Shown: positions 1-64,000 of the stretch, one piece after another
Layout of the letters: each line of letters starts with the position of its first letter
How positions within the stretch are numbered: position 1 is the stretch's first letter
Origin: Mycobacterium sp. EPa45
GTDB lineage: Bacteria > Actinomycetota > Actinomycetes > Mycobacteriales > Mycobacteriaceae
Assembly: GCF_001021385.1 (NCBI RefSeq)
Contig: NZ_CP011773.1
Coordinates: 5,828,001-5,892,000 of the forward strand
Direction: 5' to 3'
DNA length: 64,000 nt
Notes under the pieces: generated by a model
What the model saw: only the letters and a program-made list of their open reading frames with translations
The model's database searches: none
What the model was told of the DNA's origin: nothing
Program-made: the position numbers and the translations under genes

Positions 1-1413
1 GACCGCTGCCGGGACCGAGGAGTTCGGTCCAAGCAGCCCCGAAACCAGCGCTGTAGTCTCCGAATCATTCAGTGGCACAAGCGGTATGGTCTGGGCATCG
101 GCCACCCGGGCCAACGCACCCCGGTATTCGGGCCGGTAGGTGATCAACACCAGCGATGGTGTCTGCGCGATCACCGCCACAAACTCAGCCAGCATCGACT
201 CGCTGACCTCGTCAATCCAGTGCGCGTCTTCGATGACATAGAGCGCAGGGGTGCGGCGGGTCAACGAGGTGGCATTGACCAGCGCAGTCAATCGGCGCCG
301 CCGCGCATCCGGGTCGATTGTCGGCCGAGCAACGTCGGGATCGGCGATACCTAACAAGTCATCGACAAGCAACGCATCCTCGGGGTTTACATCCATCAAC
401 CGTGAACGCACTCGCGCTCGTGCAGCCGTGGCATCCAGGCCGGTCACCCCGAAGGCCGCCCGCAGTAGCCGGGCCACGACTTGGAAGGGAACGTCGCTGG
501 CGTGCGATTCGCAATAGGCGCTGAACACTTGCACCCCGCGCGCGGCACCGATGGCGGCCAGCTCGCGCACCACACGGCTCTTGCCGATGCCGGGTGGCCC
601 CACCACGCCCACCACCGCGCCATGGCCATCGACCGCACGGTTCAACAGACTCGCGACGGCGGAGAGCTCCCGTCCACGACCGACAAGACTCGATTGGGCA
701 CGCCCAGGTCTGAGCCGCTGATCTACCATGCCCAGCAGACGGCGGCCCACCACCGGTTTATCGGTCCCCTTGATATGAACCAGCTCGGGCTCGTCCAGCG
801 CCGTGAAGTCATCAACGAGTCGAGCTGTCGGAGCGCTGAGCATCACCCCGCCCGGCGGCGCCACCGACTCCATTCGCTGTGCCAAGCCGACCTGCTCGCC
901 AATGGTGGTGTAACTCGGACTGCTGGAACCGACGTCACCGGCGATCACCTGGCCAGAGTTCAGGCCCACCCGCAGCCACAGGTCCACGCCGTCGCGATTG
1001 AGGACCTCAGCCGCGAGCCGCTTTGTTTCCTGCTGCAGACCCAAGGCCGCCAGGCATGCTCGAACAGCGTGGTCTTCCAACATGATTGGTGCACCAAACA
1101 CCGCCATGATGCCGTCACCTGTGAACTGACTCAGCGTTCCGCCGTAGCGATTCACCACCGCTGTAGAACGGTCCAGCAGTTCCGACATGATCTCGCGCAG
1201 GCGCTCCGCACCGACAGCCGCTGCGATGTCCATCGAATGGACCACATCGGCGAACAGCACTGTCACCTGCTTGTACTCCGCCGATCGGCTAACTTGCGTG
1301 ACCGACGATCCGCACTGGTTACAGAACCTGGAGTTCGGTGGAAGCTCGGTGCCGCACGACCCGCACAACAGTCCCGCTGCTGATGCAGCACCGCGACCAT
1401 CCCCCGCGCCCAC
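1..1413 (-). CDS. Zinc-ribbon / class III nucleotide cyclase / NTPase regulator (3' end outside window)
   Basis: I translated this by hand from the GTG at 1413, which has AGGAT about 7 bases upstream. The frame stays open to base 1, giving 471 residues, so the C-terminus is missing. A four-cysteine zinc ribbon (Cys 17, 20, 31, 34) comes first. A class III adenylate/guanylate cyclase domain follows (about 46-215), with metal-binding Asp56 in LFADVV and Asp100 in FTGDG. Next is an AAA/STAND-type NTPase with P-loop GPPGIGKS (Lys near 278). This matches the mycobacterial cyclase-ATPase family (Rv0386/Rv1358/Rv2488c type), many of which end in a LuxR helix-turn-helix or TPR region that would lie beyond the window. 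Whether it makes cAMP cannot be settled from sequence. An 18-bp palindrome lies just upstream of the start. Confidence 0.85.
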   Translation of the reverse strand, partial: MGAGDGRGAASAAGLLCGSCGTELPPNSRFCNQCGSSVTQVSRSAEYKQVTVLFADVVHSMDIAAAVGAERLREIMSELLDRSTAVVNRYGGTLSQFTGDGIMAVFGAPIMLEDHAVRACLAALGLQQETKRLAAEVLNRDGVDLWLRVGLNSGQVIAGDVGSSSPSYTTIGEQVGLAQRMESVAPPGGVMLSAPTARLVDDFTALDEPELVHIKGTDKPVVGRRLLGMVDQRLRPGRAQSSLVGRGRELSAVASLLNRAVDGHGAVVGVVGPPGIGKSRVVRELAAIGAARGVQVFSAYCESHASDVPFQVVARLLRAAFGVTGLDATAARARVRSRLMDVNPEDALLVDDLLGIADPDVARPTIDPDARRRRLTALVNATSLTRRTPALYVIEDAHWIDEVSESMLAEFVAVIAQTPSLVLITYRPEYRGALARVADAQTIPLVPLNDSETTALVSGLLGPNSSVPAAV

Positions 1414-1426
1414 GTCAGTATCCTGT

Positions 1427-1444
1427 CACCGCTGGTCAGCGGTG
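1427..1444. promoter_or_regulatory. 18-bp palindrome upstream of the cyclase gene
   Basis: CACCGCTG and CAGCGGTG are perfect 8-base inverted arms separated by GT. The site lies 14-31 bases upstream of the cyclase GTG and about 30 bases beyond the stop of the neighbouring phosphotransferase. It could be an operator or a 5' hairpin of the cyclase transcript. No regulator is assigned. Confidence 0.4.
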
Positions 1445-1472
1445 TCCGTCATATGGCTACTTCATCGGCGAA

Positions 1473-2498
1473 TTAGCCGAACGTCTCCAGGCCGCGGCTG
1501 ATCAGCACGGCCACGGCCTCTCCGGCGCGGTCGTCGCTGTCGGCGGCATCGGCGGACATTCGCCGCCGGAAGTCGATGCCGGCCACGATGATCGCCAGCT
1601 TGAAATAGCCGAGAGCCATGTGGAAGTTCCAATGTGCCAACGGGTTTCCGGAGGCCGCCGCGTAGCGCTGCGCCATGTCATCCGCCGATGGCATCTGCGG
1701 CGCCGTCCAAGACTTCTGCTCTTGGGTGATCAGGTCCAGCATCGGGTCCCGTTGCACGCACATCACCGCAACGTCGGCCAGTGGGTCACCGAGGGTGGAC
1801 ATTTCCCAATCCAGCACGGCCCGAACGATTGTCGGATCGTCTGGATCGATGATCGTATTGTCGATCCGGTAGTCGCCGTGCACGATCGAGCTACGACTCT
1901 CCGCGGGCACCGCGTCGGCCAGCTTGGTGTGCAACCGCTCGACATCGCCGTCGCGCGGGTCCTCGGGCAGCCGCACGTGTTGCCACTGTGAACCCCAGCG
2001 CCGCACCTGCCGCTCCAAATATCCGGCGGGCTTGCCGAAGTCGCTCAGGCCGACGGCGTCGGGGTCGACCTCATGGAGGTCGACGAGCACGCGGATGAGG
2101 CTGTCGACGCAGTCGCTGACGACAGTGGCATCGCCGAGCGCGTCCAGTTCGGCACGCGTGCGAACCACGTTCCCCGCCACGAATTCCACCATCTGGAACG
2201 GCGCACCGCCGACAGAGTCGTCGTCACGCATGGTGACGGCGGGCGCGACCGGTACCGGGCTGCCGGCCAGCGCGGCCACCACCCGATATTCGCGAGCCAT
2301 GTCGTGTGCCGACGGGGTGAGTCCATGCAGCGGCGGGCGACGCAGTACCCACTTGGAAGCGTCGTCGAAGATGAGGAAGGTCAGGTTGGACCGACCGCCG
2401 GAGATGAATTCCGCCTGCAGCTCGCCGCTGCGCGGGATGCCTGCCGATCGCAGATGCTGATCCAGTGCTGCGAGGTCGAGCCCGTCCAGAGAAGTCAC
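1473..2498 (-). CDS. Aminoglycoside-phosphotransferase-like kinase, Rv3761c (FadE36) type
   Basis: This 341-residue protein kinase-fold enzyme belongs to the APH/choline kinase superfamily. The N-lobe glycine region is SGGRSNLTF (33-41). The catalytic loop is HGDYRIDN (His207, Asp209, Asn214), and the metal-binding Asp230 is in LDWE. It resembles M. tuberculosis Rv3761c, which is named fadE36 although it is not an acyl-CoA dehydrogenase; in both genomes it is close to the alkyl-sulfatase gene. Family members sit beside acyl-CoA dehydrogenases and match the kinase half of ACAD10/ACAD11, so a hydroxyacyl-CoA is the likely substrate (inference). The start is GTG, 13 bases after the phosphatase stop, and no strong Shine-Dalgarno is visible. 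Confidence 0.88.
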   Translation of the reverse strand: MTSLDGLDLAALDQHLRSAGIPRSGELQAEFISGGRSNLTFLIFDDASKWVLRRPPLHGLTPSAHDMAREYRVVAALAGSPVPVAPAVTMRDDDSVGGAPFQMVEFVAGNVVRTRAELDALGDATVVSDCVDSLIRVLVDLHEVDPDAVGLSDFGKPAGYLERQVRRWGSQWQHVRLPEDPRDGDVERLHTKLADAVPAESRSSIVHGDYRIDNTIIDPDDPTIVRAVLDWEMSTLGDPLADVAVMCVQRDPMLDLITQEQKSWTAPQMPSADDMAQRYAAASGNPLAHWNFHMALGYFKLAIIVAGIDFRRRMSADAADSDDRAGEAVAVLISRGLETFG

Positions 2499-2499
2499 C

Positions 2500-2513
2500 A
2501 GCTATGTATAGCT
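2500..2513. promoter_or_regulatory. Palindrome in the gap before the Rv3761c-type gene
   Basis: AGCTAT-GT-ATAGCT has perfect 6-base arms. It fills the 13-base gap between the histidine phosphatase stop and the GTG of the phosphotransferase. The AT-rich core could also serve as a -10 element for a short-leader transcript. Arms of this length can occur by chance, so this is weak evidence. Confidence 0.3.
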
Positions 2514-3120
2514 AATAGCGTTGGTTGCGCGGCAAGAGATCCCAAACATGTTCGGTGGTGTTGACCGCCGCCACCGTGCCGAACCCGCTGCGGGCGTACA
2601 GCAGGCGGGTGATCGACACGTAGTCGATAGGGAACGACAGCAAGCGTTTGGTTCCCAACAATTCGTGCAGGATCACGTTGATCACCCCGCCGTGGCTGAA
2701 AACGGCCACGGTCTCGTCGTGGTCGGCGGCCGCGACGATATCGCTCAGCGCGGCACCGACCCGTCCGCGGAATTCTGCCTCGTCGACACTGCTGGGCAGC
2801 CGGCCGTCCGCCATCCGCGCCCACTCCTCGGGCCGCTCCTTTCGCACCTGCTCGATCGGCACGTAGTGGGACAGGCCGCGGTCGTATTCGGCCAGTCGGT
2901 CGTCGATGTCGACGCTGAGGCCGGTGGCCTTGGCGACTGGCTCCGCGGTCTGGAGCGCGCGACGCTGCGGGCTGCTGATCAACCGGGCAAGCGGGAACCG
3001 AGCCAGCGCGTCGGGCAGCCGCCTGGCTTGCTCCCAGCCCGACTCGGACAGTTCGGGATCGGCGCCTTCGCCCGCCTCGGTCCGATGTGGCAGGGCATGC
3101 CTGACAAGCAGCAGTTGCAT
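2512..3120 (-). CDS. Histidine phosphatase family protein (phosphoglycerate-mutase-like)
   Basis: This is a 202-residue cytosolic protein with the phosphohistidine motif LLVRHA at the N-terminus (Arg7, His8). The second histidine is in FSHGG, and LAEYDRG carries a likely acid/base glutamate. The length is typical of small broad-specificity phosphatases of the histidine phosphatase superfamily. The substrate cannot be read from sequence. It lies between an acyl-CoA dehydrogenase and the Rv3761c-type kinase, all on the minus strand, so it may belong to the same transcription unit. A long hairpin separates it from the upstream dehydrogenase gene. Confidence 0.85.
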   Translation of the reverse strand: MQLLLVRHALPHRTEAGEGADPELSESGWEQARRLPDALARFPLARLISSPQRRALQTAEPVAKATGLSVDIDDRLAEYDRGLSHYVPIEQVRKERPEEWARMADGRLPSSVDEAEFRGRVGAALSDIVAAADHDETVAVFSHGGVINVILHELLGTKRLLSFPIDYVSITRLLYARSGFGTVAAVNTTEHVWDLLPRNQRY

Positions 3121-3141
3121 GGGTGAAGTGATCCTTTCACG

Positions 3142-3205
3142 CGCCGAGCGTGGGGGTTATCGCGAAATTGTCGACCGTTCTCAACGATATCCCGCACGCT
3201 CGGCG
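3142..3205. repeat. Long imperfect inverted repeat (21-base arms, 22-base loop)
   Basis: The arms 3142-3162 and 3185-3205 are inverted repeats with two mismatches in 21 bases. They lie in the 106-base gap between the acyl-CoA dehydrogenase stop and the histidine phosphatase start. There is no T-tract, so this is not a classical intrinsic terminator. It could attenuate transcription or be a dispersed palindromic element. Confidence 0.6.
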
Positions 3206-3226
3206 GTCAGAATCGTCGTATACGCG

Positions 3227-4396
3227 CTACCGCGCCTTGACCGGCGGCGCGTACGCGGGGCGGCCGAGACCGAGGATCTGCTGGGCGATCATATTGCGGA
3301 AGATCTCCAGGGTTCCGCCGTAAATGCCGGTGGGCGAAGCCAATCGGAAGATGTACTCGGCTCCGCCGTCGTCCATTGCGCCCGTGGTGCCGACGGGCAG
3401 GCTGGCCGCCGTGCCGAGAATGTCCATCAATTCCGGTGCGATGTCGCGCATCGTCTGCGCGATCGACACCCGACCGGACATCGCCGGCGCGCTCAACGCC
3501 ACCTCCAGCCGGGACGCCGCGCGCCCCAGCCGGTAGGCCACCGCGTCGTCGTCCACCCGTGCCACGGCAGCGACCCGATCGACGGCCTCGGCCGTGAGCA
3601 GGATGTGCTCGGTCATCGTCGCCAGCTTCTGCAATCCCTCGTTGTCGCGCTCGATGGTGCCGTGCTCGGCGTTGAGTGCATCCCGCAACACCGTCCAGCC
3701 GCCGTTGACCGCGCCCACGCGGTACTTGTCGTCGACGCGGACGTCGCTGTAATAGGTGATGTTCGTGCGGTCTCCGTCGACGGTGCGGATCCCCTGGATC
3801 TCTATTCCGGGCGAATTCAACGGAACCAGGAACATCGTCAGGCTCTTGTGCTTGGGCGCCTGCGGGTCGGTGTTGGTGATCAGGAAGACGTACTGTGCGT
3901 TGTGGGCGTTCGACGTGAACATCTTGGAGCCGTTGATGACCCACGTTGACCCGTCGCCGTCGCGGACCGCCCGCGTCTTGCACGTCGCGACGTCGGAGCC
4001 GCCGTCGGGTTCGGTGTAGCCCAGGCAGAGCCGGCGATGACCAGAAAGCACGGCCGGCATGAGTTCGGCCACCAGATCCGGGTCGGCGAACTTGCCCACC
4101 GCCTTCGCCACCATCATCGTGGTAGGCCAGTGAAACCACGGGGCATGCGCGCGGCCGAGCTCCAGCTCCCAGATCCTGCGCTGCACCGCCGTGAAGCCGC
4201 CGTCGGCCTCGTCGTAGAAGTCCCTGGCCAGATACCCGCATTCGGCGAGCGCCAGATGCAAGCCCTCGTGGAAGTTCTCACCGGTCTGCCGATCGTGCTC
4301 AATGACCTCGGCGGTCACCAGCTCGGCCAGATCCGCCCGCACCTGACGCTGGAACTCTTCATCTTCGCGGGAGAGCTCAACCTGGGAGAAGTCCAC
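3227..4396 (-). CDS. Acyl-CoA dehydrogenase family protein
   Basis: This is a 389-residue FAD flavoprotein expected to introduce an alpha-beta double bond in an acyl-CoA. TEPDGGSD is the typical FAD/substrate loop, and WVINGSKMFTSNA and YGGTLEIFRN (359-368) are family motifs. The glutamate of the classical YEGT base motif is glycine here (YGGT), as in several bacterial FadE groups, so the base must come from elsewhere. I chose the GTG at 4396 over an upstream ATG at 4489 because it is preceded by a GGAG-type site. The longer form would also add about 30 unlikely residues and overlap the upstream CoA-transferase gene. It lies 43 bases downstream of that gene, probably in one operon. Confidence 0.85.
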   Translation of the reverse strand: MDFSQVELSREDEEFQRQVRADLAELVTAEVIEHDRQTGENFHEGLHLALAECGYLARDFYDEADGGFTAVQRRIWELELGRAHAPWFHWPTTMMVAKAVGKFADPDLVAELMPAVLSGHRRLCLGYTEPDGGSDVATCKTRAVRDGDGSTWVINGSKMFTSNAHNAQYVFLITNTDPQAPKHKSLTMFLVPLNSPGIEIQGIRTVDGDRTNITYYSDVRVDDKYRVGAVNGGWTVLRDALNAEHGTIERDNEGLQKLATMTEHILLTAEAVDRVAAVARVDDDAVAYRLGRAASRLEVALSAPAMSGRVSIAQTMRDIAPELMDILGTAASLPVGTTGAMDDGGAEYIFRLASPTGIYGGTLEIFRNMIAQQILGLGRPAYAPPVKAR

Positions 4397-4439
4397 CAAC
4401 CGCTCCGTCCTACCTCGGTGATTGCAGTCAGAAGTGACA

Positions 4440-5597
4440 TTACTGGGCGTTGTTGTAAAGCTCCGCGAGGACCTCGTCGGTGTGCTCACCGAGCTTCGGG
4501 GCGGCCGACCGCGGTGCCCACGGGGTGCCGTGGAAATCGGCCGGTGTGGCGATCATCGGTCCGCCGTCGGGGACGTCCACCAGGCCGCCCGCGGCGTGGA
4601 ACTGCTCGTCACCGAGCACGTCCTCCATCGAATTGACCGGGGACCAGAACAGGTCGGGCTCGTTGTCGAATGCCTCGGCCCATTCGGCCAGCGTCTTCGT
4701 CGCGAAGATCTCGTCCAGTGTCGCGATGAGGTCCCGGGAATTGATCGCTCGGTCCCTGGCGGTGGCGAACCGGTTGTCGCTCAACCACTCCGGGCGCCCC
4801 ACCGCCCGGCACAGCGACGGCCAGTGCCGGTCGGCCTCCAGCCCGACGATCCAGAGTCGCCGCCCGTCGGCGGTCAGGTAGTTGTTCATGCACGGGTTGA
4901 ACATCGTCTCGCGCTGACCGATCGCGATGGGCCTGCCGGTCAGCAGGAAGGTATTCAGATCGAAGCTCACGGTGTAAGCACCCTGGCGATACAGCGATGT
5001 GGTGACGAGCTGTCCCTCACCGGTTCGGGCGCGCGCGACCAGCGCCGCGTTGATCGCCGCGGCTAGCGTCATCCCGGTCATGTGGTCGCCCATGCCACCG
5101 CGCTGAAACGGCGGGCTGTCGCCGGGGCGCGTGAGCAGGTCGGCCACCCCGGAGCGGGCCCAGAACGCGGCAACGTCGTAGGCCGGGCGGTTGGCTTCGG
5201 GTCCGGTTTCGCCGTATCCCGTGATCAGCCCGTACACCAGACGGGGATTTAGTGCGGCGACCGCCGGATAGTCCAAGTCGAGCCGGCCGAGGGCATCGGG
5301 ACGGACATTGGTGACGAAAACATCTGCGCCCGCCAGCAATTGGCGTGCCGTCGCGAGGCCGCCGTCGGTGGTCAGGTCGAGCACGATGCTGCGCTTGGAC
5401 CGATTGTCCATTTCGAACGGCGGGTTGATGTCGTCGTCGAGGCCCAGCATCCTGCCGAACATGCGGCCGGGGTCGCCGGTCGGCGGCTCGATCTTGACGA
5501 CGTCGGCGCCCCAGTCCGCCAGGATTCCCCCGGCGGCCGGTCCGGCGACCCAGACGCCGAGCTCGACAACTCTGATGCCTTTCAGCGGTCCGGCCAT
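4440..5597 (-). CDS. Family III CoA-transferase (CaiB/BaiF)
   Basis: This 385-residue enzyme moves CoA between carboxylic acids through aspartyl-anhydride and thioester intermediates. The N-terminus GIRVVELGVWVAGP and the adjacent ADWGADVVKIEPP are hallmarks of the fold. The catalytic aspartate is probably Asp171 in GGMGDHMTGM, matching Asp169 of formyl-CoA transferase. It is the first gene of the minus-strand group (CoA-transferase, acyl-CoA dehydrogenase, phosphatase, kinase) and probably activates the acid the others process. It diverges from the phosphotransferase at 5685 across 87 bases containing a palindromic operator. Confidence 0.88.
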   Translation of the reverse strand: MAGPLKGIRVVELGVWVAGPAAGGILADWGADVVKIEPPTGDPGRMFGRMLGLDDDINPPFEMDNRSKRSIVLDLTTDGGLATARQLLAGADVFVTNVRPDALGRLDLDYPAVAALNPRLVYGLITGYGETGPEANRPAYDVAAFWARSGVADLLTRPGDSPPFQRGGMGDHMTGMTLAAAINAALVARARTGEGQLVTTSLYRQGAYTVSFDLNTFLLTGRPIAIGQRETMFNPCMNNYLTADGRRLWIVGLEADRHWPSLCRAVGRPEWLSDNRFATARDRAINSRDLIATLDEIFATKTLAEWAEAFDNEPDLFWSPVNSMEDVLGDEQFHAAGGLVDVPDGGPMIATPADFHGTPWAPRSAAPKLGEHTDEVLAELYNNAQ

Positions 5598-5646
5598 CGC
5601 CGCCCCTTTCGCTACGCGTCTGCCAAAGGCTAGTGGCTCAACGCGC

Positions 5647-5663
5647 GGAGAATGCTATTCTCC
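5647..5663. promoter_or_regulatory. 17-bp perfect palindrome with embedded extended -10: probable TetR operator
   Basis: GGAGAAT-GCT-ATTCTCC has perfect 7-base arms. It contains TGCTATTCT, a good extended -10 for the plus-strand operon at 5685, so bound repressor would block the promoter directly. It also lies 50 bases from the divergent CoA-transferase start. The TetR encoded at 8803 in the same operon is the obvious candidate ligand-responsive repressor (inference). Confidence 0.65.
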
Positions 5664-5684
5664 AGACAGAGAGTGAGGAGCTCC

Positions 5685-6728
5685 ATGACGAGAACGGAAA
5701 GTCCCGCCGATCTGGACACCGCGGTACTCGGCCGATGGCTGGACACCCAGGACGCCCCGGGCCAGGGCGAGGAGCCCATCGCTGAGGTCCTCAAGGGCGG
5801 GTCACAGAACGTGCTCTACCGGATCAACCGCGGTGGCAAGCGCATGGTGCTGCGGATGCCCGGCCCCCGCGCGGACGAACGCCGTCTGAACGAACTGCTC
5901 CGCGAGATCCGCCTGGAACGCGCACTGAAGGGCACCGACGTGCCGCACGCCGAGTTGATCGCCGCCGACGAAAGCGGTGAAGTTCTGGGCAAGCCGTTCT
6001 ATCTGATGAAAGAGGTCGACGGCTGGAGCCCGATGGAGGGCGGGTGGGAGTCCCCGTTCGACACCGACCTCGACGCCCGTCGCGAACTGGCCTTCCAGCT
6101 GATCGAGGGTGCGGCGAAGCTGGGCCGGGTGGACTGGAAGGCCCAGGGGCTTGAGGGGTTCGGAAAGCCGGACGGCTTCCACGACCGACAGGTGGATCGC
6201 TGGTTGTCGTTCCTGGCATCTTTCAAAGTGCGTGAACTGCCCGGCCTGGACGTCGCGTCGGAGTGGTTGCGCAACAACCGGCCCGCGCACTACACCCCGG
6301 GAATCATGCACGGGGACTACCAGTTCGCCAATGTCATGTACGCCCACGGGGCACCCGGACGGCTCGCCGCGATCGTCGACTGGGAGATGACCACCATCGG
6401 CGACCCGCTGCTCGACGTCGCGTGGGCGCTGCTCGGTTACGACGGGGAGCACCCGAAGGAGACCGGCTTCTACCTGCCGATGGACGGTATGCCCACCCGC
6501 AGTGAGCTGTTGGCGCATTACGAGAAGATCAGCGGGCTGTCGACCGAGAACATCCACTACTACCTGGTGCTGGCCAACTGGAAGCTGGGCATCGTCTTGG
6601 AGAAGACGTACGCCGCGGCGGTCAACGGTGGCAAGGCCGACCCGAAAGTGGTCGAGGCGTTCGGGGCGATGGTGCCCGATCTGATCGCCACCGCGGCACG
6701 GTTGGCGCAATCCGGCGAGGCGGCCTGA
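5685..6728 (+). CDS. Aminoglycoside-phosphotransferase-like acyl-CoA kinase
   Basis: This 347-residue APH-fold kinase is a paralogue of the enzymes at 1473 and 24378. Key motifs are KGGSQNVLY (37-45), MHGDYQFANVMY (His209, Asp211, Asn216) and VDWEMTT with Asp232. I chose the ATG at 5685 because GAGGAG lies 5 bases upstream; an in-frame ATG at 5652 falls inside the palindrome and -10 region. Genes follow at 1-10 base spacing: SDR, acyl-CoA dehydrogenase, TetR and quinone oxidoreductase. It resembles the kinase domain of ACAD10/ACAD11 and LvaA, which phosphorylate the hydroxyl of 4-hydroxyacyl-CoAs. That role is inferred here. Confidence 0.87.
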   Translation: MTRTESPADLDTAVLGRWLDTQDAPGQGEEPIAEVLKGGSQNVLYRINRGGKRMVLRMPGPRADERRLNELLREIRLERALKGTDVPHAELIAADESGEVLGKPFYLMKEVDGWSPMEGGWESPFDTDLDARRELAFQLIEGAAKLGRVDWKAQGLEGFGKPDGFHDRQVDRWLSFLASFKVRELPGLDVASEWLRNNRPAHYTPGIMHGDYQFANVMYAHGAPGRLAAIVDWEMTTIGDPLLDVAWALLGYDGEHPKETGFYLPMDGMPTRSELLAHYEKISGLSTENIHYYLVLANWKLGIVLEKTYAAAVNGGKADPKVVEAFGAMVPDLIATAARLAQSGEAA

Positions 6729-6729
6729 A

Positions 6730-7488
6730 ATGGGTTACGCCGATGAGTTGTTCGATCTGACCGGTCGCGTAGTGCTGGTCACCGGCGGCAGCCGCGGCCT
6801 GGGCCGCGAGATGGCGATGGCGGCCGCGCGGTGCGGCGCAGACGTGATCATCGCCAGCCGCAAATTCGACTCCTGCGTGGCCACCGCCAAGGAGATCGAA
6901 GCCGAAACCGGCTGCACCGCAATGCCTTACGGCGTTCACGTCGGACGATGGGACGAGCTCGACGGGTTGGTGCAGGCGGTTTACGACCGGTTCGGCAAGC
7001 TCGACGTGCTGGTGAACAACGCCGGCATGTCACCGACCTACGACAAGCTCACCAACGTCAGCGAGAAGCTGTTCGACGCGGTGATGAACCTGAATCTGAA
7101 GGGGCCATTCCGGCTTTCGGCTCTGGTCGGTGAACGCATGGTCGCCGACGGGGGCGGGGTGATTATCAACGTCAGCACTCATGGTTCGTTGCGACCGCAC
7201 CCGTCGTTCATTCCCTACGCGGCGTCGAAGGCCGGGCTGAACGCGATGACCGAGGGTCTGGCGGCGGCATTCGGGCCGACGGTGCGGGTCAACACGCTGA
7301 TGCCAGGTCCGTTCCTCACCGACATCAGCAAGGCCTGGGACTTCGGTGTGGAGAATCCGTTCGGCAGACACGCCCTTCAACGCGCGGGCGAGCCAGCCGA
7401 AATCATCGGCGCCGCATTGTTCTTGATGTCCGACGCATCCAGCTTCACTACCGGCTCGATCATTCGCGCCGACGGTGGCATCCCCTAA
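6730..7488 (+). CDS. Short-chain dehydrogenase/reductase
   Basis: This is a 252-residue classical SDR with the cofactor motif TGGSRGLG (18-25), NNAG (96-99) and the catalytic Ser149, Tyr163 and Lys167 (YAASK). It is an NAD(P)-dependent oxidoreductase acting on a hydroxy or keto group, probably on an acyl-CoA intermediate of the same operon. It starts one base after the phosphotransferase stop and is followed by the dehydrogenase 10 bases later, so translational coupling is likely. Confidence 0.88.
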   Translation: MGYADELFDLTGRVVLVTGGSRGLGREMAMAAARCGADVIIASRKFDSCVATAKEIEAETGCTAMPYGVHVGRWDELDGLVQAVYDRFGKLDVLVNNAGMSPTYDKLTNVSEKLFDAVMNLNLKGPFRLSALVGERMVADGGGVIINVSTHGSLRPHPSFIPYAASKAGLNAMTEGLAAAFGPTVRVNTLMPGPFLTDISKAWDFGVENPFGRHALQRAGEPAEIIGAALFLMSDASSFTTGSIIRADGGIP

Positions 7489-7498
7489 GGAGTCAACA

Positions 7499-8806
7499 AT
7501 GGCCTGGGACTTTTCCACCGAACCGGAATTCGAGGAGAAGCTCGAGTGGATCCGGAACTTCGTCCGCGACGAGATCGAACCACTCGAAGTGATATTTCCC
7601 AGTTGCGAGTTCCTGCCGCTGAACGAGGAGCGCCGCAGGATCGTCGACCCGCTCAAGCAGAAGGTCCGCGACCAGGGCTTGTGGGCACCACACCTCGGAC
7701 CCGAGCTGGGTGGCCAGGGTTTCGGGGCGGTCAAGCTCACGCTGATCAACGAAATCCTAGGCCGCGCAACGTGGTCGTCGATCATCTTCGGGACGCAGGC
7801 GCCCGATACCGGTAACGCCGAGATCCTCGCCCGGTTCGGCACCGAGGAGCAGAAGCAGCAGTACTTGACCGGGCTGCTGTCCGGGGAGATCTTCTCAACC
7901 TTCTCGATGACCGAACCGCAGGGCGGGTCCGATCCTCGGGTCTTCACCACCCGTGCGGTACGCGATGGTGACGACTGGGTGATCAATGGCCGCAAGTACT
8001 GGTCGTCGAACGCTTCGGTGGCGTCGTTCTTCATCGTCGTCGCGATCACTGATCCGGATGTGCCGGTGCACACGGGGGCGTCGACGTTCCTGGTCCCGGC
8101 CGACACCCCCGGGGTGAACATCGAGGCGACGCATCACCTGGTCGGCTCGTACTCCCACGATCCCGGCCACTCACTGGTCCACTACGACAACGTGCGGGTG
8201 CCGGCGTCGGCGATGCTCGGCGACGAGGGCCACGGCTTCCACGTCGCCCAGTCCCGGCTGGCCGGCGGGCGGCTCCATCACGCCATGCGCTCCATCGGCG
8301 TGGCCCAGCGGGCGATCGACGCGATGGCCCGGCGCGCGAAAAGCCGATTCACACAGGGAAGTCTGCTGGCCGACAAGCAGCTGATCCAGGAGATGGTCGC
8401 CGACTCCTTCGTCGAGCTGACCCAGTTCCGGCTGATGGTGTTGTATGCCGCCTGGCTGGTCGACACCGGTGGCGAGCGGGCCGCGCGGGAGGCAATCGCC
8501 GCCTGCAAGATCCAGACCGCCAGTGTGCTGAAGTCCATCGGCCTTCGGGCGATCCAAGTACACGGCGGCCTCGGCCTGACCGACCAGATGCCGTTGACCA
8601 GCGTCCTGATGGGCGGGATCACGCTGGGGCTGGCCGACGGACCGACCGAGGCGCACAAGGTCAACCTGGCCCGGCAGATCCTCAAGGGCTACGAGCCGGA
8701 CGACCCGGTCTGGCCCAGCGAGTTCCTGCCCAACCGGATCGAGCGAGCGCGGGAGAAGTACGGCCATCTGATCGATCGCATTCCCGCGCTGCCTGTTTCG
8801 CCGTGA
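7499..8806 (+). CDS. Acyl-CoA dehydrogenase, ACAD10/11-like
   Basis: This is a 435-residue flavoprotein. The start at 7499 is set by AAGGAG 5-10 bases upstream. TEPQGGSDPR is the FAD/substrate loop. The C-terminal region has LADGPTEAHK (about 378-387) followed by NLARQIL, in place of the YEGT motif of classical enzymes. DGP(D/T)E(V/A)H is the signature I associate with ACAD10/ACAD11 and bacterial LvaC-type enzymes. It overlaps the TetR start by 4 bases. The expected role is elimination or oxidation of an acyl-CoA made by the kinase and SDR of the operon. Substrate chain length is unknown. Confidence 0.88.
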   Translation: MAWDFSTEPEFEEKLEWIRNFVRDEIEPLEVIFPSCEFLPLNEERRRIVDPLKQKVRDQGLWAPHLGPELGGQGFGAVKLTLINEILGRATWSSIIFGTQAPDTGNAEILARFGTEEQKQQYLTGLLSGEIFSTFSMTEPQGGSDPRVFTTRAVRDGDDWVINGRKYWSSNASVASFFIVVAITDPDVPVHTGASTFLVPADTPGVNIEATHHLVGSYSHDPGHSLVHYDNVRVPASAMLGDEGHGFHVAQSRLAGGRLHHAMRSIGVAQRAIDAMARRAKSRFTQGSLLADKQLIQEMVADSFVELTQFRLMVLYAAWLVDTGGERAAREAIAACKIQTASVLKSIGLRAIQVHGGLGLTDQMPLTSVLMGGITLGLADGPTEAHKVNLARQILKGYEPDDPVWPSEFLPNRIERAREKYGHLIDRIPALPVSP

Positions 8807-9426
8807 CCAGCAGAGCCGCGGCCGCCGTCGTGCGCGCCCTCGACGACCGTCAGCGGGAGGCCACCGAGGAGGTCGAGCGCATCCTGGCTGCCGCCGTGCG
8901 CGAGATGCAGCGGGTCTCCCCCGATGCCCCGCGGGTCAGCGACATCGTCGCTGCGGCCGGGGTGTCCAACAAGGCCTTCTACCGGTATTTCGCCGGTAAG
9001 GACGATCTGATGCTGGCCGTCATGGAACGCGGTGTCGGCCTTGTGGTCTCGTATCTCGAGCATCAGATGACCAAGGAGAGTACGCCGGTCGGCAAGATCA
9101 CCCGCTGGATCAGCGGGGCGCTGGCCCAGGTGGCCGACCCCGAGTTGATCGGAATGAGCCGAGCCCTGGTGGGGCAGATGTCGGATTCGGACAAGCGTCG
9201 CATGGGCGAGGAGGAGACAATGGCCGCGATGCGTGAGCTGCTCGTCGATCCGATCCGCGAACTGGGCAGTACCGATCCCCAGCGTGACGCTGACGCGGTG
9301 TTCGTGTGTACCGTCGGCACGATGCGTCGCTATGTGGACTCCACCGACCAGCCAGGTCGCAAGGACATCAGCCACCTCGTCGGCTTCTGCCTGCGTGGTC
9401 TCGGTGTACCGGAGGCGATGAGCTGA
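8803..9426 (+). CDS. TetR family transcriptional regulator
   Basis: This is a 207-residue protein starting with GTG that overlaps the dehydrogenase stop (GTGA). The N-terminal helix-turn-helix is clear: VSDIVAAAGVSNKAFYRYFAGKDDL (about 44-68), with the usual FYRYF recognition-helix end. The C-terminal half is a divergent ligand and dimerisation domain. It is co-transcribed with the acyl-CoA genes and probably controls them through the palindrome at 5647-5663. An acyl-CoA effector is plausible for this context but not shown. Confidence 0.88.
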   Translation: MTSRAAAAVVRALDDRQREATEEVERILAAAVREMQRVSPDAPRVSDIVAAAGVSNKAFYRYFAGKDDLMLAVMERGVGLVVSYLEHQMTKESTPVGKITRWISGALAQVADPELIGMSRALVGQMSDSDKRRMGEEETMAAMRELLVDPIRELGSTDPQRDADAVFVCTVGTMRRYVDSTDQPGRKDISHLVGFCLRGLGVPEAMS

Positions 9427-10400
9427 TGCGCGCCGTCGTCTGCCGCGAGTACGGCGCGCCAGAGAATCTGGTCCTTGACGAACTGCCCGACCCCACAGCG
9501 GGTCCCGGTCAGGTGGTGGTCAAGGTGCACGCCGCCGCGGTCAACTACCCAGACGTGCTTCTGATCGGCGGCAAGTACCAGATCAAGGTGCCACCGCCGT
9601 TCAGCCCGGGCAGCGAGATGGCCGGTGAGGTGCTGTCCGTCGGCGACGGCGTCGACTACCGGCCAGGGGATCGAGTGTCAGCGACGACATTCGTCGGCGC
9701 CTTCGCCGAGCAAGCCGTGGTGGACGCCCGCGGTCTGACCCGCATCCCCGACGGGGTCGATTACGCCGATGCCGCGGCGTTCGGCGTCACCAACCGCACC
9801 GCCTACTACACCCTGCGCACCGTCGCCCCGGTCGAACCCGGCGACTGGGTTGTGGTCCTCGGCGCCGGCGGTGGGGTCGGCCTGGCGGCCGTCGACATCG
9901 CAGTCCTGTTCGGTGCCAAGGTGATTGCCGCTGCGTCGAGTCCGGAGAAGCTCGAGGTGTGCCGCGCCCGCGGCGCCACGGAAGTCATCGACTACGACCG
10001 GGAAGACCTCAAGAGCCGGCTCAAGGAGATCACCGGCGAGCGTGGCACGCAGGTGGTTCTCGACCCGGTCGGCGGCCGCTACTCCGAGCCGGCGCTGCGC
10101 AGTTTGGGCCGCGGCGGGAAGTTCATCACGCTGGGCTATGCCGCCGGCTCCATCCCGGCGATCCCATTGAACCTCGTCATGCTCAAGGGAATCACCGTGC
10201 AAGGCATGGAGATCCGGACGTTCGCTTCGGACTACCCGGACCAGATTGCCCGCGACGACGCCGAGATCGCGCAGCTGTTCGCCGAGGGCAAGCTCCGCCC
10301 CTACATCGGCGCGCGATTCCCGCTCGACGAGGCGGCCACCGCGCTGCGCTATATCGCCGACCGCAAGGCGATCGGCAAGGTCGTCATCGACGTCGCCTGA
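9426..10400 (+). CDS. NADPH:quinone oxidoreductase family protein (zinc-independent MDR)
   Basis: This 324-residue medium-chain dehydrogenase/reductase resembles QOR/zeta-crystallin enzymes. The GroES-like N-domain is followed by the Rossmann motif GAGGGVGLAAV. The cysteine and histidine ligands of zinc alcohol dehydrogenases are absent. The ATG at 9426 overlaps the TetR stop (TGATG), so it is the last gene of the 5685 operon. It may reduce an enoyl or quinone group. A 22-bp-arm hairpin lies just past the stop, between it and the convergent alkyl-sulfatase gene. Confidence 0.86.
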   Translation: MRAVVCREYGAPENLVLDELPDPTAGPGQVVVKVHAAAVNYPDVLLIGGKYQIKVPPPFSPGSEMAGEVLSVGDGVDYRPGDRVSATTFVGAFAEQAVVDARGLTRIPDGVDYADAAAFGVTNRTAYYTLRTVAPVEPGDWVVVLGAGGGVGLAAVDIAVLFGAKVIAAASSPEKLEVCRARGATEVIDYDREDLKSRLKEITGERGTQVVLDPVGGRYSEPALRSLGRGGKFITLGYAAGSIPAIPLNLVMLKGITVQGMEIRTFASDYPDQIARDDAEIAQLFAEGKLRPYIGARFPLDEAATALRYIADRKAIGKVVIDVA

Positions 10401-10404
10401 CTCA

Positions 10405-10466
10405 CGCGAGCAGACGCAGAATCGCATATTTTGACCACACTTCGTGCGATTCTGCGTCTGCTCGCG
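10405..10466. terminator. Perfect 22-bp-arm hairpin between convergent genes (bidirectional terminator or dispersed repeat)
   Basis: The arms 10405-10426 and 10445-10466 are perfect inverted repeats (begin CGCGAGCAGACGC, end AATCGCA) around an 18-base loop. The hairpin starts 4 bases after the stop at 10400, facing the stop of the convergent gene at 10499. It lacks a U-tract. From memory, GAGCAGACGCAAAATCGC-like sequences recur between genes in mycobacteria, so it may be a dispersed palindromic element doing a terminator's work. Confidence 0.65.
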
Positions 10467-10498
10467 GGGAAAGGGGAGAGGGGAAAGGGGAAAGCGGT

Positions 10499-12376
10499 CT
10501 AGGGCGTGATGATGTTGAAGCTCGGGTCCGGCCGATCCAGCGCACCCAGCAGTGTCTGCAACGCTTGCGGGTCGCCGGTGATCTCCATACCCGGAGATGT
10601 GAAATCCCCCGCGGAGACCGCCAATAGCCGCAATTTGGTCGCGAACCGGACGGTAGCGGTCGCCGTCGACTCGTCGGCCGGGCACTGGCGGTAGACCAGC
10701 ACACCGTTGCGCAGGGTGAGCCGATAGTTGGTGCCGAGGTCGCCGAAGGACAAATCGAGTGCGATGTCGACATCCCAGGCCCGCGGGCCGTTCACGCTGA
10801 TCGCCAGCACGTCGAACATCTGCTCCGGAGTGAGCTGAGCGAGCAGTGTCGTCGGTGACACCGAGGTGGGGGTGCCGAAGTTGCCGTCGCGCAATTCGGT
10901 CGCTCCGGACAGGAAGAAGTTGCGCCATGTTGCGCATTCAGCTCCATACGCCAGCTGCTCGAGGGTGTCGGCGTACAGCTCCCGAGCACCGGCATGATTC
11001 TCGTCGGTGAATATCACGTGGTCGAGAAGAGTTGCAGCCCAACGGTAATCACCGGACTCAGCGGCGGCGCGAGCCAGCTCGACCACTCGGTCGGCGCCGC
11101 CCATCGCTTCGACGTAGCGCGGCCCGATCGCCTCCGGCGGATGCGCCCACAGCCGCGCCGGGTTGCCGTCGAACCAGCCCATGTACCGCTGATAGACCGC
11201 TTTGACGTTGTGGCTGACCGATCCGTAGTAGCCGTGCGCGTGCCACGCCTTCTGCAGCGCGGGCGGCATCTGAAAATTCTCGGCGATCTCGATGCCGGTG
11301 TAGCCCTGGTTGAGCTGGCGCAGCGTCTGGTCGTGCAGGTAGGCATAGAGGTCGCGCTGCAGAGATAGGAATTCGACGATGTTGTCCTGCCCCCACGTCG
11401 GCCAGTGGTGCGAGGCGAACACCACGTCGGTGCGGTCGGCGAACGTGTCGATCGCCTCGGTCAGGTAGCCCGCCCAGCCGTGCGGGTCGCGAACCAGAGC
11501 ACCGCGCAACGTCAGCAGGTTGTGCAGGTTGTGCGTCGCGTTCTCCGCCATGCACAGGGCCCGGAATTTCGGGAAGTAGAAGTGCATCTCGGCAGGTGCC
11601 TCGGTGCCCGGCGCCATCTGGAATTCGATCTCGATGCCGTCGATGGTGTGCTTCTCACCGGTGGTGGTGATGTCGACGGTCGGCACGATGATCGCGACCT
11701 CACCGGTCGACGGTGTCTGCCCGAGCCCGCAGCCGACCTGCCCCTGCGGCCCGCGGTCGAGGACCGCGCCGTACATGTAGCCGGCCCGGCGGGCCATCGC
11801 GGTCCCGGCGTAAACGTTCTCCTGCACCGCGTGTTCAGTGAAGCCCTCGGGCGCGAGCACAGCGACCTTGCCGGCGTCGACGTCGGCCTGCGTGGTCACC
11901 CCGAGGACACCGCCGAAGTGGTCGACGTGCGAATGCGTGTAGATCACTGCGACGACGGGGCGGTCACCGCGATGCGCGCGATAGAGCGCGAGGGCGGCCG
12001 CGGCGGTTTCGGTGGAGACCAGCGGGTCGATCACCACGATCCCGGTGTCGCCCTCGATGAAGCTGATGTTGGACAGGTCCAGGCCGCGGACCTGGTAGAT
12101 GCCCTCGACGACCTCGTACAGACCCTGCTTGGTGGCCAGCATGCTCTGTCGCCACAGACTGGGGTGGACCGATGTCGGTGCGTCCCCGTCGATGAATCCA
12201 TAGGCGTCGTTGTCCCACACCACCCGTCCGTCGGCGGCTTTCACCACGCACGGCGTCATCGCGGCGATGAAGCCGCGGTCGGCATCGGCGAAGTCAGCGG
12301 TGTCCTCGAACGGCAGGGACTTCAGGTGCTCGGCATGTGCGGCCTCGATGACCGCGGACGGCGGCTTGCTTGTCAT
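10499..12376 (-). CDS. Alkyl/aryl-sulfatase, metallo-beta-lactamase fold (Rv3762c-type)
   Basis: This 625-residue protein resembles SdsA1-type alkyl-sulfatases, which release sulfate from primary or secondary alkyl sulfates. The binuclear zinc motif THSHVDHFGG is at 147-156 (His148, His150, Asp152, His153). EMHFYFPKFRALCMAEN is the second conserved block. A helical dimerisation region follows, and the C-terminal 120 residues look like the SCP2-like domain of this family. No signal peptide is visible. The start ATG at 12376 gives MTSKPPSAV. Proximity to the Rv3761c-type gene matches M. tuberculosis order. Confidence 0.92.
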   Translation of the reverse strand: MTSKPPSAVIEAAHAEHLKSLPFEDTADFADADRGFIAAMTPCVVKAADGRVVWDNDAYGFIDGDAPTSVHPSLWRQSMLATKQGLYEVVEGIYQVRGLDLSNISFIEGDTGIVVIDPLVSTETAAAALALYRAHRGDRPVVAVIYTHSHVDHFGGVLGVTTQADVDAGKVAVLAPEGFTEHAVQENVYAGTAMARRAGYMYGAVLDRGPQGQVGCGLGQTPSTGEVAIIVPTVDITTTGEKHTIDGIEIEFQMAPGTEAPAEMHFYFPKFRALCMAENATHNLHNLLTLRGALVRDPHGWAGYLTEAIDTFADRTDVVFASHHWPTWGQDNIVEFLSLQRDLYAYLHDQTLRQLNQGYTGIEIAENFQMPPALQKAWHAHGYYGSVSHNVKAVYQRYMGWFDGNPARLWAHPPEAIGPRYVEAMGGADRVVELARAAAESGDYRWAATLLDHVIFTDENHAGARELYADTLEQLAYGAECATWRNFFLSGATELRDGNFGTPTSVSPTTLLAQLTPEQMFDVLAISVNGPRAWDVDIALDLSFGDLGTNYRLTLRNGVLVYRQCPADESTATATVRFATKLRLLAVSAGDFTSPGMEITGDPQALQTLLGALDRPDPSFNIITP

Positions 12377-12404
12377 ACCGCCATCTTCGCTCAGAGCGGT
12401 GAAC

Positions 12405-14390
12405 TCAGGCCCAGAATCCGTTCAGCGGTTGGGCGTACTTGTCGTTGTTGGTCATCGGGGACAGTCCGAAGGCGTCCTCGATGGTGCGCAACGTGCTGTA
12501 GTGGTCGTAATGATCGGTGACGACGAAGGCACCGCTCTTCATGCCGGCGTCGCTGATCGCCTTGGGCGACGGAATCACCACTGTGACAACATGGTTGCCC
12601 TCGTTGCCGAAGCCCAGCGTGATGTTGTTGTTGTCCTCGTCGAACGTGACGATAAGCGCCGACTTGGTGTTCTTCCAGACGTCAGAATTGATGATCGTCG
12701 GCACATTGTCCGCCAAGAACTGGTCGAGCGCGGAGACGTTGTACTGATGGCGCGGATCGATCTGCGACAACGCGAAGCGCGCCACCCCTTCCAAGGTGTT
12801 GACCGGCCCCTCGCCGTTGGAATCCTCGTCCGCGGCGAACCATACGAAGTTCGGGATGGTCCCCGCCTGGAGATCGGCGGACATCTTCGTCAGCGGGAAC
12901 ATGTGCGCGGCCGCGTAGGCCTGGTTGTCACCGATTCCGGCGAAGGCCGGCCATGGTGTCTGGTCCGGCGAGTAGTCCGCAGTGGCCTGCAACGGCTGCC
13001 CGAGCGTCATGCCCTGCGCATAGGCCGCCCACGTCACACCGGCATGGTCCATCGTGAAGGCGAGGTTGTTCGGGTCGTTGATGCACACCGACGCACAGTT
13101 GTAGGTCTTGCCGTAGACCTGTCCACCGGCGATCGCGTAGTAGTTCGGCAGGCTGGGATGGGTCACCGCGTAATAGTTGTTGGCGAGCCCGTAGGCATTG
13201 ATCAAGCTGTTGAGGAACGGCGCGTTGGGACTCCCGACGATGTCGTCGTAGCCCTTGTTCTCCATGTAGACCAGGAACACGTGGTCGAGCGCCTGGACAT
13301 CGGACAACGGCGGCGCCGGATCAGGCGGTGCGGATTGGGCCGTGCCGATGCTGAACGACAGGTTGTCGGCGTAGGCGTTGTTGTATCGGGCGGTGAAGCC
13401 GATCACCACCGGATTGAGGTCGTGCATGGTCAGGGTCACGACGGCGGTACGTGTGTCGACCGGAAGGGTACCGATGGCGGTCCGTTGCTGGAATCCGGTC
13501 TGCCCCCAACGTTCCAGGTTGGAGACCGGCCCGATCGTTGCACCACCGAGGTAGAGCTTGTTCTCGTCGAGGAACTCGACTTTCACGGTGGCAAAAGACG
13601 GATCCAACAGGTAGCCGCCCAGATAGCCGCTGAGGTTGAATGGCACGCCGCCGCTGTCGATATCGGTCTTCGAAGCGCTGAGGTCCACCGTCTGCGAGAG
13701 TGCCGACGTGGCCACATCACCGCCACCGAAGAACTGGTTACCGCCGCCGGGCGGTGCCGCGTTCACGCCGGGGAACGACACGATGGCGGGAAGATTCGGC
13801 CACGCGAAGCTCAGGCCCACCGGCCACGCATTGCGCAGCTCACCGTACTGAACCACCGTCGGAGTGCCGCTCGCCGTCCACCCGGGCACGCTGACCGTGC
13901 TGTTCCCGTATCCGGCTGGATCGCCGAGCTCGGCGCCCGGATTCGTCAGGAGGTTGGGGCCCGTGGCGGGGACTGCGGTGGTGGTCACCGCACCCGCCTT
14001 TCCGATGCCGGTGATGCGCCGCAGCTCGTCGCCCAGATAGGCCAGCATCGACGAGAGTGGCGGTGGCGGCGGCGGCAGCGTGCCCCCCGGCAATGAGCGC
14101 GGGCTTGTGGCGATCGGATGAACCGACGCGGCGCGCACGGCCGGAGCCGAAAGTTGCTGTGGTTTACCCGCTTTCGCTGACGACGGGGCCGTCGACAAGT
14201 TGGGCGCCACACGGTTTGATCTGGCCACCGACGCCGGCTTGGGGTTCGCCGCCGCCGCTGTGCTTCCTGAAGCAGTCGAGGTGTTCGACGGCTGGGCGTC
14301 TGCCACAGGCGCCGTGCTGGCCAACCAGGAACCGATTCCGAGGGCTACTGCGAGTGCCCCAACCCTGCCGATATGTGCTGCGCTGCCCAT
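12405..14390 (-). CDS. Secreted phosphoesterase (acid phosphatase/phospholipase C-like) with jelly-roll-like domain
   Basis: The predicted product has 661 residues from the ATG at 14390, which has GGGAG upstream; an in-frame ATG at 14417 is possible but has no ribosome site. The N-terminus is a signal peptide ending near ADA-QP, followed by a Ser/Ala/Pro-rich linker. A beta-rich segment (about 140-350, starting NLLTNPGAE and including GGGNQFFGGGD) looks like a jelly-roll carbohydrate-binding fold. The C-terminal domain (about 370-661) has VFLVYMENKGYDDI, NYYA.THPSLPNYYA, FDEDNNN and VVTDHYDHYSTLRTIE. These are the metal-site motifs of the AcpA/phospholipase C phosphoesterase superfamily. The substrate is unknown; envelope phospholipid or phosphoester is likely. 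Confidence 0.82.
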   Translation of the reverse strand: MGSAAHIGRVGALAVALGIGSWLASTAPVADAQPSNTSTASGSTAAAANPKPASVARSNRVAPNLSTAPSSAKAGKPQQLSAPAVRAASVHPIATSPRSLPGGTLPPPPPPLSSMLAYLGDELRRITGIGKAGAVTTTAVPATGPNLLTNPGAELGDPAGYGNSTVSVPGWTASGTPTVVQYGELRNAWPVGLSFAWPNLPAIVSFPGVNAAPPGGGNQFFGGGDVATSALSQTVDLSASKTDIDSGGVPFNLSGYLGGYLLDPSFATVKVEFLDENKLYLGGATIGPVSNLERWGQTGFQQRTAIGTLPVDTRTAVVTLTMHDLNPVVIGFTARYNNAYADNLSFSIGTAQSAPPDPAPPLSDVQALDHVFLVYMENKGYDDIVGSPNAPFLNSLINAYGLANNYYAVTHPSLPNYYAIAGGQVYGKTYNCASVCINDPNNLAFTMDHAGVTWAAYAQGMTLGQPLQATADYSPDQTPWPAFAGIGDNQAYAAAHMFPLTKMSADLQAGTIPNFVWFAADEDSNGEGPVNTLEGVARFALSQIDPRHQYNVSALDQFLADNVPTIINSDVWKNTKSALIVTFDEDNNNITLGFGNEGNHVVTVVIPSPKAISDAGMKSGAFVVTDHYDHYSTLRTIEDAFGLSPMTNNDKYAQPLNGFWA

Positions 14391-14463
14391 GACCCGTACT
14401 CCCGCCGCCCGATACATCAGGATGGTACGAAGTATGGGCCCTGCGCGGACCGTAATTGACGAG

Positions 14464-16371
14464 TTAGTTCGGCATGTTCAGGTCGTAGACCTCCGTGCCG
14501 CCGATGTCCTGGGCAGTGAAGTGCTGCTGAACCCACTTCGTGATCTGCGTACCGGGGCCCGAGTCGCCGCCGGGGCCACCGTGATGGCCGCCGCCGGGAC
14601 CACTGCCGACGATGAAGTAGTGGACCTGTCCCGTGGCGACGTAGTTCTGGAACTGCTCCAGAGTGGGCGCGTTGTCACCGCCGCTGAAGCCCCCGATCGA
14701 CATGATCGACTTGCCGGTCGCGAGTTCCAGCGGGCTGGTGCTCATCGACCCGATAGTCGCTGCGGCCCAACGGTTGTCGGCCTGAGTGAGCATCGTCTTG
14801 AGTTCGGTGTTATCGGACGCCTGCTGGCCGCCAGGACCACCCGGGCCGCCGAAACCCATACCCCCGTCCGCGCGAGCCGGTCCCGATGTCGGAATCGGTC
14901 CGGTGTGGCTGCCCGCCACGGTCTCGACGGTGTAGGCGGCTGTGGCACCGAGCCCGAAGAGTAGACCCGCCGCCGCCAGCGTGGCCGTCCAACGCCCGAG
15001 GCGATGTCCGCCCGCCACAAACACCGCGGTGACCGCGATCGAGCCGGCCAACACCACCCAGCGCAGCCACGGAAGCCATTCTGGTGTGCGGTCAAGAAGG
15101 ATGAAGTTCCACACTCCGGTGGTCACCAATATCGCCCCGAGTACGACCCGCGATGACACAAACTGCTTGCCGCGCCATAGTTCTCGAACGCTGATGCCGA
15201 TCACGGCGGCGATCGCCGGTGCCAGGGCGATGGTGTAGTAGGGGTGCATGATCCCCTTCATGAAGCTGAAGACCGCTGCGGTGACCAGTAACCAGCCTCC
15301 CCACAGCAGCAGGGCCGCCCGGGTGCGGTCGGTGCGCGGCGCCCGGCGGGTGAACCACAAGCCGGCAACCAGGCCGATCAGTGCGGCAGGCAGCAGCCAG
15401 CTGATTTCGGTGCCCATCGAGGTGTCGAACATCCTGGCTATGCCGGTGGACCCACCAAACATCCCGCCACCGGGACCGCCGCCCTCGCCGGCGCCGGAGC
15501 TCGAGCTCCCGCCCGGATTTCCGTCGCCGCCGAACACCCGGCCCAGGCCGTTGTAACCCAGCGCCAGCTGAAGCAGGCTGTTGTCGGTGGACCCGCCGAT
15601 GTAGGGGCGAGAGTCGCTGGGCCACAGGCTGACCAGTGCCAGGTACCACCCGGCGGAGAGCACGATTGCGATCAATCCGACGGCAATATGATGCAGCCGC
15701 AGCCAGACACTGCCAGGAACCGCGACCAACACCACCAGCGCGAAGGCCGGCGTGACGAGCAGGGCCTGCAGGAGCTTGGCCAGGAACGCGAATCCAATGG
15801 CCACACCGGCCAGGGCGATCCAGCGAGTGGCGTTGGCGTCCAGCGCGCGGACCACGCAGTAGGCGGCCACCACCATCAGCAGGACGAGAAGCGCGTCGGG
15901 ATTGTTGAAGCGGAACATCAACGCCGCCACGGGCGTGAGCGCCAGCACCGCACCCGCCAACAGGCCGGCGCCGTAGCCACTGACGCGCCGTACCGCGCCA
16001 TAAATCAGCGCTACGGAGGCAACACCCATCAGGGCCTGCGGCACCAGCATGGACAGCGTGCCGAATCCAAAGACCCGCCCGGACAATGCCATCACCCACA
16101 GCGCAGCCGGTGGCTTGTCCACCGTGATCGCGTTGCCCGCGTCGAGGGACCCGAACAGCAACGCCTTCCAGCTCTGGGTGCCGGCCTGCACGGCGGCCGC
16201 GTAGTAATCGTTGGCCCACCCGGCGGCGTCGAGTCCCCACAGGTAGAGCACGGCGGTGACCGCGAGGAGCAGCCCCAGCGCGGGGCGCACCCAACGCGGC
16301 CGCAGCGAGCTCGGCTGTTCGTGGGGCTGAATGTCCGTCGGCCTTTCTGTGAACTCGGCGAGCACGGTCAT
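14464..16371 (-). CDS. GT39-family (ArnT/mannosyltransferase-like) membrane glycosyltransferase
   Basis: This is a polytopic membrane protein of about 635 residues. The N-terminus has WGLDAAGWANDYYAAAVQAG and FGSLDAGNAITVDKPPAALW, where the acidic residues in the first large outer loop form the GT39/PMT active site. Around twelve hydrophobic helices follow. A glycine/serine-rich outer loop (about 285-310) and a GGPGG-rich segment (about 510-530) are low complexity. It should transfer a sugar from a polyprenyl-phosphate donor outside the membrane. I chose the ATG at 16371, sharing one base with the upstream TGA; a GTG at 16374 is also in frame. It is the last gene of the TcrXY operon and a paralogue of the gene at 17657. 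Confidence 0.85.
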   Translation of the reverse strand: MTVLAEFTERPTDIQPHEQPSSLRPRWVRPALGLLLAVTAVLYLWGLDAAGWANDYYAAAVQAGTQSWKALLFGSLDAGNAITVDKPPAALWVMALSGRVFGFGTLSMLVPQALMGVASVALIYGAVRRVSGYGAGLLAGAVLALTPVAALMFRFNNPDALLVLLMVVAAYCVVRALDANATRWIALAGVAIGFAFLAKLLQALLVTPAFALVVLVAVPGSVWLRLHHIAVGLIAIVLSAGWYLALVSLWPSDSRPYIGGSTDNSLLQLALGYNGLGRVFGGDGNPGGSSSSGAGEGGGPGGGMFGGSTGIARMFDTSMGTEISWLLPAALIGLVAGLWFTRRAPRTDRTRAALLLWGGWLLVTAAVFSFMKGIMHPYYTIALAPAIAAVIGISVRELWRGKQFVSSRVVLGAILVTTGVWNFILLDRTPEWLPWLRWVVLAGSIAVTAVFVAGGHRLGRWTATLAAAGLLFGLGATAAYTVETVAGSHTGPIPTSGPARADGGMGFGGPGGPGGQQASDNTELKTMLTQADNRWAAATIGSMSTSPLELATGKSIMSIGGFSGGDNAPTLEQFQNYVATGQVHYFIVGSGPGGGHHGGPGGDSGPGTQITKWVQQHFTAQDIGGTEVYDLNMPN

Positions 16372-17612
16372 CACTTTCCTCCAACAGTCTGGCCGGTGCG
16401 CCGGGGGTGGAAGACCCAGCCGCGCAACAGCACGAAGCGAACGACGGTAGCCATCAGGTTGGCCGCGATCAGCACCAGGAGTTCGACGGCGCGGTGCGGT
16501 TCGCCCATCATGTGCAGCAGCGCCAGTGCGCCGCTGGTCAGGCCCAACCCGATACCGAAGACCACGAATCCCTCGAATTGATGGCGTGCCACGCCGCTGC
16601 GGCCGCGGACTCCGAAGGTGAACCGCCGGTTGGCGGCGGTGTTGGCGATCGCGGTCACCAGCAGCGCGACGAGGTTGGCGCCCTGGGCGCCGATCGGGCG
16701 CAACAGCAGGAACAACAGCAGATAGGCCAGTGTGGAGCCGATGCCGATGGCCGCGAACCGCACGCCCTGGTTCAGCAGTGACTTCGGCGCACCAGCCCGG
16801 CTGCCGAACTGGGCACCGATCGCCTTCACCGGAATCTGCCCAGTACCGAAACCCTTGAGCAAGCGCGCAATTCCCTTCAGATCGGCGATGGCGGTCGCCA
16901 CGATGTCAACACGGCTGTCGGGATCGTCGATCCAGTCGACGGGGACTTCGTGGATACGCAGTCCACTGCGTTCGGCGAGGACCAACAGCTCGGTGTCGAA
17001 GAACCAGCCGGTGTCCTCGACGTACGGCAGCAGCTCCGCGGCGACATCGGAGCGGATTGCCTTGAACCCGCACTGGGCGTCACTGAACTTGGCGGACAAC
17101 GTCGAACGCAGGATCAGGTTGTAGCACCGCGAGATGACCTCCCGCTTGGCTCCACGCACTACTCGCGAGCCGCGGCTCAGTCGCGTCCCGATGGCCAGAT
17201 CCGAATGTCCCGACACCAGCGGTGCCACCAGCGGCGCCAGCGCGGCCAGATCCGTCGAAAGGTCGACGTCCATGTAGGCCAGCACCGGTGCATCTGAGGT
17301 TGACCACACCGCGTGCAGCGCCCGTCCGCGGCCCTTCTGCTCCAGGCGTACCGTGCGCACCTCGGGCAGTTCCTCGGCCAGCCCGGCGGCCACCGAGGCA
17401 GTGCCGTCGATGCTGGCGTTGTCGGCGATCGTGATGCGGAACGAGAACGGGAAGTCCTCGCGCAGGTGGCGGTGCAGCCGGTGGACCGAGTCGGCCAGTA
17501 CGGCCTGCTCGTTGTACACCGGCACGACGACATCGAGCACCGGCACACCGCGGTCGGCGGCGATCAGTGCGGCATTGCGTCGGCGTGCCACGGGGACGTC
17601 GGTGATGGTCAT
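16371..17612 (-). CDS. Bifunctional GT2 polyprenyl-phosphate sugar synthase / GtrA flippase-like protein
   Basis: This 413-residue fusion has an N-terminal GT2 domain like dolichol-phosphate-mannose synthase (VVVPVYNEQ at 28-36; DVD metal site at 115-117; SDAQCGFKAIR). The C-terminal GtrA domain of four membrane helices (about 285-405) includes NTAANRRFTFGVRG. The GT2 part should make a polyprenyl-phosphate sugar, and the GtrA part is thought to help flip or channel such lipids. With the two GT39 enzymes beside it, this gives donor synthesis, translocation and transfer in one operon. It is separated by 44 bases from the upstream GT39 gene. Confidence 0.87.
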   Translation of the reverse strand: MTITDVPVARRRNAALIAADRGVPVLDVVVPVYNEQAVLADSVHRLHRHLREDFPFSFRITIADNASIDGTASVAAGLAEELPEVRTVRLEQKGRGRALHAVWSTSDAPVLAYMDVDLSTDLAALAPLVAPLVSGHSDLAIGTRLSRGSRVVRGAKREVISRCYNLILRSTLSAKFSDAQCGFKAIRSDVAAELLPYVEDTGWFFDTELLVLAERSGLRIHEVPVDWIDDPDSRVDIVATAIADLKGIARLLKGFGTGQIPVKAIGAQFGSRAGAPKSLLNQGVRFAAIGIGSTLAYLLLFLLLRPIGAQGANLVALLVTAIANTAANRRFTFGVRGRSGVARHQFEGFVVFGIGLGLTSGALALLHMMGEPHRAVELLVLIAANLMATVVRFVLLRGWVFHPRRTGQTVGGK

Positions 17613-17656
17613 GCTTTGATAGTCGGCCGTGGCGGTGAGGGCTCAATTTGTGTTTG

Positions 17657-19453
17657 CTATGCGGCAGCTGTGAATCCCGACGACAGGTCGTAGACGGTGA
17701 CGCTGTCGACCTCGCGGGGCGTGAAATTCGCACTCACCCAACGCTGAACCTGCTCGGCCGCGTCACTGCCAGACCGGTTGCCGAACATGAATCCGGGCAT
17801 GTCAGCGCGGATGAACCAGTGGATGCGACGCTGGCTGACGTAGGCCTGGAACTGCTCGAGGGTCGGAGCGGGATCGGTGCCGTTGAAGCCGCCGACGGCC
17901 ATCACCGGCAGGCCGGTCGCAAGCTGATATCCGGCGGCATTGCTCGAACCGACGACGGCGGCGGCCCAGGTGAATTGGCCGGCGTCTTGGCGCAACGACG
18001 CCGTCAGCGCCGCGCCCGGTCGAGGCGCGTCGAACATCCCGCCCGGCGGCCCGCCCTGCCCGCTCGATGGCCCGACCGACGGGATGGCACCGCTATGGGG
18101 CGCCGCGACGGTAGCCAACGAGAACGCGACCGGGCCGGCCAGCGCGGCTACCACGGCCACCGTCCCCACCGCGATACCGACCCGCCGCGGCAGGCGCACC
18201 ACCACAAGCAACAGGAGGGCGCAGCCGATCGCGGTGACCACCACGGCCACCCGAAGCCACGGCATCCACGGCGAATCTCGCTGCAGCAAAAGGTAAGCCA
18301 GCACGCCGGTGATGACAGCCATGCCGGAAAGCGTGGTTGCGGCGCGGATATCGGTGCGGTACCGCCACAGCAGTGCCGTCCCGATCGCCAGGCCGCCGCC
18401 GATTGCCGGGGCCAGCGCCACGGTGTAGTACGGGTGCAGAATGCCGTTGGCGAAGCTGAAGACCACCGCGGTGAGGACCAGCCAGCCGCTCCACAACAGC
18501 AGCGCAGCCCGGGTGATGTCGGTACGCGGCGCGCGGCGGGTGATCACCAACCCCGCCACGATCGCGATGACCGCTGCGGGCAGCAGCCAGGCGATGTGGG
18601 TGCCCATCTCGGCACCGAACAGCCGTGCCCAGCCGACATCGGAGTTCATGTTACCCAGCCCGCCGGTCTCCGCACCGGTGATACGCCCAAGGCCGTTGTA
18701 GCCCAACGTCAATTCGACGATCGAATTATGTTGCGAACCACCGATATACGGCCGCGCTGCCGGCGGCCACAGCGCGACCAGCAGCAGATACCACCCACCG
18801 GACACCACCAGTGCGCCCACGGCCGCCGCCAGCCGAACGAACCGCGTCCGCAACGGCGCGTCGGCAGCGATCAGGAACACCGCGCCCAAGGCAGGCAACA
18901 CCAGGAAGGCTTGCATCATCTTGGCCAGGAAGCCGACCCCGACCGCCACTCCCGCCAGCGGCATCCACCACCACGCGGCGCCGTCGTCTAGTGCGCGCAG
19001 TGTGGCATAAGCGCTCACGACCAGCGAAAGGACCAGTAGCGCATCGGGATTGTTGAACCGGAACATCAGCGCCGCCGCCGGGGTGAGGGCCAGCACCGCC
19101 CCGGCCAACAGTCCGGCCCAGGGCCCGCTGACGCGGCGTACCGCGGCGTAGAGCACCGCAACCGCGGTCACACCGAACAGCGCCTGCGGCACCAGGATGC
19201 TCCAGGGATTGACCCCGAACATGCGAGCTGACAGGCCGGTCACCCACAGTGCGGCAGGGGTTTTGTCGACGGTGATCGCATTGGCTGCGTCGCTGGACCC
19301 GAACAGCCACGCCGTCCAGTTCTCGGCGCCGGCCTGCGCAGCCGCCGAATAGAACGGATTCGCCCAGCCGCTCGCGCCCAGGTTCCACATGTACAGCACG
19401 GCTGTGACTGCCAGCAGCACGCAGGCAGCGCCATAGTGCTTGCGACGAATCAT
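17657..19453 (-). CDS. GT39-family membrane glycosyltransferase, paralogue of 14464
   Basis: This polytopic protein has 598 residues. LGASGWANPFYSAAAQAG and FGSSDAANAITVDKTPAALW align with the same motifs of its neighbour, and FRFNNPDALLVL is conserved in both. About ten to twelve membrane helices are visible. The C-terminal extracytoplasmic domain has ATGLPVMAVGGFNGTDPAPTLEQFQAYV, also shared. The start overlaps the histidine kinase stop by four bases (ATGA), so expression is coupled to the two-component system. The acceptor is unknown; protein O-mannosylation, lipid A-like or glycan modification are all possible. Confidence 0.87.
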   Translation of the reverse strand: MIRRKHYGAACVLLAVTAVLYMWNLGASGWANPFYSAAAQAGAENWTAWLFGSSDAANAITVDKTPAALWVTGLSARMFGVNPWSILVPQALFGVTAVAVLYAAVRRVSGPWAGLLAGAVLALTPAAALMFRFNNPDALLVLSLVVSAYATLRALDDGAAWWWMPLAGVAVGVGFLAKMMQAFLVLPALGAVFLIAADAPLRTRFVRLAAAVGALVVSGGWYLLLVALWPPAARPYIGGSQHNSIVELTLGYNGLGRITGAETGGLGNMNSDVGWARLFGAEMGTHIAWLLPAAVIAIVAGLVITRRAPRTDITRAALLLWSGWLVLTAVVFSFANGILHPYYTVALAPAIGGGLAIGTALLWRYRTDIRAATTLSGMAVITGVLAYLLLQRDSPWMPWLRVAVVVTAIGCALLLLVVVRLPRRVGIAVGTVAVVAALAGPVAFSLATVAAPHSGAIPSVGPSSGQGGPPGGMFDAPRPGAALTASLRQDAGQFTWAAAVVGSSNAAGYQLATGLPVMAVGGFNGTDPAPTLEQFQAYVSQRRIHWFIRADMPGFMFGNRSGSDAAEQVQRWVSANFTPREVDSVTVYDLSSGFTAAA

Positions 19454-20952
19454 GTCTGGGCCGACCTGGGCAGCCGCACCGTGAATTCGGTCAGGCCCGG
19501 CACGCTGTTCAACTCGATGCTGCCGCCGTGGGCGCGCACCACCGCGGACGCGATCGCCAGGCCAAGCCCGGTCGAGCCACCCTTACGGGATCGCGACGTG
19601 TCCCCGCGCGCGAATCGCTCGAACACCTCGGACTGCAGCTCCGCAGGGATGCCCGGACCGTCGTCGACCACCCGCAACACCGCGGCGTCGGGCTCCGCGT
19701 GCAGCGACAACGTGACCGTCGTTCCGGGCGGGGTGTGCGTGCGGGCGTTCGCCAGCAGGTTGGCCACCACCTGGTGCAGTCGCGCGTCGTCGCCGGTGAC
19801 ATACAGCGGATCCGATGGCACGTCGAGGTTCCACTCGTGGTCGGGTCCGGCGATGTGCGCATCGCTGGCGACGTCGGCCGACAGCCGGGAAAGGTCGACC
19901 GGCTCGCGTTCGAGCGGGCGACCGGAGTCCAACCGCGCCAGCAGCAGCAAGTCCTCGACCAAGTTGGTCATGCGCTCGGCCTCGGACTCCACCCGGCCCA
20001 TCGCGTGTGCTACGTCGTCGGGTACCTGGTCCCGTTTGCGTTGTGCCAGTTCGGTATAGCCGCGGATGGCGGCAAGCGGGGTACGTAGCTCATGGCTGGC
20101 GTCGGCGACGAATTGGCGCACCCGGCTCTCGCTGGCCTGCCGCGTCGACAGTGCGGTCGAGATGTGGTCGAGCATCCGGTTCAAGGCGAGCCCCAGGCGG
20201 CCCACCTCGGTATAGGGATTCGCGTCGGCTTCGCGCACGCGCACCGGCAGCTCCACTTCGCCGCGGTCCAACGGCAGGTTCGCCACCTCGCCCGCGGTGG
20301 CCACGACCCGGGTAAGCGGCGCCAGCGCTCGACGGTTGATCAGGATGCCGACGGTGGTGGCCACCGCCAGCGCGGCCGCCGTGACCACCGCGAACGTCAA
20401 TGCCACCCGCAACAACGTCGCGTTGAGATTGCCCAAACTCAGGCCGATCACCAGAGTCTCACCGGTCAGCCTGCTCCGAACCGCGATCACCCGGTAGTCG
20501 CCCAGTTCGTCGAGGTGGCGCGTCACCGGCCGGCGTTGTTCCGCGTTCTGCGTCAGTTCGGCGATGGCGCCGGGCGGTACCTGCACGCGCACGCCGCCCG
20601 GACCGAGCATGCCGGCGTCGCTGGGGGTGCCGTTGGTGAGGACGGCAGCGACCATTCCGATCGGCTGCCCGGGAGCGTCCAGGAACTGCGGCCCGGGCCC
20701 CGGCCGCGGCCACGGCGGCCGGTTCTCGCGCAACGACGGCGGGAGCGGCGGAGGCGGTGGTTCACCGTAGATGATGGCCGAACGGTGGGCGGTCTCGCGC
20801 AGCTGACTGTCGACTTCGCCGATCAGATACTGGTGCAGTGCAAGGATTGTCACCGCGCCGATGCCTAGGCAGACGACCAGCAGCAGGCACAGCTGACCGA
20901 TCAGCAGCCGCGCACTGAGAGACCGGGTGTTAGCTCGCAGGTTTGAGAACAT
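19450..20952 (-). CDS. tcrY: Sensor histidine kinase, TcrY-like
   Basis: This is a 500-residue membrane kinase with transmembrane helices at about 17-40 and 180-205. The extracytoplasmic sensor domain between them contains a proline-rich stretch (65-85). A HAMP domain (about 205-265) is followed by HisKA with phospho-acceptor His287 in DASHELRTP. The ATPase domain has the N box (QVVANLLANARTH), G1 (DDGPGIP) and G2 (STGLGLAI). Its start overlaps the response regulator gene by 23 bases. Position between the Rv3762c-type gene and hisC2 matches tcrY (Rv3764c), so the name rests on synteny and family rather than alignment. Confidence 0.85.
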   Translation of the reverse strand: MFSNLRANTRSLSARLLIGQLCLLLVVCLGIGAVTILALHQYLIGEVDSQLRETAHRSAIIYGEPPPPPLPPSLRENRPPWPRPGPGPQFLDAPGQPIGMVAAVLTNGTPSDAGMLGPGGVRVQVPPGAIAELTQNAEQRRPVTRHLDELGDYRVIAVRSRLTGETLVIGLSLGNLNATLLRVALTFAVVTAAALAVATTVGILINRRALAPLTRVVATAGEVANLPLDRGEVELPVRVREADANPYTEVGRLGLALNRMLDHISTALSTRQASESRVRQFVADASHELRTPLAAIRGYTELAQRKRDQVPDDVAHAMGRVESEAERMTNLVEDLLLLARLDSGRPLEREPVDLSRLSADVASDAHIAGPDHEWNLDVPSDPLYVTGDDARLHQVVANLLANARTHTPPGTTVTLSLHAEPDAAVLRVVDDGPGIPAELQSEVFERFARGDTSRSRKGGSTGLGLAIASAVVRAHGGSIELNSVPGLTEFTVRLPRSAQT

Positions 20953-21664
20953 AACCCGCGCCGCGCAACGTGTGGATCATCGGATCGCGGCCGCTGTCGA
21001 TCTTCTTGCGCAGGTATGAGATGTACAGCTCGACGATGTTGGACCGACCGCCGAAGTCATAGCTCCAAACCCGGTCCAGGATCTGAGCTTTCGACAGCAC
21101 CCGCTTGGGGTTGCGCATGAGGAAGCGGAGCAGTTCGAACTCGGTGGATGTCAGCGAGACCGGTTCACCGGCTCGGGTCACCTCGTGGCTGTCCTCGTCG
21201 AGCACCAGATCGCCGACGACGATCTGTGCGCCACTGTCCTCGGTGGTCACGCCGGTACGACGCAGTAAGGCCCGCAGCCGCAGCACGACCTCCTCGATGG
21301 AGAACGGCTTGGTGACATAGTCATCGCCGCCGGCGGTCAGCCCGGCGATGCGATCTTCCAATGCGTCTTTGGCGGTCAACAGCAGCACCGGCAGTTGGGG
21401 GTTCTGTTCGCGCAGCTTGCGCAGCACGTCCAAGCCGCTCATGTCGGGCAGCATGATGTCGAGGACCACCGCATCCGGACGTGCGCTGCGGGCGGCGGCG
21501 ATCGCCGACGCGCCGTCCGCGGCGGTGGCGATGGTCCAGCCCTCGTAGCGCAGCGCCATCGACACCATCTCGGCCAGCACGGTTTCGTCGTCCACCACCA
21601 GCACCGTGATCGGGTTTCCGTCGGCCCGGCGCATCACCACACGTTCCGCCGCTGAAGAGGTCAT
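20930..21664 (-). CDS. tcrX: OmpR-family response regulator, TcrX-like
   Basis: This is a 244-residue regulator. The receiver domain has acidic pocket DDE (25-27), phospho-acceptor Asp69 in VVLDIMLP, and Lys in TKPFS. The C-terminal winged helix ends with IHTLRGAGYVLKP. GGAG lies about 5 bases before the ATG at 21664. It is the first gene of a five-gene operon: regulator, kinase, GT39, GT2-GtrA, GT39. Direct repeats TTCCTATG, spaced 11 bases, lie 31-49 bases upstream and are the likely autoregulatory site. The name tcrX is assigned by synteny with Rv3765c. Confidence 0.87.
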   Translation of the reverse strand: MTSSAAERVVMRRADGNPITVLVVDDETVLAEMVSMALRYEGWTIATAADGASAIAAARSARPDAVVLDIMLPDMSGLDVLRKLREQNPQLPVLLLTAKDALEDRIAGLTAGGDDYVTKPFSIEEVVLRLRALLRRTGVTTEDSGAQIVVGDLVLDEDSHEVTRAGEPVSLTSTEFELLRFLMRNPKRVLSKAQILDRVWSYDFGGRSNIVELYISYLRKKIDSGRDPMIHTLRGAGYVLKPAS

Positions 21665-21694
21665 GTTCTCCAGTATGGGAGCGGCGATGAGCGG

Positions 21695-21713
21695 TTCCTA
21701 TGGCATTCCTATG
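21695..21713. promoter_or_regulatory. Tandem direct repeat, probable response-regulator binding site
   Basis: TTCCTATG occurs at 21695-21702 and again at 21706-21713, an 11-base period expected for head-to-tail OmpR-family dimers. It lies in the 130-base gap between the divergent tcrX-like gene and the glycine-rich exported-protein gene, so it could control both directions. Confidence 0.6.
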
Positions 21714-21794
21714 CGCCCACTGTGAAACCGCACGCATAGTGAGCGCTGACCGAGGACACAGCGGGCGCACAGCTTGACTGCCCACCGTGGGGGC

Positions 21795-22280
21795 ATGAGT
21801 GTCGAACAGCAGCCCGTATGGGGAGCGCCTGCGGAGCACCCCAAGACCTGGTCAACCCGCACGACTGTGGCTGCGGTCGCAATCGCGGCCGCGCTTGCCG
21901 CGGTCGGTGGCGCGGTGGTGTACGCCGCTACCGGCGGTGGCGGACACGCGGGCGGCCCGCCCGGTTGGGGTGGCGGCGGGCCGGGTGGTCCCGGTGGCCC
22001 GGGTGGCCCCGGCGGCTTTCAGCGGCCGCTGCACGGCGAGAACGTCGTCTCCGACGGCAAGGGCGGATTCACCACCGAACTGACCCAGACCGGCGACGTC
22101 ACCGCCGCGTCGGACACCTCGGTCACCGTCCGCAGCCAGGACGGCTACAGCCACACCTACGTGCTGAACACCGACACCCGTAAGCCGCCGCAACCGCTGC
22201 AAACCGGCAGCCAGGTTTCAGTGAAGGCGACCGAGCAGGGCGGCGCGGCTACAGCGACGGTCGTGATGCCCGCCAGATAA
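21795..22280 (+). CDS. Glycine-rich exported or membrane-anchored protein, divergent from tcrX-like gene
   Basis: This predicted 161-residue protein starts at the ATG at 21795. A single hydrophobic segment (about residues 22-45) acts as signal or anchor. A 40-residue Gly/Pro-rich linker with repeated GGP follows. The C-terminal beta-rich domain of about 90 residues (VVSDGKGGFTTELTQTGDVTAASDTSVTVRSQDGY) looks like the DUF5666-type OB-like fold. The linker is not a PE_PGRS repeat. It shares an intergenic region with the two-component operon and is a candidate target or signal partner of that system (inference). I do not recognise a named orthologue. Confidence 0.72.
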   Translation: MSVEQQPVWGAPAEHPKTWSTRTTVAAVAIAAALAAVGGAVVYAATGGGGHAGGPPGWGGGGPGGPGGPGGPGGFQRPLHGENVVSDGKGGFTTELTQTGDVTAASDTSVTVRSQDGYSHTYVLNTDTRKPPQPLQTGSQVSVKATEQGGAATATVVMPAR

Positions 22281-22287
22281 TCGTTCG

Positions 22288-22680
22288 GTGAACTTTTTCG
22301 AGGTCATCGAGACGGTGGGCAAAGCGATCGACGCGACGGGGGTCGCCGCCATCGCGATCGGAGCGTTGCTCTCCGCTGCGGGTGTGCTCCGGCGCTTGCG
22401 AACCGGCGACGCCTATCGGGCGTTCCGCCAACAGCTCGGACGTTCGATCCTGCTGGGACTGGAACTGCTGGTCGCCGCGGACATCATCCGCACCGTCGCC
22501 GTGACACCGGACGCCCGCAGTGTGGCGGTGTTGGCCGGCATCGTGCTGATCCGGACGTTCTTGAGTTTCTCGCTGGAGCTGGAGATCACCGGCTATTGGC
22601 CGTGGCAGAAAAACCGCCAGCCGCAAGCCACGCCTGACCCCGCCGAGCCGACGCCCGGGACAGCCACGCATCCGCAATGA
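22288..22680 (+). CDS. DUF1622 family membrane protein
   Basis: This is a 130-residue protein starting with GTG, 8 bases after the previous stop. About three hydrophobic helices are present (18-38, 55-70, 80-98), with ILLGLELLVAADIIRTV typical of the DUF1622 family of small inner-membrane proteins. The function is unknown. Its last 95 bases overlap the 3' end of a convergent gene on the other strand, and its tail is proline- and threonine-rich. Confidence 0.8.
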   Translation: MNFFEVIETVGKAIDATGVAAIAIGALLSAAGVLRRLRTGDAYRAFRQQLGRSILLGLELLVAADIIRTVAVTPDARSVAVLAGIVLIRTFLSFSLELEITGYWPWQKNRQPQATPDPAEPTPGTATHPQ

Positions 22681-23017
22681 GCTCACGCAATTCGGCTCGC
22701 CCGATTTCACCGAGACGGCCGGCGCGGACGAGCACCGACGGATGCCCACCGAAATGTTCGGTGGTGAAGAACGGTGAGTTCGGGTCCTGGACGAGGCTGA
22801 GCTTGTCGGCCTCGGACTCCACCCAAAGGATGACATCGGTGTAGCGTTCGCCGGTTTCCGGATCGGCCGCGTCCGGCCGCGGAGTGCGGAAGTACACGAA
22901 CGACTTTCCGCCGACCTGATAGATCGGGTTGCCCTTGGGGCCTTCGATCCGGGTGACGTGCGGCATCGACGCCGCGAACTCGTGGACATCGCTGACCTTC
23001 GCCGGACGGTCATGCAT
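22586..23017 (-). CDS. MmcQ/YjbR family protein
   Basis: This 143-residue protein contains VSDVHEFAASMPHVTR, then KSFVYFRTPRP, ending with ELRELIADAWLSRA. These match the small MmcQ/YjbR double-wing fold, which resembles DNA-binding proteins but has no established biochemical role. It overlaps the DUF1622 gene tail to tail by 95 bases and diverges from the ThrE-type gene. The C-terminal 20 residues past the YjbR fold are poorly conserved-looking and lie within the overlap. Confidence 0.78.
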   Translation of the reverse strand: MHDRPAKVSDVHEFAASMPHVTRIEGPKGNPIYQVGGKSFVYFRTPRPDAADPETGERYTDVILWVESEADKLSLVQDPNSPFFTTEHFGGHPSVLVRAGRLGEIGRAELRELIADAWLSRASARRGQAWLAAGGFSATANSR

Positions 23018-23050
23018 ACCTTGACGCTACCGGTTCGCAATGATGCGGAT

Positions 23051-24367
23051 ATGGACGAAAAGCGGCATGCCCGGCGCACACGGATCTTCGATGCGATCCG
23101 CAAGACTCCCCCGGAACCGCTTGGTCCGCCGGATTCCCACGACCAGGCCGAGGTGGCGGCGATGCTGCGGGAGATCGGTATCGCACTGATCGAGGTAGAA
23201 CAGCCGACGCAGCTGGTGTTTTCACGGCTGATGGAGATCGCCACGCAGTACACCACCCAACCCGTGCGCCTGGTCGTGTTGCCCACTGTGCTGATGATTC
23301 AGGTGGGCACCGTCGGCTATGAGGTCGACACCTCCACGACGTACTCGCTGCAGCTGGACATGGCCGGGCGCATCGACGACATCGCCAGCCTGGCCGCGGT
23401 CGGCGCGATCACCCCCGCTGACGCGATCGCGGCGATATCCCAGGCGCGCAGTCTGCGCCCGCGGTTCGGTCCGGTCACGACCACGCTCGGATATGCCCTC
23501 ACCACAATCGGTTTCGGCATGATCATCAATCCGACCTGGGCATCGCTGCCGGGGTACCTGTTCCTCGGCCTCATCGTCGGGGCAATCGCCCAACTCGGCA
23601 GGCCCTTCCCGTCGCTGAACCCGGTGCTGCCGACCGCGGCGGCGATGATCGTGACGATGCTGGCGACCTGGTTCGTCGCGGACACCGCCAACGACGGCCT
23701 GCTGCGCGTGATCGCCCCAGCACTGGTCGCGATGCTGCCCGGAATGTCGCTGACCATCGGCGCGATGGAGCTGGCCAGCAACCAGCTGATCAGCGGCACC
23801 AGCCGGCTGGTCTACGGCGTCGCCCAGCTGGCGCTGCTGGTGTTCGGGGTGGCATTGGGCGTCCACGTGGCGGGAGAGGTCAGCCCGCAGACTCCGTCGA
23901 CGCAAATGGGTCCGTGGTCGTTGTACGTGGCGATCATCGTGGTGGCGATCGGGCTCTACGTGTATCTATCCGCCCCGCGCGGATCGCTGATCTGGCTCGC
24001 GGCCGCCATCGGAGTTGCACTCGTCGGTCAGGCAATCGCCGGAAAGTTCGTCGCCGCAGCCTATTCCGGCTTCATCGGCGCCTTCCTGACCGTTCCGTTC
24101 GCAATGCTCGCTGCCCGGATCAGAACCTCTCCGCCGGCAATCGTGATGATGCTGGCGGCGTTCTGGGCCCTGGTTCCCGGCGCGCTGAGCTTCGAATCGG
24201 TGAGCGTGGCCGCGACCGGCACCCGCGTCGGCACAGCGAGTCTGGGGGTCACCGGTGCGGCAATCCTGTCGATCGCGTTGGGCACCGTGATTGGCTGGAG
24301 TGTGTTCCATACCATCGACAGCCGGTTGCCGTGGCCGAAAGGATTGGCTCAACCAACCGTACGGTAG
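23051..24367 (+). CDS. ThrE-type threonine/serine exporter family protein
   Basis: The predicted product has 438 residues from the ATG at 23051. The soluble N-terminal ThrE domain (about 35-150) has MLREIGIALIEVEQPTQLVFSRL. Around ten membrane helices follow, with PGYLFLGLIVGAIAQLGRPFPS and LPGMSLTIGAMELASNQLISGTSRLVYG typical of the family. The product is a secondary exporter for threonine, serine or related solutes. An in-frame ATG at 22958 would overlap the divergent YjbR gene and was not used. The last codons lie inside the palindrome that precedes the next operon. Confidence 0.85.
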   Translation: MDEKRHARRTRIFDAIRKTPPEPLGPPDSHDQAEVAAMLREIGIALIEVEQPTQLVFSRLMEIATQYTTQPVRLVVLPTVLMIQVGTVGYEVDTSTTYSLQLDMAGRIDDIASLAAVGAITPADAIAAISQARSLRPRFGPVTTTLGYALTTIGFGMIINPTWASLPGYLFLGLIVGAIAQLGRPFPSLNPVLPTAAAMIVTMLATWFVADTANDGLLRVIAPALVAMLPGMSLTIGAMELASNQLISGTSRLVYGVAQLALLVFGVALGVHVAGEVSPQTPSTQMGPWSLYVAIIVVAIGLYVYLSAPRGSLIWLAAAIGVALVGQAIAGKFVAAAYSGFIGAFLTVPFAMLAARIRTSPPAIVMMLAAFWALVPGALSFESVSVAATGTRVGTASLGVTGAAILSIALGTVIGWSVFHTIDSRLPWPKGLAQPTVR

Positions 24368-24370
24368 GTT
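24351..24370. promoter_or_regulatory. 20-bp near-perfect palindrome upstream of kinase-ACAD-SDR operon
   Basis: AACCAACCGT-ACGGTAGGTT is palindromic at nine of ten paired positions, with the core ACCGTACGGT perfect. It overlaps the ThrE stop and ends 7 bases before the GTG of the phosphotransferase. TACGGT within it could act as a -10. It looks like a TetR- or GntR-type operator, but no regulator is encoded in the operon. Confidence 0.55.
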
Positions 24371-24377
24371 CACCGGG

Positions 24378-25406
24378 GTGGACGAGCTGAGCGCAGTCAG
24401 CGCATGGATGTCGAAGCAGGGCCTGGGTGAGGGCCCGCTCGAAAACGTCTCCGAAATCACCGGCGGCACCCAGAACGTCATGCTCCGCTTCACCCGGTCG
24501 GACCGCGAGTACGTGTTCCGCCGAGGCCCCCGCCACCTGCGTCCCGTGAGCAACAAGGTGATCCTCCGGGAGACCCGGGTCCTGCACGCACTGGCCGGCA
24601 CCGATGTCCCGCACCCGCGGTTGATTGCAGTGTGTGACGACACGTCCGTGCTGGGCGAAGCGGTGTTCTATCTGATGGAGCCGGTCGACGGATTCAACGC
24701 CGGATCGGTGCTGCCGCCACTGCACGCCAATGATCCCGGCATCCGGCACGGAATGGGCCTGTCGATGGCCGATGCGGCGGCCAAACTCGGCGCCGTCGAC
24801 CATGTCGCGGTCGGCCTGGCCGATTTCGGCAAGCCCGACGGATTCTTGGAACGCCAAGTGCCGCGGTGGCTTTCCGAGCTGGAGTCCTACAGCGGGTTCG
24901 ACAACTACCCGGGGCCCGACATCGGCGATGTCGACGCCGTCGCCACCTGGCTGCAGAAGAATCAGCCCGCCACGTGGCAGCCGGGCATCATGCACGGCGA
25001 TTACCACGCTGCCAACGTGATGTTCTCGCCGACCGGCCCCGAGGTGGTGGCGATCGTCGACTGGGAGATGTGCACCATCGGCGATCCCCTGCTGGACCTC
25101 GCCTGGATGCTGGCCACCTGGTACTCGCCGGGCCGCGACTCGGTGCTGGGCAACGCCCTCATGGGTGCCGGCGACCTGGCCGGCCCTGACGAGCTGATCG
25201 AGCGCTACGCCCAGAACACCACCCGCGACCTGTCCAATATCGACTGGTACACGGTGCTGGCCTGTTTCAAGCTCGGCATCATCCTCGAGGGTTCGAATGC
25301 CCGGGCCGCTGCAGGCTTGGCGCCCAAGGAAATTGGCGACCACCTACACACCGCGACGGTGCGCTTGTTCGAGCGAGCTGTGGCACTGATGGAGGGACAA
25401 CGATGA
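24378..25406 (+). CDS. Aminoglycoside-phosphotransferase-like acyl-CoA kinase
   Basis: This 342-residue APH-fold kinase starts at the GTG at 24378, just past the operator-like palindrome. Motifs are ITGGTQNVML (27-36), MHGDYHAANVMF (His206, Asp208, Asn213) and IVDWEMCTIGDPLLDLAW (Asp228). It is the third such gene in the window and overlaps the downstream acyl-CoA dehydrogenase by four bases (ATGA). This tight kinase-dehydrogenase pairing parallels the single-polypeptide ACAD10/ACAD11 arrangement. The substrate is inferred to be a hydroxyacyl-CoA. Confidence 0.87.
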   Translation: MDELSAVSAWMSKQGLGEGPLENVSEITGGTQNVMLRFTRSDREYVFRRGPRHLRPVSNKVILRETRVLHALAGTDVPHPRLIAVCDDTSVLGEAVFYLMEPVDGFNAGSVLPPLHANDPGIRHGMGLSMADAAAKLGAVDHVAVGLADFGKPDGFLERQVPRWLSELESYSGFDNYPGPDIGDVDAVATWLQKNQPATWQPGIMHGDYHAANVMFSPTGPEVVAIVDWEMCTIGDPLLDLAWMLATWYSPGRDSVLGNALMGAGDLAGPDELIERYAQNTTRDLSNIDWYTVLACFKLGIILEGSNARAAAGLAPKEIGDHLHTATVRLFERAVALMEGQR

Positions 25407-26581
25407 TCGATTTCGAGATTCCCAGCGACACCGCGGCGTTGCGCGACGAGATTCGCGCGTTCGTCGTCGACAAAATCATTCCCTACGAACGAGATCCGCG
25501 CATCACGCGGCACGGACCGAACGAGGAGCTGCGCACCGAACTGGTCGGACTGGCACGGGACGCCGGCCTGCTGACCTTCCAGGCGCCGCACCGATTCGGT
25601 GGCCGTGAGCCGTCCCACCGCGACCAGGCGGTGCTCTTCGAAGCCGCCGGCTGGTCCACGCTCGGCCCGGTCGCGCTGAACTGCGCAGCGCCCGACGAGG
25701 GCAACATGTTCGTGCTGTCCAAGATCGCGACCGAAGAGCAGGCAGAGAAGTTCCTGGTTCCGGTGATCGACGGCAGGCAGCGGTCGGTGTTCGCGATGAC
25801 CGAGCCGGGCGGGGCCGGATCCGACCCGAATCAACTTGCCACCGAGGCTGTTTTCGACGGCACCGACTATGTGATCAACGGCCGCAAGTGGCTGATCACC
25901 GGTGCCAATAAGGCACGGACGTGGATCATCATGGCTCGGGTAGCGCCGAATCCCCATGGTGCGGACGGCCCGACGTTGTTCCTGTGCGATGGACAGACGC
26001 AGGGCATCGAGCTCGAGCGGGTGATGGACACCATGGACCGCAATTACGTCGAGGGCCACGGCGTGATCCAGTTCAACAACCTGCGGCTGCCCGCCTCAGC
26101 GGTGCTCGGCGAGGTCGGCCAGGCCTTGCGCTACGCCCAGTTACGCTTGACGCCGGCTAGATTGACCCACTGTATGCGGTGGCTGGGTGCGGCATCACGA
26201 GCGCACTCGATCGCGGTCGAACATGCCCGAACGCGCACCGGTTTCGGCAAGCCGCTCGGAGAGCATCAGGGCGTGAGCTTCATGCTGGCCGACAACGAGA
26301 TCGCACTGCAGCAATGCCGGCTGGCGATCTGGTGGGCCTGCTGGGCGCTGGACACCGGGGCCAAGGGCCGCCACGAGAGTTCGATGGTGAAGGCCTACGT
26401 GTCCGAGGAATTGTTCAAGGTGGCCGACCGCTGCGTGCAAATCCTGGGCGGCATGGGCATTTCCGACGAGACACCGGTCGGCATGATCTTCTCCGATATG
26501 CGCGCGTTCCGGATCTACGACGGCCCGACCGAAGTGCACAAGTATGCAATCGCCCGCCAGGTACTGAGGAACCCGTCATGA
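25403..26581 (+). CDS. Acyl-CoA dehydrogenase, ACAD10/11-like
   Basis: This is a 392-residue flavoprotein with the TEPGGAGSDPNQL loop, YVINGRKWLITGA, and the C-terminal signature YDGPTEVHK (372-380) followed by AIARQVL. The last motif is nearly the same as in the dehydrogenase at 7499 and differs from the YGGT-type enzyme at 3227. ATGA overlaps join it to the kinase before and the SDR after it, so the three are translated as a unit. It probably acts directly on the kinase product. Confidence 0.88.
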   Translation: MIDFEIPSDTAALRDEIRAFVVDKIIPYERDPRITRHGPNEELRTELVGLARDAGLLTFQAPHRFGGREPSHRDQAVLFEAAGWSTLGPVALNCAAPDEGNMFVLSKIATEEQAEKFLVPVIDGRQRSVFAMTEPGGAGSDPNQLATEAVFDGTDYVINGRKWLITGANKARTWIIMARVAPNPHGADGPTLFLCDGQTQGIELERVMDTMDRNYVEGHGVIQFNNLRLPASAVLGEVGQALRYAQLRLTPARLTHCMRWLGAASRAHSIAVEHARTRTGFGKPLGEHQGVSFMLADNEIALQQCRLAIWWACWALDTGAKGRHESSMVKAYVSEELFKVADRCVQILGGMGISDETPVGMIFSDMRAFRIYDGPTEVHKYAIARQVLRNPS

Positions 26582-27339
26582 GCATCCTGGATAACTTTCG
26601 GCTCGACGACAAGGTTGTCATCGTGACCGGCGCGTCGTCCGGATTGGGAGTGTCGTTCGCGAAGGCCTTCGCCGAGGCGGGCGCCCACCTGGTGCTGGGC
26701 GCCCGGCGGGTGGAGCAGATGGCGGGCACCGCGGCGCTCGTCGAAGAGGCCGGCCGCAAGGTCTACACCCGCAAGACCGATGTGGTCGATCCCGACCAGT
26801 GCCAGCAGCTGGTCGAGTCGTCTATGAAGGAATTTGGCCGGGTCGACATCTTGGTCAACAACGCCGGGGTGGGCACCGCGGTGCCGGCCACCCGCGAAAC
26901 GCCCGAACAATTCCGCAAGGTCGTCGACGTGAACCTCAACGGTTCGTACTGGATGGCACAGGCTTGCGGTCGCGTCATGCAGGCCGGGAGCTCGATCATC
27001 AATATTTCCAGCATTCTTGGCATCACGACCGGCGGTCTGCCGCAGGCCGCGTACAGCGCGTCGAAAGCCGCCGTGATCGGCCTGACCAGGGATCTGGCCC
27101 AACAGTGGGGACCGCGCAAGGGAATTCGCGTCAATGCCCTCGCTCCCGGCTTTTTCCAGAGCGAGATGACCGACGAATATCAGCCCGGCTACCTCGAGAC
27201 CCAGCTACCACGCGTCATGCTGGGCAGAATGGGGGATCCCGCCGAATTGGCCGCTACCGCAGTCTGGCTCGCGTCGCCGGCTGGTGGGTATGTGACGGGC
27301 CAGACAATTGTTGTCGACGGCGGGCTGACCATCACCTAG
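26578..27339 (+). CDS. Short-chain dehydrogenase/reductase
   Basis: This is a 253-residue classical SDR with TGASSGLG (17-24), NNAG (94-97), a catalytic Ser at 144-145, Tyr159 and Lys163 (YSASK). The C-terminus has the usual PAGGYVTGQTIVVDGG. It overlaps the dehydrogenase stop by four bases (ATGA) and ends the kinase-dehydrogenase-SDR operon. It probably oxidises or reduces a hydroxyacyl or ketoacyl intermediate. The protein is not especially similar to the SDR at 6730, so the two operons are related modules rather than a recent duplication. Confidence 0.88.
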   Translation: MSILDNFRLDDKVVIVTGASSGLGVSFAKAFAEAGAHLVLGARRVEQMAGTAALVEEAGRKVYTRKTDVVDPDQCQQLVESSMKEFGRVDILVNNAGVGTAVPATRETPEQFRKVVDVNLNGSYWMAQACGRVMQAGSSIINISSILGITTGGLPQAAYSASKAAVIGLTRDLAQQWGPRKGIRVNALAPGFFQSEMTDEYQPGYLETQLPRVMLGRMGDPAELAATAVWLASPAGGYVTGQTIVVDGGLTIT

Positions 27340-27429
27340 TGATAACGATCACGCGTCAGTTCAGCGCCTCTTAGGACTCTCACATGATTGTGACACCCGC
27401 CCTTAAGACCGATCTGGGACTCTCGTTTC

Positions 27430-27693
27430 ATGGGGTTCGACCTGTACGTGGTGTCGGCGGTCATCGCGACCGTCGGCGTCTGGCTGGTCAGCCCGCGCTT
27501 TCAGTCCTATGACCCGCCGGGCGACCTCGCCCGCGGCTTTTGGTCGGTGGTCGCCGGAGCGCTCTGGCCACTCATCTTGGTAGGCGCCGCTCAGGTCGTC
27601 GCCGTTCGCTACCTCGCGCGCCGTTCCACCCACGTCGAAGCGATGGATCTCGGTCCGTCAGTCGCTCTGCCGCACGCCAGCTTGCGTTCCTGA
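27430..27693 (+). CDS. Small membrane protein, unknown
   Basis: This 87-residue product has two hydrophobic segments (about 4-21 and 38-60) joined by a short polar loop with SYDPPGDLARGFW. GGGAC lies about 8 bases upstream of the ATG at 27430. There is no recognisable family. It stands alone between the SDR operon and a small secreted-protein gene. Confidence 0.6.
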   Translation: MGFDLYVVSAVIATVGVWLVSPRFQSYDPPGDLARGFWSVVAGALWPLILVGAAQVVAVRYLARRSTHVEAMDLGPSVALPHASLRS

Positions 27694-27791
27694 CCGTCGC
27701 ACACGCTCGACGCACGGCTGTTTGCGTGGAAATCTCGTCCCACCGGCCGAGTGTCGGCGACTATTGACTCCTAACGAAAAGGAGATCGTCG

Positions 27792-28091
27792 ATGATGATG
27801 CGCCAAAGACTGGCTTCGGTGGGTTTTGCGGCCATCGCAATGACCGGCATCATGCTCTCGGCCGCAGCGACAGCCTCTGCTGACGACTCGGGGAGCGGCC
27901 TGTTGTGGCCGGACCCCAACGAGCCGTCCTACTGGGATGCCAACGAGAATCCCGGCAGCACGGGGCCGGCGCCGCTGCCCACCGACGATCTGTATTGGAA
28001 AGAAGGCCAGGACGCGGGCGGCACGGGCAATGCGCCGCAGCCGAGCGGTCCTGAGTACACCGATGAGGGTGAGAACGCCGGAGCTGTCTAG
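27792..28091 (+). CDS. Small secreted acidic protein with degenerate repeats
   Basis: This is a 99-residue product. AAGGAG 7 bases upstream fixes the ATG at 27792. A clear signal peptide (1-30) ends at ASA-DD. The mature part of about 68 residues is acidic and built from degenerate units of about 20 residues: PSYWDANENPGSTGPAP, then LYWKEGQDAGGTGNAP, then EYTDEGENAG. No cysteines are present in the mature part. The function is unknown; the composition suggests a disordered exported protein. Confidence 0.72.
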   Translation: MMMRQRLASVGFAAIAMTGIMLSAAATASADDSGSGLLWPDPNEPSYWDANENPGSTGPAPLPTDDLYWKEGQDAGGTGNAPQPSGPEYTDEGENAGAV

Positions 28092-28101
28092 CCCGGGCCG
28101 A

Positions 28102-28383
28102 TTACGACGACCAGACGAGTAGCGCGTCGCTGCGGGATAGCTCTGCCCGCGCGCGGCGTTCGACCAGGAGCGGCACGAACTCGCGAATCCGGCTGTCCTG
28201 GAAGCGTTTGTGGGCTTCGGCGACGGTCTGCGCTACATCGTCACGAGGTACCTCGGCATAGGCCGCGGCCAGGCGGTCCACGAGCTGCTCGATCAGCATA
28301 AGTTCACTTACGTTTCCCACTCTGACTACTTTGCTGGATCCCACAGGGCCCGTCAATTGGATGTTCGTCACGCCGGAATGCAC
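28102..28383 (-). CDS. Small three-helix-bundle-type protein
   Basis: This product has up to 93 residues. The C-terminal 60 residues (LVDRLAAAYAEVPRDDVAQTV, then AHKRFQDSRIREFVPLLVERRARAEL) match small actinobacterial proteins described as three-helix-bundle dimerisation proteins. The first 30 residues are weakly supported. The start could be the GTG at 28383 or an internal GTG or ATG near 28300-28325. The biochemical role is unknown. It lies 10 bases from the convergent small secreted-protein gene. Confidence 0.65.
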   Translation of the reverse strand: MHSGVTNIQLTGPVGSSKVVRVGNVSELMLIEQLVDRLAAAYAEVPRDDVAQTVAEAHKRFQDSRIREFVPLLVERRARAELSRSDALLVWSS

Positions 28384-28468
28384 CCCAAATCGAGGTCCGG
28401 GAATCGGGCGCGAACGGGCGGCGAGGGCGGGGCCGACGGGTGGGAATGGTGGCCCGGGCGAGAGTGAG

Positions 28469-28541
28469 TGCGCCCGAAGGGATTCGAACCCCTAACCTTC
28501 TGATCCGTAGTCAGATGCTCTATCCGTTGAGCTACGGGCGC
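28469..28541 (-). tRNA. tRNA-Arg (ACG)
   Basis: The minus strand folds into a complete 73-base cloverleaf: acceptor GCGCCCG pairing with CGGGCGC, D arm GCTC/GAGC, anticodon loop CTACGGA with anticodon ACG, and T loop TTCGAAT. The discriminator is A, and CCA is not encoded. Confidence 0.95.
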
Positions 28542-28562
28542 CGTCTGTCTTCAATTGTTCGT

Positions 28563-28578
28563 GGCTGACGAATCAGCC
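28563..28578. terminator. Short hairpin between two tRNA genes
   Basis: GGCTGA-CGAA-TCAGCC lies in the 41-base spacer between the Ser and Arg tRNA genes, extendable by one or two pairs. It may be a processing or termination hairpin for the upstream tRNA-Ser transcript. No U-tract follows. Confidence 0.35.
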
Positions 28579-28582
28579 GCGG

Positions 28583-28671
28583 CGGAGGCGAGAGGATTTG
28601 AACCTCCGGTCCCCTGTAAGGGGGACAACTCATTAGCAGTGAGTCCCATTCGGCCGCTCTGGCACGCCTCC
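28583..28671 (-). tRNA. tRNA-Ser (GCT)
   Basis: This is an 89-base class II tRNA on the minus strand. Acceptor GGAGGCG pairs with CGCCTCC, anticodon stem ACTCA/TGAGT encloses CTGCTAA with anticodon GCT, and a long variable arm (TCCCC...GGGGA) and T loop TTCAAAT follow. CCA is not encoded. It lies 41 bases upstream of tRNA-Arg and may be cotranscribed with it. Confidence 0.95.
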
Positions 28672-28776
28672 TGAACTACCTGAGCGTACCGGAGCCTGAC
28701 AGATGCCCCGAACCGCCGATGGATGAGAGTACACAGCGGTGACGGCTCGTGGCAAAGCAGCTTCCGGCCGGACCCT

Positions 28777-28789
28777 AGACTTGACCGAG
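28777..28789 (+). promoter_or_regulatory. Leaderless-type promoter of hisC2
   Basis: TAGACT (28777-28782) is followed by seven bases and the GTG start at 28789. This spacing of a TANNNT -10 to the start codon is typical of mycobacterial leaderless mRNAs, and there is no Shine-Dalgarno. Confidence 0.55.
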
Positions 28790-29859
28790 TGACCGCCCGT
28801 CTGCGCCCTGAACTGGCCGATCTACCGGCCTACGCCCCGGGTAAGACGGTCCAGGGTGCGATCAAGCTGGCCAGCAATGAAACGGTGCACGGCCCGCTGC
28901 CCGGTGTGCGCGCAGCCATCGCCGCCTCGGCCGAGACCATCAACCGCTATCCCGACAACGGCTACGTGGAGCTCAAAGGGCACCTGGCCAAGCATTTGGA
29001 CAAAGACGGGCCTTTCGCCCCGGAGAACATCGCGGTCGGCTGCGGGTCGGTCAGCCTGTGCCAGCAGCTCATCCAGATCACCTCATCGGTCGGTGACGAG
29101 GTGGTGTTCGGCTGGCGCAGCTTCGAGATCTACCCGCTGCAGGTACGGGTGGCCGGCGCCACCGCGGTCCAGGTGCCGCTGCGCGACTACACCTTCGACC
29201 TCGACGCGATGCTGGCCGCGATCACCGACCGGACCCGCCTGATCTTCATCTGCAATCCGAACAACCCGACCTCGACCGTCGTGGACCCTGAGGACCTGGC
29301 CCGGTTCGTCGCCGCGGTGCCGTCGGACATCCTCATCGCCATCGACGAGGCCTATGTCGAATACATCCGCGACGGCATGCTTCCCGACAGCCTGGGCCTG
29401 ATTCGGAGCCACCCCAATGTCGTTGTGTTACGCACTTTTTCGAAGGCGTACGGCCTGGCCGGACTGCGTGTCGGCTACGCCGTCGGGGACCCCGACGTGA
29501 TCACCGCGCTGGGCAAGGTCTACGTGCCCTTCAGCGCGACCACGGTCTCGCAGGCCGCCGCGATCGCCTCGCTGAGCGCCGCCGACGAACTGCTGGCGCG
29601 CACCGACACCGTCGTCGCCGAACGCCGCCGGGTCTGCGCCGCGCTCACCGCACTGGGTTACACGTTCCCGCCGTCACAGGCGAACTTCGTGTGGCTGCCG
29701 ATGACGCCTGAGCAGACACCCGACTTCGTCGAGCAGGCCGCGGACGCCCGCGTGCTGGTGCGTCCGTACGGCACCGACGGTGTCCGGGTGACGATCGGCG
29801 CGGCCGAGGAGAACGACGCGTTCCTGGCGTTCGCCGGGAAGTGGATCGCTACCCGCTGA
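28789..29859 (+). CDS. hisC2: Histidinol-phosphate/aromatic aminotransferase
   Basis: This is a 356-residue fold-type I PLP enzyme. The pyridoxal lysine is Lys219 in RTFSKAYGLAGLR, with NPNNPT (156-161) and DEAYVEY (186-192) as cofactor-site motifs. It closely matches the text of M. tuberculosis HisC2 (Rv3772), which starts MTARLRPELA like this product from the GTG at 28789. An in-frame upstream ATG at 28723 would add 22 residues through the promoter and was not used. HisC2-type enzymes transaminate histidinol phosphate and/or aromatic amino acids such as phenylalanine. The 3' end overlaps the convergent gene by 11 bases. Confidence 0.93.
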   Translation: MTARLRPELADLPAYAPGKTVQGAIKLASNETVHGPLPGVRAAIAASAETINRYPDNGYVELKGHLAKHLDKDGPFAPENIAVGCGSVSLCQQLIQITSSVGDEVVFGWRSFEIYPLQVRVAGATAVQVPLRDYTFDLDAMLAAITDRTRLIFICNPNNPTSTVVDPEDLARFVAAVPSDILIAIDEAYVEYIRDGMLPDSLGLIRSHPNVVVLRTFSKAYGLAGLRVGYAVGDPDVITALGKVYVPFSATTVSQAAAIASLSAADELLARTDTVVAERRRVCAALTALGYTFPPSQANFVWLPMTPEQTPDFVEQAADARVLVRPYGTDGVRVTIGAAEENDAFLAFAGKWIATR

Positions 29860-30436
29860 CGGGCGTCCTGCCGGTGAAGGCCACCAGCCGGTCCAGTTTG
29901 GAGGCGTGCTCGGCGACATCGACAGGGTCGTCGAAGCCGGCTCGGACACGGCCCTCCGGGGTGATGATGCGGTGCGCCAGGCCCGAGACGTACTCGGTCA
30001 ACGAATCCGGGGCATCGATCGGACGACCGATCGCCGACGCGTAGTCCCACGCGTGGATCAGGAATTCAATCGAGAGGATGCCGGCCATGAGCTGCGCGGG
30101 CGCCTCGTTCTCGCCGAACGGAACCGTGCCGTCCAGCCCGCGGCGTCGCCAGGCGTCGACTGCAGGCCGGGCAGCGGCGATCACCTGGCGCTCGACGGAG
30201 TCATCGGGGTTGCGCTCCGGGATCTGCGCGCCGGCCGCACCCCCGAGCAGCGTGATCGAATTGAGTAGGTGATCGGTGAGCCCGGCGACGTCGAACTCGC
30301 GGCACGGCGTCTGCTTTTTTAAATCATCGGAAGCAATACCGTGCATCGCTTGTTGGAGAACCTGTAGCGATGCTTCGGCACTGGCCAGTTCGTCGGTGGG
30401 CGGAGCTTCCGGTCCTGAGGTCAGTTCGTCAGCCAT
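29849..30436 (-). CDS. TIGR03086-type metal-binding (DinB/mycothiol maleylpyruvate isomerase-like) protein, Rv3773c type
   Basis: This is a 195-residue helical protein. LTDHLLNSI carries one conserved histidine of the DinB-like metal site, and LIHAWDYASAIG the other. The DinB/mycothiol-dependent enzyme superfamily includes maleylpyruvate isomerase; for this branch the substrate is unknown. The ATG at 30436 is chosen because upstream in-frame codons run into the divergent promoter region. It diverges from cysK and is adjacent to hisC2, as Rv3773c is in M. tuberculosis. Confidence 0.85.
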   Translation of the reverse strand: MADELTSGPEAPPTDELASAEASLQVLQQAMHGIASDDLKKQTPCREFDVAGLTDHLLNSITLLGGAAGAQIPERNPDDSVERQVIAAARPAVDAWRRRGLDGTVPFGENEAPAQLMAGILSIEFLIHAWDYASAIGRPIDAPDSLTEYVSGLAHRIITPEGRVRAGFDDPVDVAEHASKLDRLVAFTGRTPVSG

Positions 30437-30506
30437 GCCCCAACCGTACGACCAGCGGCCGACAGAATAGTGTTCGGTGGGGTGCCACGAGGAAGGGACG
30501 CGCAGC

Positions 30507-31442
30507 ATGGGCAAGATCTATGACAACGTCACCGAGCTGGTCGGCCACACGCCGCTGGTCCGACTCAACCGGCTGACCGAGGGCCTGGATGCCCAGGTCG
30601 CGGTCAAGCTCGAGTTCTACAACCCGGCCAACAGCGTCAAGGACCGCATCGGCGTGGCGATCATCGACGCCGCGGAGGCGTCCGGTGAGCTGAAGCCCGG
30701 AGGCACCATCGTCGAGGCCACCAGCGGCAACACCGGTATCGCGCTGGCGATGGTCGGCGCGGCCCGCGGCTACAAGGTGATCCTGACGATGCCGGAGACG
30801 ATGTCGACCGAGCGCCGGGTGATGCTGCGCGCCTACGGAGCCGAGATCGTCCTCACGCCTGGCTCCGAGGGCATGGCCGGCGCGGTGGAGAAGTCCCGCC
30901 AGATCATCGCCGAAACAGAGAACGCCGTCTCGGCGAACCAGTTCGGAAACCCGGCCAACCCGGCCATCCACGAGAAGACCACCGCCGAAGAAGTCTGGAA
31001 CGACACCGACGGCAAGGTCGACATCTTCGTCGCGGGCATCGGCACCGGCGGGACCGTGACCGGGGTGGGCCACGTGTTGAAGCAACGCAAGCCTGACGTC
31101 CAGATCGTCGGGGTCGAGCCCAAAGACTCCCCGCTGCTCACCGAGGGAAAGGCCGGCCCGCACAAGATCCAGGGCATGGGCGCCAACTTCGTACCCGAGG
31201 TGCTCGATCGCGGCGCCTACGACGAGATCGTCGACGTCGAACTCGACGACGCCATCAGAGTGGCCCGCGACCTGGGAACAGACGAAGGCATCCTGGGCGG
31301 CATCTCGTCCGGCGCGATCGTGTGGGCAGCACTGGAGATCGCCAAGCGCCCGGAGAACGCCGGCAAGCTCATCGTGGCGGTGGTGTGCGACTACGGCGAG
31401 CGCTACATCTCCACACCGCTTTTCGAGCACATCCGGGACTGA
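30507..31442 (+). CDS. cysK: O-acetylserine sulfhydrylase (cysteine synthase A)
   Basis: This is a 311-residue fold-type II PLP enzyme making cysteine from O-acetylserine and sulfide. The PLP lysine is Lys45 in NSVKDR, the substrate loop is TSGNTG, and the phosphate-binding loop is GTGGT. AGGAAGG lies about 9 bases before the ATG at 30507. cysE follows 4 bases after the stop. In M. tuberculosis the cysK1-cysE pair is at Rv2334-Rv2335, so its location beside hisC2 is a difference in gene order. Confidence 0.94.
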
Positions 31443-31446
31443 TTTC

Positions 31447-32031
31447 ATGGGCCTGCTGTCGACACTGCGTGAAGACCTGAGCAACGCGCGCAGTCATGAT
31501 CCGGCTGCGCGCGGTGACGTCGAGAACGCGTTGGTGTATTCCGGCCTCCACGCAATCTGGTCCTATCGGCTGGCGCACCGCCTGTGGGCCAAGCCGGCAT
31601 TGCGTGGTGTGGCACGGGTGCTGTCCCAGTTGACCCGTTGCGCCACCGGAATCGAAATCCATCCGGGGGCCGCCATCGGCCGCCGGTTCTTCATCGACCA
31701 CGGAATGGGCGTGGTGATCGGCGAGACCGCGGAGATCGGCGACGACGTGATGCTCTATCACGGTGTGACGCTTGGCGGGCGGTCTCTGCAACACGGCAAG
31801 CGCCATCCCACCCTCGGGAATAGGGTGGTCGTGGGCGCCGGGGCAAAAATATTGGGCCCCTTGGTGATTGGTGATGACAGTGCCATCGGCGCGAATGCCG
31901 TGGTGACTCACGACGTGCCGGCGGACTCGATCGCCACCGGCATCCCCGCCGTAGTGCGTCCGCGCACGGAAAAGCAGCGCGAACAGCTGGTGGACCCGAC
32001 GACATACGTCGACCCGGCCATGTACATCTGA
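31447..32031 (+). CDS. cysE: Serine O-acetyltransferase
   Basis: This 194-residue enzyme acetylates serine for CysK. The C-terminal two-thirds is a left-handed beta-helix of hexapeptide repeats ([52 protein letters not shown]). The protein ends YI: a C-terminal isoleucine is the residue that inserts into the CysK active site in cysteine synthase complexes, so complex formation with the adjacent cysK product is likely. It is shorter than the enterobacterial enzyme, lacking part of the N-terminal helical region, as is usual for this shorter class. Confidence 0.94.
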
Positions 32032-32120
32032 GCGGGCATCGAATCCCGCTGATCCGAATTGTCTGATCCTGCCCCGCTCGGGATTAGCGTCTGCAGGCGC
32101 GAATCCAGCGAAAGGGCACC

Positions 32121-33563
32121 ATGTCGAACCAGATTGATCAGGGCACTGCCCCGGATGCGGTGGATAGTCCGCACCGCAAGCTTCGCGGGACGCTCGGCGT
32201 GTGGGGCATCGTCTTCGTGGTGGTGGCCGCCGCCTCCCCACTCGGCGTCATGGGCGGCCCGGTTCCGCTCGGCATCGCCAACGGCAACGGGATCGGTTTC
32301 CCCGCCATATTCGTCGTCAGCACGCTGATCATCCTGCTGTTCGCAGTCGGATTCACTGCTCTGACGCCCTATGTTCCCGACGCGGGCGCCTTCTACTCCT
32401 ACATCGGCAAGGGGCTGGGCCGGGTAACCGGTTTCGGCTTCGCGTTCGTTGCGCTGATCTCGTACCTGACGCTGGAGATCGCCGTATACGGCCTGATCGG
32501 TCAGGGCGCCCAGGCCTTGTTCACCTCCTATGGACTTCCCAATATCCATTGGGGCATATGGGCTTTCGTCGCATTTGCGATCGTGACGGCACTGGGCCAT
32601 TTCAACATCGACCTGTCGCGCAACGTTCTCGGCGTCCTCCTGATCGGCGAGGTGGCGATCGTGCTGGCACTCGACGCCGCCGTCGTCGTCAGCGGCGGCC
32701 ACGAAGGTTTGTCCACCGGCATCGTGGCGCCATCTGAAATCCTCTCGGGCGCACCAGGTATCGCGTTGCTGTTCGCGATCCTGAGTTTCATCGGATTCGA
32801 GGCCACCGCGGTGTTCCGCGACGAGGCGCGCGAGCCACTGCGCACCATCCCGAAGGCCACCTATCTGGCCGTCATACTGATCGGGGTGTTCTACACGGTC
32901 TCGACATGGGCGCTCATCAGCGCGGTGGGCGACAGCAAGGCCGTCGAGCAGGCCCAGGCCGACCCGTCGGCCCTGCTGCCGGATGCGACTGAGCAATACC
33001 TCGGCGCTGTTGGCCTCCACATCGTCCAGGTGCTGTTCGTCACCAGCCTCTTCGCCTGCATCCTGTCGTTCCACAACATCGTCGCGCGTTACGTCTTCAC
33101 GCTGTCCAACCGCCGGGTGTTCCCGAACCGGTTGGGGCAGGCGCACGCCGCGCACGGCTCTCCGCACGTCGCCTCCGGGGTCGACGCGATCGTCGTGGCG
33201 GTGGCCATCGTTGTGGCGGTCCTGTTCCAGCTCGACCCGGTGACGCAGTTCTACACCTGGCTGGCCGGCATCTCCACCGTCGGCATCACGATCCTGCTGA
33301 TCGCCACCACCATCGCCGTGCTCGCCTTCTTCGTCCGCCGCAAGCGTGCCGGCCGGCTGGAGGTGTCGACCTGGCGCGCGTTCGTCGCACCCGGCCTGGG
33401 CCTGCTCGGCCTGTTGATCTCCTTCGCGCTGATCCTGCAGAACCTGCCGGGCCTGGTCGGCGACTCGACACCCATCGCGATCGGCGTCGTCGCGCTGCTG
33501 GTCGCATTCTTCGCCCTGGGCGCCGGTATCGCCGCACGCCGACCACACGTGACCCTGGAGTGA
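32121..33563 (+). CDS. APC-superfamily amino acid permease
   Basis: This is a 480-residue membrane protein with about twelve helices. The first helix region has GIVFVVVAAASPLGVMGGPVPLGIANGNG, the unwound substrate-binding segment of APC transporters; FIGFEATAVFRDEAREPLRTIPKA is the conserved helix 6 block. AAAGGGC lies upstream of the ATG at 32121. It lies 89 bases after cysE and may be separately expressed. The substrate cannot be assigned; a hydrophobic amino acid or amine is plausible. The helices contain an unusually long alternating hydrophilic loop at 270-290. Confidence 0.88.
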   Translation: MSNQIDQGTAPDAVDSPHRKLRGTLGVWGIVFVVVAAASPLGVMGGPVPLGIANGNGIGFPAIFVVSTLIILLFAVGFTALTPYVPDAGAFYSYIGKGLGRVTGFGFAFVALISYLTLEIAVYGLIGQGAQALFTSYGLPNIHWGIWAFVAFAIVTALGHFNIDLSRNVLGVLLIGEVAIVLALDAAVVVSGGHEGLSTGIVAPSEILSGAPGIALLFAILSFIGFEATAVFRDEAREPLRTIPKATYLAVILIGVFYTVSTWALISAVGDSKAVEQAQADPSALLPDATEQYLGAVGLHIVQVLFVTSLFACILSFHNIVARYVFTLSNRRVFPNRLGQAHAAHGSPHVASGVDAIVVAVAIVVAVLFQLDPVTQFYTWLAGISTVGITILLIATTIAVLAFFVRRKRAGRLEVSTWRAFVAPGLGLLGLLISFALILQNLPGLVGDSTPIAIGVVALLVAFFALGAGIAARRPHVTLE

Positions 33564-33584
33564 CGCAGGCGCCGCCGGGCGTCG

Positions 33585-33598
33585 TAGCCTTCAGGGCA
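33585..33598 (+). promoter_or_regulatory. Leaderless-type promoter of the echA21-like gene
   Basis: TAGCCT (33585-33590) is followed by seven bases and then the ATG at 33598. There is no Shine-Dalgarno. The spacing fits leaderless initiation, 21 bases after the permease stop. Confidence 0.5.
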
Positions 33599-34422
33599 TG
33601 AGCCAGCAGTATGAATCCCTCACTGTCGAGGTCAAGGACCACGTCGCCCAGGTCACGCTGATCGGCCCGGGTAAAGGCAACGCCATGGGCCCGGCGTTCT
33701 GGACCGAGATGCCGGTAGCCTTCGGCGAGCTGGATGCCGATCCTGACGTCCGGGCAATCGTGCTGACCGGCTCCGGCTGCAACTTCAGCTACGGCCTGGA
33801 CCTGATCGCGATGGGCGACACCATCGGCGGTGCGATGTCCGGAGAGGTGACGGCCCGGCCTCGCGTTGAATTCCACGGCAAGCTCAAGCGCATGCAGCAG
33901 TCGATCACCGCGGTGGCCGACTGCCGCACCCCGACGATCGCGGCCATACACGGGTGGTGCATCGGCGGGGGCGTCGACCTCATCAGCGCGGTCGACATCC
34001 GCTACGCCAGCGCCGACGCCAAGTTCTCGGTGCGCGAGGTCAAGCTGTCGATCGTCGCCGACGTCGGCAGCCTCGCCCGGTTGCCCTACATCCTGTCCGA
34101 CGGACATCTTCGCGAATTGGCGTTGACAGGCAAGGACATTGACGCGGCACGCGCCGAGAAGATCGGTCTTGTCAACGACGTCTACCCGGACCCGGATGCC
34201 ACGCTGGCCGCAGCCCACGAGACTGCAGCCGAGATCGCCGCGAACTCGCCGCTGGTGGTGCACGGCATCAAGGACGTCCTCGACGAGCAGCGCACCGCCG
34301 ACGTGGCGGCCAGCCTGCGCTACGTCGCGGCCTGGAATTCGGCGTTCCTGCCCTCCAAGGACCTCAACGAGGGCATCGCGGCGATGTTCGCCAAACGCAA
34401 GCCGGAGTTCACCGGCGAATAG
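33598..34422 (+). CDS. echA21: Crotonase-family protein, EchA21 type, with dienoyl-CoA isomerase residues
   Basis: This 274-residue crotonase-fold enzyme is in the same setting as Rv3774 of M. tuberculosis. GWCIGGGVDLISAVDIRYA includes the oxyanion-hole glycine region. Asp127 (GGGVDL), Glu147 (VREVKL) and Asp155 (VADVGSL) match in spacing (20 and 8 residues) the catalytic triad of rat delta3,5-delta2,4-dienoyl-CoA isomerase (Asp176, Glu196, Asp204). A generic enoyl-CoA hydratase would have a glutamate pair instead. I therefore favour an isomerase role in oxidation of unsaturated fatty acids with odd-position double bonds, while keeping the synteny-based symbol. Confidence 0.87.
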   Translation: MSQQYESLTVEVKDHVAQVTLIGPGKGNAMGPAFWTEMPVAFGELDADPDVRAIVLTGSGCNFSYGLDLIAMGDTIGGAMSGEVTARPRVEFHGKLKRMQQSITAVADCRTPTIAAIHGWCIGGGVDLISAVDIRYASADAKFSVREVKLSIVADVGSLARLPYILSDGHLRELALTGKDIDAARAEKIGLVNDVYPDPDATLAAAHETAAEIAANSPLVVHGIKDVLDEQRTADVAASLRYVAAWNSAFLPSKDLNEGIAAMFAKRKPEFTGE

Positions 34423-34425
34423 CCG

Positions 34426-34722
34426 CTACTTGCCCGCCTTCACGGCCGGTGTCGCCTTGGGCGTCGCCAGCGCGGTCGGCTCATCGGTCGGCTGCGTGGT
34501 CGTGGTTGCACCGAGGTTCATTCCGGCGACGGCCGGTGATGAGAAGGTGGGGAACTTCGTTTCCGAACCGGAGTCCGCGGTGAGGTTTCCGGTTATCGAG
34601 GCCGGGGCGGGGTGAGTCAACCCGAACAAGCCGAGGACGGCGATCGCACCGCCACCCACGACAACACCCAGCAACCTCTTATCCAGAGCCAAGCTATTCC
34701 GAAGTTTCTGTGGGGTGGACAT
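34426..34722 (-). CDS. Small membrane-anchored exported protein, unknown
   Basis: This is a 98-residue product from the ATG at 34722, with AAAGGTG upstream; a longer in-frame start at 34854 is less likely. A basic N-terminus (KLRNSLALDKR) precedes one hydrophobic helix (about 16-37), and the remaining 60 residues are rich in Thr, Ala and Pro. It is probably anchored with its tail outside. There is no family match. It is convergent with the echA21-like gene by four bases. The 206 bases between it and tRNA-Ser contain nothing I can support. Confidence 0.62.
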   Translation of the reverse strand: MSTPQKLRNSLALDKRLLGVVVGGGAIAVLGLFGLTHPAPASITGNLTADSGSETKFPTFSSPAVAGMNLGATTTTQPTDEPTALATPKATPAVKAGK

Positions 34723-34928
34723 GTTGAACAGCACCTTTCGGGAATTTTTAGACGGCGCCACCCCGCCGGGCCAGTCAGCAGAATTGGTCCGGCAACCTTT
34801 CGGGCGCCTATATCCTTTGTATGCCCCGACACGGGTCGAATGCACGCGTCCCAAGCTGATCCACAGACGTCCTGATCCCGCTCCACAGCTGATCGGCAGC
34901 GGCCGTCAACTCGGAAGGCAAACCTGAG

Positions 34929-35015
34929 CGGTGGCGGAGGGATTTGAACCCCCGGACGGTGTTAGCCGTCTCTCGCTTTCAAGGCGAGTGCATTAGGCCG
35001 CTCTGCCACGCCACC
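34929..35015 (-). tRNA. tRNA-Ser (TGA)
   Basis: This is an 87-base class II tRNA on the minus strand. Acceptor GGTGGCG pairs with CGCCACC, anticodon stem CTCGC/GCGAG encloses CTTGAAA with anticodon TGA, the variable arm is GACGG...CCGTC, and the T loop is TTCAAAT. CCA is not encoded. Confidence 0.95.
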
Positions 35016-35032
35016 GCCGACAAGAGTAGCGG

Positions 35033-35545
35033 TTAGACGCGGCCGACCCTTGCCGAGCTGCCACCGTTCTTCAACGCCGCACTGATGCGGCGGCAGTTCT
35101 CCCCCATCGCCGCCATCTGCGGACGAGACAGCGGCGTCAGAAAGTTTTCCCGAACACCCTTGGCGTAGGTCAGCATCGCGTCCTCGACCACCTCACGACC
35201 AAGGTCGGTGATGCTCGCCAAGACTCCGCGGCCGTCGTCCGGACTGGCCTCTCGACGCACCAGGCCCGCCGTCTCCAACCGACGAATCTGACGCGTCACC
35301 CGACTCGGCAGCGACATGATCTGTTCGGCCAGATCTCCCATCCGTGCCGCGCCGGTCTCCGAGTTGTCCAGAATTTCCAACAGCCGGACGTCAACCAAGC
35401 TCAACTTGTGCTTGTCGACGAGCCCCCGATTCAGTGTTCCGTACAGACGCAGTGCGGCGTCGAGGAAGTTCTGCCAAGACCTTTCCTCGGCTATATCCAA
35501 CCCCGGCATCTCACTAGCGGTCCGCCCCGCAATGATCCCTCCCAT
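35033..35545 (-). CDS. MarR family transcriptional regulator
   Basis: This is a 170-residue winged-helix regulator from the ATG at 35545. The core is LVDVRLLEILDNSETGAARMGDLAEQI, recognition helix LPSRVTRQIRRLETAGLV, and wing REASPDDGRGVLASIT. TACGAT lies six bases upstream of the ATG on the minus strand, so the transcript is probably leaderless. The perfect palindrome ATTGCGCAAT overlaps the start codon. It diverges from a quinone oxidoreductase gene 64 bases away, its likely target. Confidence 0.85.
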   Translation of the reverse strand: MGGIIAGRTASEMPGLDIAEERSWQNFLDAALRLYGTLNRGLVDKHKLSLVDVRLLEILDNSETGAARMGDLAEQIMSLPSRVTRQIRRLETAGLVRREASPDDGRGVLASITDLGREVVEDAMLTYAKGVRENFLTPLSRPQMAAMGENCRRISAALKNGGSSARVGRV

Positions 35546-35553
35546 TGCGCAAT
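35544..35553. promoter_or_regulatory. 10-bp palindrome at MarR start, candidate operator
   Basis: ATTGCGCAAT is a perfect palindrome that overlaps the MarR start codon and the spacer of its leaderless promoter. TTGC/GCAA cores are common in MarR-family operators. Ten bases is short, so this could be chance. Confidence 0.35.
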
Positions 35554-35609
35554 CGTAAGCGACACAGCGCCGTACAAGGCCGGAATGACTCGGGAGTAAC
35601 CTGACGCCC

Positions 35610-36593
35610 ATGTTGGCCATCGTCGCTGAATCTCCCGATCGACTGACCTGGAGCGAAGTGCCTGACGTGTCGCCCGGACATGGCGAAGTTCTGATCAAAG
35701 TCAGCACCGCGGGTATCAACCGTGCCGACCTCCTGCAAGCGGCCGGGAATTACCCGCCGCCCCCGGGAGCCAGCAACATCCTGGGCCTCGAAGTTTCCGG
35801 CGTGATTGCGAACGTTGGTGACGGCGTCTCGGGATGGACTGTCGGACAAGATGTTTGCGCCCTGTTGGCCGGAGGCGGTTACGCCGAGTACGTCGCGGTC
35901 CCCGCCGGGCAGGTGATGCCGGTTCCGCTCGGGGTCTCGCTGCCCGACGCGGCCGCGCTGCCGGAGGTCGCCTGCACGGTGTGGTCCAACATCGTGATGA
36001 CCGCCCGCCTGGCCGAGGGCGAGTTGCTGCTCGTCCACGGCGGCGCCAGCGGGATCGGCACGCACGCGGTCCAAGTGGCCACCGCTCTGGGCAATCGTGT
36101 GGCGGTGACCGCGGGCTCGCGATCGAAGCTCGAACTGTGCGGCGAACTGGGCGCCGACGTCCTAATCTCTTACCGCGACGAGGATTTCGTCGCACGCGTC
36201 AATAACGAAACAGACGGTCGCGGGGCCGACGTCATCCTCGACATCATGGGCGCGGCGTACCTCGATCGCAATCTCGATGCGCTCGCACCAGACGGCCGGA
36301 TGACGATCATCGGCATGCAGGGCGGCATCAAAGCCGAATTCAATATCGCCAAGGCGGTCGCCAAGCGGCTGCACGTGATCGGTACGTCGTTACGCGGCCG
36401 GCCCGTCGACGGTCCGCACGGCAAAACGGCCATCGTCGACGAAGTGGTGTCATCGGTCTGGCCGATGATCGCCGACGGCCGAGTCCGTCCCATCATCGGT
36501 GCGAGGTTCCCGATCGCCGAGGCCGCCGAAGCGCACCGAGTGCTGTCCGCCGGGGAGACGTTCGGGAAGGTCCTGCTGACTGTCAGCGAGTGA
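35610..36593 (+). CDS. NAD(P)H quinone oxidoreductase, Rv3777 type
   Basis: This 327-residue medium-chain reductase contains GINRADLLQAAGNYPPPPGASNILGLEVSG, and the cofactor motif HGGASGIGTHAVQVA (about 143-157). It resembles the PIG3/QOR2 branch and lacks zinc ligands. TAACCT followed by seven bases before the ATG at 35610 suggests leaderless expression. The gene order (quinone oxidoreductase, then class-V aminotransferase-like, then Rv3779-type) matches Rv3777-Rv3779. Redox stress or xenobiotic quinones are likely effectors of the adjacent MarR. Confidence 0.9.
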   Translation: MLAIVAESPDRLTWSEVPDVSPGHGEVLIKVSTAGINRADLLQAAGNYPPPPGASNILGLEVSGVIANVGDGVSGWTVGQDVCALLAGGGYAEYVAVPAGQVMPVPLGVSLPDAAALPEVACTVWSNIVMTARLAEGELLLVHGGASGIGTHAVQVATALGNRVAVTAGSRSKLELCGELGADVLISYRDEDFVARVNNETDGRGADVILDIMGAAYLDRNLDALAPDGRMTIIGMQGGIKAEFNIAKAVAKRLHVIGTSLRGRPVDGPHGKTAIVDEVVSSVWPMIADGRVRPIIGARFPIAEAAEAHRVLSAGETFGKVLLTVSE

Positions 36594-36606
36594 CGCCGGC
36601 TGAAAT

Positions 36607-37803
36607 TCAGCCCAGTGACGCCAGCGCCCGCACCAATTGATCGACTTCGGCCATCGTCGAGTAATGCGCCAGCCCCACGGTGACCGCACCACCGATGTCG
36701 TTGACGCCGATGACGTCGAGCACACGTGAGTTGGCATTGCACACGGCCAGGATTCCGTTGTCGGCAAGCCGCTGGACCACCCGTTCGGCGGGCACTCCGG
36801 TCACCGCGAAACTGACCACCGGGATGTGCGCCTCCGGCCGGCCGATGACCATGACCAAGGGCAGCGATCGCAGCGAGGTCATCAGATAGTCGAACAGGCC
36901 GTTGAGGTAGGAACCCGCGGATTGCATTGAGACAGCAAGTCTTTCGCGGCGGCTTCCCCGCGCGGCCTCATCCAGTCCGGCCAGATATTCGATGCTGGCG
37001 ACCACGCCGGCCAACAGACCGTACTGATGACCGCCGAGTTCGAGCCGTTCCGGTCCGCTGGCGTAGGGATTCATCGACACCGACCCGAAGCTGTCGATGA
37101 GCGACGGGCTGCGGAACACCAGCGCGCCGATCGGTGGGCCGCCCCACGCCGGTGCGTTGAGCGCGATGACATCGGCTTCTGTCTCGTTGAGGTCCATCAG
37201 CTGATACGGGGCGGCAGCCGAGTGATCCACGACGACGAGTCCGCTGACATCGTGGACGAGTTTGGTCACCGCATTCACGTCGGTGATCGTGCCCAGCGTC
37301 GAGGATGCCGACGCCATGGCCACCAATCGGGTGGGCGGCGTGATCAAGCTCTCCCACTGCCACGACGGCAGCTCGCCGGTCTCGATGTCGACCTCGGCCC
37401 ACTTGACCTTGGCCCCGTATCGGTTGGCCGCCCGCAGCCACGGCGCGATGTTCGCCTCGTCGTCGAGCCGGCTGACGACCACCTCGTAACCGATGCCCGC
37501 GCGGGACGACGACGCGTCGGCCAGCGACGTCAGCAGGATCGAGCGATCGGCTCCGAGCACGACCCCGCTCGGATCACCGTTGACGAGGTCCGCGACCGCC
37601 CGGCGGGCGGCGTCCAGAACGGCGACGCTGCGCCGGGCCGACGGGTGCGGACTGGCCGTATTCGGGACCGAGCCGCGGAACGCCGTGGAGACCGTGGTGG
37701 CGACCGACTCGGGGATCAACATCCCGGCCTGAGCGTCGAAACGCATCCAGCCGTCGCCCAACGCGGGGTGCAGACCACGCACCCGGGCGACGTCGTATGC
37801 CAT
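36607..37803 (-). CDS. Class-V aminotransferase / cysteine-desulfurase-like protein lacking the PLP lysine, Rv3778c type
   Basis: This is a 398-residue protein of the SufS/NifS fold family. The cofactor aspartate is present in VVVDHSAA (Asp193). Where desulfurases have SGHK before GP, this protein has NAPAWGGP: Ala219 aligns with the Schiff-base lysine. No other lysine is near. It therefore may not form an internal aldimine and may not be a normal transaminase. AAGGTGG lies 5 bases before the ATG at 37803. It is convergent with the Rv3777-type gene. The absence of the lysine is seen directly; loss or change of activity is inferred. Confidence 0.83.
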
Positions 37804-37912
37804 GAGCCCACCTTAGAGCGTCGGTGATTGCGCTATTGAGACAGCGAGGGCGCCTGCGGCCCTCGCCGATGGGCGATAAGGGCAGGTTCACCTGGCCAGC
37901 CATACTAGTCCA

Positions 37913-39928
37913 GTGAGCTTCGGGTTCGGAGTCCTGATCGCGGTCTTGTTGCTGATCCTGCCGGGTGCGGTGGTGGCGCTGGCCGGGCGGCTGCGCTGGT
38001 ACGTCGCACTAGGCGTTGGGCCGGTGCTGACGTACGGCGTTGTGGGCCTGGCCATCATCCCGTTCGGTGCGATCGGCATCCCTTGGAATGTCTGGACGGC
38101 GCTGCTTGCACTGGCCATCGTGACAGCAGTTGTGTTTGGTTTGCGGGTTCTGCTTGCCCGGTATCGTGCCGCCGACCCGGCTGTCGACGAGGTGTCGCTG
38201 TGGCCCGCCCTCATGGTGGGGGCCGGGGTGCTCTTGGGCGCACTGTTCGTCGGTGTCGCGGCCTGGCGCGGGATGCCGTACTGGCAATCCATCCCCAGTA
38301 ACTGGGACTCCGTCTGGCACGCCAACACCATCCGTTGGATCCTCGACACCGGCCAGGCGTCGTCGACGCACATGGGTGAACTACGCAACGTCGAAACCCA
38401 CGCAGAGCTGTACTACCCCTCGGTCTTCCACGCGCTGGGCGCTGTATTGGCTCAGCTGACCGGCGCCGCGCCCACCACGGCGTACACCCTGAGCTCGCTG
38501 GCCGGAGCGGTGTGGCTGTTCCCACTCAGCGCGGGGCTGCTGACGTGGCAGCTGCTGCGGTCCTCCGGCGGGCAGGAGCGAAGCGACCGGGGGATCAACA
38601 GAGCGTCGCAGTGGCGCACCGCGGGAGCCGCGGCTACCGCAGCCGCGCTGTCGGCCTCCTTCACCGCGGTGCCCTACGTCGAATTCGACACCGCCTCGAT
38701 GCCGAACATGGTGGCGTACGGCCTCGCCATACCGGCCTTCGTGTTGGTCACGTCGTCGCTGCGGGACCGCGACCGCATACCGCTGGCGGTGGTCTCGCTG
38801 GTCGGGGTGTTCTCGGTGCACATCACGGGTGGCGTCGTGGTGGTCACGTTCGTGGTCGCGTGGTGGCTGCTGGAAGCGCTGGTACGGCCGGTACTGGGCC
38901 GGCTGCGCGACTTCCTCACGCTGGTGGTCATTGCCATTCCGACGTTGGCGGTGCTGCTGCCCCAGTTCCTCGGGGTGCTGCAGCAGGCCGAGGTCATCGC
39001 CGGGCACGCCTTCGTCACCCACCAGGGCCGCAAGCGGACGCTGTTCAATGCGGTCGTCCAGCACACCCGGCACCTCAACGACTATCCGATCCAGAACGTC
39101 ATCATCGCGCTGGCCGCTGCCGGCTTCGTCCTGCTGCTGACCAGGCGGATCTGGTGGCCGGCGGCGGTGTGGCTGGTCCTGATCGTGGCGATCGTGCACT
39201 CCGGGGCGCCATTCGGCGGTCCGGTCGGTGAGATCGTGGGTAAGTACAGCGACCTGTTCTACAGCGACCCGCGGCGGCTGTCGGCGGTGGTCACGCTGCT
39301 GCTGACGCCGATGGCCGGGTACGCCCTGTACTCGTTGGCGTTGGTGGTGGTCGCGGGAGCTCGCCGGCTGACCCGGCGGTGGGCCGCCGCGCGGGAGCCC
39401 GACCGCGGATTCTGGATCGGCGCGACCGCGGTGCTGCTGGTCGCCGTGGTCTTCGGGCTGACCTGGCACTACTTCCCGCGGCACCGGTACCTGATGGGCG
39501 AAAAGTACGACCGCGTGATCGTCGACAACAAAGATCTGGAAGCGATGGCGTACCTGGCCACCTTGCCCGGGGCCCGCGACACCCTGATCGGCAATGCGAA
39601 CGTCGACGGCACCGCGTGGATGTACGCGGTGGCCGGTCTGCACCCGCTGTGGACGCACTACGACTACCCCGTGCAGCAGGGTCCGGGCTACAACCGGTTC
39701 GTGTTCTGGGCCTACGCGGATGACGCCGACCACGATCCACGGATCGCCAAGGCGGTGGAGGCACTCAACATCCGCTATGTGTTGACCAGCGCACCGGTGG
39801 TTCGCGGGTTCGTCATGCCCGACGGACTAGTGTCACTAGACAAGTCCAAGTCGTGGGCGAAGATCTACGACAACGGCGAGGCCCGCATCTACGAATGGCG
39901 CGGATCTGCGCCGCAGGACACCCAATAA
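37913..39928 (+). CDS. GT-C-type membrane glycosyltransferase, Rv3779 type
   Basis: This is a 671-residue polytopic protein with about twelve membrane helices and an extracytoplasmic C-terminal domain. PSNWDSVWHANTIRWILDTG (about 125-144) is the acidic loop expected of a GT-C active site. M. tuberculosis Rv3779 has been linked to galactosamine decoration of arabinogalactan from a polyprenyl-phosphate donor. The start is GTG, with CATACT six bases upstream. A short segment (about 219-231) matching GGQERSDRGINRAS in a loop looks like an in-frame insertion of repeat DNA. It begins the cell-wall cluster. Confidence 0.87.
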   Translation: MSFGFGVLIAVLLLILPGAVVALAGRLRWYVALGVGPVLTYGVVGLAIIPFGAIGIPWNVWTALLALAIVTAVVFGLRVLLARYRAADPAVDEVSLWPALMVGAGVLLGALFVGVAAWRGMPYWQSIPSNWDSVWHANTIRWILDTGQASSTHMGELRNVETHAELYYPSVFHALGAVLAQLTGAAPTTAYTLSSLAGAVWLFPLSAGLLTWQLLRSSGGQERSDRGINRASQWRTAGAAATAAALSASFTAVPYVEFDTASMPNMVAYGLAIPAFVLVTSSLRDRDRIPLAVVSLVGVFSVHITGGVVVVTFVVAWWLLEALVRPVLGRLRDFLTLVVIAIPTLAVLLPQFLGVLQQAEVIAGHAFVTHQGRKRTLFNAVVQHTRHLNDYPIQNVIIALAAAGFVLLLTRRIWWPAAVWLVLIVAIVHSGAPFGGPVGEIVGKYSDLFYSDPRRLSAVVTLLLTPMAGYALYSLALVVVAGARRLTRRWAAAREPDRGFWIGATAVLLVAVVFGLTWHYFPRHRYLMGEKYDRVIVDNKDLEAMAYLATLPGARDTLIGNANVDGTAWMYAVAGLHPLWTHYDYPVQQGPGYNRFVFWAYADDADHDPRIAKAVEALNIRYVLTSAPVVRGFVMPDGLVSLDKSKSWAKIYDNGEARIYEWRGSAPQDTQ

Positions 39929-39956
39929 CCGTGGGACACGAGGGAACGCTTAACGC

Positions 39957-40460
39957 ATGACAGCCAACGCAGACGACGACAACATCGAGATCATCACCGG
40001 CGGCGACGAGGGCGGGGACGAGGATGGCCGCGCCGTGACCGACCTGGTGGAGCAGCCGGCCAAGGTGATGCGCATCGGCACCATGATCAAGCAGCTGCTC
40101 GAGGAGGTGCGGGCCGCGCCGCTGGACGACGCCAGTCGCAGCCGGCTCCGCGAGATCCACGCGACGTCCATCCGTGAACTCGAAGACGGCCTCGCCCCCG
40201 AGCTGCGCGATGAGCTCGAGCGGCTGGCGCTGCCGTTCACCGACGACAGCATCCCGTCGGACGCCGAGCTGCGGATCGCGCAGGCTCAGCTGGTCGGCTG
40301 GCTCGAGGGTTTGTTCCACGGGATCCAGACCGCACTCTTCGCTCAGCAGATGGCGGCGCGCGCTCAGCTGGAACACATGCGTCAAGGTGCGCTGCCCCCG
40401 GGCATCGCGCAGCCCGGCCCCCCCGGAGTGCCCGGTCACGGCACCGGGCAGTACCTGTAG
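39957..40460 (+). CDS. bpa: Bacterial proteasome activator Bpa/PafE
   Basis: This is a 167-residue, ATP-independent ring activator of the 20S proteasome, as known for M. tuberculosis Rv3780. The helical core (about 30-125) has LVEQPAKVMRIGTMIKQLLEEVRAAPLD and LQIAQAQLVGWLEGLFHGIQ-like helices. The C-terminus ends GQYL, the motif that docks into proteasome alpha-ring pockets. The N-terminal 25 residues are acidic and probably disordered. It is slightly shorter than the M. tuberculosis protein and sits, as there, between the GT-C gene and the galactan exporter ATPase. The link between proteolysis and wall assembly is only positional. Confidence 0.94.
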   Translation: MTANADDDNIEIITGGDEGGDEDGRAVTDLVEQPAKVMRIGTMIKQLLEEVRAAPLDDASRSRLREIHATSIRELEDGLAPELRDELERLALPFTDDSIPSDAELRIAQAQLVGWLEGLFHGIQTALFAQQMAARAQLEHMRQGALPPGIAQPGPPGVPGHGTGQYL

Positions 40461-40475
40461 ACATAAGACGCACCG

Positions 40476-41300
40476 GTGTCCTCCCCCGACCCCTACATCG
40501 AAACCCGCGACGCCTGGGTTGAGTTTCCGATCTTCGACGCGAAGACGCGGTCGCTGAAGAAGACCTTCCTGGGCGCCGCCGGTGGCGCGATCGGGCGTAA
40601 CACCGAGAACGTCATCGTCATCGAGGCGCTGCGCGACATCACGCTGTCGCTGAAGATGGGCGACCGGGTGGGCTTGGTCGGCCACAACGGCGCGGGCAAA
40701 TCCACGCTGTTGCGGCTGCTGTCGGGGATCTACGAACCCACTCGCGGGTCGGCCACTGTGCGGGGCCGGGTCGCGCCGGTGTTCGACCTCGGCGTCGGGA
40801 TGGACCCGGAGATCTCCGGCTTCGAGAACATCATCATCCGTGGCCTTTTCCTGGGGCAGACCCGTAAGCAGATGATGGCCAAGGTCGACGAGATCGCCGA
40901 CTTCACCGAGCTCGGCGAATACCTGTCGATGCCGCTGCGGACGTACTCCACCGGTATGCGCGTGCGACTGGCCATGGGCGTGGTCACGAGCATCGACCCG
41001 GAGATCCTGCTTCTCGACGAGGGCATCGGCGCGGTGGATGCGGACTTCCTGAAGAAGGCGCAGTCCCGGCTGCAGCGTCTGGTAGAGCGGTCCGGAATCC
41101 TGGTCTTCGCCAGCCACTCCAACGAATTCCTGGCACGGCTGTGCAAGACCGCCATGTGGATCGACCACGGCACCATCAAGATGTCCGGTGGCATCGAAGA
41201 TGTCGTGCGGGCTTACGAGGGTGAGGATGCGGCCCGGCATGTGCGAGAAGTGCTGGACGAGCACAAGTCCGATTGGTCCGACGGGGTCGCCACCCCGTGA
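40476..41300 (+). CDS. wzt: Galactan ABC exporter, ATP-binding subunit (Rv3781 type)
   Basis: This is a 274-residue ABC ATPase of the Wzt class. Walker A is GHNGAGKST (69-77), the signature is YSTGMRVRLAMG, and Walker B with D loop is ILLLDEGIGAVD. With the permease at 42178 it is expected to move the lipid-linked galactan of arabinogalactan across the membrane. It starts with GTG 16 bases after bpa and overlaps glfT1 by four bases, which ties exporter and galactosyltransferase expression together. It has no carbohydrate-binding C-terminal domain, unlike O-antigen Wzt of some Gram-negatives. Confidence 0.92.
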   Translation: MSSPDPYIETRDAWVEFPIFDAKTRSLKKTFLGAAGGAIGRNTENVIVIEALRDITLSLKMGDRVGLVGHNGAGKSTLLRLLSGIYEPTRGSATVRGRVAPVFDLGVGMDPEISGFENIIIRGLFLGQTRKQMMAKVDEIADFTELGEYLSMPLRTYSTGMRVRLAMGVVTSIDPEILLLDEGIGAVDADFLKKAQSRLQRLVERSGILVFASHSNEFLARLCKTAMWIDHGTIKMSGGIEDVVRAYEGEDAARHVREVLDEHKSDWSDGVATP

Positions 41301-42181
41301 CCGAATTGGTGTGCGCCGTCGTCGTCACGCATCGGCGTCCCGATGAGCTGGCCAAGTCCCTCGACGTACTGTGCACACAGACCCGGATGGTCGACCACCT
41401 GATAGTCGTCGACAACGACAACGACGAGCGGGTGCGCGACCTCGTCGTGGGCCAGCCGGTCCCGTCCACCTACCTTGGTTCCCGCCGAAACCTCGGCGGT
41501 GCAGGCGGTTTCGCGTTGGGCATGCTGCATGCGCTGACGCTGGGTGCGGATTGGGTGTGGCTGGCCGACGACGATGGCCGACCCAAGGACGCCGAAGTGT
41601 TGGCGACGCTGCTGGATTGCGCTTCGCGGCATCAGCTGGCGGAGGTGTCGCCGATGGTGTGCGATCTCGACCAGCCGGACCGGCTGGCCTTTCCGCTGCG
41701 CCGGGGCCTGGTGTGGCGGCGGCACGTCTCCGAACTCGGCGATCAGGACCTGCTGCCCGGGATAGCGTCACTGTTCAACGGTGCGCTGTTTCGCGCTTCC
41801 ACGCTGGAATCGATTGGTATACCGGATATTCGCCTCTTCATCCGCGGCGACGAGGTGGACATGCACCGCAGACTGGTGCTGTCGGGGCTGCCGTTCGGGA
41901 CATGTCTGAAAGCTACATATCTGCATCCCCAAGGCAGTGACGAGTTCAAGCCGATTCTCGGTGGCCGCATGCACACCCAATATCCCGATGACCCGACCAA
42001 GCGATTCTTCACCTATCGCAACCGCGGCTACCTGCAGGCGCAGCGGGGCATGCGCAAGCTGGTGCCTCAAGAGTGGGTGCGATTCGGATGGTTCTTTTTA
42101 ATACAGCGCCGCGACCCGAAGGGCTTCGCCGAGTGGATCCGGCTGCGGCGCCTGGGTAGGCGGGAAAGGTTCAGTAGATGA
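41297..42181 (+). CDS. glfT1: Galactofuranosyltransferase GlfT1
   Basis: This 294-residue GT2 enzyme adds the first galactofuranose residues to the polyprenyl-linked rhamnosyl primer of arabinogalactan. The metal/nucleotide motif is LADDDG (Asp91-93); LGSRRNLGGAGGFALGMLHAL and LFIRGDEVDMHRRL are strongly typical of GlfT1 (Rv3782). The GTG at 41297 overlaps the exporter ATPase stop (GTGA), and its end overlaps the permease start (ATGA), so the three genes form one coupled unit. It uses UDP-galactofuranose in the cytoplasm. Length is near the usual 300 residues. Confidence 0.95.
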   Translation: MTELVCAVVVTHRRPDELAKSLDVLCTQTRMVDHLIVVDNDNDERVRDLVVGQPVPSTYLGSRRNLGGAGGFALGMLHALTLGADWVWLADDDGRPKDAEVLATLLDCASRHQLAEVSPMVCDLDQPDRLAFPLRRGLVWRRHVSELGDQDLLPGIASLFNGALFRASTLESIGIPDIRLFIRGDEVDMHRRLVLSGLPFGTCLKATYLHPQGSDEFKPILGGRMHTQYPDDPTKRFFTYRNRGYLQAQRGMRKLVPQEWVRFGWFFLIQRRDPKGFAEWIRLRRLGRRERFSR

Positions 42182-43008
42182 CGTTCGTAGACGCCGCCGC
42201 ACAGTCGAAGACCTTCACCCGCGCCTGGGGTGACCTGCTCGACGGGTACCGCAAGCGCGAACTGTGGTTGCACCTCGGTTGGCAGGACATCAAGCAGAAG
42301 TACCGACGCTCGGTGCTCGGCCCGTTCTGGATCACGATCGCGACCGGAACCACGGCCGTGGCGATGGGCGGGCTGTATTCGCAGCTGTTTCACCTCAAGC
42401 TGTCCGAGCACCTGCCGTACGTCACGCTCGGGCTGATCATCTGGAACATGATCAACGCCGCGATCCTCGAGGGCGCTGACGTGTTCATCGCCAACGAGGG
42501 CCTCATCAAACAGCTTCCGACGCCGCTGAGTGTGCACGTGTACCGCCTCGTGTGGCGGCAGATGATTCTGTTCGGGCACAACATCGTCATCTACGTGGTG
42601 ATCGCGATCATCTTTCCGAAACCCTGGTCGTGGGCGGACTTGTCGGCAATCCCGGCCCTGCTGCTGATCATGCTGAACTGCGTATGGGTGTCGTTCTGTT
42701 TCGGCATTCTGGCGACCCGCTACCGCGATATCGGGCCCCTGTTGTTCTCGATCGTGCAACTGCTGTTCTTCATGACGCCGATCATCTGGAACGACAACAC
42801 GTTGCAGCAGCAGGGTGCCGGCAAGTGGGCCAAGATCATCGAACTCAACCCCCTGCTGCATTATCTCGACATCCTGCGCGCTCCCCTGCTGGGCGCTGAC
42901 CAACACTTGCGGCACTGGGCGGTCGTGATCGGGCTGACGGCGCTCGGCTGGCTGGTGGCGGCGTTCGCGCTGCGGCAGTACCGGGCTCGCGTGCCGTACT
43001 GGGTCTGA
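42178..43008 (+). CDS. wzm: Galactan ABC exporter, permease subunit (Rv3783 type)
   Basis: This is a 276-residue ABC-2 permease with about six membrane helices. RKRELWLHLGWQDIKQKYRRSVLGPFWITI (about 23-50) is the classic N-terminal coupling region of Wzm-type polysaccharide exporters. ILAYRYRDIGPL-like (TRYRDIGPLL) and FFMTPIIW are further hallmarks. It pairs with the ATPase at 40476. The ATG overlaps the glfT1 stop (ATGA). The M. tuberculosis equivalent is annotated rfbD. A DUF222 gene follows 34 bases later instead of the epimerase gene found there in M. tuberculosis. Confidence 0.93.
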   Translation: MTFVDAAAQSKTFTRAWGDLLDGYRKRELWLHLGWQDIKQKYRRSVLGPFWITIATGTTAVAMGGLYSQLFHLKLSEHLPYVTLGLIIWNMINAAILEGADVFIANEGLIKQLPTPLSVHVYRLVWRQMILFGHNIVIYVVIAIIFPKPWSWADLSAIPALLLIMLNCVWVSFCFGILATRYRDIGPLLFSIVQLLFFMTPIIWNDNTLQQQGAGKWAKIIELNPLLHYLDILRAPLLGADQHLRHWAVVIGLTALGWLVAAFALRQYRARVPYWV

Positions 43009-43034
43009 CTTTTTGTCACACCCCGGTGGCATAC

Positions 43035-43050
43035 TCGAACATATGTTCGA
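43035..43050. promoter_or_regulatory. Perfect mycobacterial SOS box overlapping the DUF222 start codon
   Basis: TCGAAC-ATAT-GTTCGA fits the consensus TCGAAC(N4)GTTCGA exactly and is the LexA operator of mycobacteria. It includes the ATG at 43043. CATACT lies seven bases before that ATG, so a leaderless transcript from the same spot would be blocked by LexA. Confidence 0.85.
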
Positions 43051-44497
43051 TACTCGTTCGGCGAGCGATGCGGCGGTGGTGGATGCCATCGGCGACTTCG
43101 CGCGGGCCGAGGCTCAGCATGCCGCCCGTCGGTTGGCCTGGATCGGGGAGTTGGTAGCCCGGCGGTGCAGTGATGACGAGCGGGCGCATTGGGCCTGCGA
43201 TGCCTGGGACGCCGCGGCGGCCGAGGTGTCGGCAGCTCTGGCGATCACGACCGGCCGGGCCTCGAATGAGATGTTGATGGCGACGTCGTTGCGGCACCGG
43301 CTGCCCCGCGTCGCGGCACTGTTTCTAGCGGGGTCGCTGAGCTACTGGGTGTGCGCGGCGATCACCGATCGCACCGACTTGATCCGCGACCGCGCGACAT
43401 TGGCATTGGTGGACAAGGCGATCGCCCAGGACGCGGTCGCGTGGGGTGCGTTGTCGAAGCTGAAGTTGCAGCGCGCCATCGATTTCTGGGTGAATCGCTA
43501 CGACCCGGGGGCGATTCGGCAGGTGCAGGCACGGGCCCGGGATCGCGACGTGATCGTCACCGTGGACGCCGCTGCCGGCACAGCCGAGATCGCCGGTCGG
43601 CTCTCGGCCGCCGACGGTGAGATCGTCAAGCGCAGGTTGACCCGCATCGCGTATTCGGTGTGCGACGACGACCCCCGCACCATCGCCCAGCGCCGCTCCG
43701 ACGCCATGGGCGCCCTGGGGGCCGGCGCGGACCGGCTGGCCTGCCTGTGCGGCAACCCCGACTGCCCGGCTGCCGTCGACGACGCACGCGCAGCCGCCGT
43801 GGTGGTCCACGTGCTCGCCGAGGCCGACGTGCTCGACGCCGCGCCGGATCCGCAGATGCACGGGGACGGTCAAGAGGCGCAACCCGCTGAGCCGGCACGC
43901 CCGCCGGCGGCCAGTGCGGCGATCACCGGCAACCGGGGCATCGTGCCCGCCCCACTGCTGGCCGAGGTGATCAAGACCGGGGCCACAGTGCGAATGGTGC
44001 GCCGCCCGAAGGACGAACCCGAACCGCAGTACCGGCCCTCCACTGCATTGGATGAATGGGTGCGGATGCGGGACATGACGTGCCGATTCCCGAATTGCGA
44101 CGTGCCCGCCGAATTTTGCGATGTCGACCACACCATCGCCTGGCCCTTCGGCCCCACCCATCCGTCGAACCTGGCGTGTATGTGCCGAAAACACCACCTG
44201 CTCAAGACTTTCTGGGCCGGCTGGTCGGACCGTCAACACCCCGACGGCACCATCACCTGGACCTCACCAACCGGACGCACCTACACCACCAGGCCCGGCA
44301 GCCACCTGCTGCTGCCCACCTGGAACACCACCACCGCCACCCTGCCACCACCACCACGCGAGCCCCCACCCGCCATCGGCATCCTGATGCCCACCCGACG
44401 CACAACCCGGGCAGCCCAACGCACGCAACGCATCACCCGCGAACGCAAACTCAACGACACCAACGTCGCCGAGCGCAACAGACCACCACCGTTTTAA
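43043..44497 (+). CDS. DUF222 / HNH endonuclease domain protein (13E12 repeat family)
   Basis: This is a 484-residue protein of the 13E12 repeat family. The helical DUF222 region (about 20-330) is followed by an HNH nuclease motif with CRFPNCDVPAEFCDVDHTIAW, then CMCRKHHLLKTF; the cysteine pairs may bind zinc. The tail is Pro/Thr-rich. I used the ATG at 43043 within the SOS box; an in-frame ATG at 43013 would span the operator. Some M. tuberculosis family members are LexA-regulated, and a damage-response role is plausible. Family members are repeated in mycobacterial genomes and may be mobile or spread by recombination. Confidence 0.86.
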   Translation: MFDTRSASDAAVVDAIGDFARAEAQHAARRLAWIGELVARRCSDDERAHWACDAWDAAAAEVSAALAITTGRASNEMLMATSLRHRLPRVAALFLAGSLSYWVCAAITDRTDLIRDRATLALVDKAIAQDAVAWGALSKLKLQRAIDFWVNRYDPGAIRQVQARARDRDVIVTVDAAAGTAEIAGRLSAADGEIVKRRLTRIAYSVCDDDPRTIAQRRSDAMGALGAGADRLACLCGNPDCPAAVDDARAAAVVVHVLAEADVLDAAPDPQMHGDGQEAQPAEPARPPAASAAITGNRGIVPAPLLAEVIKTGATVRMVRRPKDEPEPQYRPSTALDEWVRMRDMTCRFPNCDVPAEFCDVDHTIAWPFGPTHPSNLACMCRKHHLLKTFWAGWSDRQHPDGTITWTSPTGRTYTTRPGSHLLLPTWNTTTATLPPPPREPPPAIGILMPTRRTTRAAQRTQRITRERKLNDTNVAERNRPPPF

Positions 44498-44928
44498 CAG
44501 GGGTATGACCCTCGCTCAGGCTCCGGCCCGAAGACAAAGCGCCTGCCGGACATCTCACTTGGGGTGATGCGCACGAAGCGCAGCTTCTCGGTCGCAATCC
44601 ACGGCATCAGCTGCGCGCGTTCGGCGTCGTGTATTTCATCGGACGAACTGAGCACGCGCGCGGTGCCGCGGATGATCACGCTCCAACCCCCGGCGACGTT
44701 GTGGTCGTCGACTTCGAAGAGCACCTTGTCGTTCATCACAGTGCTGAAAAGCTTGGTGCCCTCGGCCGTACGGAACAGCACCGTATGGTTCTGAGTCACG
44801 AAGTTGACGGGAAAAATCTCGACCTGATCGCCGATCTGCGTGACCAACCGCCCCAGCGCGGCGCTCTTCAGCAGATCCCAGCTTTCGTGGTCGCTGAGCA
44901 CCACGATCGGATCTTGTTCGACTGTCAT
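44494..44928 (-). CDS. Pyridoxamine 5'-phosphate oxidase-like (flavin/F420-binding) protein
   Basis: This 144-residue split-barrel protein contains LLKSAALGRLVTQIGDQVEIFPVNFVTQNHTVLFRTAEGTKL, typical of the PPOX class that binds FMN or F420. GGWSVIIRGTARVL is the second strand block. The start at 44928 has GGGAAGA upstream; a TTG at 44949 would be an alternative. Substrate unknown; members reduce or bind flavin/F420 or haem. It overlaps the DUF222 gene tail to tail by four bases. No operon partner is evident. Confidence 0.83.
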   Translation of the reverse strand: MTVEQDPIVVLSDHESWDLLKSAALGRLVTQIGDQVEIFPVNFVTQNHTVLFRTAEGTKLFSTVMNDKVLFEVDDHNVAGGWSVIIRGTARVLSSSDEIHDAERAQLMPWIATEKLRFVRITPSEMSGRRFVFGPEPERGSYPC

Positions 44929-45042
44929 GAACAGATCTTCCCGCCGCAAACACGCACGGTCATAGGGTCGAACGGCCCTCCGCGGGGGTCAGCCGTCACC
45001 ACGCGTGTCGATGCCCCGGTCCGCGACATCCTCGCGGGCCCT

Positions 45043-45681
45043 TCAGCCGGTCAACATCGCGAGCTCGGCCCGCAGATTGCCCTGGGCCAGCGCTTCCCAC
45101 TCGCGGCGCGCGTATTCGGTGCGGAATACTCCCGGGCCGCCCAGCAGGGTCACCAGCACCTGAACCCGTCCGCGGCGAAAGGCCTCGCTGGGCACGTGGT
45201 CGTACTCGGCGCGAATCGCCGCCGTGTTTCGCTCGTAGCGGTCCCTCGGCACGGCCAGCGCCGCCAGATCAGCATCGGACAGAACCTCGCCGTTGTGATC
45301 CCCCGGCGCGGGATCGTGTGTGATGGTCAACCGAATCAGCCTGGCCACCTCGTCGACCAGCTGCGGCTGCAAGCCGAGTCGGGACAGGTCCTGCTCGGCG
45401 CGTTGGGCGCTTCGTTCCTCGTCGTCGGGGAGACCGGCGTAGACGGCATCGTGATACCAGGCGGCGAGGCGCACAGCGTCCGGATCCTCGGCGAATTCGG
45501 CCAGCTCCTCGACGTGGCGGAGGATGTCGCGAAGGTGCTCCAGTGAGTGGTAGCGACGGTGCGGCTCGGACCAGGACGCCAGCAAGGCACGGCCGACCTC
45601 GGCCACCCTTGGTTCGTCGGTATGCCGGGACAGCAGCGTCGCCCACGCCTCATCCAGATCCTGCACACCACCATGGTGCAC
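45043..45681 (-). CDS. HD-domain metal-dependent phosphohydrolase family protein
   Basis: This is a 212-residue, all-helical protein. RYHSLEHLRDIL gives the first histidine, AAWYHDAVYAG gives the HD pair, and LTITHDPAPGDHN provides the later metal ligands. It fits the COG4339-type predicted HD phosphohydrolases, whose substrates are unknown. The GTG at 45681 is used, but a GTG at 45666 is also possible. It diverges from the Rv3789-type gene, with 81 bases between. The two minus-strand genes here replace the Rv3786c-Rv3788 block of M. tuberculosis. Confidence 0.8.
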   Translation of the reverse strand: MHHGGVQDLDEAWATLLSRHTDEPRVAEVGRALLASWSEPHRRYHSLEHLRDILRHVEELAEFAEDPDAVRLAAWYHDAVYAGLPDDEERSAQRAEQDLSRLGLQPQLVDEVARLIRLTITHDPAPGDHNGEVLSDADLAALAVPRDRYERNTAAIRAEYDHVPSEAFRRGRVQVLVTLLGGPGVFRTEYARREWEALAQGNLRAELAMLTG

Positions 45682-45750
45682 TCGCCGGCGCGCAGGAGTG
45701 AAGCGACCCGAGGATCAGGTTGTGCGGTCGGAGGCCGGCGAGTCAGTAAG

Positions 45751-45763
45751 TAAGCTTCCGCCG
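45751..45763 (+). promoter_or_regulatory. Leaderless-type promoter at the head of the DPA/arabinan gene block
   Basis: TAAGCT (45751-45756) is followed by six bases and the GTG at 45763, with no Shine-Dalgarno. This may be the main promoter for the Rv3789-type gene through dprE1 and beyond. Confidence 0.5.
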
Positions 45764-46173
45764 TGGCCGAATTAGCCCCGTCAACGCCGTTGAGCCTCAA
45801 AACCCAGGTGCTGCGCTTCATTCTCACCGGCGGGTTGTCGGCGATCGTCGACTTCGGGCTCTACGTGCTGTTCCTGAAGCTCGGGCTGCAGGTCAACGTA
45901 GCCAAAACACTGAGCTTCATCGCCGGCACCACCACGGCGTACCTGATCAACCGCCGGTGGACCTTCCAGGCCCCGCCGAGCACGGCACGCTTCGTCGCCG
46001 TGATCGTGCTGTACGCCCTGACGTACGCCGTCCAAGTCGGCATCAACTACCTCTTCTATCTGAAGTTTGCCGGCCATTCCTGGCAGGTCCCGGTGGCCTT
46101 CGTCATTGCCCAGGGCACAGCCACGGTCATCAACTTCGTGGTCCAGCGAGCAGTGATATTCCGGTTGAAGTAA
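45763..46173 (+). CDS. GtrA family protein, Rv3789 type
   Basis: This is a 136-residue protein with four membrane helices and the GtrA signature (TAYLINRRWTF, about 62-72). Its M. tuberculosis counterpart Rv3789 has been proposed to flip decaprenylphosphoryl-arabinose or to act as an anchor that recruits AftA, and the two views are not settled. It is 28 bases upstream of dprE1 and probably cotranscribed. It is the second GtrA domain in this window; the other is fused to a GT2 domain at 16371. Confidence 0.9.
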   Translation: MAELAPSTPLSLKTQVLRFILTGGLSAIVDFGLYVLFLKLGLQVNVAKTLSFIAGTTTAYLINRRWTFQAPPSTARFVAVIVLYALTYAVQVGINYLFYLKFAGHSWQVPVAFVIAQGTATVINFVVQRAVIFRLK

Positions 46174-46200
46174 TCACGCCGGGTAACCTTTGGCACTGAT

Positions 46201-47601
46201 ATGGCTACCGCACTCCCCCTCACCCCGCGTTCCCTGACCGGATTCGGGCGGACCGCGCCGAGCGTGGCACAGGTGCTCTCCACGCCCGACGTGGCAGTGA
46301 TCGCCGACGCCGTCCGGCAGGTCGCCGACGCCGATTCCGCCAGCCCGTCGTACCTACGACGCGGCATCGTGGCTCGCGGACTCGGCCGGTCGTATGGCGA
46401 CCACGCGTGCAACGGCGGAGGCATCGTCGTCGATATGACGCGGCTGAACCGCATCCACTCGTTGTCCGCGGAGACCGCCGTGGCCGACGTGGATGCCGGG
46501 GTGAGCCTGGATCAATTGATGAAGGCGGCACTGCCCTTCGGCTTGTGGGTTCCGGTGCTTCCGGGCACCAGGCAGGTGACCGTCGGGGGTGCCATCGGCT
46601 CGGATATTCACGGTAAGAATCACCACAGCGCAGGCAGTTTCGGCAATCACGTGCTGTCGCTGGACCTGTTGATGGCCGACGGCGAGGTGCACACACTGAC
46701 CCCGGACGGCCCCGACACCGAGCTGTTCTGGGCCACGGTGGGTGGAAATGGCTTGACGGGCATCGTGATTCGGGCGCGCATCGGGATGACCCGGACCGAG
46801 ACCGCATATTTCATCGCCGACGGGATAGCCACCGCCGACCTGGACGAGACGGTCGCGGTCCACCAGGACGGCAGTGAAGACAACTACACCTACTCCAGCG
46901 CCTGGTTCGACCTGATCAACCCGCCGCCGAAGCTCGGTCGTGCGGCGGTCAGTCGCGGCAGCCTGGCCCGGCTGGATCAACTGCCGCCGAAATTGGCGAA
47001 GAACCCTCTGCAGTTCACCGCGCCGAAACTGCCCGCGATACCGAACCTGTTCCCGGTCAGCGTCATGAACAAGCTGTCGCTGAGCCTCGTCGGCGAAGCG
47101 TTCTACCGGGTCAGCGGGAACTACCAGAACAAGATCGTCAATCTGACGCAGTTCTACCACATGCTGGATATCACGATCGGATGGCAATATGCCTACGGCC
47201 CAGCCGGTTTCGCGCAGCACCAATTCCTCGTGCCACCCAATGCGCTGGACGAGTTCAAGGACATCATCCGGTGGATTCAGACCCAGGGCCACTATTCAGC
47301 GCTGAACGTGTTCAAGCTGTTCGGCCCGGGCAACCCGGCGCCGCTGAGCTTCCCGATGGCCGGCTGGAACGTGGCCATGGACTTCCCCAACAACGTCGGC
47401 GTCAACGCATTCCTCAACGAACTCGACGACCGCGTCATGAAATTCGGTGGGCGGGTCTATACCGCCAAGGACTCCCGGGTGAGCGCCGAGAAGTTTCATC
47501 GGATGTACCCGCGGGTCGACGAATGGATTGCCACGCGGCGCAAGGCGGATCCCAATGGCGTCTTCGCCTCCGATATGGCCCGTCGCCTCGAACTGCTGTA
47601 G
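46201..47601 (+). CDS. dprE1: Decaprenylphosphoryl-beta-D-ribose 2'-oxidase DprE1
   Basis: This 466-residue FAD enzyme oxidises decaprenylphosphoryl-ribose at C2', the first half of the epimerisation that yields the arabinose donor. The FAD domain has RGLGRSYGD, then [29 protein letters not shown] holds the active-site lysine equivalent to Lys418. The benzothiazinone-reactive Cys387 of M. tuberculosis is Ala392 here (GWNVAMDF; codon at 47374-47376). The 74 residues after it match one for one in length, so the alignment is secure. It lies in the operon Rv3789-type, dprE1, dprE2, aftA. Confidence 0.97.
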
Positions 47602-47620
47602 AAAGGCATCCCTCGCAACC

Positions 47621-48400
47621 ATGATCGACGCCACGGGTAACCCCCAGACCATCCTGCTGCTCGGCGGAACGTCCGAGATCGGCCTGGCCATCGTCGCGCG
47701 CTATCTGCGCAACGCGAAGGCCCGGGTCATTCTGGCCGATCTGCCGAACGCACCCAAGCGTGACGCTGCCATCGCCCAGCTGCAGGCCGCGGGCGCCAAA
47801 TCGGTCGAGTACCTCGACTTCGACGCCCTCGACACCAAAAGCCACCCCGATGTCATCGAAAAGGCTTGGGCGAACGGAGATGTCGACGTAGCTATCGTCG
47901 CGTTCGGCATTCTCGGCGACGCCGAGGAGCTCTGGCAGAATCAGGCCAAGGCCGTCCTGAGCGCACAGATCAACTACACCGCGGCCGTTTCCGTGGGGGT
48001 GTTGATCGGCGAGAAGATGCGCGCGCAGGGCTTCGGCCAGATCATTGCCATGTCCTCGGTGGCCGGTGAGCGGGTGCGCCGCAACAACTTCGTCTACGGC
48101 TCCACCAAGGCCGGTCTGGACGGTTTCTACCTCGGTCTCGGAGAAGCGCTGCGCGAGTACGGGGTTCACGTGCTCGTCATCCGCCCGGGCCAGGTGCGCA
48201 CCACCACGACGCTGGAGCACTGGAAGGCCACCGGCGCCAAGGAAGCGCCCTTCACGGTGAACGCCGAAGACGTCGCCGAACTGGCGGTGACGTCGGCGGC
48301 CAAGGGCAAAGACCTCGTGTGGGCGCCCGGGCAGGTCCGTGTGCTGATGTCCGTGATCCGGCACATCCCGCGGCCCCTCTTCCGCAAGCTGCCGATCTAG
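47621..48400 (+). CDS. dprE2: Decaprenylphosphoryl-2-keto-ribose reductase DprE2
   Basis: This 259-residue SDR reduces the keto intermediate from DprE1 to decaprenylphosphoryl-arabinose, the donor for AftA, EmbA, EmbB and Emb[15 protein letters not shown] is the cofactor motif, and [12 protein letters not shown] holds the catalytic Tyr and Lys. GAAAGG precedes the ATG at 47621. It begins 19 bases after dprE1 and leads to aftA 10 bases later. Length matches the family (about 254 residues). Confidence 0.96.
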
Positions 48401-48410
48401 CAGCCCCCGA

Positions 48411-50255
48411 ATGGGCAGGAGCGCACTGGCCACCGCGGGCCAGATGGTCGCGGCAGTTGTTGCAGCCGTCGTGGTTTCGACTATCGCGCTGATCGCGATC
48501 GCCCGGGTCCAGTGGCCCGCATTCCCGTCGTCGAACCAGCTGCATGCGCTGACCACCGTCGGCCAGGTGGGGTGTCTGGTGCTGCTGCTGGGTACGGCGT
48601 TCGTGTGGCGGCGGGGATATGCCTGGGCCGCGCGGATCGCCGCCGCGGTGTTCCTCTCCGCGTTCACGGTCGTCACCCTCGGGATGCCGCTCGGCGCGAC
48701 CCGGCTCTATCTGTTCGGCATCTCCGTCGACCAGCAGTTCCGCACCGAGTACCTGACCCGGCTGGCGCAGAGCCCCGCACTGCACGACATGACCTACATC
48801 GGCCTGCCACCGTTCTATCCGGCCGGCTGGTTCTGGCTCGGTGGCCGGGTCGCCGCGCTGACCGGGACACCGGCCTGGGAGATGCTGAAACCGTGGGCCA
48901 TCGTCTCGATAGCGATCGCCGTCGTGCTGGCAATGGCGTTGTGGTCGGCCCTGATTCGCTTCGAGTACGCACTGATCGTCACGATCGCCACCACCGCGGT
49001 GACCCTGGCATACAGCTCGCCGGAGCCCTACGCCGCGATCATCACCGTCCTCATCCCGCCGGTCCTGGTGCTGGCGTGGTCGGGCCTGCGCGGCAAGACC
49101 AGACAGGGCGGCTGGGCGGCAGTCGTCGGAGTCGGGCTGTTCCTCGGTATCTCGGCCACCTTCTACACACTGCTCGTCGGCTACACCGCGTTCACTGTGG
49201 TGGTGATGGGCCTCATCGCCGCAATCGCGCGGCGCAGCGTCGAACCGCTGCTGCGGCTGCTGGTAGCCGGCGTCATCGCCGTCGCCATCGCCGCCATCAC
49301 CTGGTTGCCGTTCCTGCTGCACGCCGCGCGGCACCCGCTCAGCGACACCGGCAGCGCCCAGCACTATCTGCCCGACGACGGCGCGGTGCTGACCTTCCCG
49401 ATGCTGCAGTTCTCCCTCCTCGGCGCGCTCTGCATGCTCGGCACGCTCTGGCTGGTGTGGCGGGCCCGCACGTCGGTGCGCGCCGCAGCACTCGGCATCG
49501 GCGTCCTGACGGTCTACGCCTGGTCGATGCTGTCGATGCTGACCACTCTGCTGGGCACCACCCTGTTGTCGTTCCGGTTACAACCCACCCTCACCGTGCT
49601 GCTCTCGGCGGCCGGGGTGTTCGGTTTCCTCGACGTGACGCTGGCCCTCGCGGCGCGGACCAATCGCAAGGTCATCGGAGTCGCCGCGGCGATCGGGCTG
49701 ATCGGTGCCATCGGCTTCAGCCAGGACATCCCGGACGTGCTGCGCCCGGACCTGACCGTTGCGTACACCGACACCGACGGCTACGGCCAGCGTGGCGACC
49801 GCCGGCCACCCGGAGCAGAGAAGTTTTATCCCGAGGTCGACGCCGCCATCCAGAAGATCACCGGCCGGCCCCCCCAGGACACCGTTGTGCTGACCGCCGA
49901 CTACAGCTTCCTGTCCTACTACCCCTACTACGGGTTTCAGGGGCTGACGTCGCACTACGCCAACCCGCTCGCCGAGTTCGACAAGCGGGCGGCCGCCATC
50001 GAATCCTGGGCCGAGCTGAAGAACGCCGACCAGCTCGTCCACGCCCTCGACACCCTGCCCTGGCAGCCGCCGACGGTGTTCCTCATGCGTCGCGGCGCCA
50101 ATGACACCTACACCCTGCGGCTGGCCCAGGACGTCTACCCCAACCAGCCGAATGTGCGCCGCTACACCGTCGACTTCGACGTCAACCTGTTCAGCGGGCC
50201 GCACTTCACCGTCAAGACGATCGGGCCGTTCATACTCGCCATCCGGAATCCGTAG
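48411..50255 (+). CDS. aftA: Galactan 5-O-arabinofuranosyltransferase AftA
   Basis: This is a 614-residue GT-C membrane enzyme that adds the first arabinofuranose to galactan. About eleven to thirteen membrane helices are visible, and [18 protein letters not shown] (about 100-118) is the acidic first-loop motif that in Emb-related enzymes holds the active site. The C-terminal outer domain starts near residue 440. In M. tuberculosis this is Rv3792, in the same order. Spacing to embC is only 2 bases. Confidence 0.94.
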
Positions 50256-50257
50256 CG

Positions 50258-53200
50258 ATGGTCGCCCACGCCCGCCAATTACCATCTAGCTCCGTGGACC
50301 AGACGCGGGCGAATTACCGGAACGCCCGACTTGTCGCCGTCATCGCAGGCCTGCTGGGCGCCGCGCTGGCGATTCTCACGCCGCTGCTGCCCGTCAAGCA
50401 AACCACCGCAGAGCTGAACTGGCCGCAGAACGGCGTGCTCAGCAGCGTCACCGCACCGCTGATCAGCTACGTGGCTACCGACTTGACCATCGACGTGCCG
50501 TGCCGCGCCGCGGCCGGGCTGAACAGTCCCGACAAGACGGTGTTGCTGTCCACGGTCCCCAAACAGGCACCCAAGGCTGTCGATCGCGGACTGCTCATCC
50601 AGCGCGCCAACGACGACCTCGTCGTCGTGGTGCGCAACACCCCTGTCCTCGTCGCCCCCATGCGCCAGGTGCTGAGCCCGGCGTGCCAGAAGCTGACGTT
50701 CACCGCCCACGCCGACCGGGTGAGCGCCGAATTCGTCGGCCTCACCCAGGGCGCCGACAGCAGCGCGCCTGGCAAGCCGCTGAAGGGCGAACGCAGCGGT
50801 TATGACTTCCGGCCCCAGATCGTGGGTGTATTCACCGACCTGTCCGGACCGGCGCCCGACGGTCTGACTCTGCGCGCCACCATCGACACCCGCTACAGCA
50901 GCGCCCCGACCGCACTGAAGATGGCGGCGATGGTGCTCGGTGTCGTGCTGACACTGATCGCCCTGATCGCCCTGCACGTCATGGATCGGGCTGACGGCGT
51001 GCGGCAGCGACGCTTCCTGCCGGCGCGCTGGTGGTCGGTCGGCCCTCTCGACGGGCTGGTGCTCGCCGTCCTGGTCTGGTGGCACTTCGTCGGGGCCAAC
51101 ACCTCCGACGACGGCTACATCCTGACCATGGCCCGGGTGTCCGAACACGCCGGCTACATGGCCAACTATTACCGCTGGTTCGGCACCCCGGAGTCGCCGT
51201 TCGGCTGGTATTACGACCTGCTGGCACTGTGGTCGCACGTCTCCACCACCAGTGCCTGGATGCGGCTGCCGACCCTCGGCATGGCCCTGGTGTGCTGGTG
51301 GCTGATCAGCCGTGAGGTGATTCCGCGACTCGGCCACGCGGTCAAGACCAGCCGCGCCGCCGTCTGGACGGCGGCAGGCATGTTCCTGGCCTTCTGGCTG
51401 CCGCTGAACAACGGCCTGCGGCCGGAACCGATCATCGCGCTGGGCATCCTGCTGACGTGGTGCTCGGTGGAACGCGGGGTGGCCACCAGCCGATTGCTGC
51501 CGGTCGCATTCGCCTGCATCATCGGCGCGCTGACCCTGTTCTCCGGGCCGACCGGCATCGCGTCGATCGGCGCGCTGCTGGTGGCGATCGGCCCGCTGCG
51601 GACGATCCTGCACCGACGCTCCCGCCAGTTCGGCCTTCCGGCGCTGTTGGCCCCGATCCTGGCCGCAGCGACGGTCACGATCATCCTGATCTTCCGAGAC
51701 CAGACTCTGGTCGGCGAGGTCGACGCCAACATGCTCAAGTCGGCGGTCGGTCCCAGCCTCAGCTGGTTCGACGAGCACATCCGCTACGAGCGGTTGTTCA
51801 TGGCCAGCCCCGACGGGTCGGTGTCGCGACGCTTCGCGGTACTGGCTCTGCTGGTCGCGCTGGCGGTGTCGGTGGCAATGATCCTGCGTCGCGGCCACAT
51901 CCCCGGAACGGCCGCCGGCCCAAGCCGGCGGATCATCGGGATCACGATCATCTCGTTCCTGGCCATGATGTTCACCCCGACGAAGTGGACCCACCACTTC
52001 GGGGTTTTCGCCGGGCTGGCCGGTTCGCTCGGTGCACTGGCCGCCGTCGCGGTCACCGCCCACGTACTGCGCTCCCGAAGAAACCGGGCGATATTCGCCG
52101 CCGCGGTCCTGTTCATCACCGCGTTGTCGTTCGCCAGTGTCAACGGCTTCTGGTACGTCTCGAACTTCGGCGTGCCCTGGTCGAACCAGTTCCCCGAGTG
52201 GCACTTCGGATTCACCACGATGCTGCTCGGCCTGACGGTCGTCGCCCTGCTGGTGGCCGTGTGGTTCCACTTCTCCGGCCCGGACACCGGCGAGTCCGGA
52301 CGCACCCGGTGGTGGTCGCGATTCGTGGGCTCGCCGTTGGCGACGATGGCGTGGCTGCTGGTGGTCTTCGAGGTGGTGTCGCTGACGCTCGGAATGACCG
52401 AACAGTGGCCGGCGTGGTCGGTCGGCCGCTCGAATCTCCAAGCAGTTGCCGGTAAGACGTGCGGCCTGGCCGACGACGTCCTCGTCGAGGAGGACCCGAA
52501 CGCCGGGACACTCGCCCCGATCGCCGGAGTGTCGGTCGGTGATGCGCTGGCCGCGACGACGGCCGAGGGCTTCACACCCGACGGAATTCCCGCGGACGTG
52601 TCGGCCGACCCGGTGCTGGAGCCGCCCGGCGGCGGCAGCTTCGTGGACAGCGACGGCATGGTCACCAGCAGCGAGGCCGGCACCGAAGGCGGCACCACCG
52701 TGGGTGCCGGGGTCAACGGATCTCGCGCCCGGCTGCCCTATGGTCTCGATCCGGCCCGCACTCCGGTGATGGGTAGCTGGCGCCCGGGCGTACAGCAGCC
52801 GGCGGTGCTGCGCTCGGCGTGGTATCAGCTGCCCGCCGACTGGGCCGCCTCCCCGCTGCTCGTCGTCGCGGCGGCCGGCCGCTTCGATCAAGACGAAGTC
52901 CAGGTCCAGTGGGCGACCGACCAGCAGGCGGCCGAGGGCAAGTCGGGCGGCTCAGTGCTGTTCGGCGACGTCGGCGCCGCACCCGCGTGGCGCAACCTGC
53001 GGGCTCCGCTGGCCGCGATCCCGCGCGATGCCACCCACATCCGCCTCGTCGCCACCGATGACGACCTGGCGCCTCAGCACTGGATCGCGATCACCCCGCC
53101 GCGCATCCCGAAGCTGCGCACCCTGCAGGACGTGGTCGGGTCGAAGGACCCGGTTCTGCTGGATTGGCTTGTCGGACTTGCCTTCCCCTGCCAGCGACCG

Positions 53201-53497
53201 TTCGCCCACCAATACGGCGTCATCGAGCCGCCGAAGTGGCGGATCCTGCCCGACCGGTTCGGCGCGGAGGCCAACTCGCCCGTGATGGACAACATCGGCG
53301 GCGGACCGCTCGGTATCAGCGAGCTGCTCTACCGCGCGGTCACCGTGCCGAGCTACCTGCGCAACGACTGGTTCCGCGACTGGGGTGCGCTGCAGCGGCT
53401 CAACCCGTTCTATCCCGACGCCCAGCCGGCGCGCCTGGATCTCGGCACCGCCACCCGCAGCGGACTGTGGAGCCCGGCTCCGCTGCGACCTACCTAA
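50258..53497 (+). CDS. embC: Arabinosyltransferase EmbC
   Basis: This is a 1079-residue GT-C enzyme that extends the arabinan of lipoarabinomannan. An N-terminal helix (about 20-42) with LAILTPLLPVKQTTAELNWPQ is followed by a jelly-roll outer domain, the membrane core, and a C-terminal carbohydrate-binding outer domain. ANTSDDGYILTMARVSEHAGYMANYYRW holds the catalytic Asp pair. Near the C-terminus PDRFGAEANSPVMD matches M. tuberculosis EmbC. A later GTG near 50294 is an alternative start, but the ATG at 50258 gives an N-terminus of the usual form. Confidence 0.96.
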   Translation: MVAHARQLPSSSVDQTRANYRNARLVAVIAGLLGAALAILTPLLPVKQTTAELNWPQNGVLSSVTAPLISYVATDLTIDVPCRAAAGLNSPDKTVLLSTVPKQAPKAVDRGLLIQRANDDLVVVVRNTPVLVAPMRQVLSPACQKLTFTAHADRVSAEFVGLTQGADSSAPGKPLKGERSGYDFRPQIVGVFTDLSGPAPDGLTLRATIDTRYSSAPTALKMAAMVLGVVLTLIALIALHVMDRADGVRQRRFLPARWWSVGPLDGLVLAVLVWWHFVGANTSDDGYILTMARVSEHAGYMANYYRWFGTPESPFGWYYDLLALWSHVSTTSAWMRLPTLGMALVCWWLISREVIPRLGHAVKTSRAAVWTAAGMFLAFWLPLNNGLRPEPIIALGILLTWCSVERGVATSRLLPVAFACIIGALTLFSGPTGIASIGALLVAIGPLRTILHRRSRQFGLPALLAPILAAATVTIILIFRDQTLVGEVDANMLKSAVGPSLSWFDEHIRYERLFMASPDGSVSRRFAVLALLVALAVSVAMILRRGHIPGTAAGPSRRIIGITIISFLAMMFTPTKWTHHFGVFAGLAGSLGALAAVAVTAHVLRSRRNRAIFAAAVLFITALSFASVNGFWYVSNFGVPWSNQFPEWHFGFTTMLLGLTVVALLVAVWFHFSGPDTGESGRTRWWSRFVGSPLATMAWLLVVFEVVSLTLGMTEQWPAWSVGRSNLQAVAGKTCGLADDVLVEEDPNAGTLAPIAGVSVGDALAATTAEGFTPDGIPADVSADPVLEPPGGGSFVDSDGMVTSSEAGTEGGTTVGAGVNGSRARLPYGLDPARTPVMGSWRPGVQQPAVLRSAWYQLPADWAASPLLVVAAAGRFDQDEVQVQWATDQQAAEGKSGGSVLFGDVGAAPAWRNLRAPLAAIPRDATHIRLVATDDDLAPQHWIAITPPRIPKLRTLQDVVGSKDPVLLDWLVGLAFPCQRPFAHQYGVIEPPKWRILPDRFGAEANSPVMDNIGGGPLGISELLYRAVTVPSYLRNDWFRDWGALQRLNPFYPDAQPARLDLGTATRSGLWSPAPLRPT

Positions 53498-53573
53498 CAT
53501 TCGCCTCTCGATTCGCGTCGGCGCCCGCAGGCCTTCCCAACCGGCATAACTTCGTCGCCTACCATCGACCCTC

Positions 53574-56500
53574 GTGCCAAGCGACAGAGCCGACTCCACC
53601 CGGATCGCTCGGCTCGTCGCCGTCGTGGCCGGCATCCTCGGTGTGCTGCTGTGCGGTGTCGTGCCGTTGCTGCCGGTCACCCAGACCACCGCCACCATCG
53701 TTTGGCCGCAGGCCCCCGGCCCAGACGGCATGATCAGCGACATCACCGCACCGCTCGTCTCCGGTGCGCCCCAGTCGCTCGAGGTGTCGATTCCCTGCCA
53801 GGTCATCGCGACGTTGCCGGCCGAGGGCGGCTTGGTCTTCTCGACGATCCCTCCCGCGGGTATCGACGCCAGCCGCAACGGGCTGTTCGTCCGGGCCAAC
53901 GCCGCGACCGTCGTCGTCGCGTTCCGCGACACGGTCGCTGCTGTCGCGCCCCGCCCCGCCATCGCGGCGGGTGGCTGCAGCGATCTGCGCATCTGGTCCG
54001 GTCCCGGCGGCGCCGGCGCCGATTTCGTCGGCATCCCCGGTGCCACCGGCACGCTGCCCCCGGAGAAAAAGCCCGCGATCGACGGCATCTTCACCGATCT
54101 CAAGGTGGCATCGCAGCCGGGCCTGAGTGCGCGCATCGACATCGACACCCGGTTCATCACCAGCCCCGGCACGCTGAAGATCGCGGTCATGGTGCTCGGC
54201 ATCGCCTGCGTCGTGGCGTCGATCATCGCGCTGGCGGTACTGGACCGGGCGTCCGGCCGGCGGATACCGGGCGCTTGGCGGAGGTTCCTTCGCGTCGGGG
54301 TGGCCACCTGGGTGGCTGATATCGGCGTGATCGGCGGTCTGCTGCTCTGGCATGTCGTCGGCGCCATCTCCTCCGACGACGGCTACAACCTCACGATCGC
54401 GCGGGTGTCCGGTGCGGCCGGGTACACAGCCAACTACTTCCGGTTCTTCGGCGCCACCGAAGCGCCGTTCGACTGGTATCAGTCGGTGCTCGCCCACCTC
54501 GCCGCGATCAGCACCGCCGGGGTGTGGATGCGACTGCCCGCCACCATCGCCGGCATCGGCACCTGGCTGATCCTGAGCCGTTGCGTCCTGCCCCGGCTGG
54601 GTAGGCGGTTGTCGCACAACCGGGTCGCGGTGTGGACCGCCGGCGCGGTGTTCCTGGCCGCATGGCTGCCGTTCAACAACGGGCTGCGACCGGAACCGCT
54701 GATCGCGTTCGGCGCATTGGCAACCTGGATTCTGGTGGAGAACGCGATCGCCACCCGGCGGCTGGTCCCGGCGGCCTTCGCGATCATCGTCGCGGTGTTC
54801 AGCGTGACGCTGGCCCCGCAGGGCCTGATCGCGCTGGCGCCGCTGCTGGTCGGCGCCCGCGCCGTCGCGCGGGTGATCAAGTCGCGACGCGGCACCGACG
54901 GGCTGCTCGCACCGCTGGCCGCGCTGGCCGCCTCGTTGGCGGTGATCTTCGTGGTCGTGTTCCGCGACCAGACCCTGGCCGCGGTCGCCGAATCCGCCCG
55001 CATCAAATACGTCGTCGGGCCGACGATCGCCTGGTACCAGGACTTCCTGCGGTACTACTTCCTGACCGTCGAAGACAACGTGGAAAGCTCGCTCACCCGC
55101 CGATTCGCGGTGCTGCTGATGATGCTGTGCCTGTTCGGCATGCTGGCGGTTCTGCTGCGCCGCGGCCACGTCCCCGGGGTGGCCGGAGGTCCGGTGTGGC
55201 GGCTGCTCGGCAGCACCGCGATCGGCCTCCTGCTGCTGCACTTCACCCCGACCAAGTGGGCTGTGCAGTTCGGTGCGTTCGCCGGGCTGGCCGGTGCGCT
55301 CGGCGCGGTCACCGCGTTCGCCTTCGCGCGGGTCGGCCTACATAACCGACGCAATCTGGCGCTGTACATCACCGCCCTGCTGTTCGTGCTGGCGTGGGCG
55401 ACCTCGGGCACCAACGGCTGGTTCTACGTCGGCAGCTACGGAGTGCCGTGGTTCGACCGCCAGCCGGTGATCGCCCACCAGCCCGTGACGTCGATGTTCC
55501 TCGGGCTGGCGATCCTGTCCGGTCTGCTCGCCGCCTGGTTGCACTTCCGAATGGACTACGCCGGACACACCGAGGTCAAGAACACCGGGCGTAACCGGGC
55601 TTTGGCGTCCACTCCGCTGCTCGTGGTCGCGATCATCATGGTGCTGCTCGAAGTCGGCTCGATGACGAAGGCCTTCGCCCAGCGCTATCCCGCCTACACC
55701 ACCGCGTCGGCCAACCTGTCGGCACTGAAGTCCGGCCTCTCCGACACCAGCTGCGCGATGGCCGACGCCGTTCTGGTCGAAGCGGACCCGAACGCCGGGA
55801 TACTGCAACCGGTTCCGGGTCAGAAGTGGGGCCAGTACGGCCCGCTCGGCGGGGAGAATCCGGTCGGCTTCACTCCCAACGGCATCAGCGACACCCTGGA
55901 GCCGGCCGAGCCCTTCGTGGCCAACCCCGGCACCGTAAACTCCGACGGTTCGCCAAACAAGCCCAATGCCGGCATCGCGTTCGCGGCCGGTACCGGCGGC
56001 GGCTATGGACCCGTCGGCGTCAACGGCTCGCGAGTGTTCCTGCCGTTCGGGTTGGACCCCAAGACCACCCCGGTGATGGGCAGCGCAGGCGAGAACACCG
56101 TTGCGGCCAAGGCCACTTCGGCGTGGTACCAGCTGCCGCCGCGGACCCCGGACCGTCCGTTGGTGACGATCGCGGCTGCCGGCGCGATCTGGTTCTACGA
56201 CGAAGAGGGCCAATTCAACTATGGGCAGTCGCTGAAGCTCCAGTGGGGTGTTCAGCGTCCGGATGGCAGCTTTGCGGCCCTGAACTCGGTGCAGCCCATC
56301 GATGTGATCGCCCAGAAGGCCTGGCGCAACTTGCGTTTCCCGCTCGCATGGGCACCGCCGGAGGCCAACGTCGCGCGCGTCGTGGCCGACGACCCGAACC
56401 TGAGCACCGACCAGTGGTTCGGCTTCACCCCGCCTCGGGTGCCGGTGCTGCAGACCGCTCAGCAGTTCCTGGGCTCGCAGACCCCGGTGATGATGGACAT

Positions 56501-56843
56501 CGCCACCGCCGCGAACTTCCCGTGCCAGCGACCGTTCTCCGAACATCTCGGTGTCGCCGAGGTGCCGGAGTATCGGATCCTGCCCAACCTCAAGCAGGTG
56601 GTGGTGTCGAGCAACATGTGGCAATCCGCCCGCGCCGGTGGACCGTTCCTGTTCATCCAGGGACTGCTGACGACCGCGACCGTCCCGACGTATCTGCGCG
56701 ACGACTGGTATCGCGATTGGGGCGCCATCGAGCGGTACATCCGGTTGGTGCCGTCGTCACAGGCACCCGACGCCGTCATCGACCAGGGTGCCAAGACCGT
56801 ATTCGGTTGGAGCCGTAGCGGACCGATCAGGGCACTGCCATGA
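53574..56843 (+). CDS. embA: Arabinosyltransferase EmbA
   Basis: This is a 1089-residue paralogue of EmbC and EmbB that works with EmbB on branching of arabinogalactan arabinan. [39 protein letters not shown] is the EmbA form of the active-site loop. [17 protein letters not shown] lies after the first helix. The start is GTG at 53574, 76 bases after embC, so an internal promoter is possible. The ATG of embB overlaps its stop by four bases. Length is close to the 1094 residues of M. tuberculosis EmbA. Confidence 0.96.
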
Positions 56844-59800
56844 CACGAGACGTCACCATCGCGCGTTGGGTGGCCACGATCGCCGGACTGGTCGGCTTCG
56901 TGCTGTCGGTGCTCACGCCGCTACTTCCGGTGGAACAGACCACCGCGACGCTGAACTGGCCGCAGGCCGGTCAGTTGAACAATGTCACCGCGCCGTTGAT
57001 CTCGCAGGCGCCGGTGTCGCTGACGGCTACGGTTCCGTGTGAGGTGATCCGGTCCATGCCGCCGGCCGGCGGTCTAGTGCTGGGCCTGGCCCCGCAGAAA
57101 GGCAAAGAGGCAGCGCTGAACTCGCTGTTCGTGAATGTGAACGCCCAGCGCGTCGACATCACCGACCGCAACGTGGTGGTCGCCAGCGTTCCGCGTGCCA
57201 GGGCGGCCTCGCCTGAGTGCCGGCGCATCGAGATCACCTCCACCACGGACGGCACGTTCGCCACATTCGTGGGGTTGAACGATCCGACCACCGGCAAGGA
57301 CCTGCGCAGCGGGTTCGCCGATCCCAATCTGCGGCCCGCGATCGTCGGGGTGTTCACCGACCTGGTCGGTCCGGCACCCCCGGGGTTGAGCGTGTCGGCG
57401 ACGATCGACACCCGCTTCTCCACCGCGCCAACGGTTCTCAAGCTCGCCGCGATGCTGCTGGCGATGGCCGCCACCGTGATCGCGCTGCTGGCCCTGTGGC
57501 GGCTGGACCGCCTCGACGGGCGCCACATGCACAAGTGGATCCCGCAGCGCTGGCGGACGTTCACCGCGGTCGACGTGACCGTGGTGGCGGGCTTTCTGAT
57601 CTGGCATGTGATCGGCGCCAACTCGTCCGACGACGGCTACATCCTGCAGATGGCCCGGGTGGCCGACCACGCCGGCTACATGTCGAACTACTTCCGCTGG
57701 TTCGGCAGCCCCGAAGACCCGTTCGGCTGGTTCTACAACGTGCTGGCGCTGATGACGCACGTCAGCGACGCCAGCATCTGGATGCGGTTGCCGGACTTGA
57801 TCTGTGCGCTGGTCTGCTGGTTGCTGTTGTCCCGCGAGGTGCTGCCCCGGCTGGGTCCGGCCGTGATCGCCAGTCGCCCGGCGCTGTGGGCTGCGGGCCT
57901 GGTGCTGATGGCGGCGTGGATGCCGTTCAACAACGGCCTGCGTCCGGAAGGCCAGATCGCCACCGGCGCGCTGATCACCTACGTGCTCATCGAACGCGCG
58001 GTGATCTCCGGTCGGCTGACCCCGGCCGCGTTAGCGATCGTCAGTGCGGCGTTCACCCTCGGCATCCAGCCGACCGGCCTGATCGCCGTCGCGGCGCTGA
58101 TCGCCGGTGGCCGTCCGATCCTGCGGATCGTCGCGCGCCGCCGTGCCATTGTCGGCACCTGGCCGCTGGTGTTGCCGCTGCTGGCCGCGGGCACCATCAT
58201 CCTGACCGTGGTCTTCGCCGACCAGACGTTGGCAACGGTGTTGGAAGCGACCAGGATTCGCACCGACATCGGACCCAGTCAGGCCTGGTACACCGAGAAC
58301 CTGCGCTACTACTACCTGATCCTGCCGACCGTGGACGGGTCGCTGTCGCGGCGGTTCGGCTTCCTGATGACGGCGCTGTCGCTGTTCGTGTCGATGTTCA
58401 TCATGTTGCGCCGCAAGCGCGTTCCCGGCGTAGCCCGGGGACCGGTGTGGCGACTGATGGGCGTCATCTTCGCGACGATGTTCTTCCTGATGTTCACCCC
58501 CACCAAGTGGGTGCACCACTTCGGCCTGTTCGCCGCGGTCGGTGCCGCCATGGCGGCACTGGCCACCGTACTGGCCTCACCGGCGGTGCTGCGGTGGTCG
58601 CGCAACCGGATGACCGTCGTCACCGCGGTGTTCTTCCTGCTCGCTCTGTGCTTCGCCACCACCAACGGCTGGTGGTACGTCTCTAGCTACGGTGCACCGT
58701 TCAACAACGCGATGCCGAAGATCGCCGGGATCACGGTCAGCACAATCTTTTTCGCGCTGTTCGTGATCTCGGCGCTCTACACGATCTGGTTGCACTTCAG
58801 CACCCGCGATCACGGTGAGGGCCGCTTCGCCCGCGCCGTGACCACCGCACCCATCCCGGTGGCCGCCGGCTTCATGGTGCTGGTGTTCATCGCCTCGATG
58901 GCCGCGGGTGTGGTGCGCCAGTACCCGACCTACTCCAACGCGTGGGCCAACCTGCGATCGTTCTCCGGCGGCTGCGGACTGGCGGACGACGTCTTGGTCG
59001 AACCGGACGCCAACGCCGGGTTCCTCACCCCGCTGCCCGGTGATTACGGACCGCTGGGGCCGCTGGGCGGCACCAACGCGGTCGGCTTCACACCGAGCGG
59101 GGTGCCGGAACACATTGTTGCCGAAGCGATTCGGATGACCAATCCGCAACCCGGCACAGACTACGACTGGGATCAGCCGATCAAGCTGGACAATCCGGGC
59201 GTCAACGGCTCGACCGTGCCGCTACCGTACGGCCTCGACCCGGCGCGGGTCCCGATGGCCGGCAGCTACCTCGTCGGACCGCAACAGGACGCCACCCTGA
59301 ACTCGGCGTGGTACCAATTGCCGCCCAACGACAGTGGGCATCCGCTGGTCGTCGTCACCGCCGCCGGCACCATCGCCGGCATCAGCGTGCTCAACGGCTT
59401 CACCGATGGCCAGACGGTCGAACTCGAGTACGGCAAGCCCGGGCCCAACGGCGCGCCAGTGCCCGCCGGGCGAGTCAGCCCCTACGATCTCGGTCCGGCC
59501 CCGTCGTGGCGGAATCTGCGCTTCCCCCGCTCGGAGATTCCGCCCGATGCCACCACCGTGCGGATCGTGGCGCAGGATCGCTCGCTGTCGCAGGGCGACT
59601 GGCTGGCCGTGACCCCGCCACGGGTGCCCGAACTGCGGTCGGTGCAGGAATTCGTCGGCTCCACGCAGCCGGTGTTGATGGACTGGGCGGTGGGGCTCGC
59701 GTTCCCGTGCCAGCAGCCGATGCTGCACGCCAACGGCGTCACCGAGGTGCCGAAGTTCCGCATCACCCCGGACTACACCGCCAAGAAACAGGACACCGAC

Positions 59801-60019
59801 ACCTGGGAGGACGGCCGAAACGGCGGCTTGCTGGGGATCACCGACCTGTTGCTGCGTGCCCATGTCATGGCGACCTATCTGTCACATGACTGGGGACGCG
59901 ACTGGGGTTCGCTGCGTCAGTTCGAGACGATCGTGCCGGCCGAACCGGCACAGATCGACCTGGGCACAGCAACGCGAAGCGGCCTGTGGAAGCCCGGCCG
60001 GATCAGGATTAAGCCCTAA
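56840..60019 (+). CDS. embB: Arabinosyltransferase EmbB (ethambutol target)
   Basis: This is a 1059-residue GT-C enzyme. The active-site loop is [36 protein letters not shown]. Met271 corresponds to Met306 of M. tuberculosis EmbB, where ethambutol-resistance mutations fall; it is kept, while the residue before it is Gln270 rather than Gly. It is about 39 residues shorter than M. tuberculosis EmbB because it lacks most of the N-terminal extension and a cytoplasmic insertion near residue 225. It is the last gene of the aftA-embC-embA-embB series. Confidence 0.97.
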
Positions 60020-60044
60020 AATGCAGTAGCCCGTTACTTACATC
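60018..60044 (+). repeat. Promoter-region direct repeat, copy 1
   Basis: AAATGCAGTAGCCC-(GT)-TACTTACATC lies between embB and the exported-protein gene at 60074. A near-identical copy lies 780 bases downstream before the paralogous gene, so the duplication includes regulatory DNA. Confidence 0.75.
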
Positions 60045-60073
60045 TCCTCGCCCCGGCTGATTAGCGTGGCGTG

Positions 60074-60772
60074 ATGGACCACATCCGCAGGAGTCGACCA
60101 GCGGTCGCCACGGTGGCGGCGACCGCTGCAATCGCAATCATGCTGACCACCACCACGGCCCCGCCGTCGAACCCGAATCCGGCCGAACCATCGCCTCGGA
60201 TTTCAATCGAGGCGGTTCATCTCGCCGCACTTCCAACTGCCCTGGACGCCGCCGCACGCAACGGGGTCGATGCGAGTCAGGTCGCCAACGACGGCGCCGA
60301 CCCGGGCGGTCCGCTGAAAGCTGCCCTGGGGACGATAGTAGTGAGCGCGATAGTCGCGGTTTACCAAGCCACCCTGCTCGGTGCCCGATTGGCTGGCAGC
60401 GTCGCGAACGTCCCGGTAATTGGACCGTCGCTCAGCGGGGTGGTGTTCTACGCCGCCCTCATCTGTGCCTGGGTCATAGGTCCTCCGATCGGCGCGGTCG
60501 TCGGGGCTCTCTACGCCGTGCAGAGTTTGGTGCCCGGCCTCGCATCACCGCCGGCGCCGGCAGCCTCGGCTCGCCCGGCCGCCGCCGGCCGTAACACGGT
60601 CACCACACCGCACCGGTCGGCCAAGTCGGGCACGCGGTCCAACCGGCACACCGCGAAGTCGGCCCTACCGGCGAAACCCACGGCACCACAACAGGATTCG
60701 ATCCGGTCGCGAGCCGGCAGCGGTCGCGGGCATATCGCGAGCTCGAATCGGGCCGCCAGTCGGACTCGCTGA
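60074..60772 (+). CDS. Exported Ala/Pro-rich protein with basic tail, tandem paralogue 1
   Basis: The product has 232 residues. A signal-like hydrophobic helix (about 12-27) is followed by a Thr/Pro-rich stretch and PRISIEAVHLAALPTAL. Two hydrophobic stretches at about 85-105 and 118-150 (VPVIGPSLSGVVFYAALIC) look like a helical hairpin or membrane pair. The last 75 residues are Ser/Arg/Lys-rich and basic (RNTVTTPHRSAKSGTRSNRHTAKS). TAGCGT six bases before the ATG at 60074 suggests leaderless expression. No known family is assigned, although similar SPRISIEAV-type proteins occur in fast-growing mycobacteria as I recall. Confidence 0.7.
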   Translation: MDHIRRSRPAVATVAATAAIAIMLTTTTAPPSNPNPAEPSPRISIEAVHLAALPTALDAAARNGVDASQVANDGADPGGPLKAALGTIVVSAIVAVYQATLLGARLAGSVANVPVIGPSLSGVVFYAALICAWVIGPPIGAVVGALYAVQSLVPGLASPPAPAASARPAAAGRNTVTTPHRSAKSGTRSNRHTAKSALPAKPTAPQQDSIRSRAGSGRGHIASSNRAASRTR

Positions 60773-60797
60773 GTCGGGTCGGATCCGGCACACGACG

Positions 60798-60824
60798 TAA
60801 ATGCAGTAGCCCAGTACTTACATC
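60798..60824 (+). repeat. Promoter-region direct repeat, copy 2
   Basis: AAATGCAGTAGCCC-(AG)-TACTTACATC is the second copy of the element at 60018. It differs at two adjacent bases. It lies 48 bases upstream of the second paralogue, which also has a strong AAGGAGG site. Confidence 0.75.
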
Positions 60825-60871
60825 ACCCCGACTTGGTGCTGTCAGCGTGAAGACACTCTAAGGAGGACACC

Positions 60872-61570
60872 ATGGACCACACCATCAAAGGCCGGCCGCT
60901 GGCCGGTGCGGTAGCGGCGGCAGCTGCAACCGCGGTAATGCTGACCACCACCACGTTCGCACCGCCGCAACCGAATGTGGCCGCGCTATCACCTCGAATT
61001 TCCATCGAGGAGGTTCAACTCGCCGCGCTTCCAGCGGTCCTCACCAGCACCTCGCCCAAGACGACTGGCGCTGGTGTCGTCGCGAACGACCTCGCCGATT
61101 CGTGGGCGGCGATTCCTCAAGCGATCACGATGGGGATCGGCGCCGGAGTTTTCGGAGGATTCATCATCGGTGGACTTCTGGCAGGCAACATCGTCTCGCA
61201 GATCCCGGTGATCGGTCCAGCGCTCATGCCGGTCGTGCCGATCGCCGCCGTCATCGGCGCACTCGTGGGAATTCCGATCGGTGCGGTCGTCGGGACGTTC
61301 TACGCAATCCAGAATTTGGTGTCGAGCCTGGCGCCTGCACCGCCTTCACCGCCTTCACCGCCGGTGGCATCGGCCCGCCCGGCCGCCGCCAGCCGTAACA
61401 CGATCACCACACCGCAGCGGTCGGTCAAGTCGGGTACGCGCTCCAACCGGCACACCGCGAAGTCGGCGCTACCGGCAAAAGCCACAGCACCACAACAGGA
61501 TTCGATCCGGTCGCGAGCCGGCAGCGGTCGCGGGCATGTCGCGGCGTCGAATCGAGCGGACCGGCACTGA
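60872..61570 (+). CDS. Exported Ala/Pro-rich protein with basic tail, tandem paralogue 2
   Basis: This 232-residue protein is clearly homologous to the gene at 60074: signal segment AVMLTTTTFAPP, SPRISIEEVQLAALPAVL, hydrophobic VPVIGPALMPVVPIAAVIGALVG-type stretch, and an almost identical basic tail. AAGGAGG lies 5 bases before the ATG. The middle third is the most diverged part. It adds a glycine-rich GIGAGVFGGFIIGGLLAG helix not seen in paralogue 1. Function unknown. The tail could bind polyanions such as wall polymers or nucleic acid (speculative). Confidence 0.7.
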   Translation: MDHTIKGRPLAGAVAAAAATAVMLTTTTFAPPQPNVAALSPRISIEEVQLAALPAVLTSTSPKTTGAGVVANDLADSWAAIPQAITMGIGAGVFGGFIIGGLLAGNIVSQIPVIGPALMPVVPIAAVIGALVGIPIGAVVGTFYAIQNLVSSLAPAPPSPPSPPVASARPAAASRNTITTPQRSVKSGTRSNRHTAKSALPAKATAPQQDSIRSRAGSGRGHVAASNRADRH

Positions 61571-61625
61571 GTCGGCTTTTGCCGTAGCGCGGCCAATCTA
61601 CGGTTGCGGTGACAGAATCCCGCAC

Positions 61626-63125
61626 ATGGCGCAAGACTCAGCAACCGTCGACCCGTTGATGCATGGCCTGCGATCCAAGGGGCTGAAGAAGGGCTCGGTC
61701 TCCCTCGTCGGAGCGGTGGCAATCGGTCTGGCGGCCACCGCCCCGGCGTATTCGCTGACCGGCGCTCTCGGGCACGGCGCGGAGGAGTCGGGCTATCAAC
61801 TGCCGATCGTCTTCGTTCTGGCGGTCATCCCGATGTACTTCGTGGCCTTGGCGTACAAGCACCTCACCGACGCCGCCCCGGATGCCGGCACCGTGTTCAC
61901 CTGGGGATCGAAGGCCATCGCGCCGCACATCGGCTGGATGGGCGGCTTCGCCCTGGTGCTGTCCTCCGTCCTGGCCGGCGTCGGCGCCGCCGGAATCCTG
62001 ACCAATGCGGCCGCCGTGCTGCTGGACATGGACTCCTCGCCGAAGTGGTTCGACATCCTCGTGGCGACGATCTTCATCCTGCTGACGACGTGGCTCGTTG
62101 CCCGCGGCGCGGAAGAATCCTCCCGCACCACGCTGATCCTGACGATCGTCCAATACGGCGGGCTGCTCCTGTTCGCAGTCGTCATGGGAGTCGCGGTGGT
62201 CCGCGGCCAGCAGAGCCCTGATGCCGCGACATTCTCGTGGGAGTGGTTCAACCCGTTCGCAATTCACGACTTCAGCAGCCTGTTCGGCGGATTCCTGGTG
62301 GCCATCTTCATCTTCTGGGGCTTCGACGCCTCCCTGGCCATGTCCGAGGAGACCTCCGGAACCTCCGCCGAGGCCGGCCGCAGCGGCGTCACCGCGATCC
62401 TGATCACGGTTGCCACCTACGTCATCTTCAGCGTGGCCGCGCTGTCGTTCGCGGGAATCGATCCGAACAGCGAGACGAGCCTGACCCATGAGGGCAATAT
62501 CGACGACGTCTTCACCACGCTGGCCACCCAGTCGATCGGCGAACGCGGTGCATTGTTGGCGGCGCTGGTGGTCGGGTTGTCCGCGTTCTCGGCGACGATG
62601 TCCACGGTGATGCCGACGGCTCGCGGTCTGTTGTCGATGGCGACCTATAGGGCGCTGCCGGACCGGTTCGCCTCGGTGAGCGCTGTGAGTTCGACACCCA
62701 AGTTCGCGACCTGGATGATCGGCCTGACCAGCCTGGCGATCTACTGCGTGCTGGACGTGATCAGCGACAGCGTCGTGTCGGATTCGGTCTACAGCGTGGG
62801 GATCGCGATCATGACGTACTACTCCGTGGTGGCGATCTCCTCGGTGGTGTACTTCTGGCGGACCGCTTTTCGGTCATGGCGCACCGCGATGGGGCAGGTG
62901 ATCCTGCCCGGTATCGGCGCGTTGATCCTCATCCCGGTCGGCGTCGTCGAGGCGTACCTGATGGCGGACCCGAGCACCGGTTCAGGAGGGTCCCTTCTGG
63001 GTGTCGGCACCGCATTCGTCGTCGGTGTTCTCAGCCTGGCTTTGGGCGTTGTGCTGATGATTCTGTGGAACCTGAAGGCCCCGGCCTTCTTCCGCGGCGA
63101 AACCCTCCCGAAGGAACGCACCTAG
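61626..63125 (+). CDS. APC-superfamily amino acid permease
   Basis: This is a 499-residue, twelve-helix transporter. AVAIGLAATAPAYSLTGALG (about 30-50) is the unwound first helix; FIFWGFDASLAMSEETSGTSAEAGRSGV is the conserved helix 6 block. The ATG at 61626 sits 55 bases after the preceding gene, with CAGAAT seven bases upstream as a possible leaderless -10. A longer upstream frame crosses the paralogue gene and is not used. Substrate is not assignable; it is not closely similar to the permease at 32121. Confidence 0.87.
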   Translation: MAQDSATVDPLMHGLRSKGLKKGSVSLVGAVAIGLAATAPAYSLTGALGHGAEESGYQLPIVFVLAVIPMYFVALAYKHLTDAAPDAGTVFTWGSKAIAPHIGWMGGFALVLSSVLAGVGAAGILTNAAAVLLDMDSSPKWFDILVATIFILLTTWLVARGAEESSRTTLILTIVQYGGLLLFAVVMGVAVVRGQQSPDAATFSWEWFNPFAIHDFSSLFGGFLVAIFIFWGFDASLAMSEETSGTSAEAGRSGVTAILITVATYVIFSVAALSFAGIDPNSETSLTHEGNIDDVFTTLATQSIGERGALLAALVVGLSAFSATMSTVMPTARGLLSMATYRALPDRFASVSAVSSTPKFATWMIGLTSLAIYCVLDVISDSVVSDSVYSVGIAIMTYYSVVAISSVVYFWRTAFRSWRTAMGQVILPGIGALILIPVGVVEAYLMADPSTGSGGSLLGVGTAFVVGVLSLALGVVLMILWNLKAPAFFRGETLPKERT

Positions 63126-63148
63126 CATCTCCCGCCGCTTGACATTTT

Positions 63149-63182
63149 GTTAGGTGCCTAACATGATCGTTAGGTGGCTAAC
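63149..63182. promoter_or_regulatory. Paired MarR-type operators over promoter and start codon
   Basis: GTTAGG-TG-CCTAAC (63149-63162) is a perfect 14-bp palindrome. GTTAGG-TG-GCTAAC (63169-63182) is the same with one mismatch. Centres are 20 bases apart, two helical turns. The second covers the GTG start at 63174. TTGACA at 63139 and TAACAT at 63159 are possible promoter elements. Autorepression by the encoded MarR is the simplest reading. Confidence 0.75.
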
Positions 63183-63629
63183 AAACATTCCGGATCTCGC
63201 GACGCAGCTGTCGGAATGTGGGCGAAGCGGTGTTATCTGGCAGCCCGCGCGACAATGGAAGATGCCCTGCGCCCCCACGGCCTTGGCGCGACGCAGTGGT
63301 ATGTCCTCTACCAGCTGGCCCACGAAGGACCCACGTTGCAGCGCGATCTGCAGCGGATTCTCCAGGTTGAGCGGGCAACGCTGAGTGTCGTCGTGACTAC
63401 ATTGGTCCGCAAGGGTCTTGTCGAGCAGTTACCGGATCAGGCCGACCAGCGACAGAAGCTTCTGCGGATGACGGCCGCCGGAACTCGCTTGTGGAACACG
63501 TTGCCCGACCTGTCCCAAATCGAGGACCTGGCATTCAGCGGAATGAACTCGGCCGATCTTGCAACCGCGGCTCGTGTTCTCCGCGCGGCCACCGAGCGAC
63601 TCGAAAAGACTACCCAGGAGAGGATCTAG
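63174..63629 (+). CDS. MarR family transcriptional regulator
   Basis: This is a 151-residue winged-helix protein starting with GTG inside its own operator. The core is LGATQWYVLYQLAHEGPTLQRDLQRIL, recognition helix VERATLSVVVTTLVRKGLV, and wing EQLPDQADQRQKLLRMT. The C-terminal helices form the dimer. The downstream SDR gene starts 5 bases after its stop, so the two form an operon. The ligand is unknown. Confidence 0.87.
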   Translation: MANKHSGSRDAAVGMWAKRCYLAARATMEDALRPHGLGATQWYVLYQLAHEGPTLQRDLQRILQVERATLSVVVTTLVRKGLVEQLPDQADQRQKLLRMTAAGTRLWNTLPDLSQIEDLAFSGMNSADLATAARVLRAATERLEKTTQERI

Positions 63630-63633
63630 GCCG

Positions 63634-64000
63634 ATGACTGTATTGCTCACTGGCGCAACCGGGCTGGTCGGCAAACGGCTTCTTCCCCGGCTGCTGGCGC
63701 AAGGCGTGGAATGTCGCGTTCTCGTACGCGGCGACAACCCCGCACCCCACGGAGCCACGGCGGTGCGCGGGGACCTTCTGGACGGCGGCACACTAGCCGC
63801 CGCAGTCACCGACGTCAGCGCCATCATCCATCTCGCGGCGAGCTTTCGAACCACCGACACCGGCCTCATCTGGAAGAGCAACCTGGAGGGGTCACGCAAT
63901 CTCATCGCCGCGACCCAATCCCATGCACCGCGGGTGCGGTTCATCATGGCGAGCACTGCCTGGATTTACGACGCCGACGCCAAACGACCTGGGCGCGAGG
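63634..64000 (+). CDS. NAD-dependent epimerase/dehydratase family protein (truncated by window end)
   Basis: I translated this directly. The ATG at 63634 has GGAGAGG about 9-15 bases upstream, and the frame stays open for 122 codons to the window end. The cofactor motif TGATGLVG (6-13), GDLLD, IIHLAAS and the MASTAW strand identify an extended SDR. The catalytic YxxxK lies beyond the window. It follows the MarR gene by 4 bases and is its probable regulatory target. Substrate, perhaps a sugar nucleotide or a steroid, cannot be told. Confidence 0.82.
   Translation, partial: MTVLLTGATGLVGKRLLPRLLAQGVECRVLVRGDNPAPHGATAVRGDLLDGGTLAAAVTDVSAIIHLAASFRTTDTGLIWKSNLEGSRNLIAATQSHAPRVRFIMASTAWIYDADAKRPGRE

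What the first reader, a model, noticed from the sequence alone, without database searches (positions are those of the whole stretch)
5685..27339. Split ACAD10/11-like kinase-dehydrogenase modules, two complete operons plus a third kinase
APH-fold kinases at 5685 and 24378 are each operonic with an acyl-CoA dehydrogenase and an SDR. The dehydrogenases carry DGPTEAHK or DGPTEVHK in place of the classical YEGT base motif. Animal ACAD10 and ACAD11 fuse the same kinase and dehydrogenase types and have been reported to phosphorylate and then eliminate the 4-hydroxyl of 4-hydroxyacyl-CoAs; Pseudomonas LvaA/LvaC are a separate-gene case. I infer that these operons break down 4-hydroxy acids or a steroid/lactone-derived hydroxyacyl-CoA by phosphorylation. 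A third kinase (1473, Rv3761c type) and a YGGT-type dehydrogenase (3227) are nearby on the other strand, so the Rv3761c 'fadE36' label is probably a misnomer.
Basis: partly seen in the sequence, partly recalled or inferred. Interest (0 to 1): 0.7.

Follow-up and report, generated by a model that had tools for sequence, protein, structure and literature searches.

The report
Mycobacterial split hydroxy-acid kinase–dehydrogenase operons
A mycobacterium-like bacterium appears to carry, as separate neighbouring genes, the two-step machinery that animals carry as one fused protein (ACAD10/11) for feeding hydroxylated fatty acids into normal fat burning, and a related gene called an acyl-CoA dehydrogenase in tuberculosis papers looks like a kinase instead.

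Summary
Two operons encode an APH-fold kinase, an SDR and an acyl-CoA dehydrogenase (ACAD) that keeps the residues mouse ACAD11 needs: the Arg/His/Arg phosphate site (R....R..H.MR) and Asp for the usual Glu base. In a tree both ACADs fall with ACAD11 and with ACADs of Pseudomonas lva-like operons, apart from the classical ACADs sampled; without the motif columns that group is not rejected. Kinase–ACAD neighbours recur in most loci opened. Best reading: two split phosphorylate-then-eliminate modules for 4-hydroxyacyl-CoAs, working like ACAD10/11 and LvaA/LvaC. Substrates are unknown; steroid/lactone is unsupported. The third kinase (FadE36/Rv3761c type by recalled gene order) has no ACAD domain. 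Its YGGT neighbour is in 5 of 18 loci opened, so hardly its partner. Its sister kinases adjoin such an ACAD in 12 of 12 loci. In 118 same-genus genomes, 91 have this kinase and all 91 have a close, unlinked ACAD11-type (FadE2-type) ACAD, beside a PtpB-family phosphatase in 10 of 10 orthologs opened. I predict an unlinked FadE36–FadE2 pair. New variant of a known kind; no activity is shown.

The parts
5685..6728 (+). Kinase A, APH fold (HGDYQFAN at 6309-6332, RQVDRW at 6186-6203, DWE at 6378-6386)
   Evidence: Pfam APH E 5.6e-33; PDB matches include the ACAD11 kinase domain; motifs
6730..7488 (+). SDR A (TGGSRGLG, YAASK); possible 4-oxoacyl-CoA reductase (LvaD-like role) or later dehydrogenase
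   Evidence: Pfam adh_short_C2; catalytic motifs; role inferred
7499..8806 (+). ACAD A, phosphate-eliminating type (RLAGGRLHHAMR at 8255-8290, DGPTEAHK at 8636-8659)
   Evidence: Pfam ACAD domains; residue match to mouse ACAD11; tree
8803..9426 (+). TetR regulator, last gene of module A
   Evidence: Pfam TetR_N; 4-base overlap with ACAD A; flagged beside ACAD A in L117-L121 too
24378..25406 (+). Kinase B, APH fold (HGDYHAAN at 24993-25016, RQVPRW at 24852-24869)
   Evidence: Pfam APH E 7.6e-43; PDB match to the ACAD11 kinase domain; motifs
25403..26581 (+). ACAD B, LvaC-like type (RLTPARLTHCMR at 26144-26179, DGPTEVHK at 26519-26542)
   Evidence: 53-54% identical to lva-like-locus ACADs of two Pseudomonas species
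26578..27339 (+). SDR B (TGASSGLG, YSASK)
   Evidence: start at ATG 26578 overlapping the ACAD stop
1473..2498 (-). Kinase C (Rv3761c/FadE36 type by recalled gene order), ACAD10/11-type kinase without an ACAD domain
   Evidence: APH only; best of the window kinases to the ACAD11 chain (130.7 bits; B 96.3; A 84.6); tree
2512..3120 (-). Histidine phosphatase (PF00300; RHA and SHGG present) paired with kinase C
   Evidence: beside kinase C in 18 of 18 loci opened; motifs
3227..4489 (-). ACAD C, YGGT type without the phosphate site; not of this system
   Evidence: joining it to the DGP clade is rejected, p 0.0008; present in 5 of 18 kinase C loci opened
4440..5597 (-). Class III CoA-transferase beside ACAD C
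   Evidence: Pfam CoA_transf_3; in 6 of 18 kinase C loci opened
10499..12376 (-). Alkyl sulfatase (metallo-beta-lactamase fold), frequent neighbour of kinase C
   Evidence: Pfam Alkyl_sulf_dimr and Alkyl_sulf_C over cut-off; homolog flagged in 15 of 18 kinase C loci opened; co-directional with phosphatase and kinase in L124-L126

Best explanation
Modules A and B are split ACAD10/11-type modules. Step 1 (inferred): the kinase puts the gamma phosphate of ATP on the 4-hydroxyl of a 4-hydroxyacyl-CoA. Step 2 (inferred from residues needed in mouse ACAD10/11): the ACAD binds the 4-phosphate with Arg/His/Arg. Its Asp removes the alpha proton, FAD takes and gives back a hydride, and phosphate leaves, giving a 2-enoyl-CoA for beta-oxidation without net oxidation. 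The chemistry explains why position 4 matters, since the leaving group must be allylic to the transient 2-enoyl bond (my inference). Step 0 or 3 (open): the SDR makes the 4-hydroxyacyl-CoA from a 4-oxoacyl-CoA, as LvaD does, or oxidises a later intermediate. Kinase C is the same kind of kinase, now separated from any ACAD of this type. Its most likely partner is the unlinked ACAD11-type (FadE2-type) ACAD.
For: Residues equivalent to mouse ACAD11 R626, R631, H634, R637 and D753 are all present in ACADs A and B and absent from ACAD C. Changes at this site ablated ACAD activity in mouse ACAD10/11, nonconservative ones at R626, H634 and R637 being the most disruptive (PMC12440821 section 7). Tree: types B, A, ACAD11 and L001 form one group of 50 of 62 rows, support 97. 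Without the motif columns the quick search misses that group, but holding it together gives a tree likelier by 1.57 log units (p 0.56), and adding ACAD C is rejected at p 0.0008. Kinase beside DGP-type ACAD: 18 of 20 type-A and 16 of 20 type-B loci that I chose to open, 56 of 80 LvaC-type loci (the best 80 of a capped list), 9 of 11 plasmid loci opened. Streptomyces L022 has kinase-SDR-ACAD in the order of module A at 53/64/62% identity. Kinase C: its sister kinases lie beside a DGP-type ACAD in 12 of 12 loci. Orthologs at 60% identity or more occur in 91 of 118 genomes, all 91 with the FadE2-type ACAD at E <= 1e-150; 0 of the 13 genomes without that close ACAD have one (Fisher p 2.9e-10). In 7 of those 13 a more distant ACAD11-type ACAD (55-57%) lies in a run with its own kinase and SDRs, so only the kinase-less FadE2-type locus goes with kinase C. 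FadE2 and FadE36 are both listed as up in starved M. bovis BCG (PMC11250799 passages).
Against: No enzyme of the window has been assayed. Kinase identity to the ACAD11 kinase domain is only 25-31%, and APH-fold kinases have many substrates. ACAD A has HAMR where mouse has HCMR. 24 of 80 LvaC-type loci show no kinase within 6 kb (12 of the 80 loci are shorter than 9 kb). Neither module has a CoA ligase or a DUF6285 gene beside it. For kinase C: 14 of 118 genomes have the FadE2-type ACAD without the kinase at 60% or more. 'Without FadE2-type' depends on the cut-off: at E <= 1e-60, 10 of the 13 have an ACAD11-type ACAD at 50-57% identity, 3 of them with no kinase in the 1.5 kb flanks read. The profile is not corrected for kinship (perhaps three or four independent absences, a guess). 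Kinase C lies within 8 kb of module A in 38 of 40 genomes that have both (hand count), so ACAD A could be its partner instead.
Confidence: 0.8

Rival explanations
1. Module B (and perhaps A) handles 4-oxo acids of the levulinate kind: the SDR first reduces the 4-oxoacyl-CoA, then kinase and ACAD act. This is the main mechanism with a narrower substrate.
For: An SDR is in both modules and within 6 kb in 47 of 80 LvaC-type loci. LvaD, an oxidoreductase listed as an SDR, reduces levulinyl-CoA (PMC6692424 passages). ACAD B is of the lva-like-operon type.
Against: SDR A and SDR B are only 34-38% identical to the lva-like-locus SDRs, ordinary within SDRs. No ligase or transporter gene lies beside the modules.
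Confidence: 0.35
2. Kinase C works with the ACAD of neighbouring module A, or with ACAD C, and not with the distant FadE2-type ACAD.
For: Kinase C and module A are within 8 kb in 38 of 40 genomes with both (hand count). ACAD C lies two genes away in the window.
Against: Module A has its own kinase. ACAD C is in 5 of 18 loci opened and lacks the phosphate site. In L123-L127 kinase C stands without module A, and those genomes have no ACAD A match at 72% or more. None of the 13 genomes without a close FadE2-type ACAD has kinase C at 60% or more.
Confidence: 0.25
3. The kinases act on other small molecules (drug or osmolyte kinases of the APH fold) and the ACADs are ordinary dehydrogenases.
For: APH is a broad family: 27 matches in this genome.
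Against: The specific Asp and phosphate-site residues, the enrichment of kinases beside those ACADs, and the RQV arginine that in the mouse model contacts CoA (R176).
Confidence: 0.07
4. The modules degrade steroid- or lactone-derived hydroxyacyl-CoAs.
For: One further kinase-ACAD pair in this genome (L001) sits with a cytochrome P450 and an aldehyde dehydrogenase.
Against: No steroid-degradation gene was recognised beside modules A or B among the frames I translated; none of the passages read makes the link for these genes.
Confidence: 0.1

Closest known systems
Mammalian ACAD10/ACAD11 (4-hydroxyacyl-CoA kinase fused to phosphate-eliminating ACAD; PMC12440821, PMC11342911)
   Same: Same two enzyme types; all five mechanistic ACAD positions checked are conserved in A and B; kinases share the RQV arginine and catalytic residues.
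   Different: Separate genes with an SDR and, in A, a TetR regulator; ACADs A and B are only about 35% identical to ACAD11. The closest ACAD11-type ACAD found in this genome is L003 (56% identical), with no kinase match in its 12 kb locus.
Pseudomonas lva operon (levulinate; summarised in PMC6692424)
   Same: Kinase-ACAD-SDR order of module B as for lvaA-C-D; ACAD B is 53-54% identical to ACADs of the lva-like loci of P. guariconensis and P. citronellolis.
   Different: No DUF6285 (LvaB-like) gene, no ligase or symporter beside it, and a kinase of another subfamily (about 25% identical).
P. citronellolis LA18T variant with a histidine phosphatase beside the LvaA homolog (PMC6692424)
   Same: Histidine phosphatase beside a kinase of this kind, as with kinase C.
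   Different: In the window it goes with kinase C, which has no DGP-type ACAD in its own operon.
M. tuberculosis FadE36 (Rv3761c), FadE2 (Rv0154c) and PtpB (Rv0153c), labels from papers and recall
   Same: Kinase C and the L003 ACAD-phosphatase pair match these by gene order (recalled) and, for the phosphatase, by the CFAGKDRT signature quoted in PMC12108596.
   Different: In two papers FadE36 is called an acyl-CoA dehydrogenase; here the gene has only a kinase domain.

Membership tests
ACAD10/11-LvaC type phosphate-eliminating ACAD | Asp instead of Glu as catalytic base (mouse D753) | tested here: met
   ACADs A and B: D; ACAD C: G
ACAD10/11-LvaC type phosphate-eliminating ACAD | Phosphate site R626, H634, R637 plus R631 | tested here: met
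   A: RLAGGRLHHAMR, B: RLTPARLTHCMR; absent in C
ACAD10/11-LvaC type phosphate-eliminating ACAD | Falls in one clade with ACAD11 and lva-like-operon ACADs, apart from classical ACADs | tested here: met
   Support 97 with motif columns; without them the clade is not rejected and is likelier by 1.57 log units
[quoted passage not shown]
   needs purified protein
ACAD10/11-type 4-hydroxyacyl-CoA kinase | APH/PKL catalytic residues (HxD....N, DWE) | tested here: met
   kinases A, B, C
ACAD10/11-type 4-hydroxyacyl-CoA kinase | RQV arginine (mouse R176) and Arg next to the alpha-C Glu | tested here: met
   A, B, C keep both; Stutzerimonas and Azoarcus LvaA-type kinases lack both. The paper's number R86 did not fall on an Arg in the chain as I numbered it
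ACAD10/11-type 4-hydroxyacyl-CoA kinase | ATP-dependent phosphorylation of 4-hydroxyacyl-CoA | not testable with these tools
   needs an assay
ACAD10/11 fused protein | Kinase and ACAD in one chain | tested here: not met
   separate reading frames
lva operon | LvaB-like DUF6285 gene beside the kinase (that LvaB is DUF6285 is my inference from gene order and size) | tested here: not met
   only one PF19802 match in the whole genome, outside the window
lva operon | LvaA-subfamily kinase | tested here: not met
   kinases A, B, C lie outside the DUF6285-linked kinase clade
lva operon | LvaC-type ACAD (module B) | tested here: met
   clade with P. guariconensis and P. citronellolis lva-like-locus ACADs; KT2440 LvaC itself not in hand
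lva operon | LvaD-type SDR | tested here: inconclusive
   SDR present, 34-38% identical to lva-like-locus SDRs

The most novel reading that the evidence does not exclude
In most mycobacteria the ACAD11 machine is split across two distant loci. The FadE36-type kinase (with its histidine phosphatase) makes 4-phosphoacyl-CoA, and the FadE2-type ACAD eliminates the phosphate. The PtpB-family phosphatase found next to FadE2 has, at root, a metabolic role: it clears stalled phosphorylated hydroxyacyl intermediates inside the cell. This would give an enzyme family known as a secreted virulence phosphatase a lipid-metabolic origin.
Probability: 0.15. Interest if true: 0.85.

Novelty: new variant of a known kind. 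Interest (0 to 1): 0.55.

Why it matters
If true, a pathway described in mammals and Pseudomonas is multiplied in mycobacteria: at least six ACADs of this type in one genome, with kinases swapped between ACAD types. It would reassign FadE36, still called an acyl-CoA dehydrogenase in two 2024 papers, to a kinase. It would also give FadE2 a predicted reaction and offer a testable metabolic context for the PtpB phosphatase family. It makes the question of how mycobacteria dispose of hydroxylated and peroxidised fatty acids directly testable.

Tried and rejected
ACAD C as partner of kinase C: rejected (residues, tree, presence in 5 of 18 loci). Steroid or lactone substrate: no support found. Single-sequence fold of ACAD B: mean pLDDT 41, not used. 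NCBIfam: no family over its cut-off for the kinases or ACADs A, B and C. Literature: the listings showed no paper that I recognised as describing the split pair in mycobacteria or Rv3761c as a hydroxyacyl-CoA kinase; two searches listed only 12 of 30 and 25 of 72 papers. Rand et al. 2017 was not held, so I saw that work only as summarised in PMC6692424, PMC11342911 and PMC12440821.

Mended on checking: my two-sequence DUF6285 HMM missed the DUF6285 gene of L005, which Pfam finds. I therefore searched the whole genome with PF19802 and recounted with a wider HMM; the counts given are those. A looser search showed that 10 of the 13 genomes first counted as lacking the FadE2-type ACAD have a more distant ACAD11-type ACAD; the text now says so.

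Discrepancy left open: PMC11342911 states 62% and 56% identity of LvaC to ACAD10 and ACAD11, but ACADs of Pseudomonas lva-like loci are of type B, and type B (window ACAD B) is 35% identical to ACAD11.

Full report
WHAT IS THERE. The window lies in a 6.18 Mb genome at 5828001-5892000. I take it for a mycobacterium from recalled gene order (alkyl sulfatase, two-component pair, tRNA-Ser, hisC) and from the PtpB signature CFAGKDRT in its L003 locus, which PMC12108596 quotes for mycobacterial PtpB (passages). No tool named the organism. Module A is kinase-SDR-ACAD-TetR, module B kinase-ACAD-SDR, both tightly packed. On the other strand lie kinase C, a histidine phosphatase, a YGGT-type ACAD and a class III CoA-transferase.

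THE ACADS. In mouse ACAD11, R626, H634 and R637 are modelled to hold the 4-phosphate and changes there ablate activity; D753 is the base, and FAD is needed in a redox-active but not net-oxidising way (PMC12440821 sections 7 and 10, read in full). Aligned to the ACAD11 chain, ACADs A and B keep all of these; A has HAMR for HCMR. ACAD C keeps none. Best PDB matches of A and B are 4hr3 and ACAD11. In a 62-row tree the DGP-type ACADs form one group with four parts: type A, type B, the ACAD11 type and L001. Type B includes ACADs of Pseudomonas lva-like loci. With the motif columns removed the group is not rejected (p 0.56, held tree likelier by 1.57 log units), and adding ACAD C is rejected (p 0.0008).

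THE GENOME AROUND IT. Six DGP-type ACADs were found among the best-scoring ACADs opened: A, B, L001, L002, L003, L004; lower-scoring ones were not opened. L001 (139448-141649 of the genome) is a third kinase-ACAD pair, next to a cytochrome P450 and an aldehyde dehydrogenase. L003 is the closest to ACAD11 (56% identical). It overlaps a Y_phosphatase3 (PtpB-family) gene and lies near a pyridine nucleotide transhydrogenase gene. A kinase lies within 2.5 kb of 4 of 6 DGP-type ACADs and of 3 of 96 other ACAD places.

OTHER ORGANISMS. Streptomyces L022 has kinase-SDR-ACAD in the order of module A at 53, 64 and 62% identity. Pseudomonas guariconensis L164 holds a PrpR-like regulator, kinase, DUF6285, ACAD, SDR, ligase, symporter and DUF485 genes, the gene content described for lva. 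Its ACAD is 54% identical to ACAD B.

TWO KINASE SUBFAMILIES. Of kinases scoring 150 bits or more within 4 kb of a DGP-type ACAD, 24 of 25 with a DUF6285 neighbour lack the RQ motif and 69 of 81 without it have the motif; 12 without DUF6285 also lack it (which mends). The DUF6285-linked kinases form one clade (support 95). So kinases A, B and C are ACAD10/11-type, not LvaA-type. On the kinase tree the label 'partner is type B' needs eight changes, seven forced by starred branches (DUF6285-linked ones were labelled apart), meaning that kinases have been exchanged between ACAD types. Module B is such a mix: an LvaC-type ACAD with a kinase from the clade that mostly serves type-A ACADs. I infer that DUF6285 (the 12 kDa LvaB is named in PMC6692424) may supply for LvaA-type kinases what the RQV region supplies for the others.

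THE THIRD KINASE. Kinase C scores highest of the three against the ACAD11 chain (130.7 bits; B 96.3; A 84.6). In 18 of 18 loci opened a histidine phosphatase adjoins it. ACAD C is present in 5 of 18, module A in 13 of 18, the alkyl sulfatase in 15 of 18 (apart from the window the loci are 11-16 kb, so some absences may be cut-offs). Its sister kinases (47-54% identical) adjoin a DGP-type ACAD in 12 of 12 loci. Thus kinase C appears to have lost its neighbouring ACAD. Among 118 same-genus genomes (drawn evenly from a larger group), 91 have kinase C at 60% identity or more and all 91 have the FadE2-type ACAD at E <= 1e-150; 14 have the ACAD only and 13 neither (Fisher p 2.9e-10). The cut-off matters: at E <= 1e-60, 10 of those 13 have an ACAD11-type ACAD at 50-57% identity. 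In 7 of the 10 it lies in a run with its own kinase and SDRs; in 3 no kinase appears in the 1.5 kb flanks. The same seven genomes also carry the sister kinase with its own ACAD. So where the ACAD11-type enzyme is the kinase-less FadE2 form, kinase C is usually there; where it is another form, it mostly has a kinase beside it. The profile is not corrected for kinship. Of 13 FadE2-type loci opened, the PtpB-family gene adjoins in 10 of 10 orthologs; three second copies at 59-68% identity (L135-L137) lack it, and two of these have a kinase instead. Deinococcus L027 has ACAD11-type ACAD, SDRs, kinase and histidine phosphatase in one run, which ties these pieces together. The names FadE36 (Rv3761c) and FadE2 (Rv0154c) for these genes rest on recalled gene order; the adjacency of Rv0153c and Rv0154c follows from locus numbers in PMC6429209 and PMC10699116 (passages).

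HOW IT WORKS. Shown: genes, motifs, trees, co-occurrence. Inferred: phosphorylation at C4, elimination by the ACAD, and the SDR's place. Substrate: unknown. The SDR suggests 4-oxo acids as one source; breakdown of even-position hydroxy fatty acids (named for ricinoleate in PMC12440821) is another. The alkyl sulfatase beside kinase C (Pfam) hints that secondary alcohols freed from sulfate esters may feed it; this is speculation.

VERDICT. It is a new variant of a known kind. The part most worth a test is the predicted unlinked FadE36-type kinase and FadE2-type ACAD pair with its two phosphatase neighbours.

Noticed in passing
L001:6449-8650 (own genome 139448-141649): Third kinase-ACAD pair of the same kind in this genome, beside a cytochrome P450, an aldehyde dehydrogenase and a thiolase-like gene.
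   Followed up: partly
L003:4582-6611: ACAD11-type ACAD overlapping a PtpB-family tyrosine phosphatase; adjacency in 10 of 10 orthologous loci opened.
   Followed up: yes
L005:5485-8064: An LvaA-type kinase with a DUF6285 neighbour (the only one of this genome) next to an ACAD with a Glu base (EGAEEIQ) and no phosphate site; a pairing that does not fit the DGP scheme.
   Followed up: partly
L168 (P. citronellolis): A DUF6285 gene lies between kinase and histidine phosphatase, although PMC6692424 reports no lvaB homolog in the LA18T cluster.
   Followed up: no
window 10499-12376 and L123-L126, L128: Alkyl sulfatase conserved near kinase C; co-directional with phosphatase and kinase where module A is missing (L124-L126).
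   Followed up: partly
L261-L267: In seven same-genus genomes without the close FadE2-type ACAD, a divergent ACAD11-type ACAD sits in a kinase-SDR-ACAD-SDR run.
   Followed up: partly
L144-L146: Type-B ACADs of three same-class genomes (G273, G154, G290) with a low-scoring kinase and a CoA-transferase-like gene beside them.
   Followed up: no
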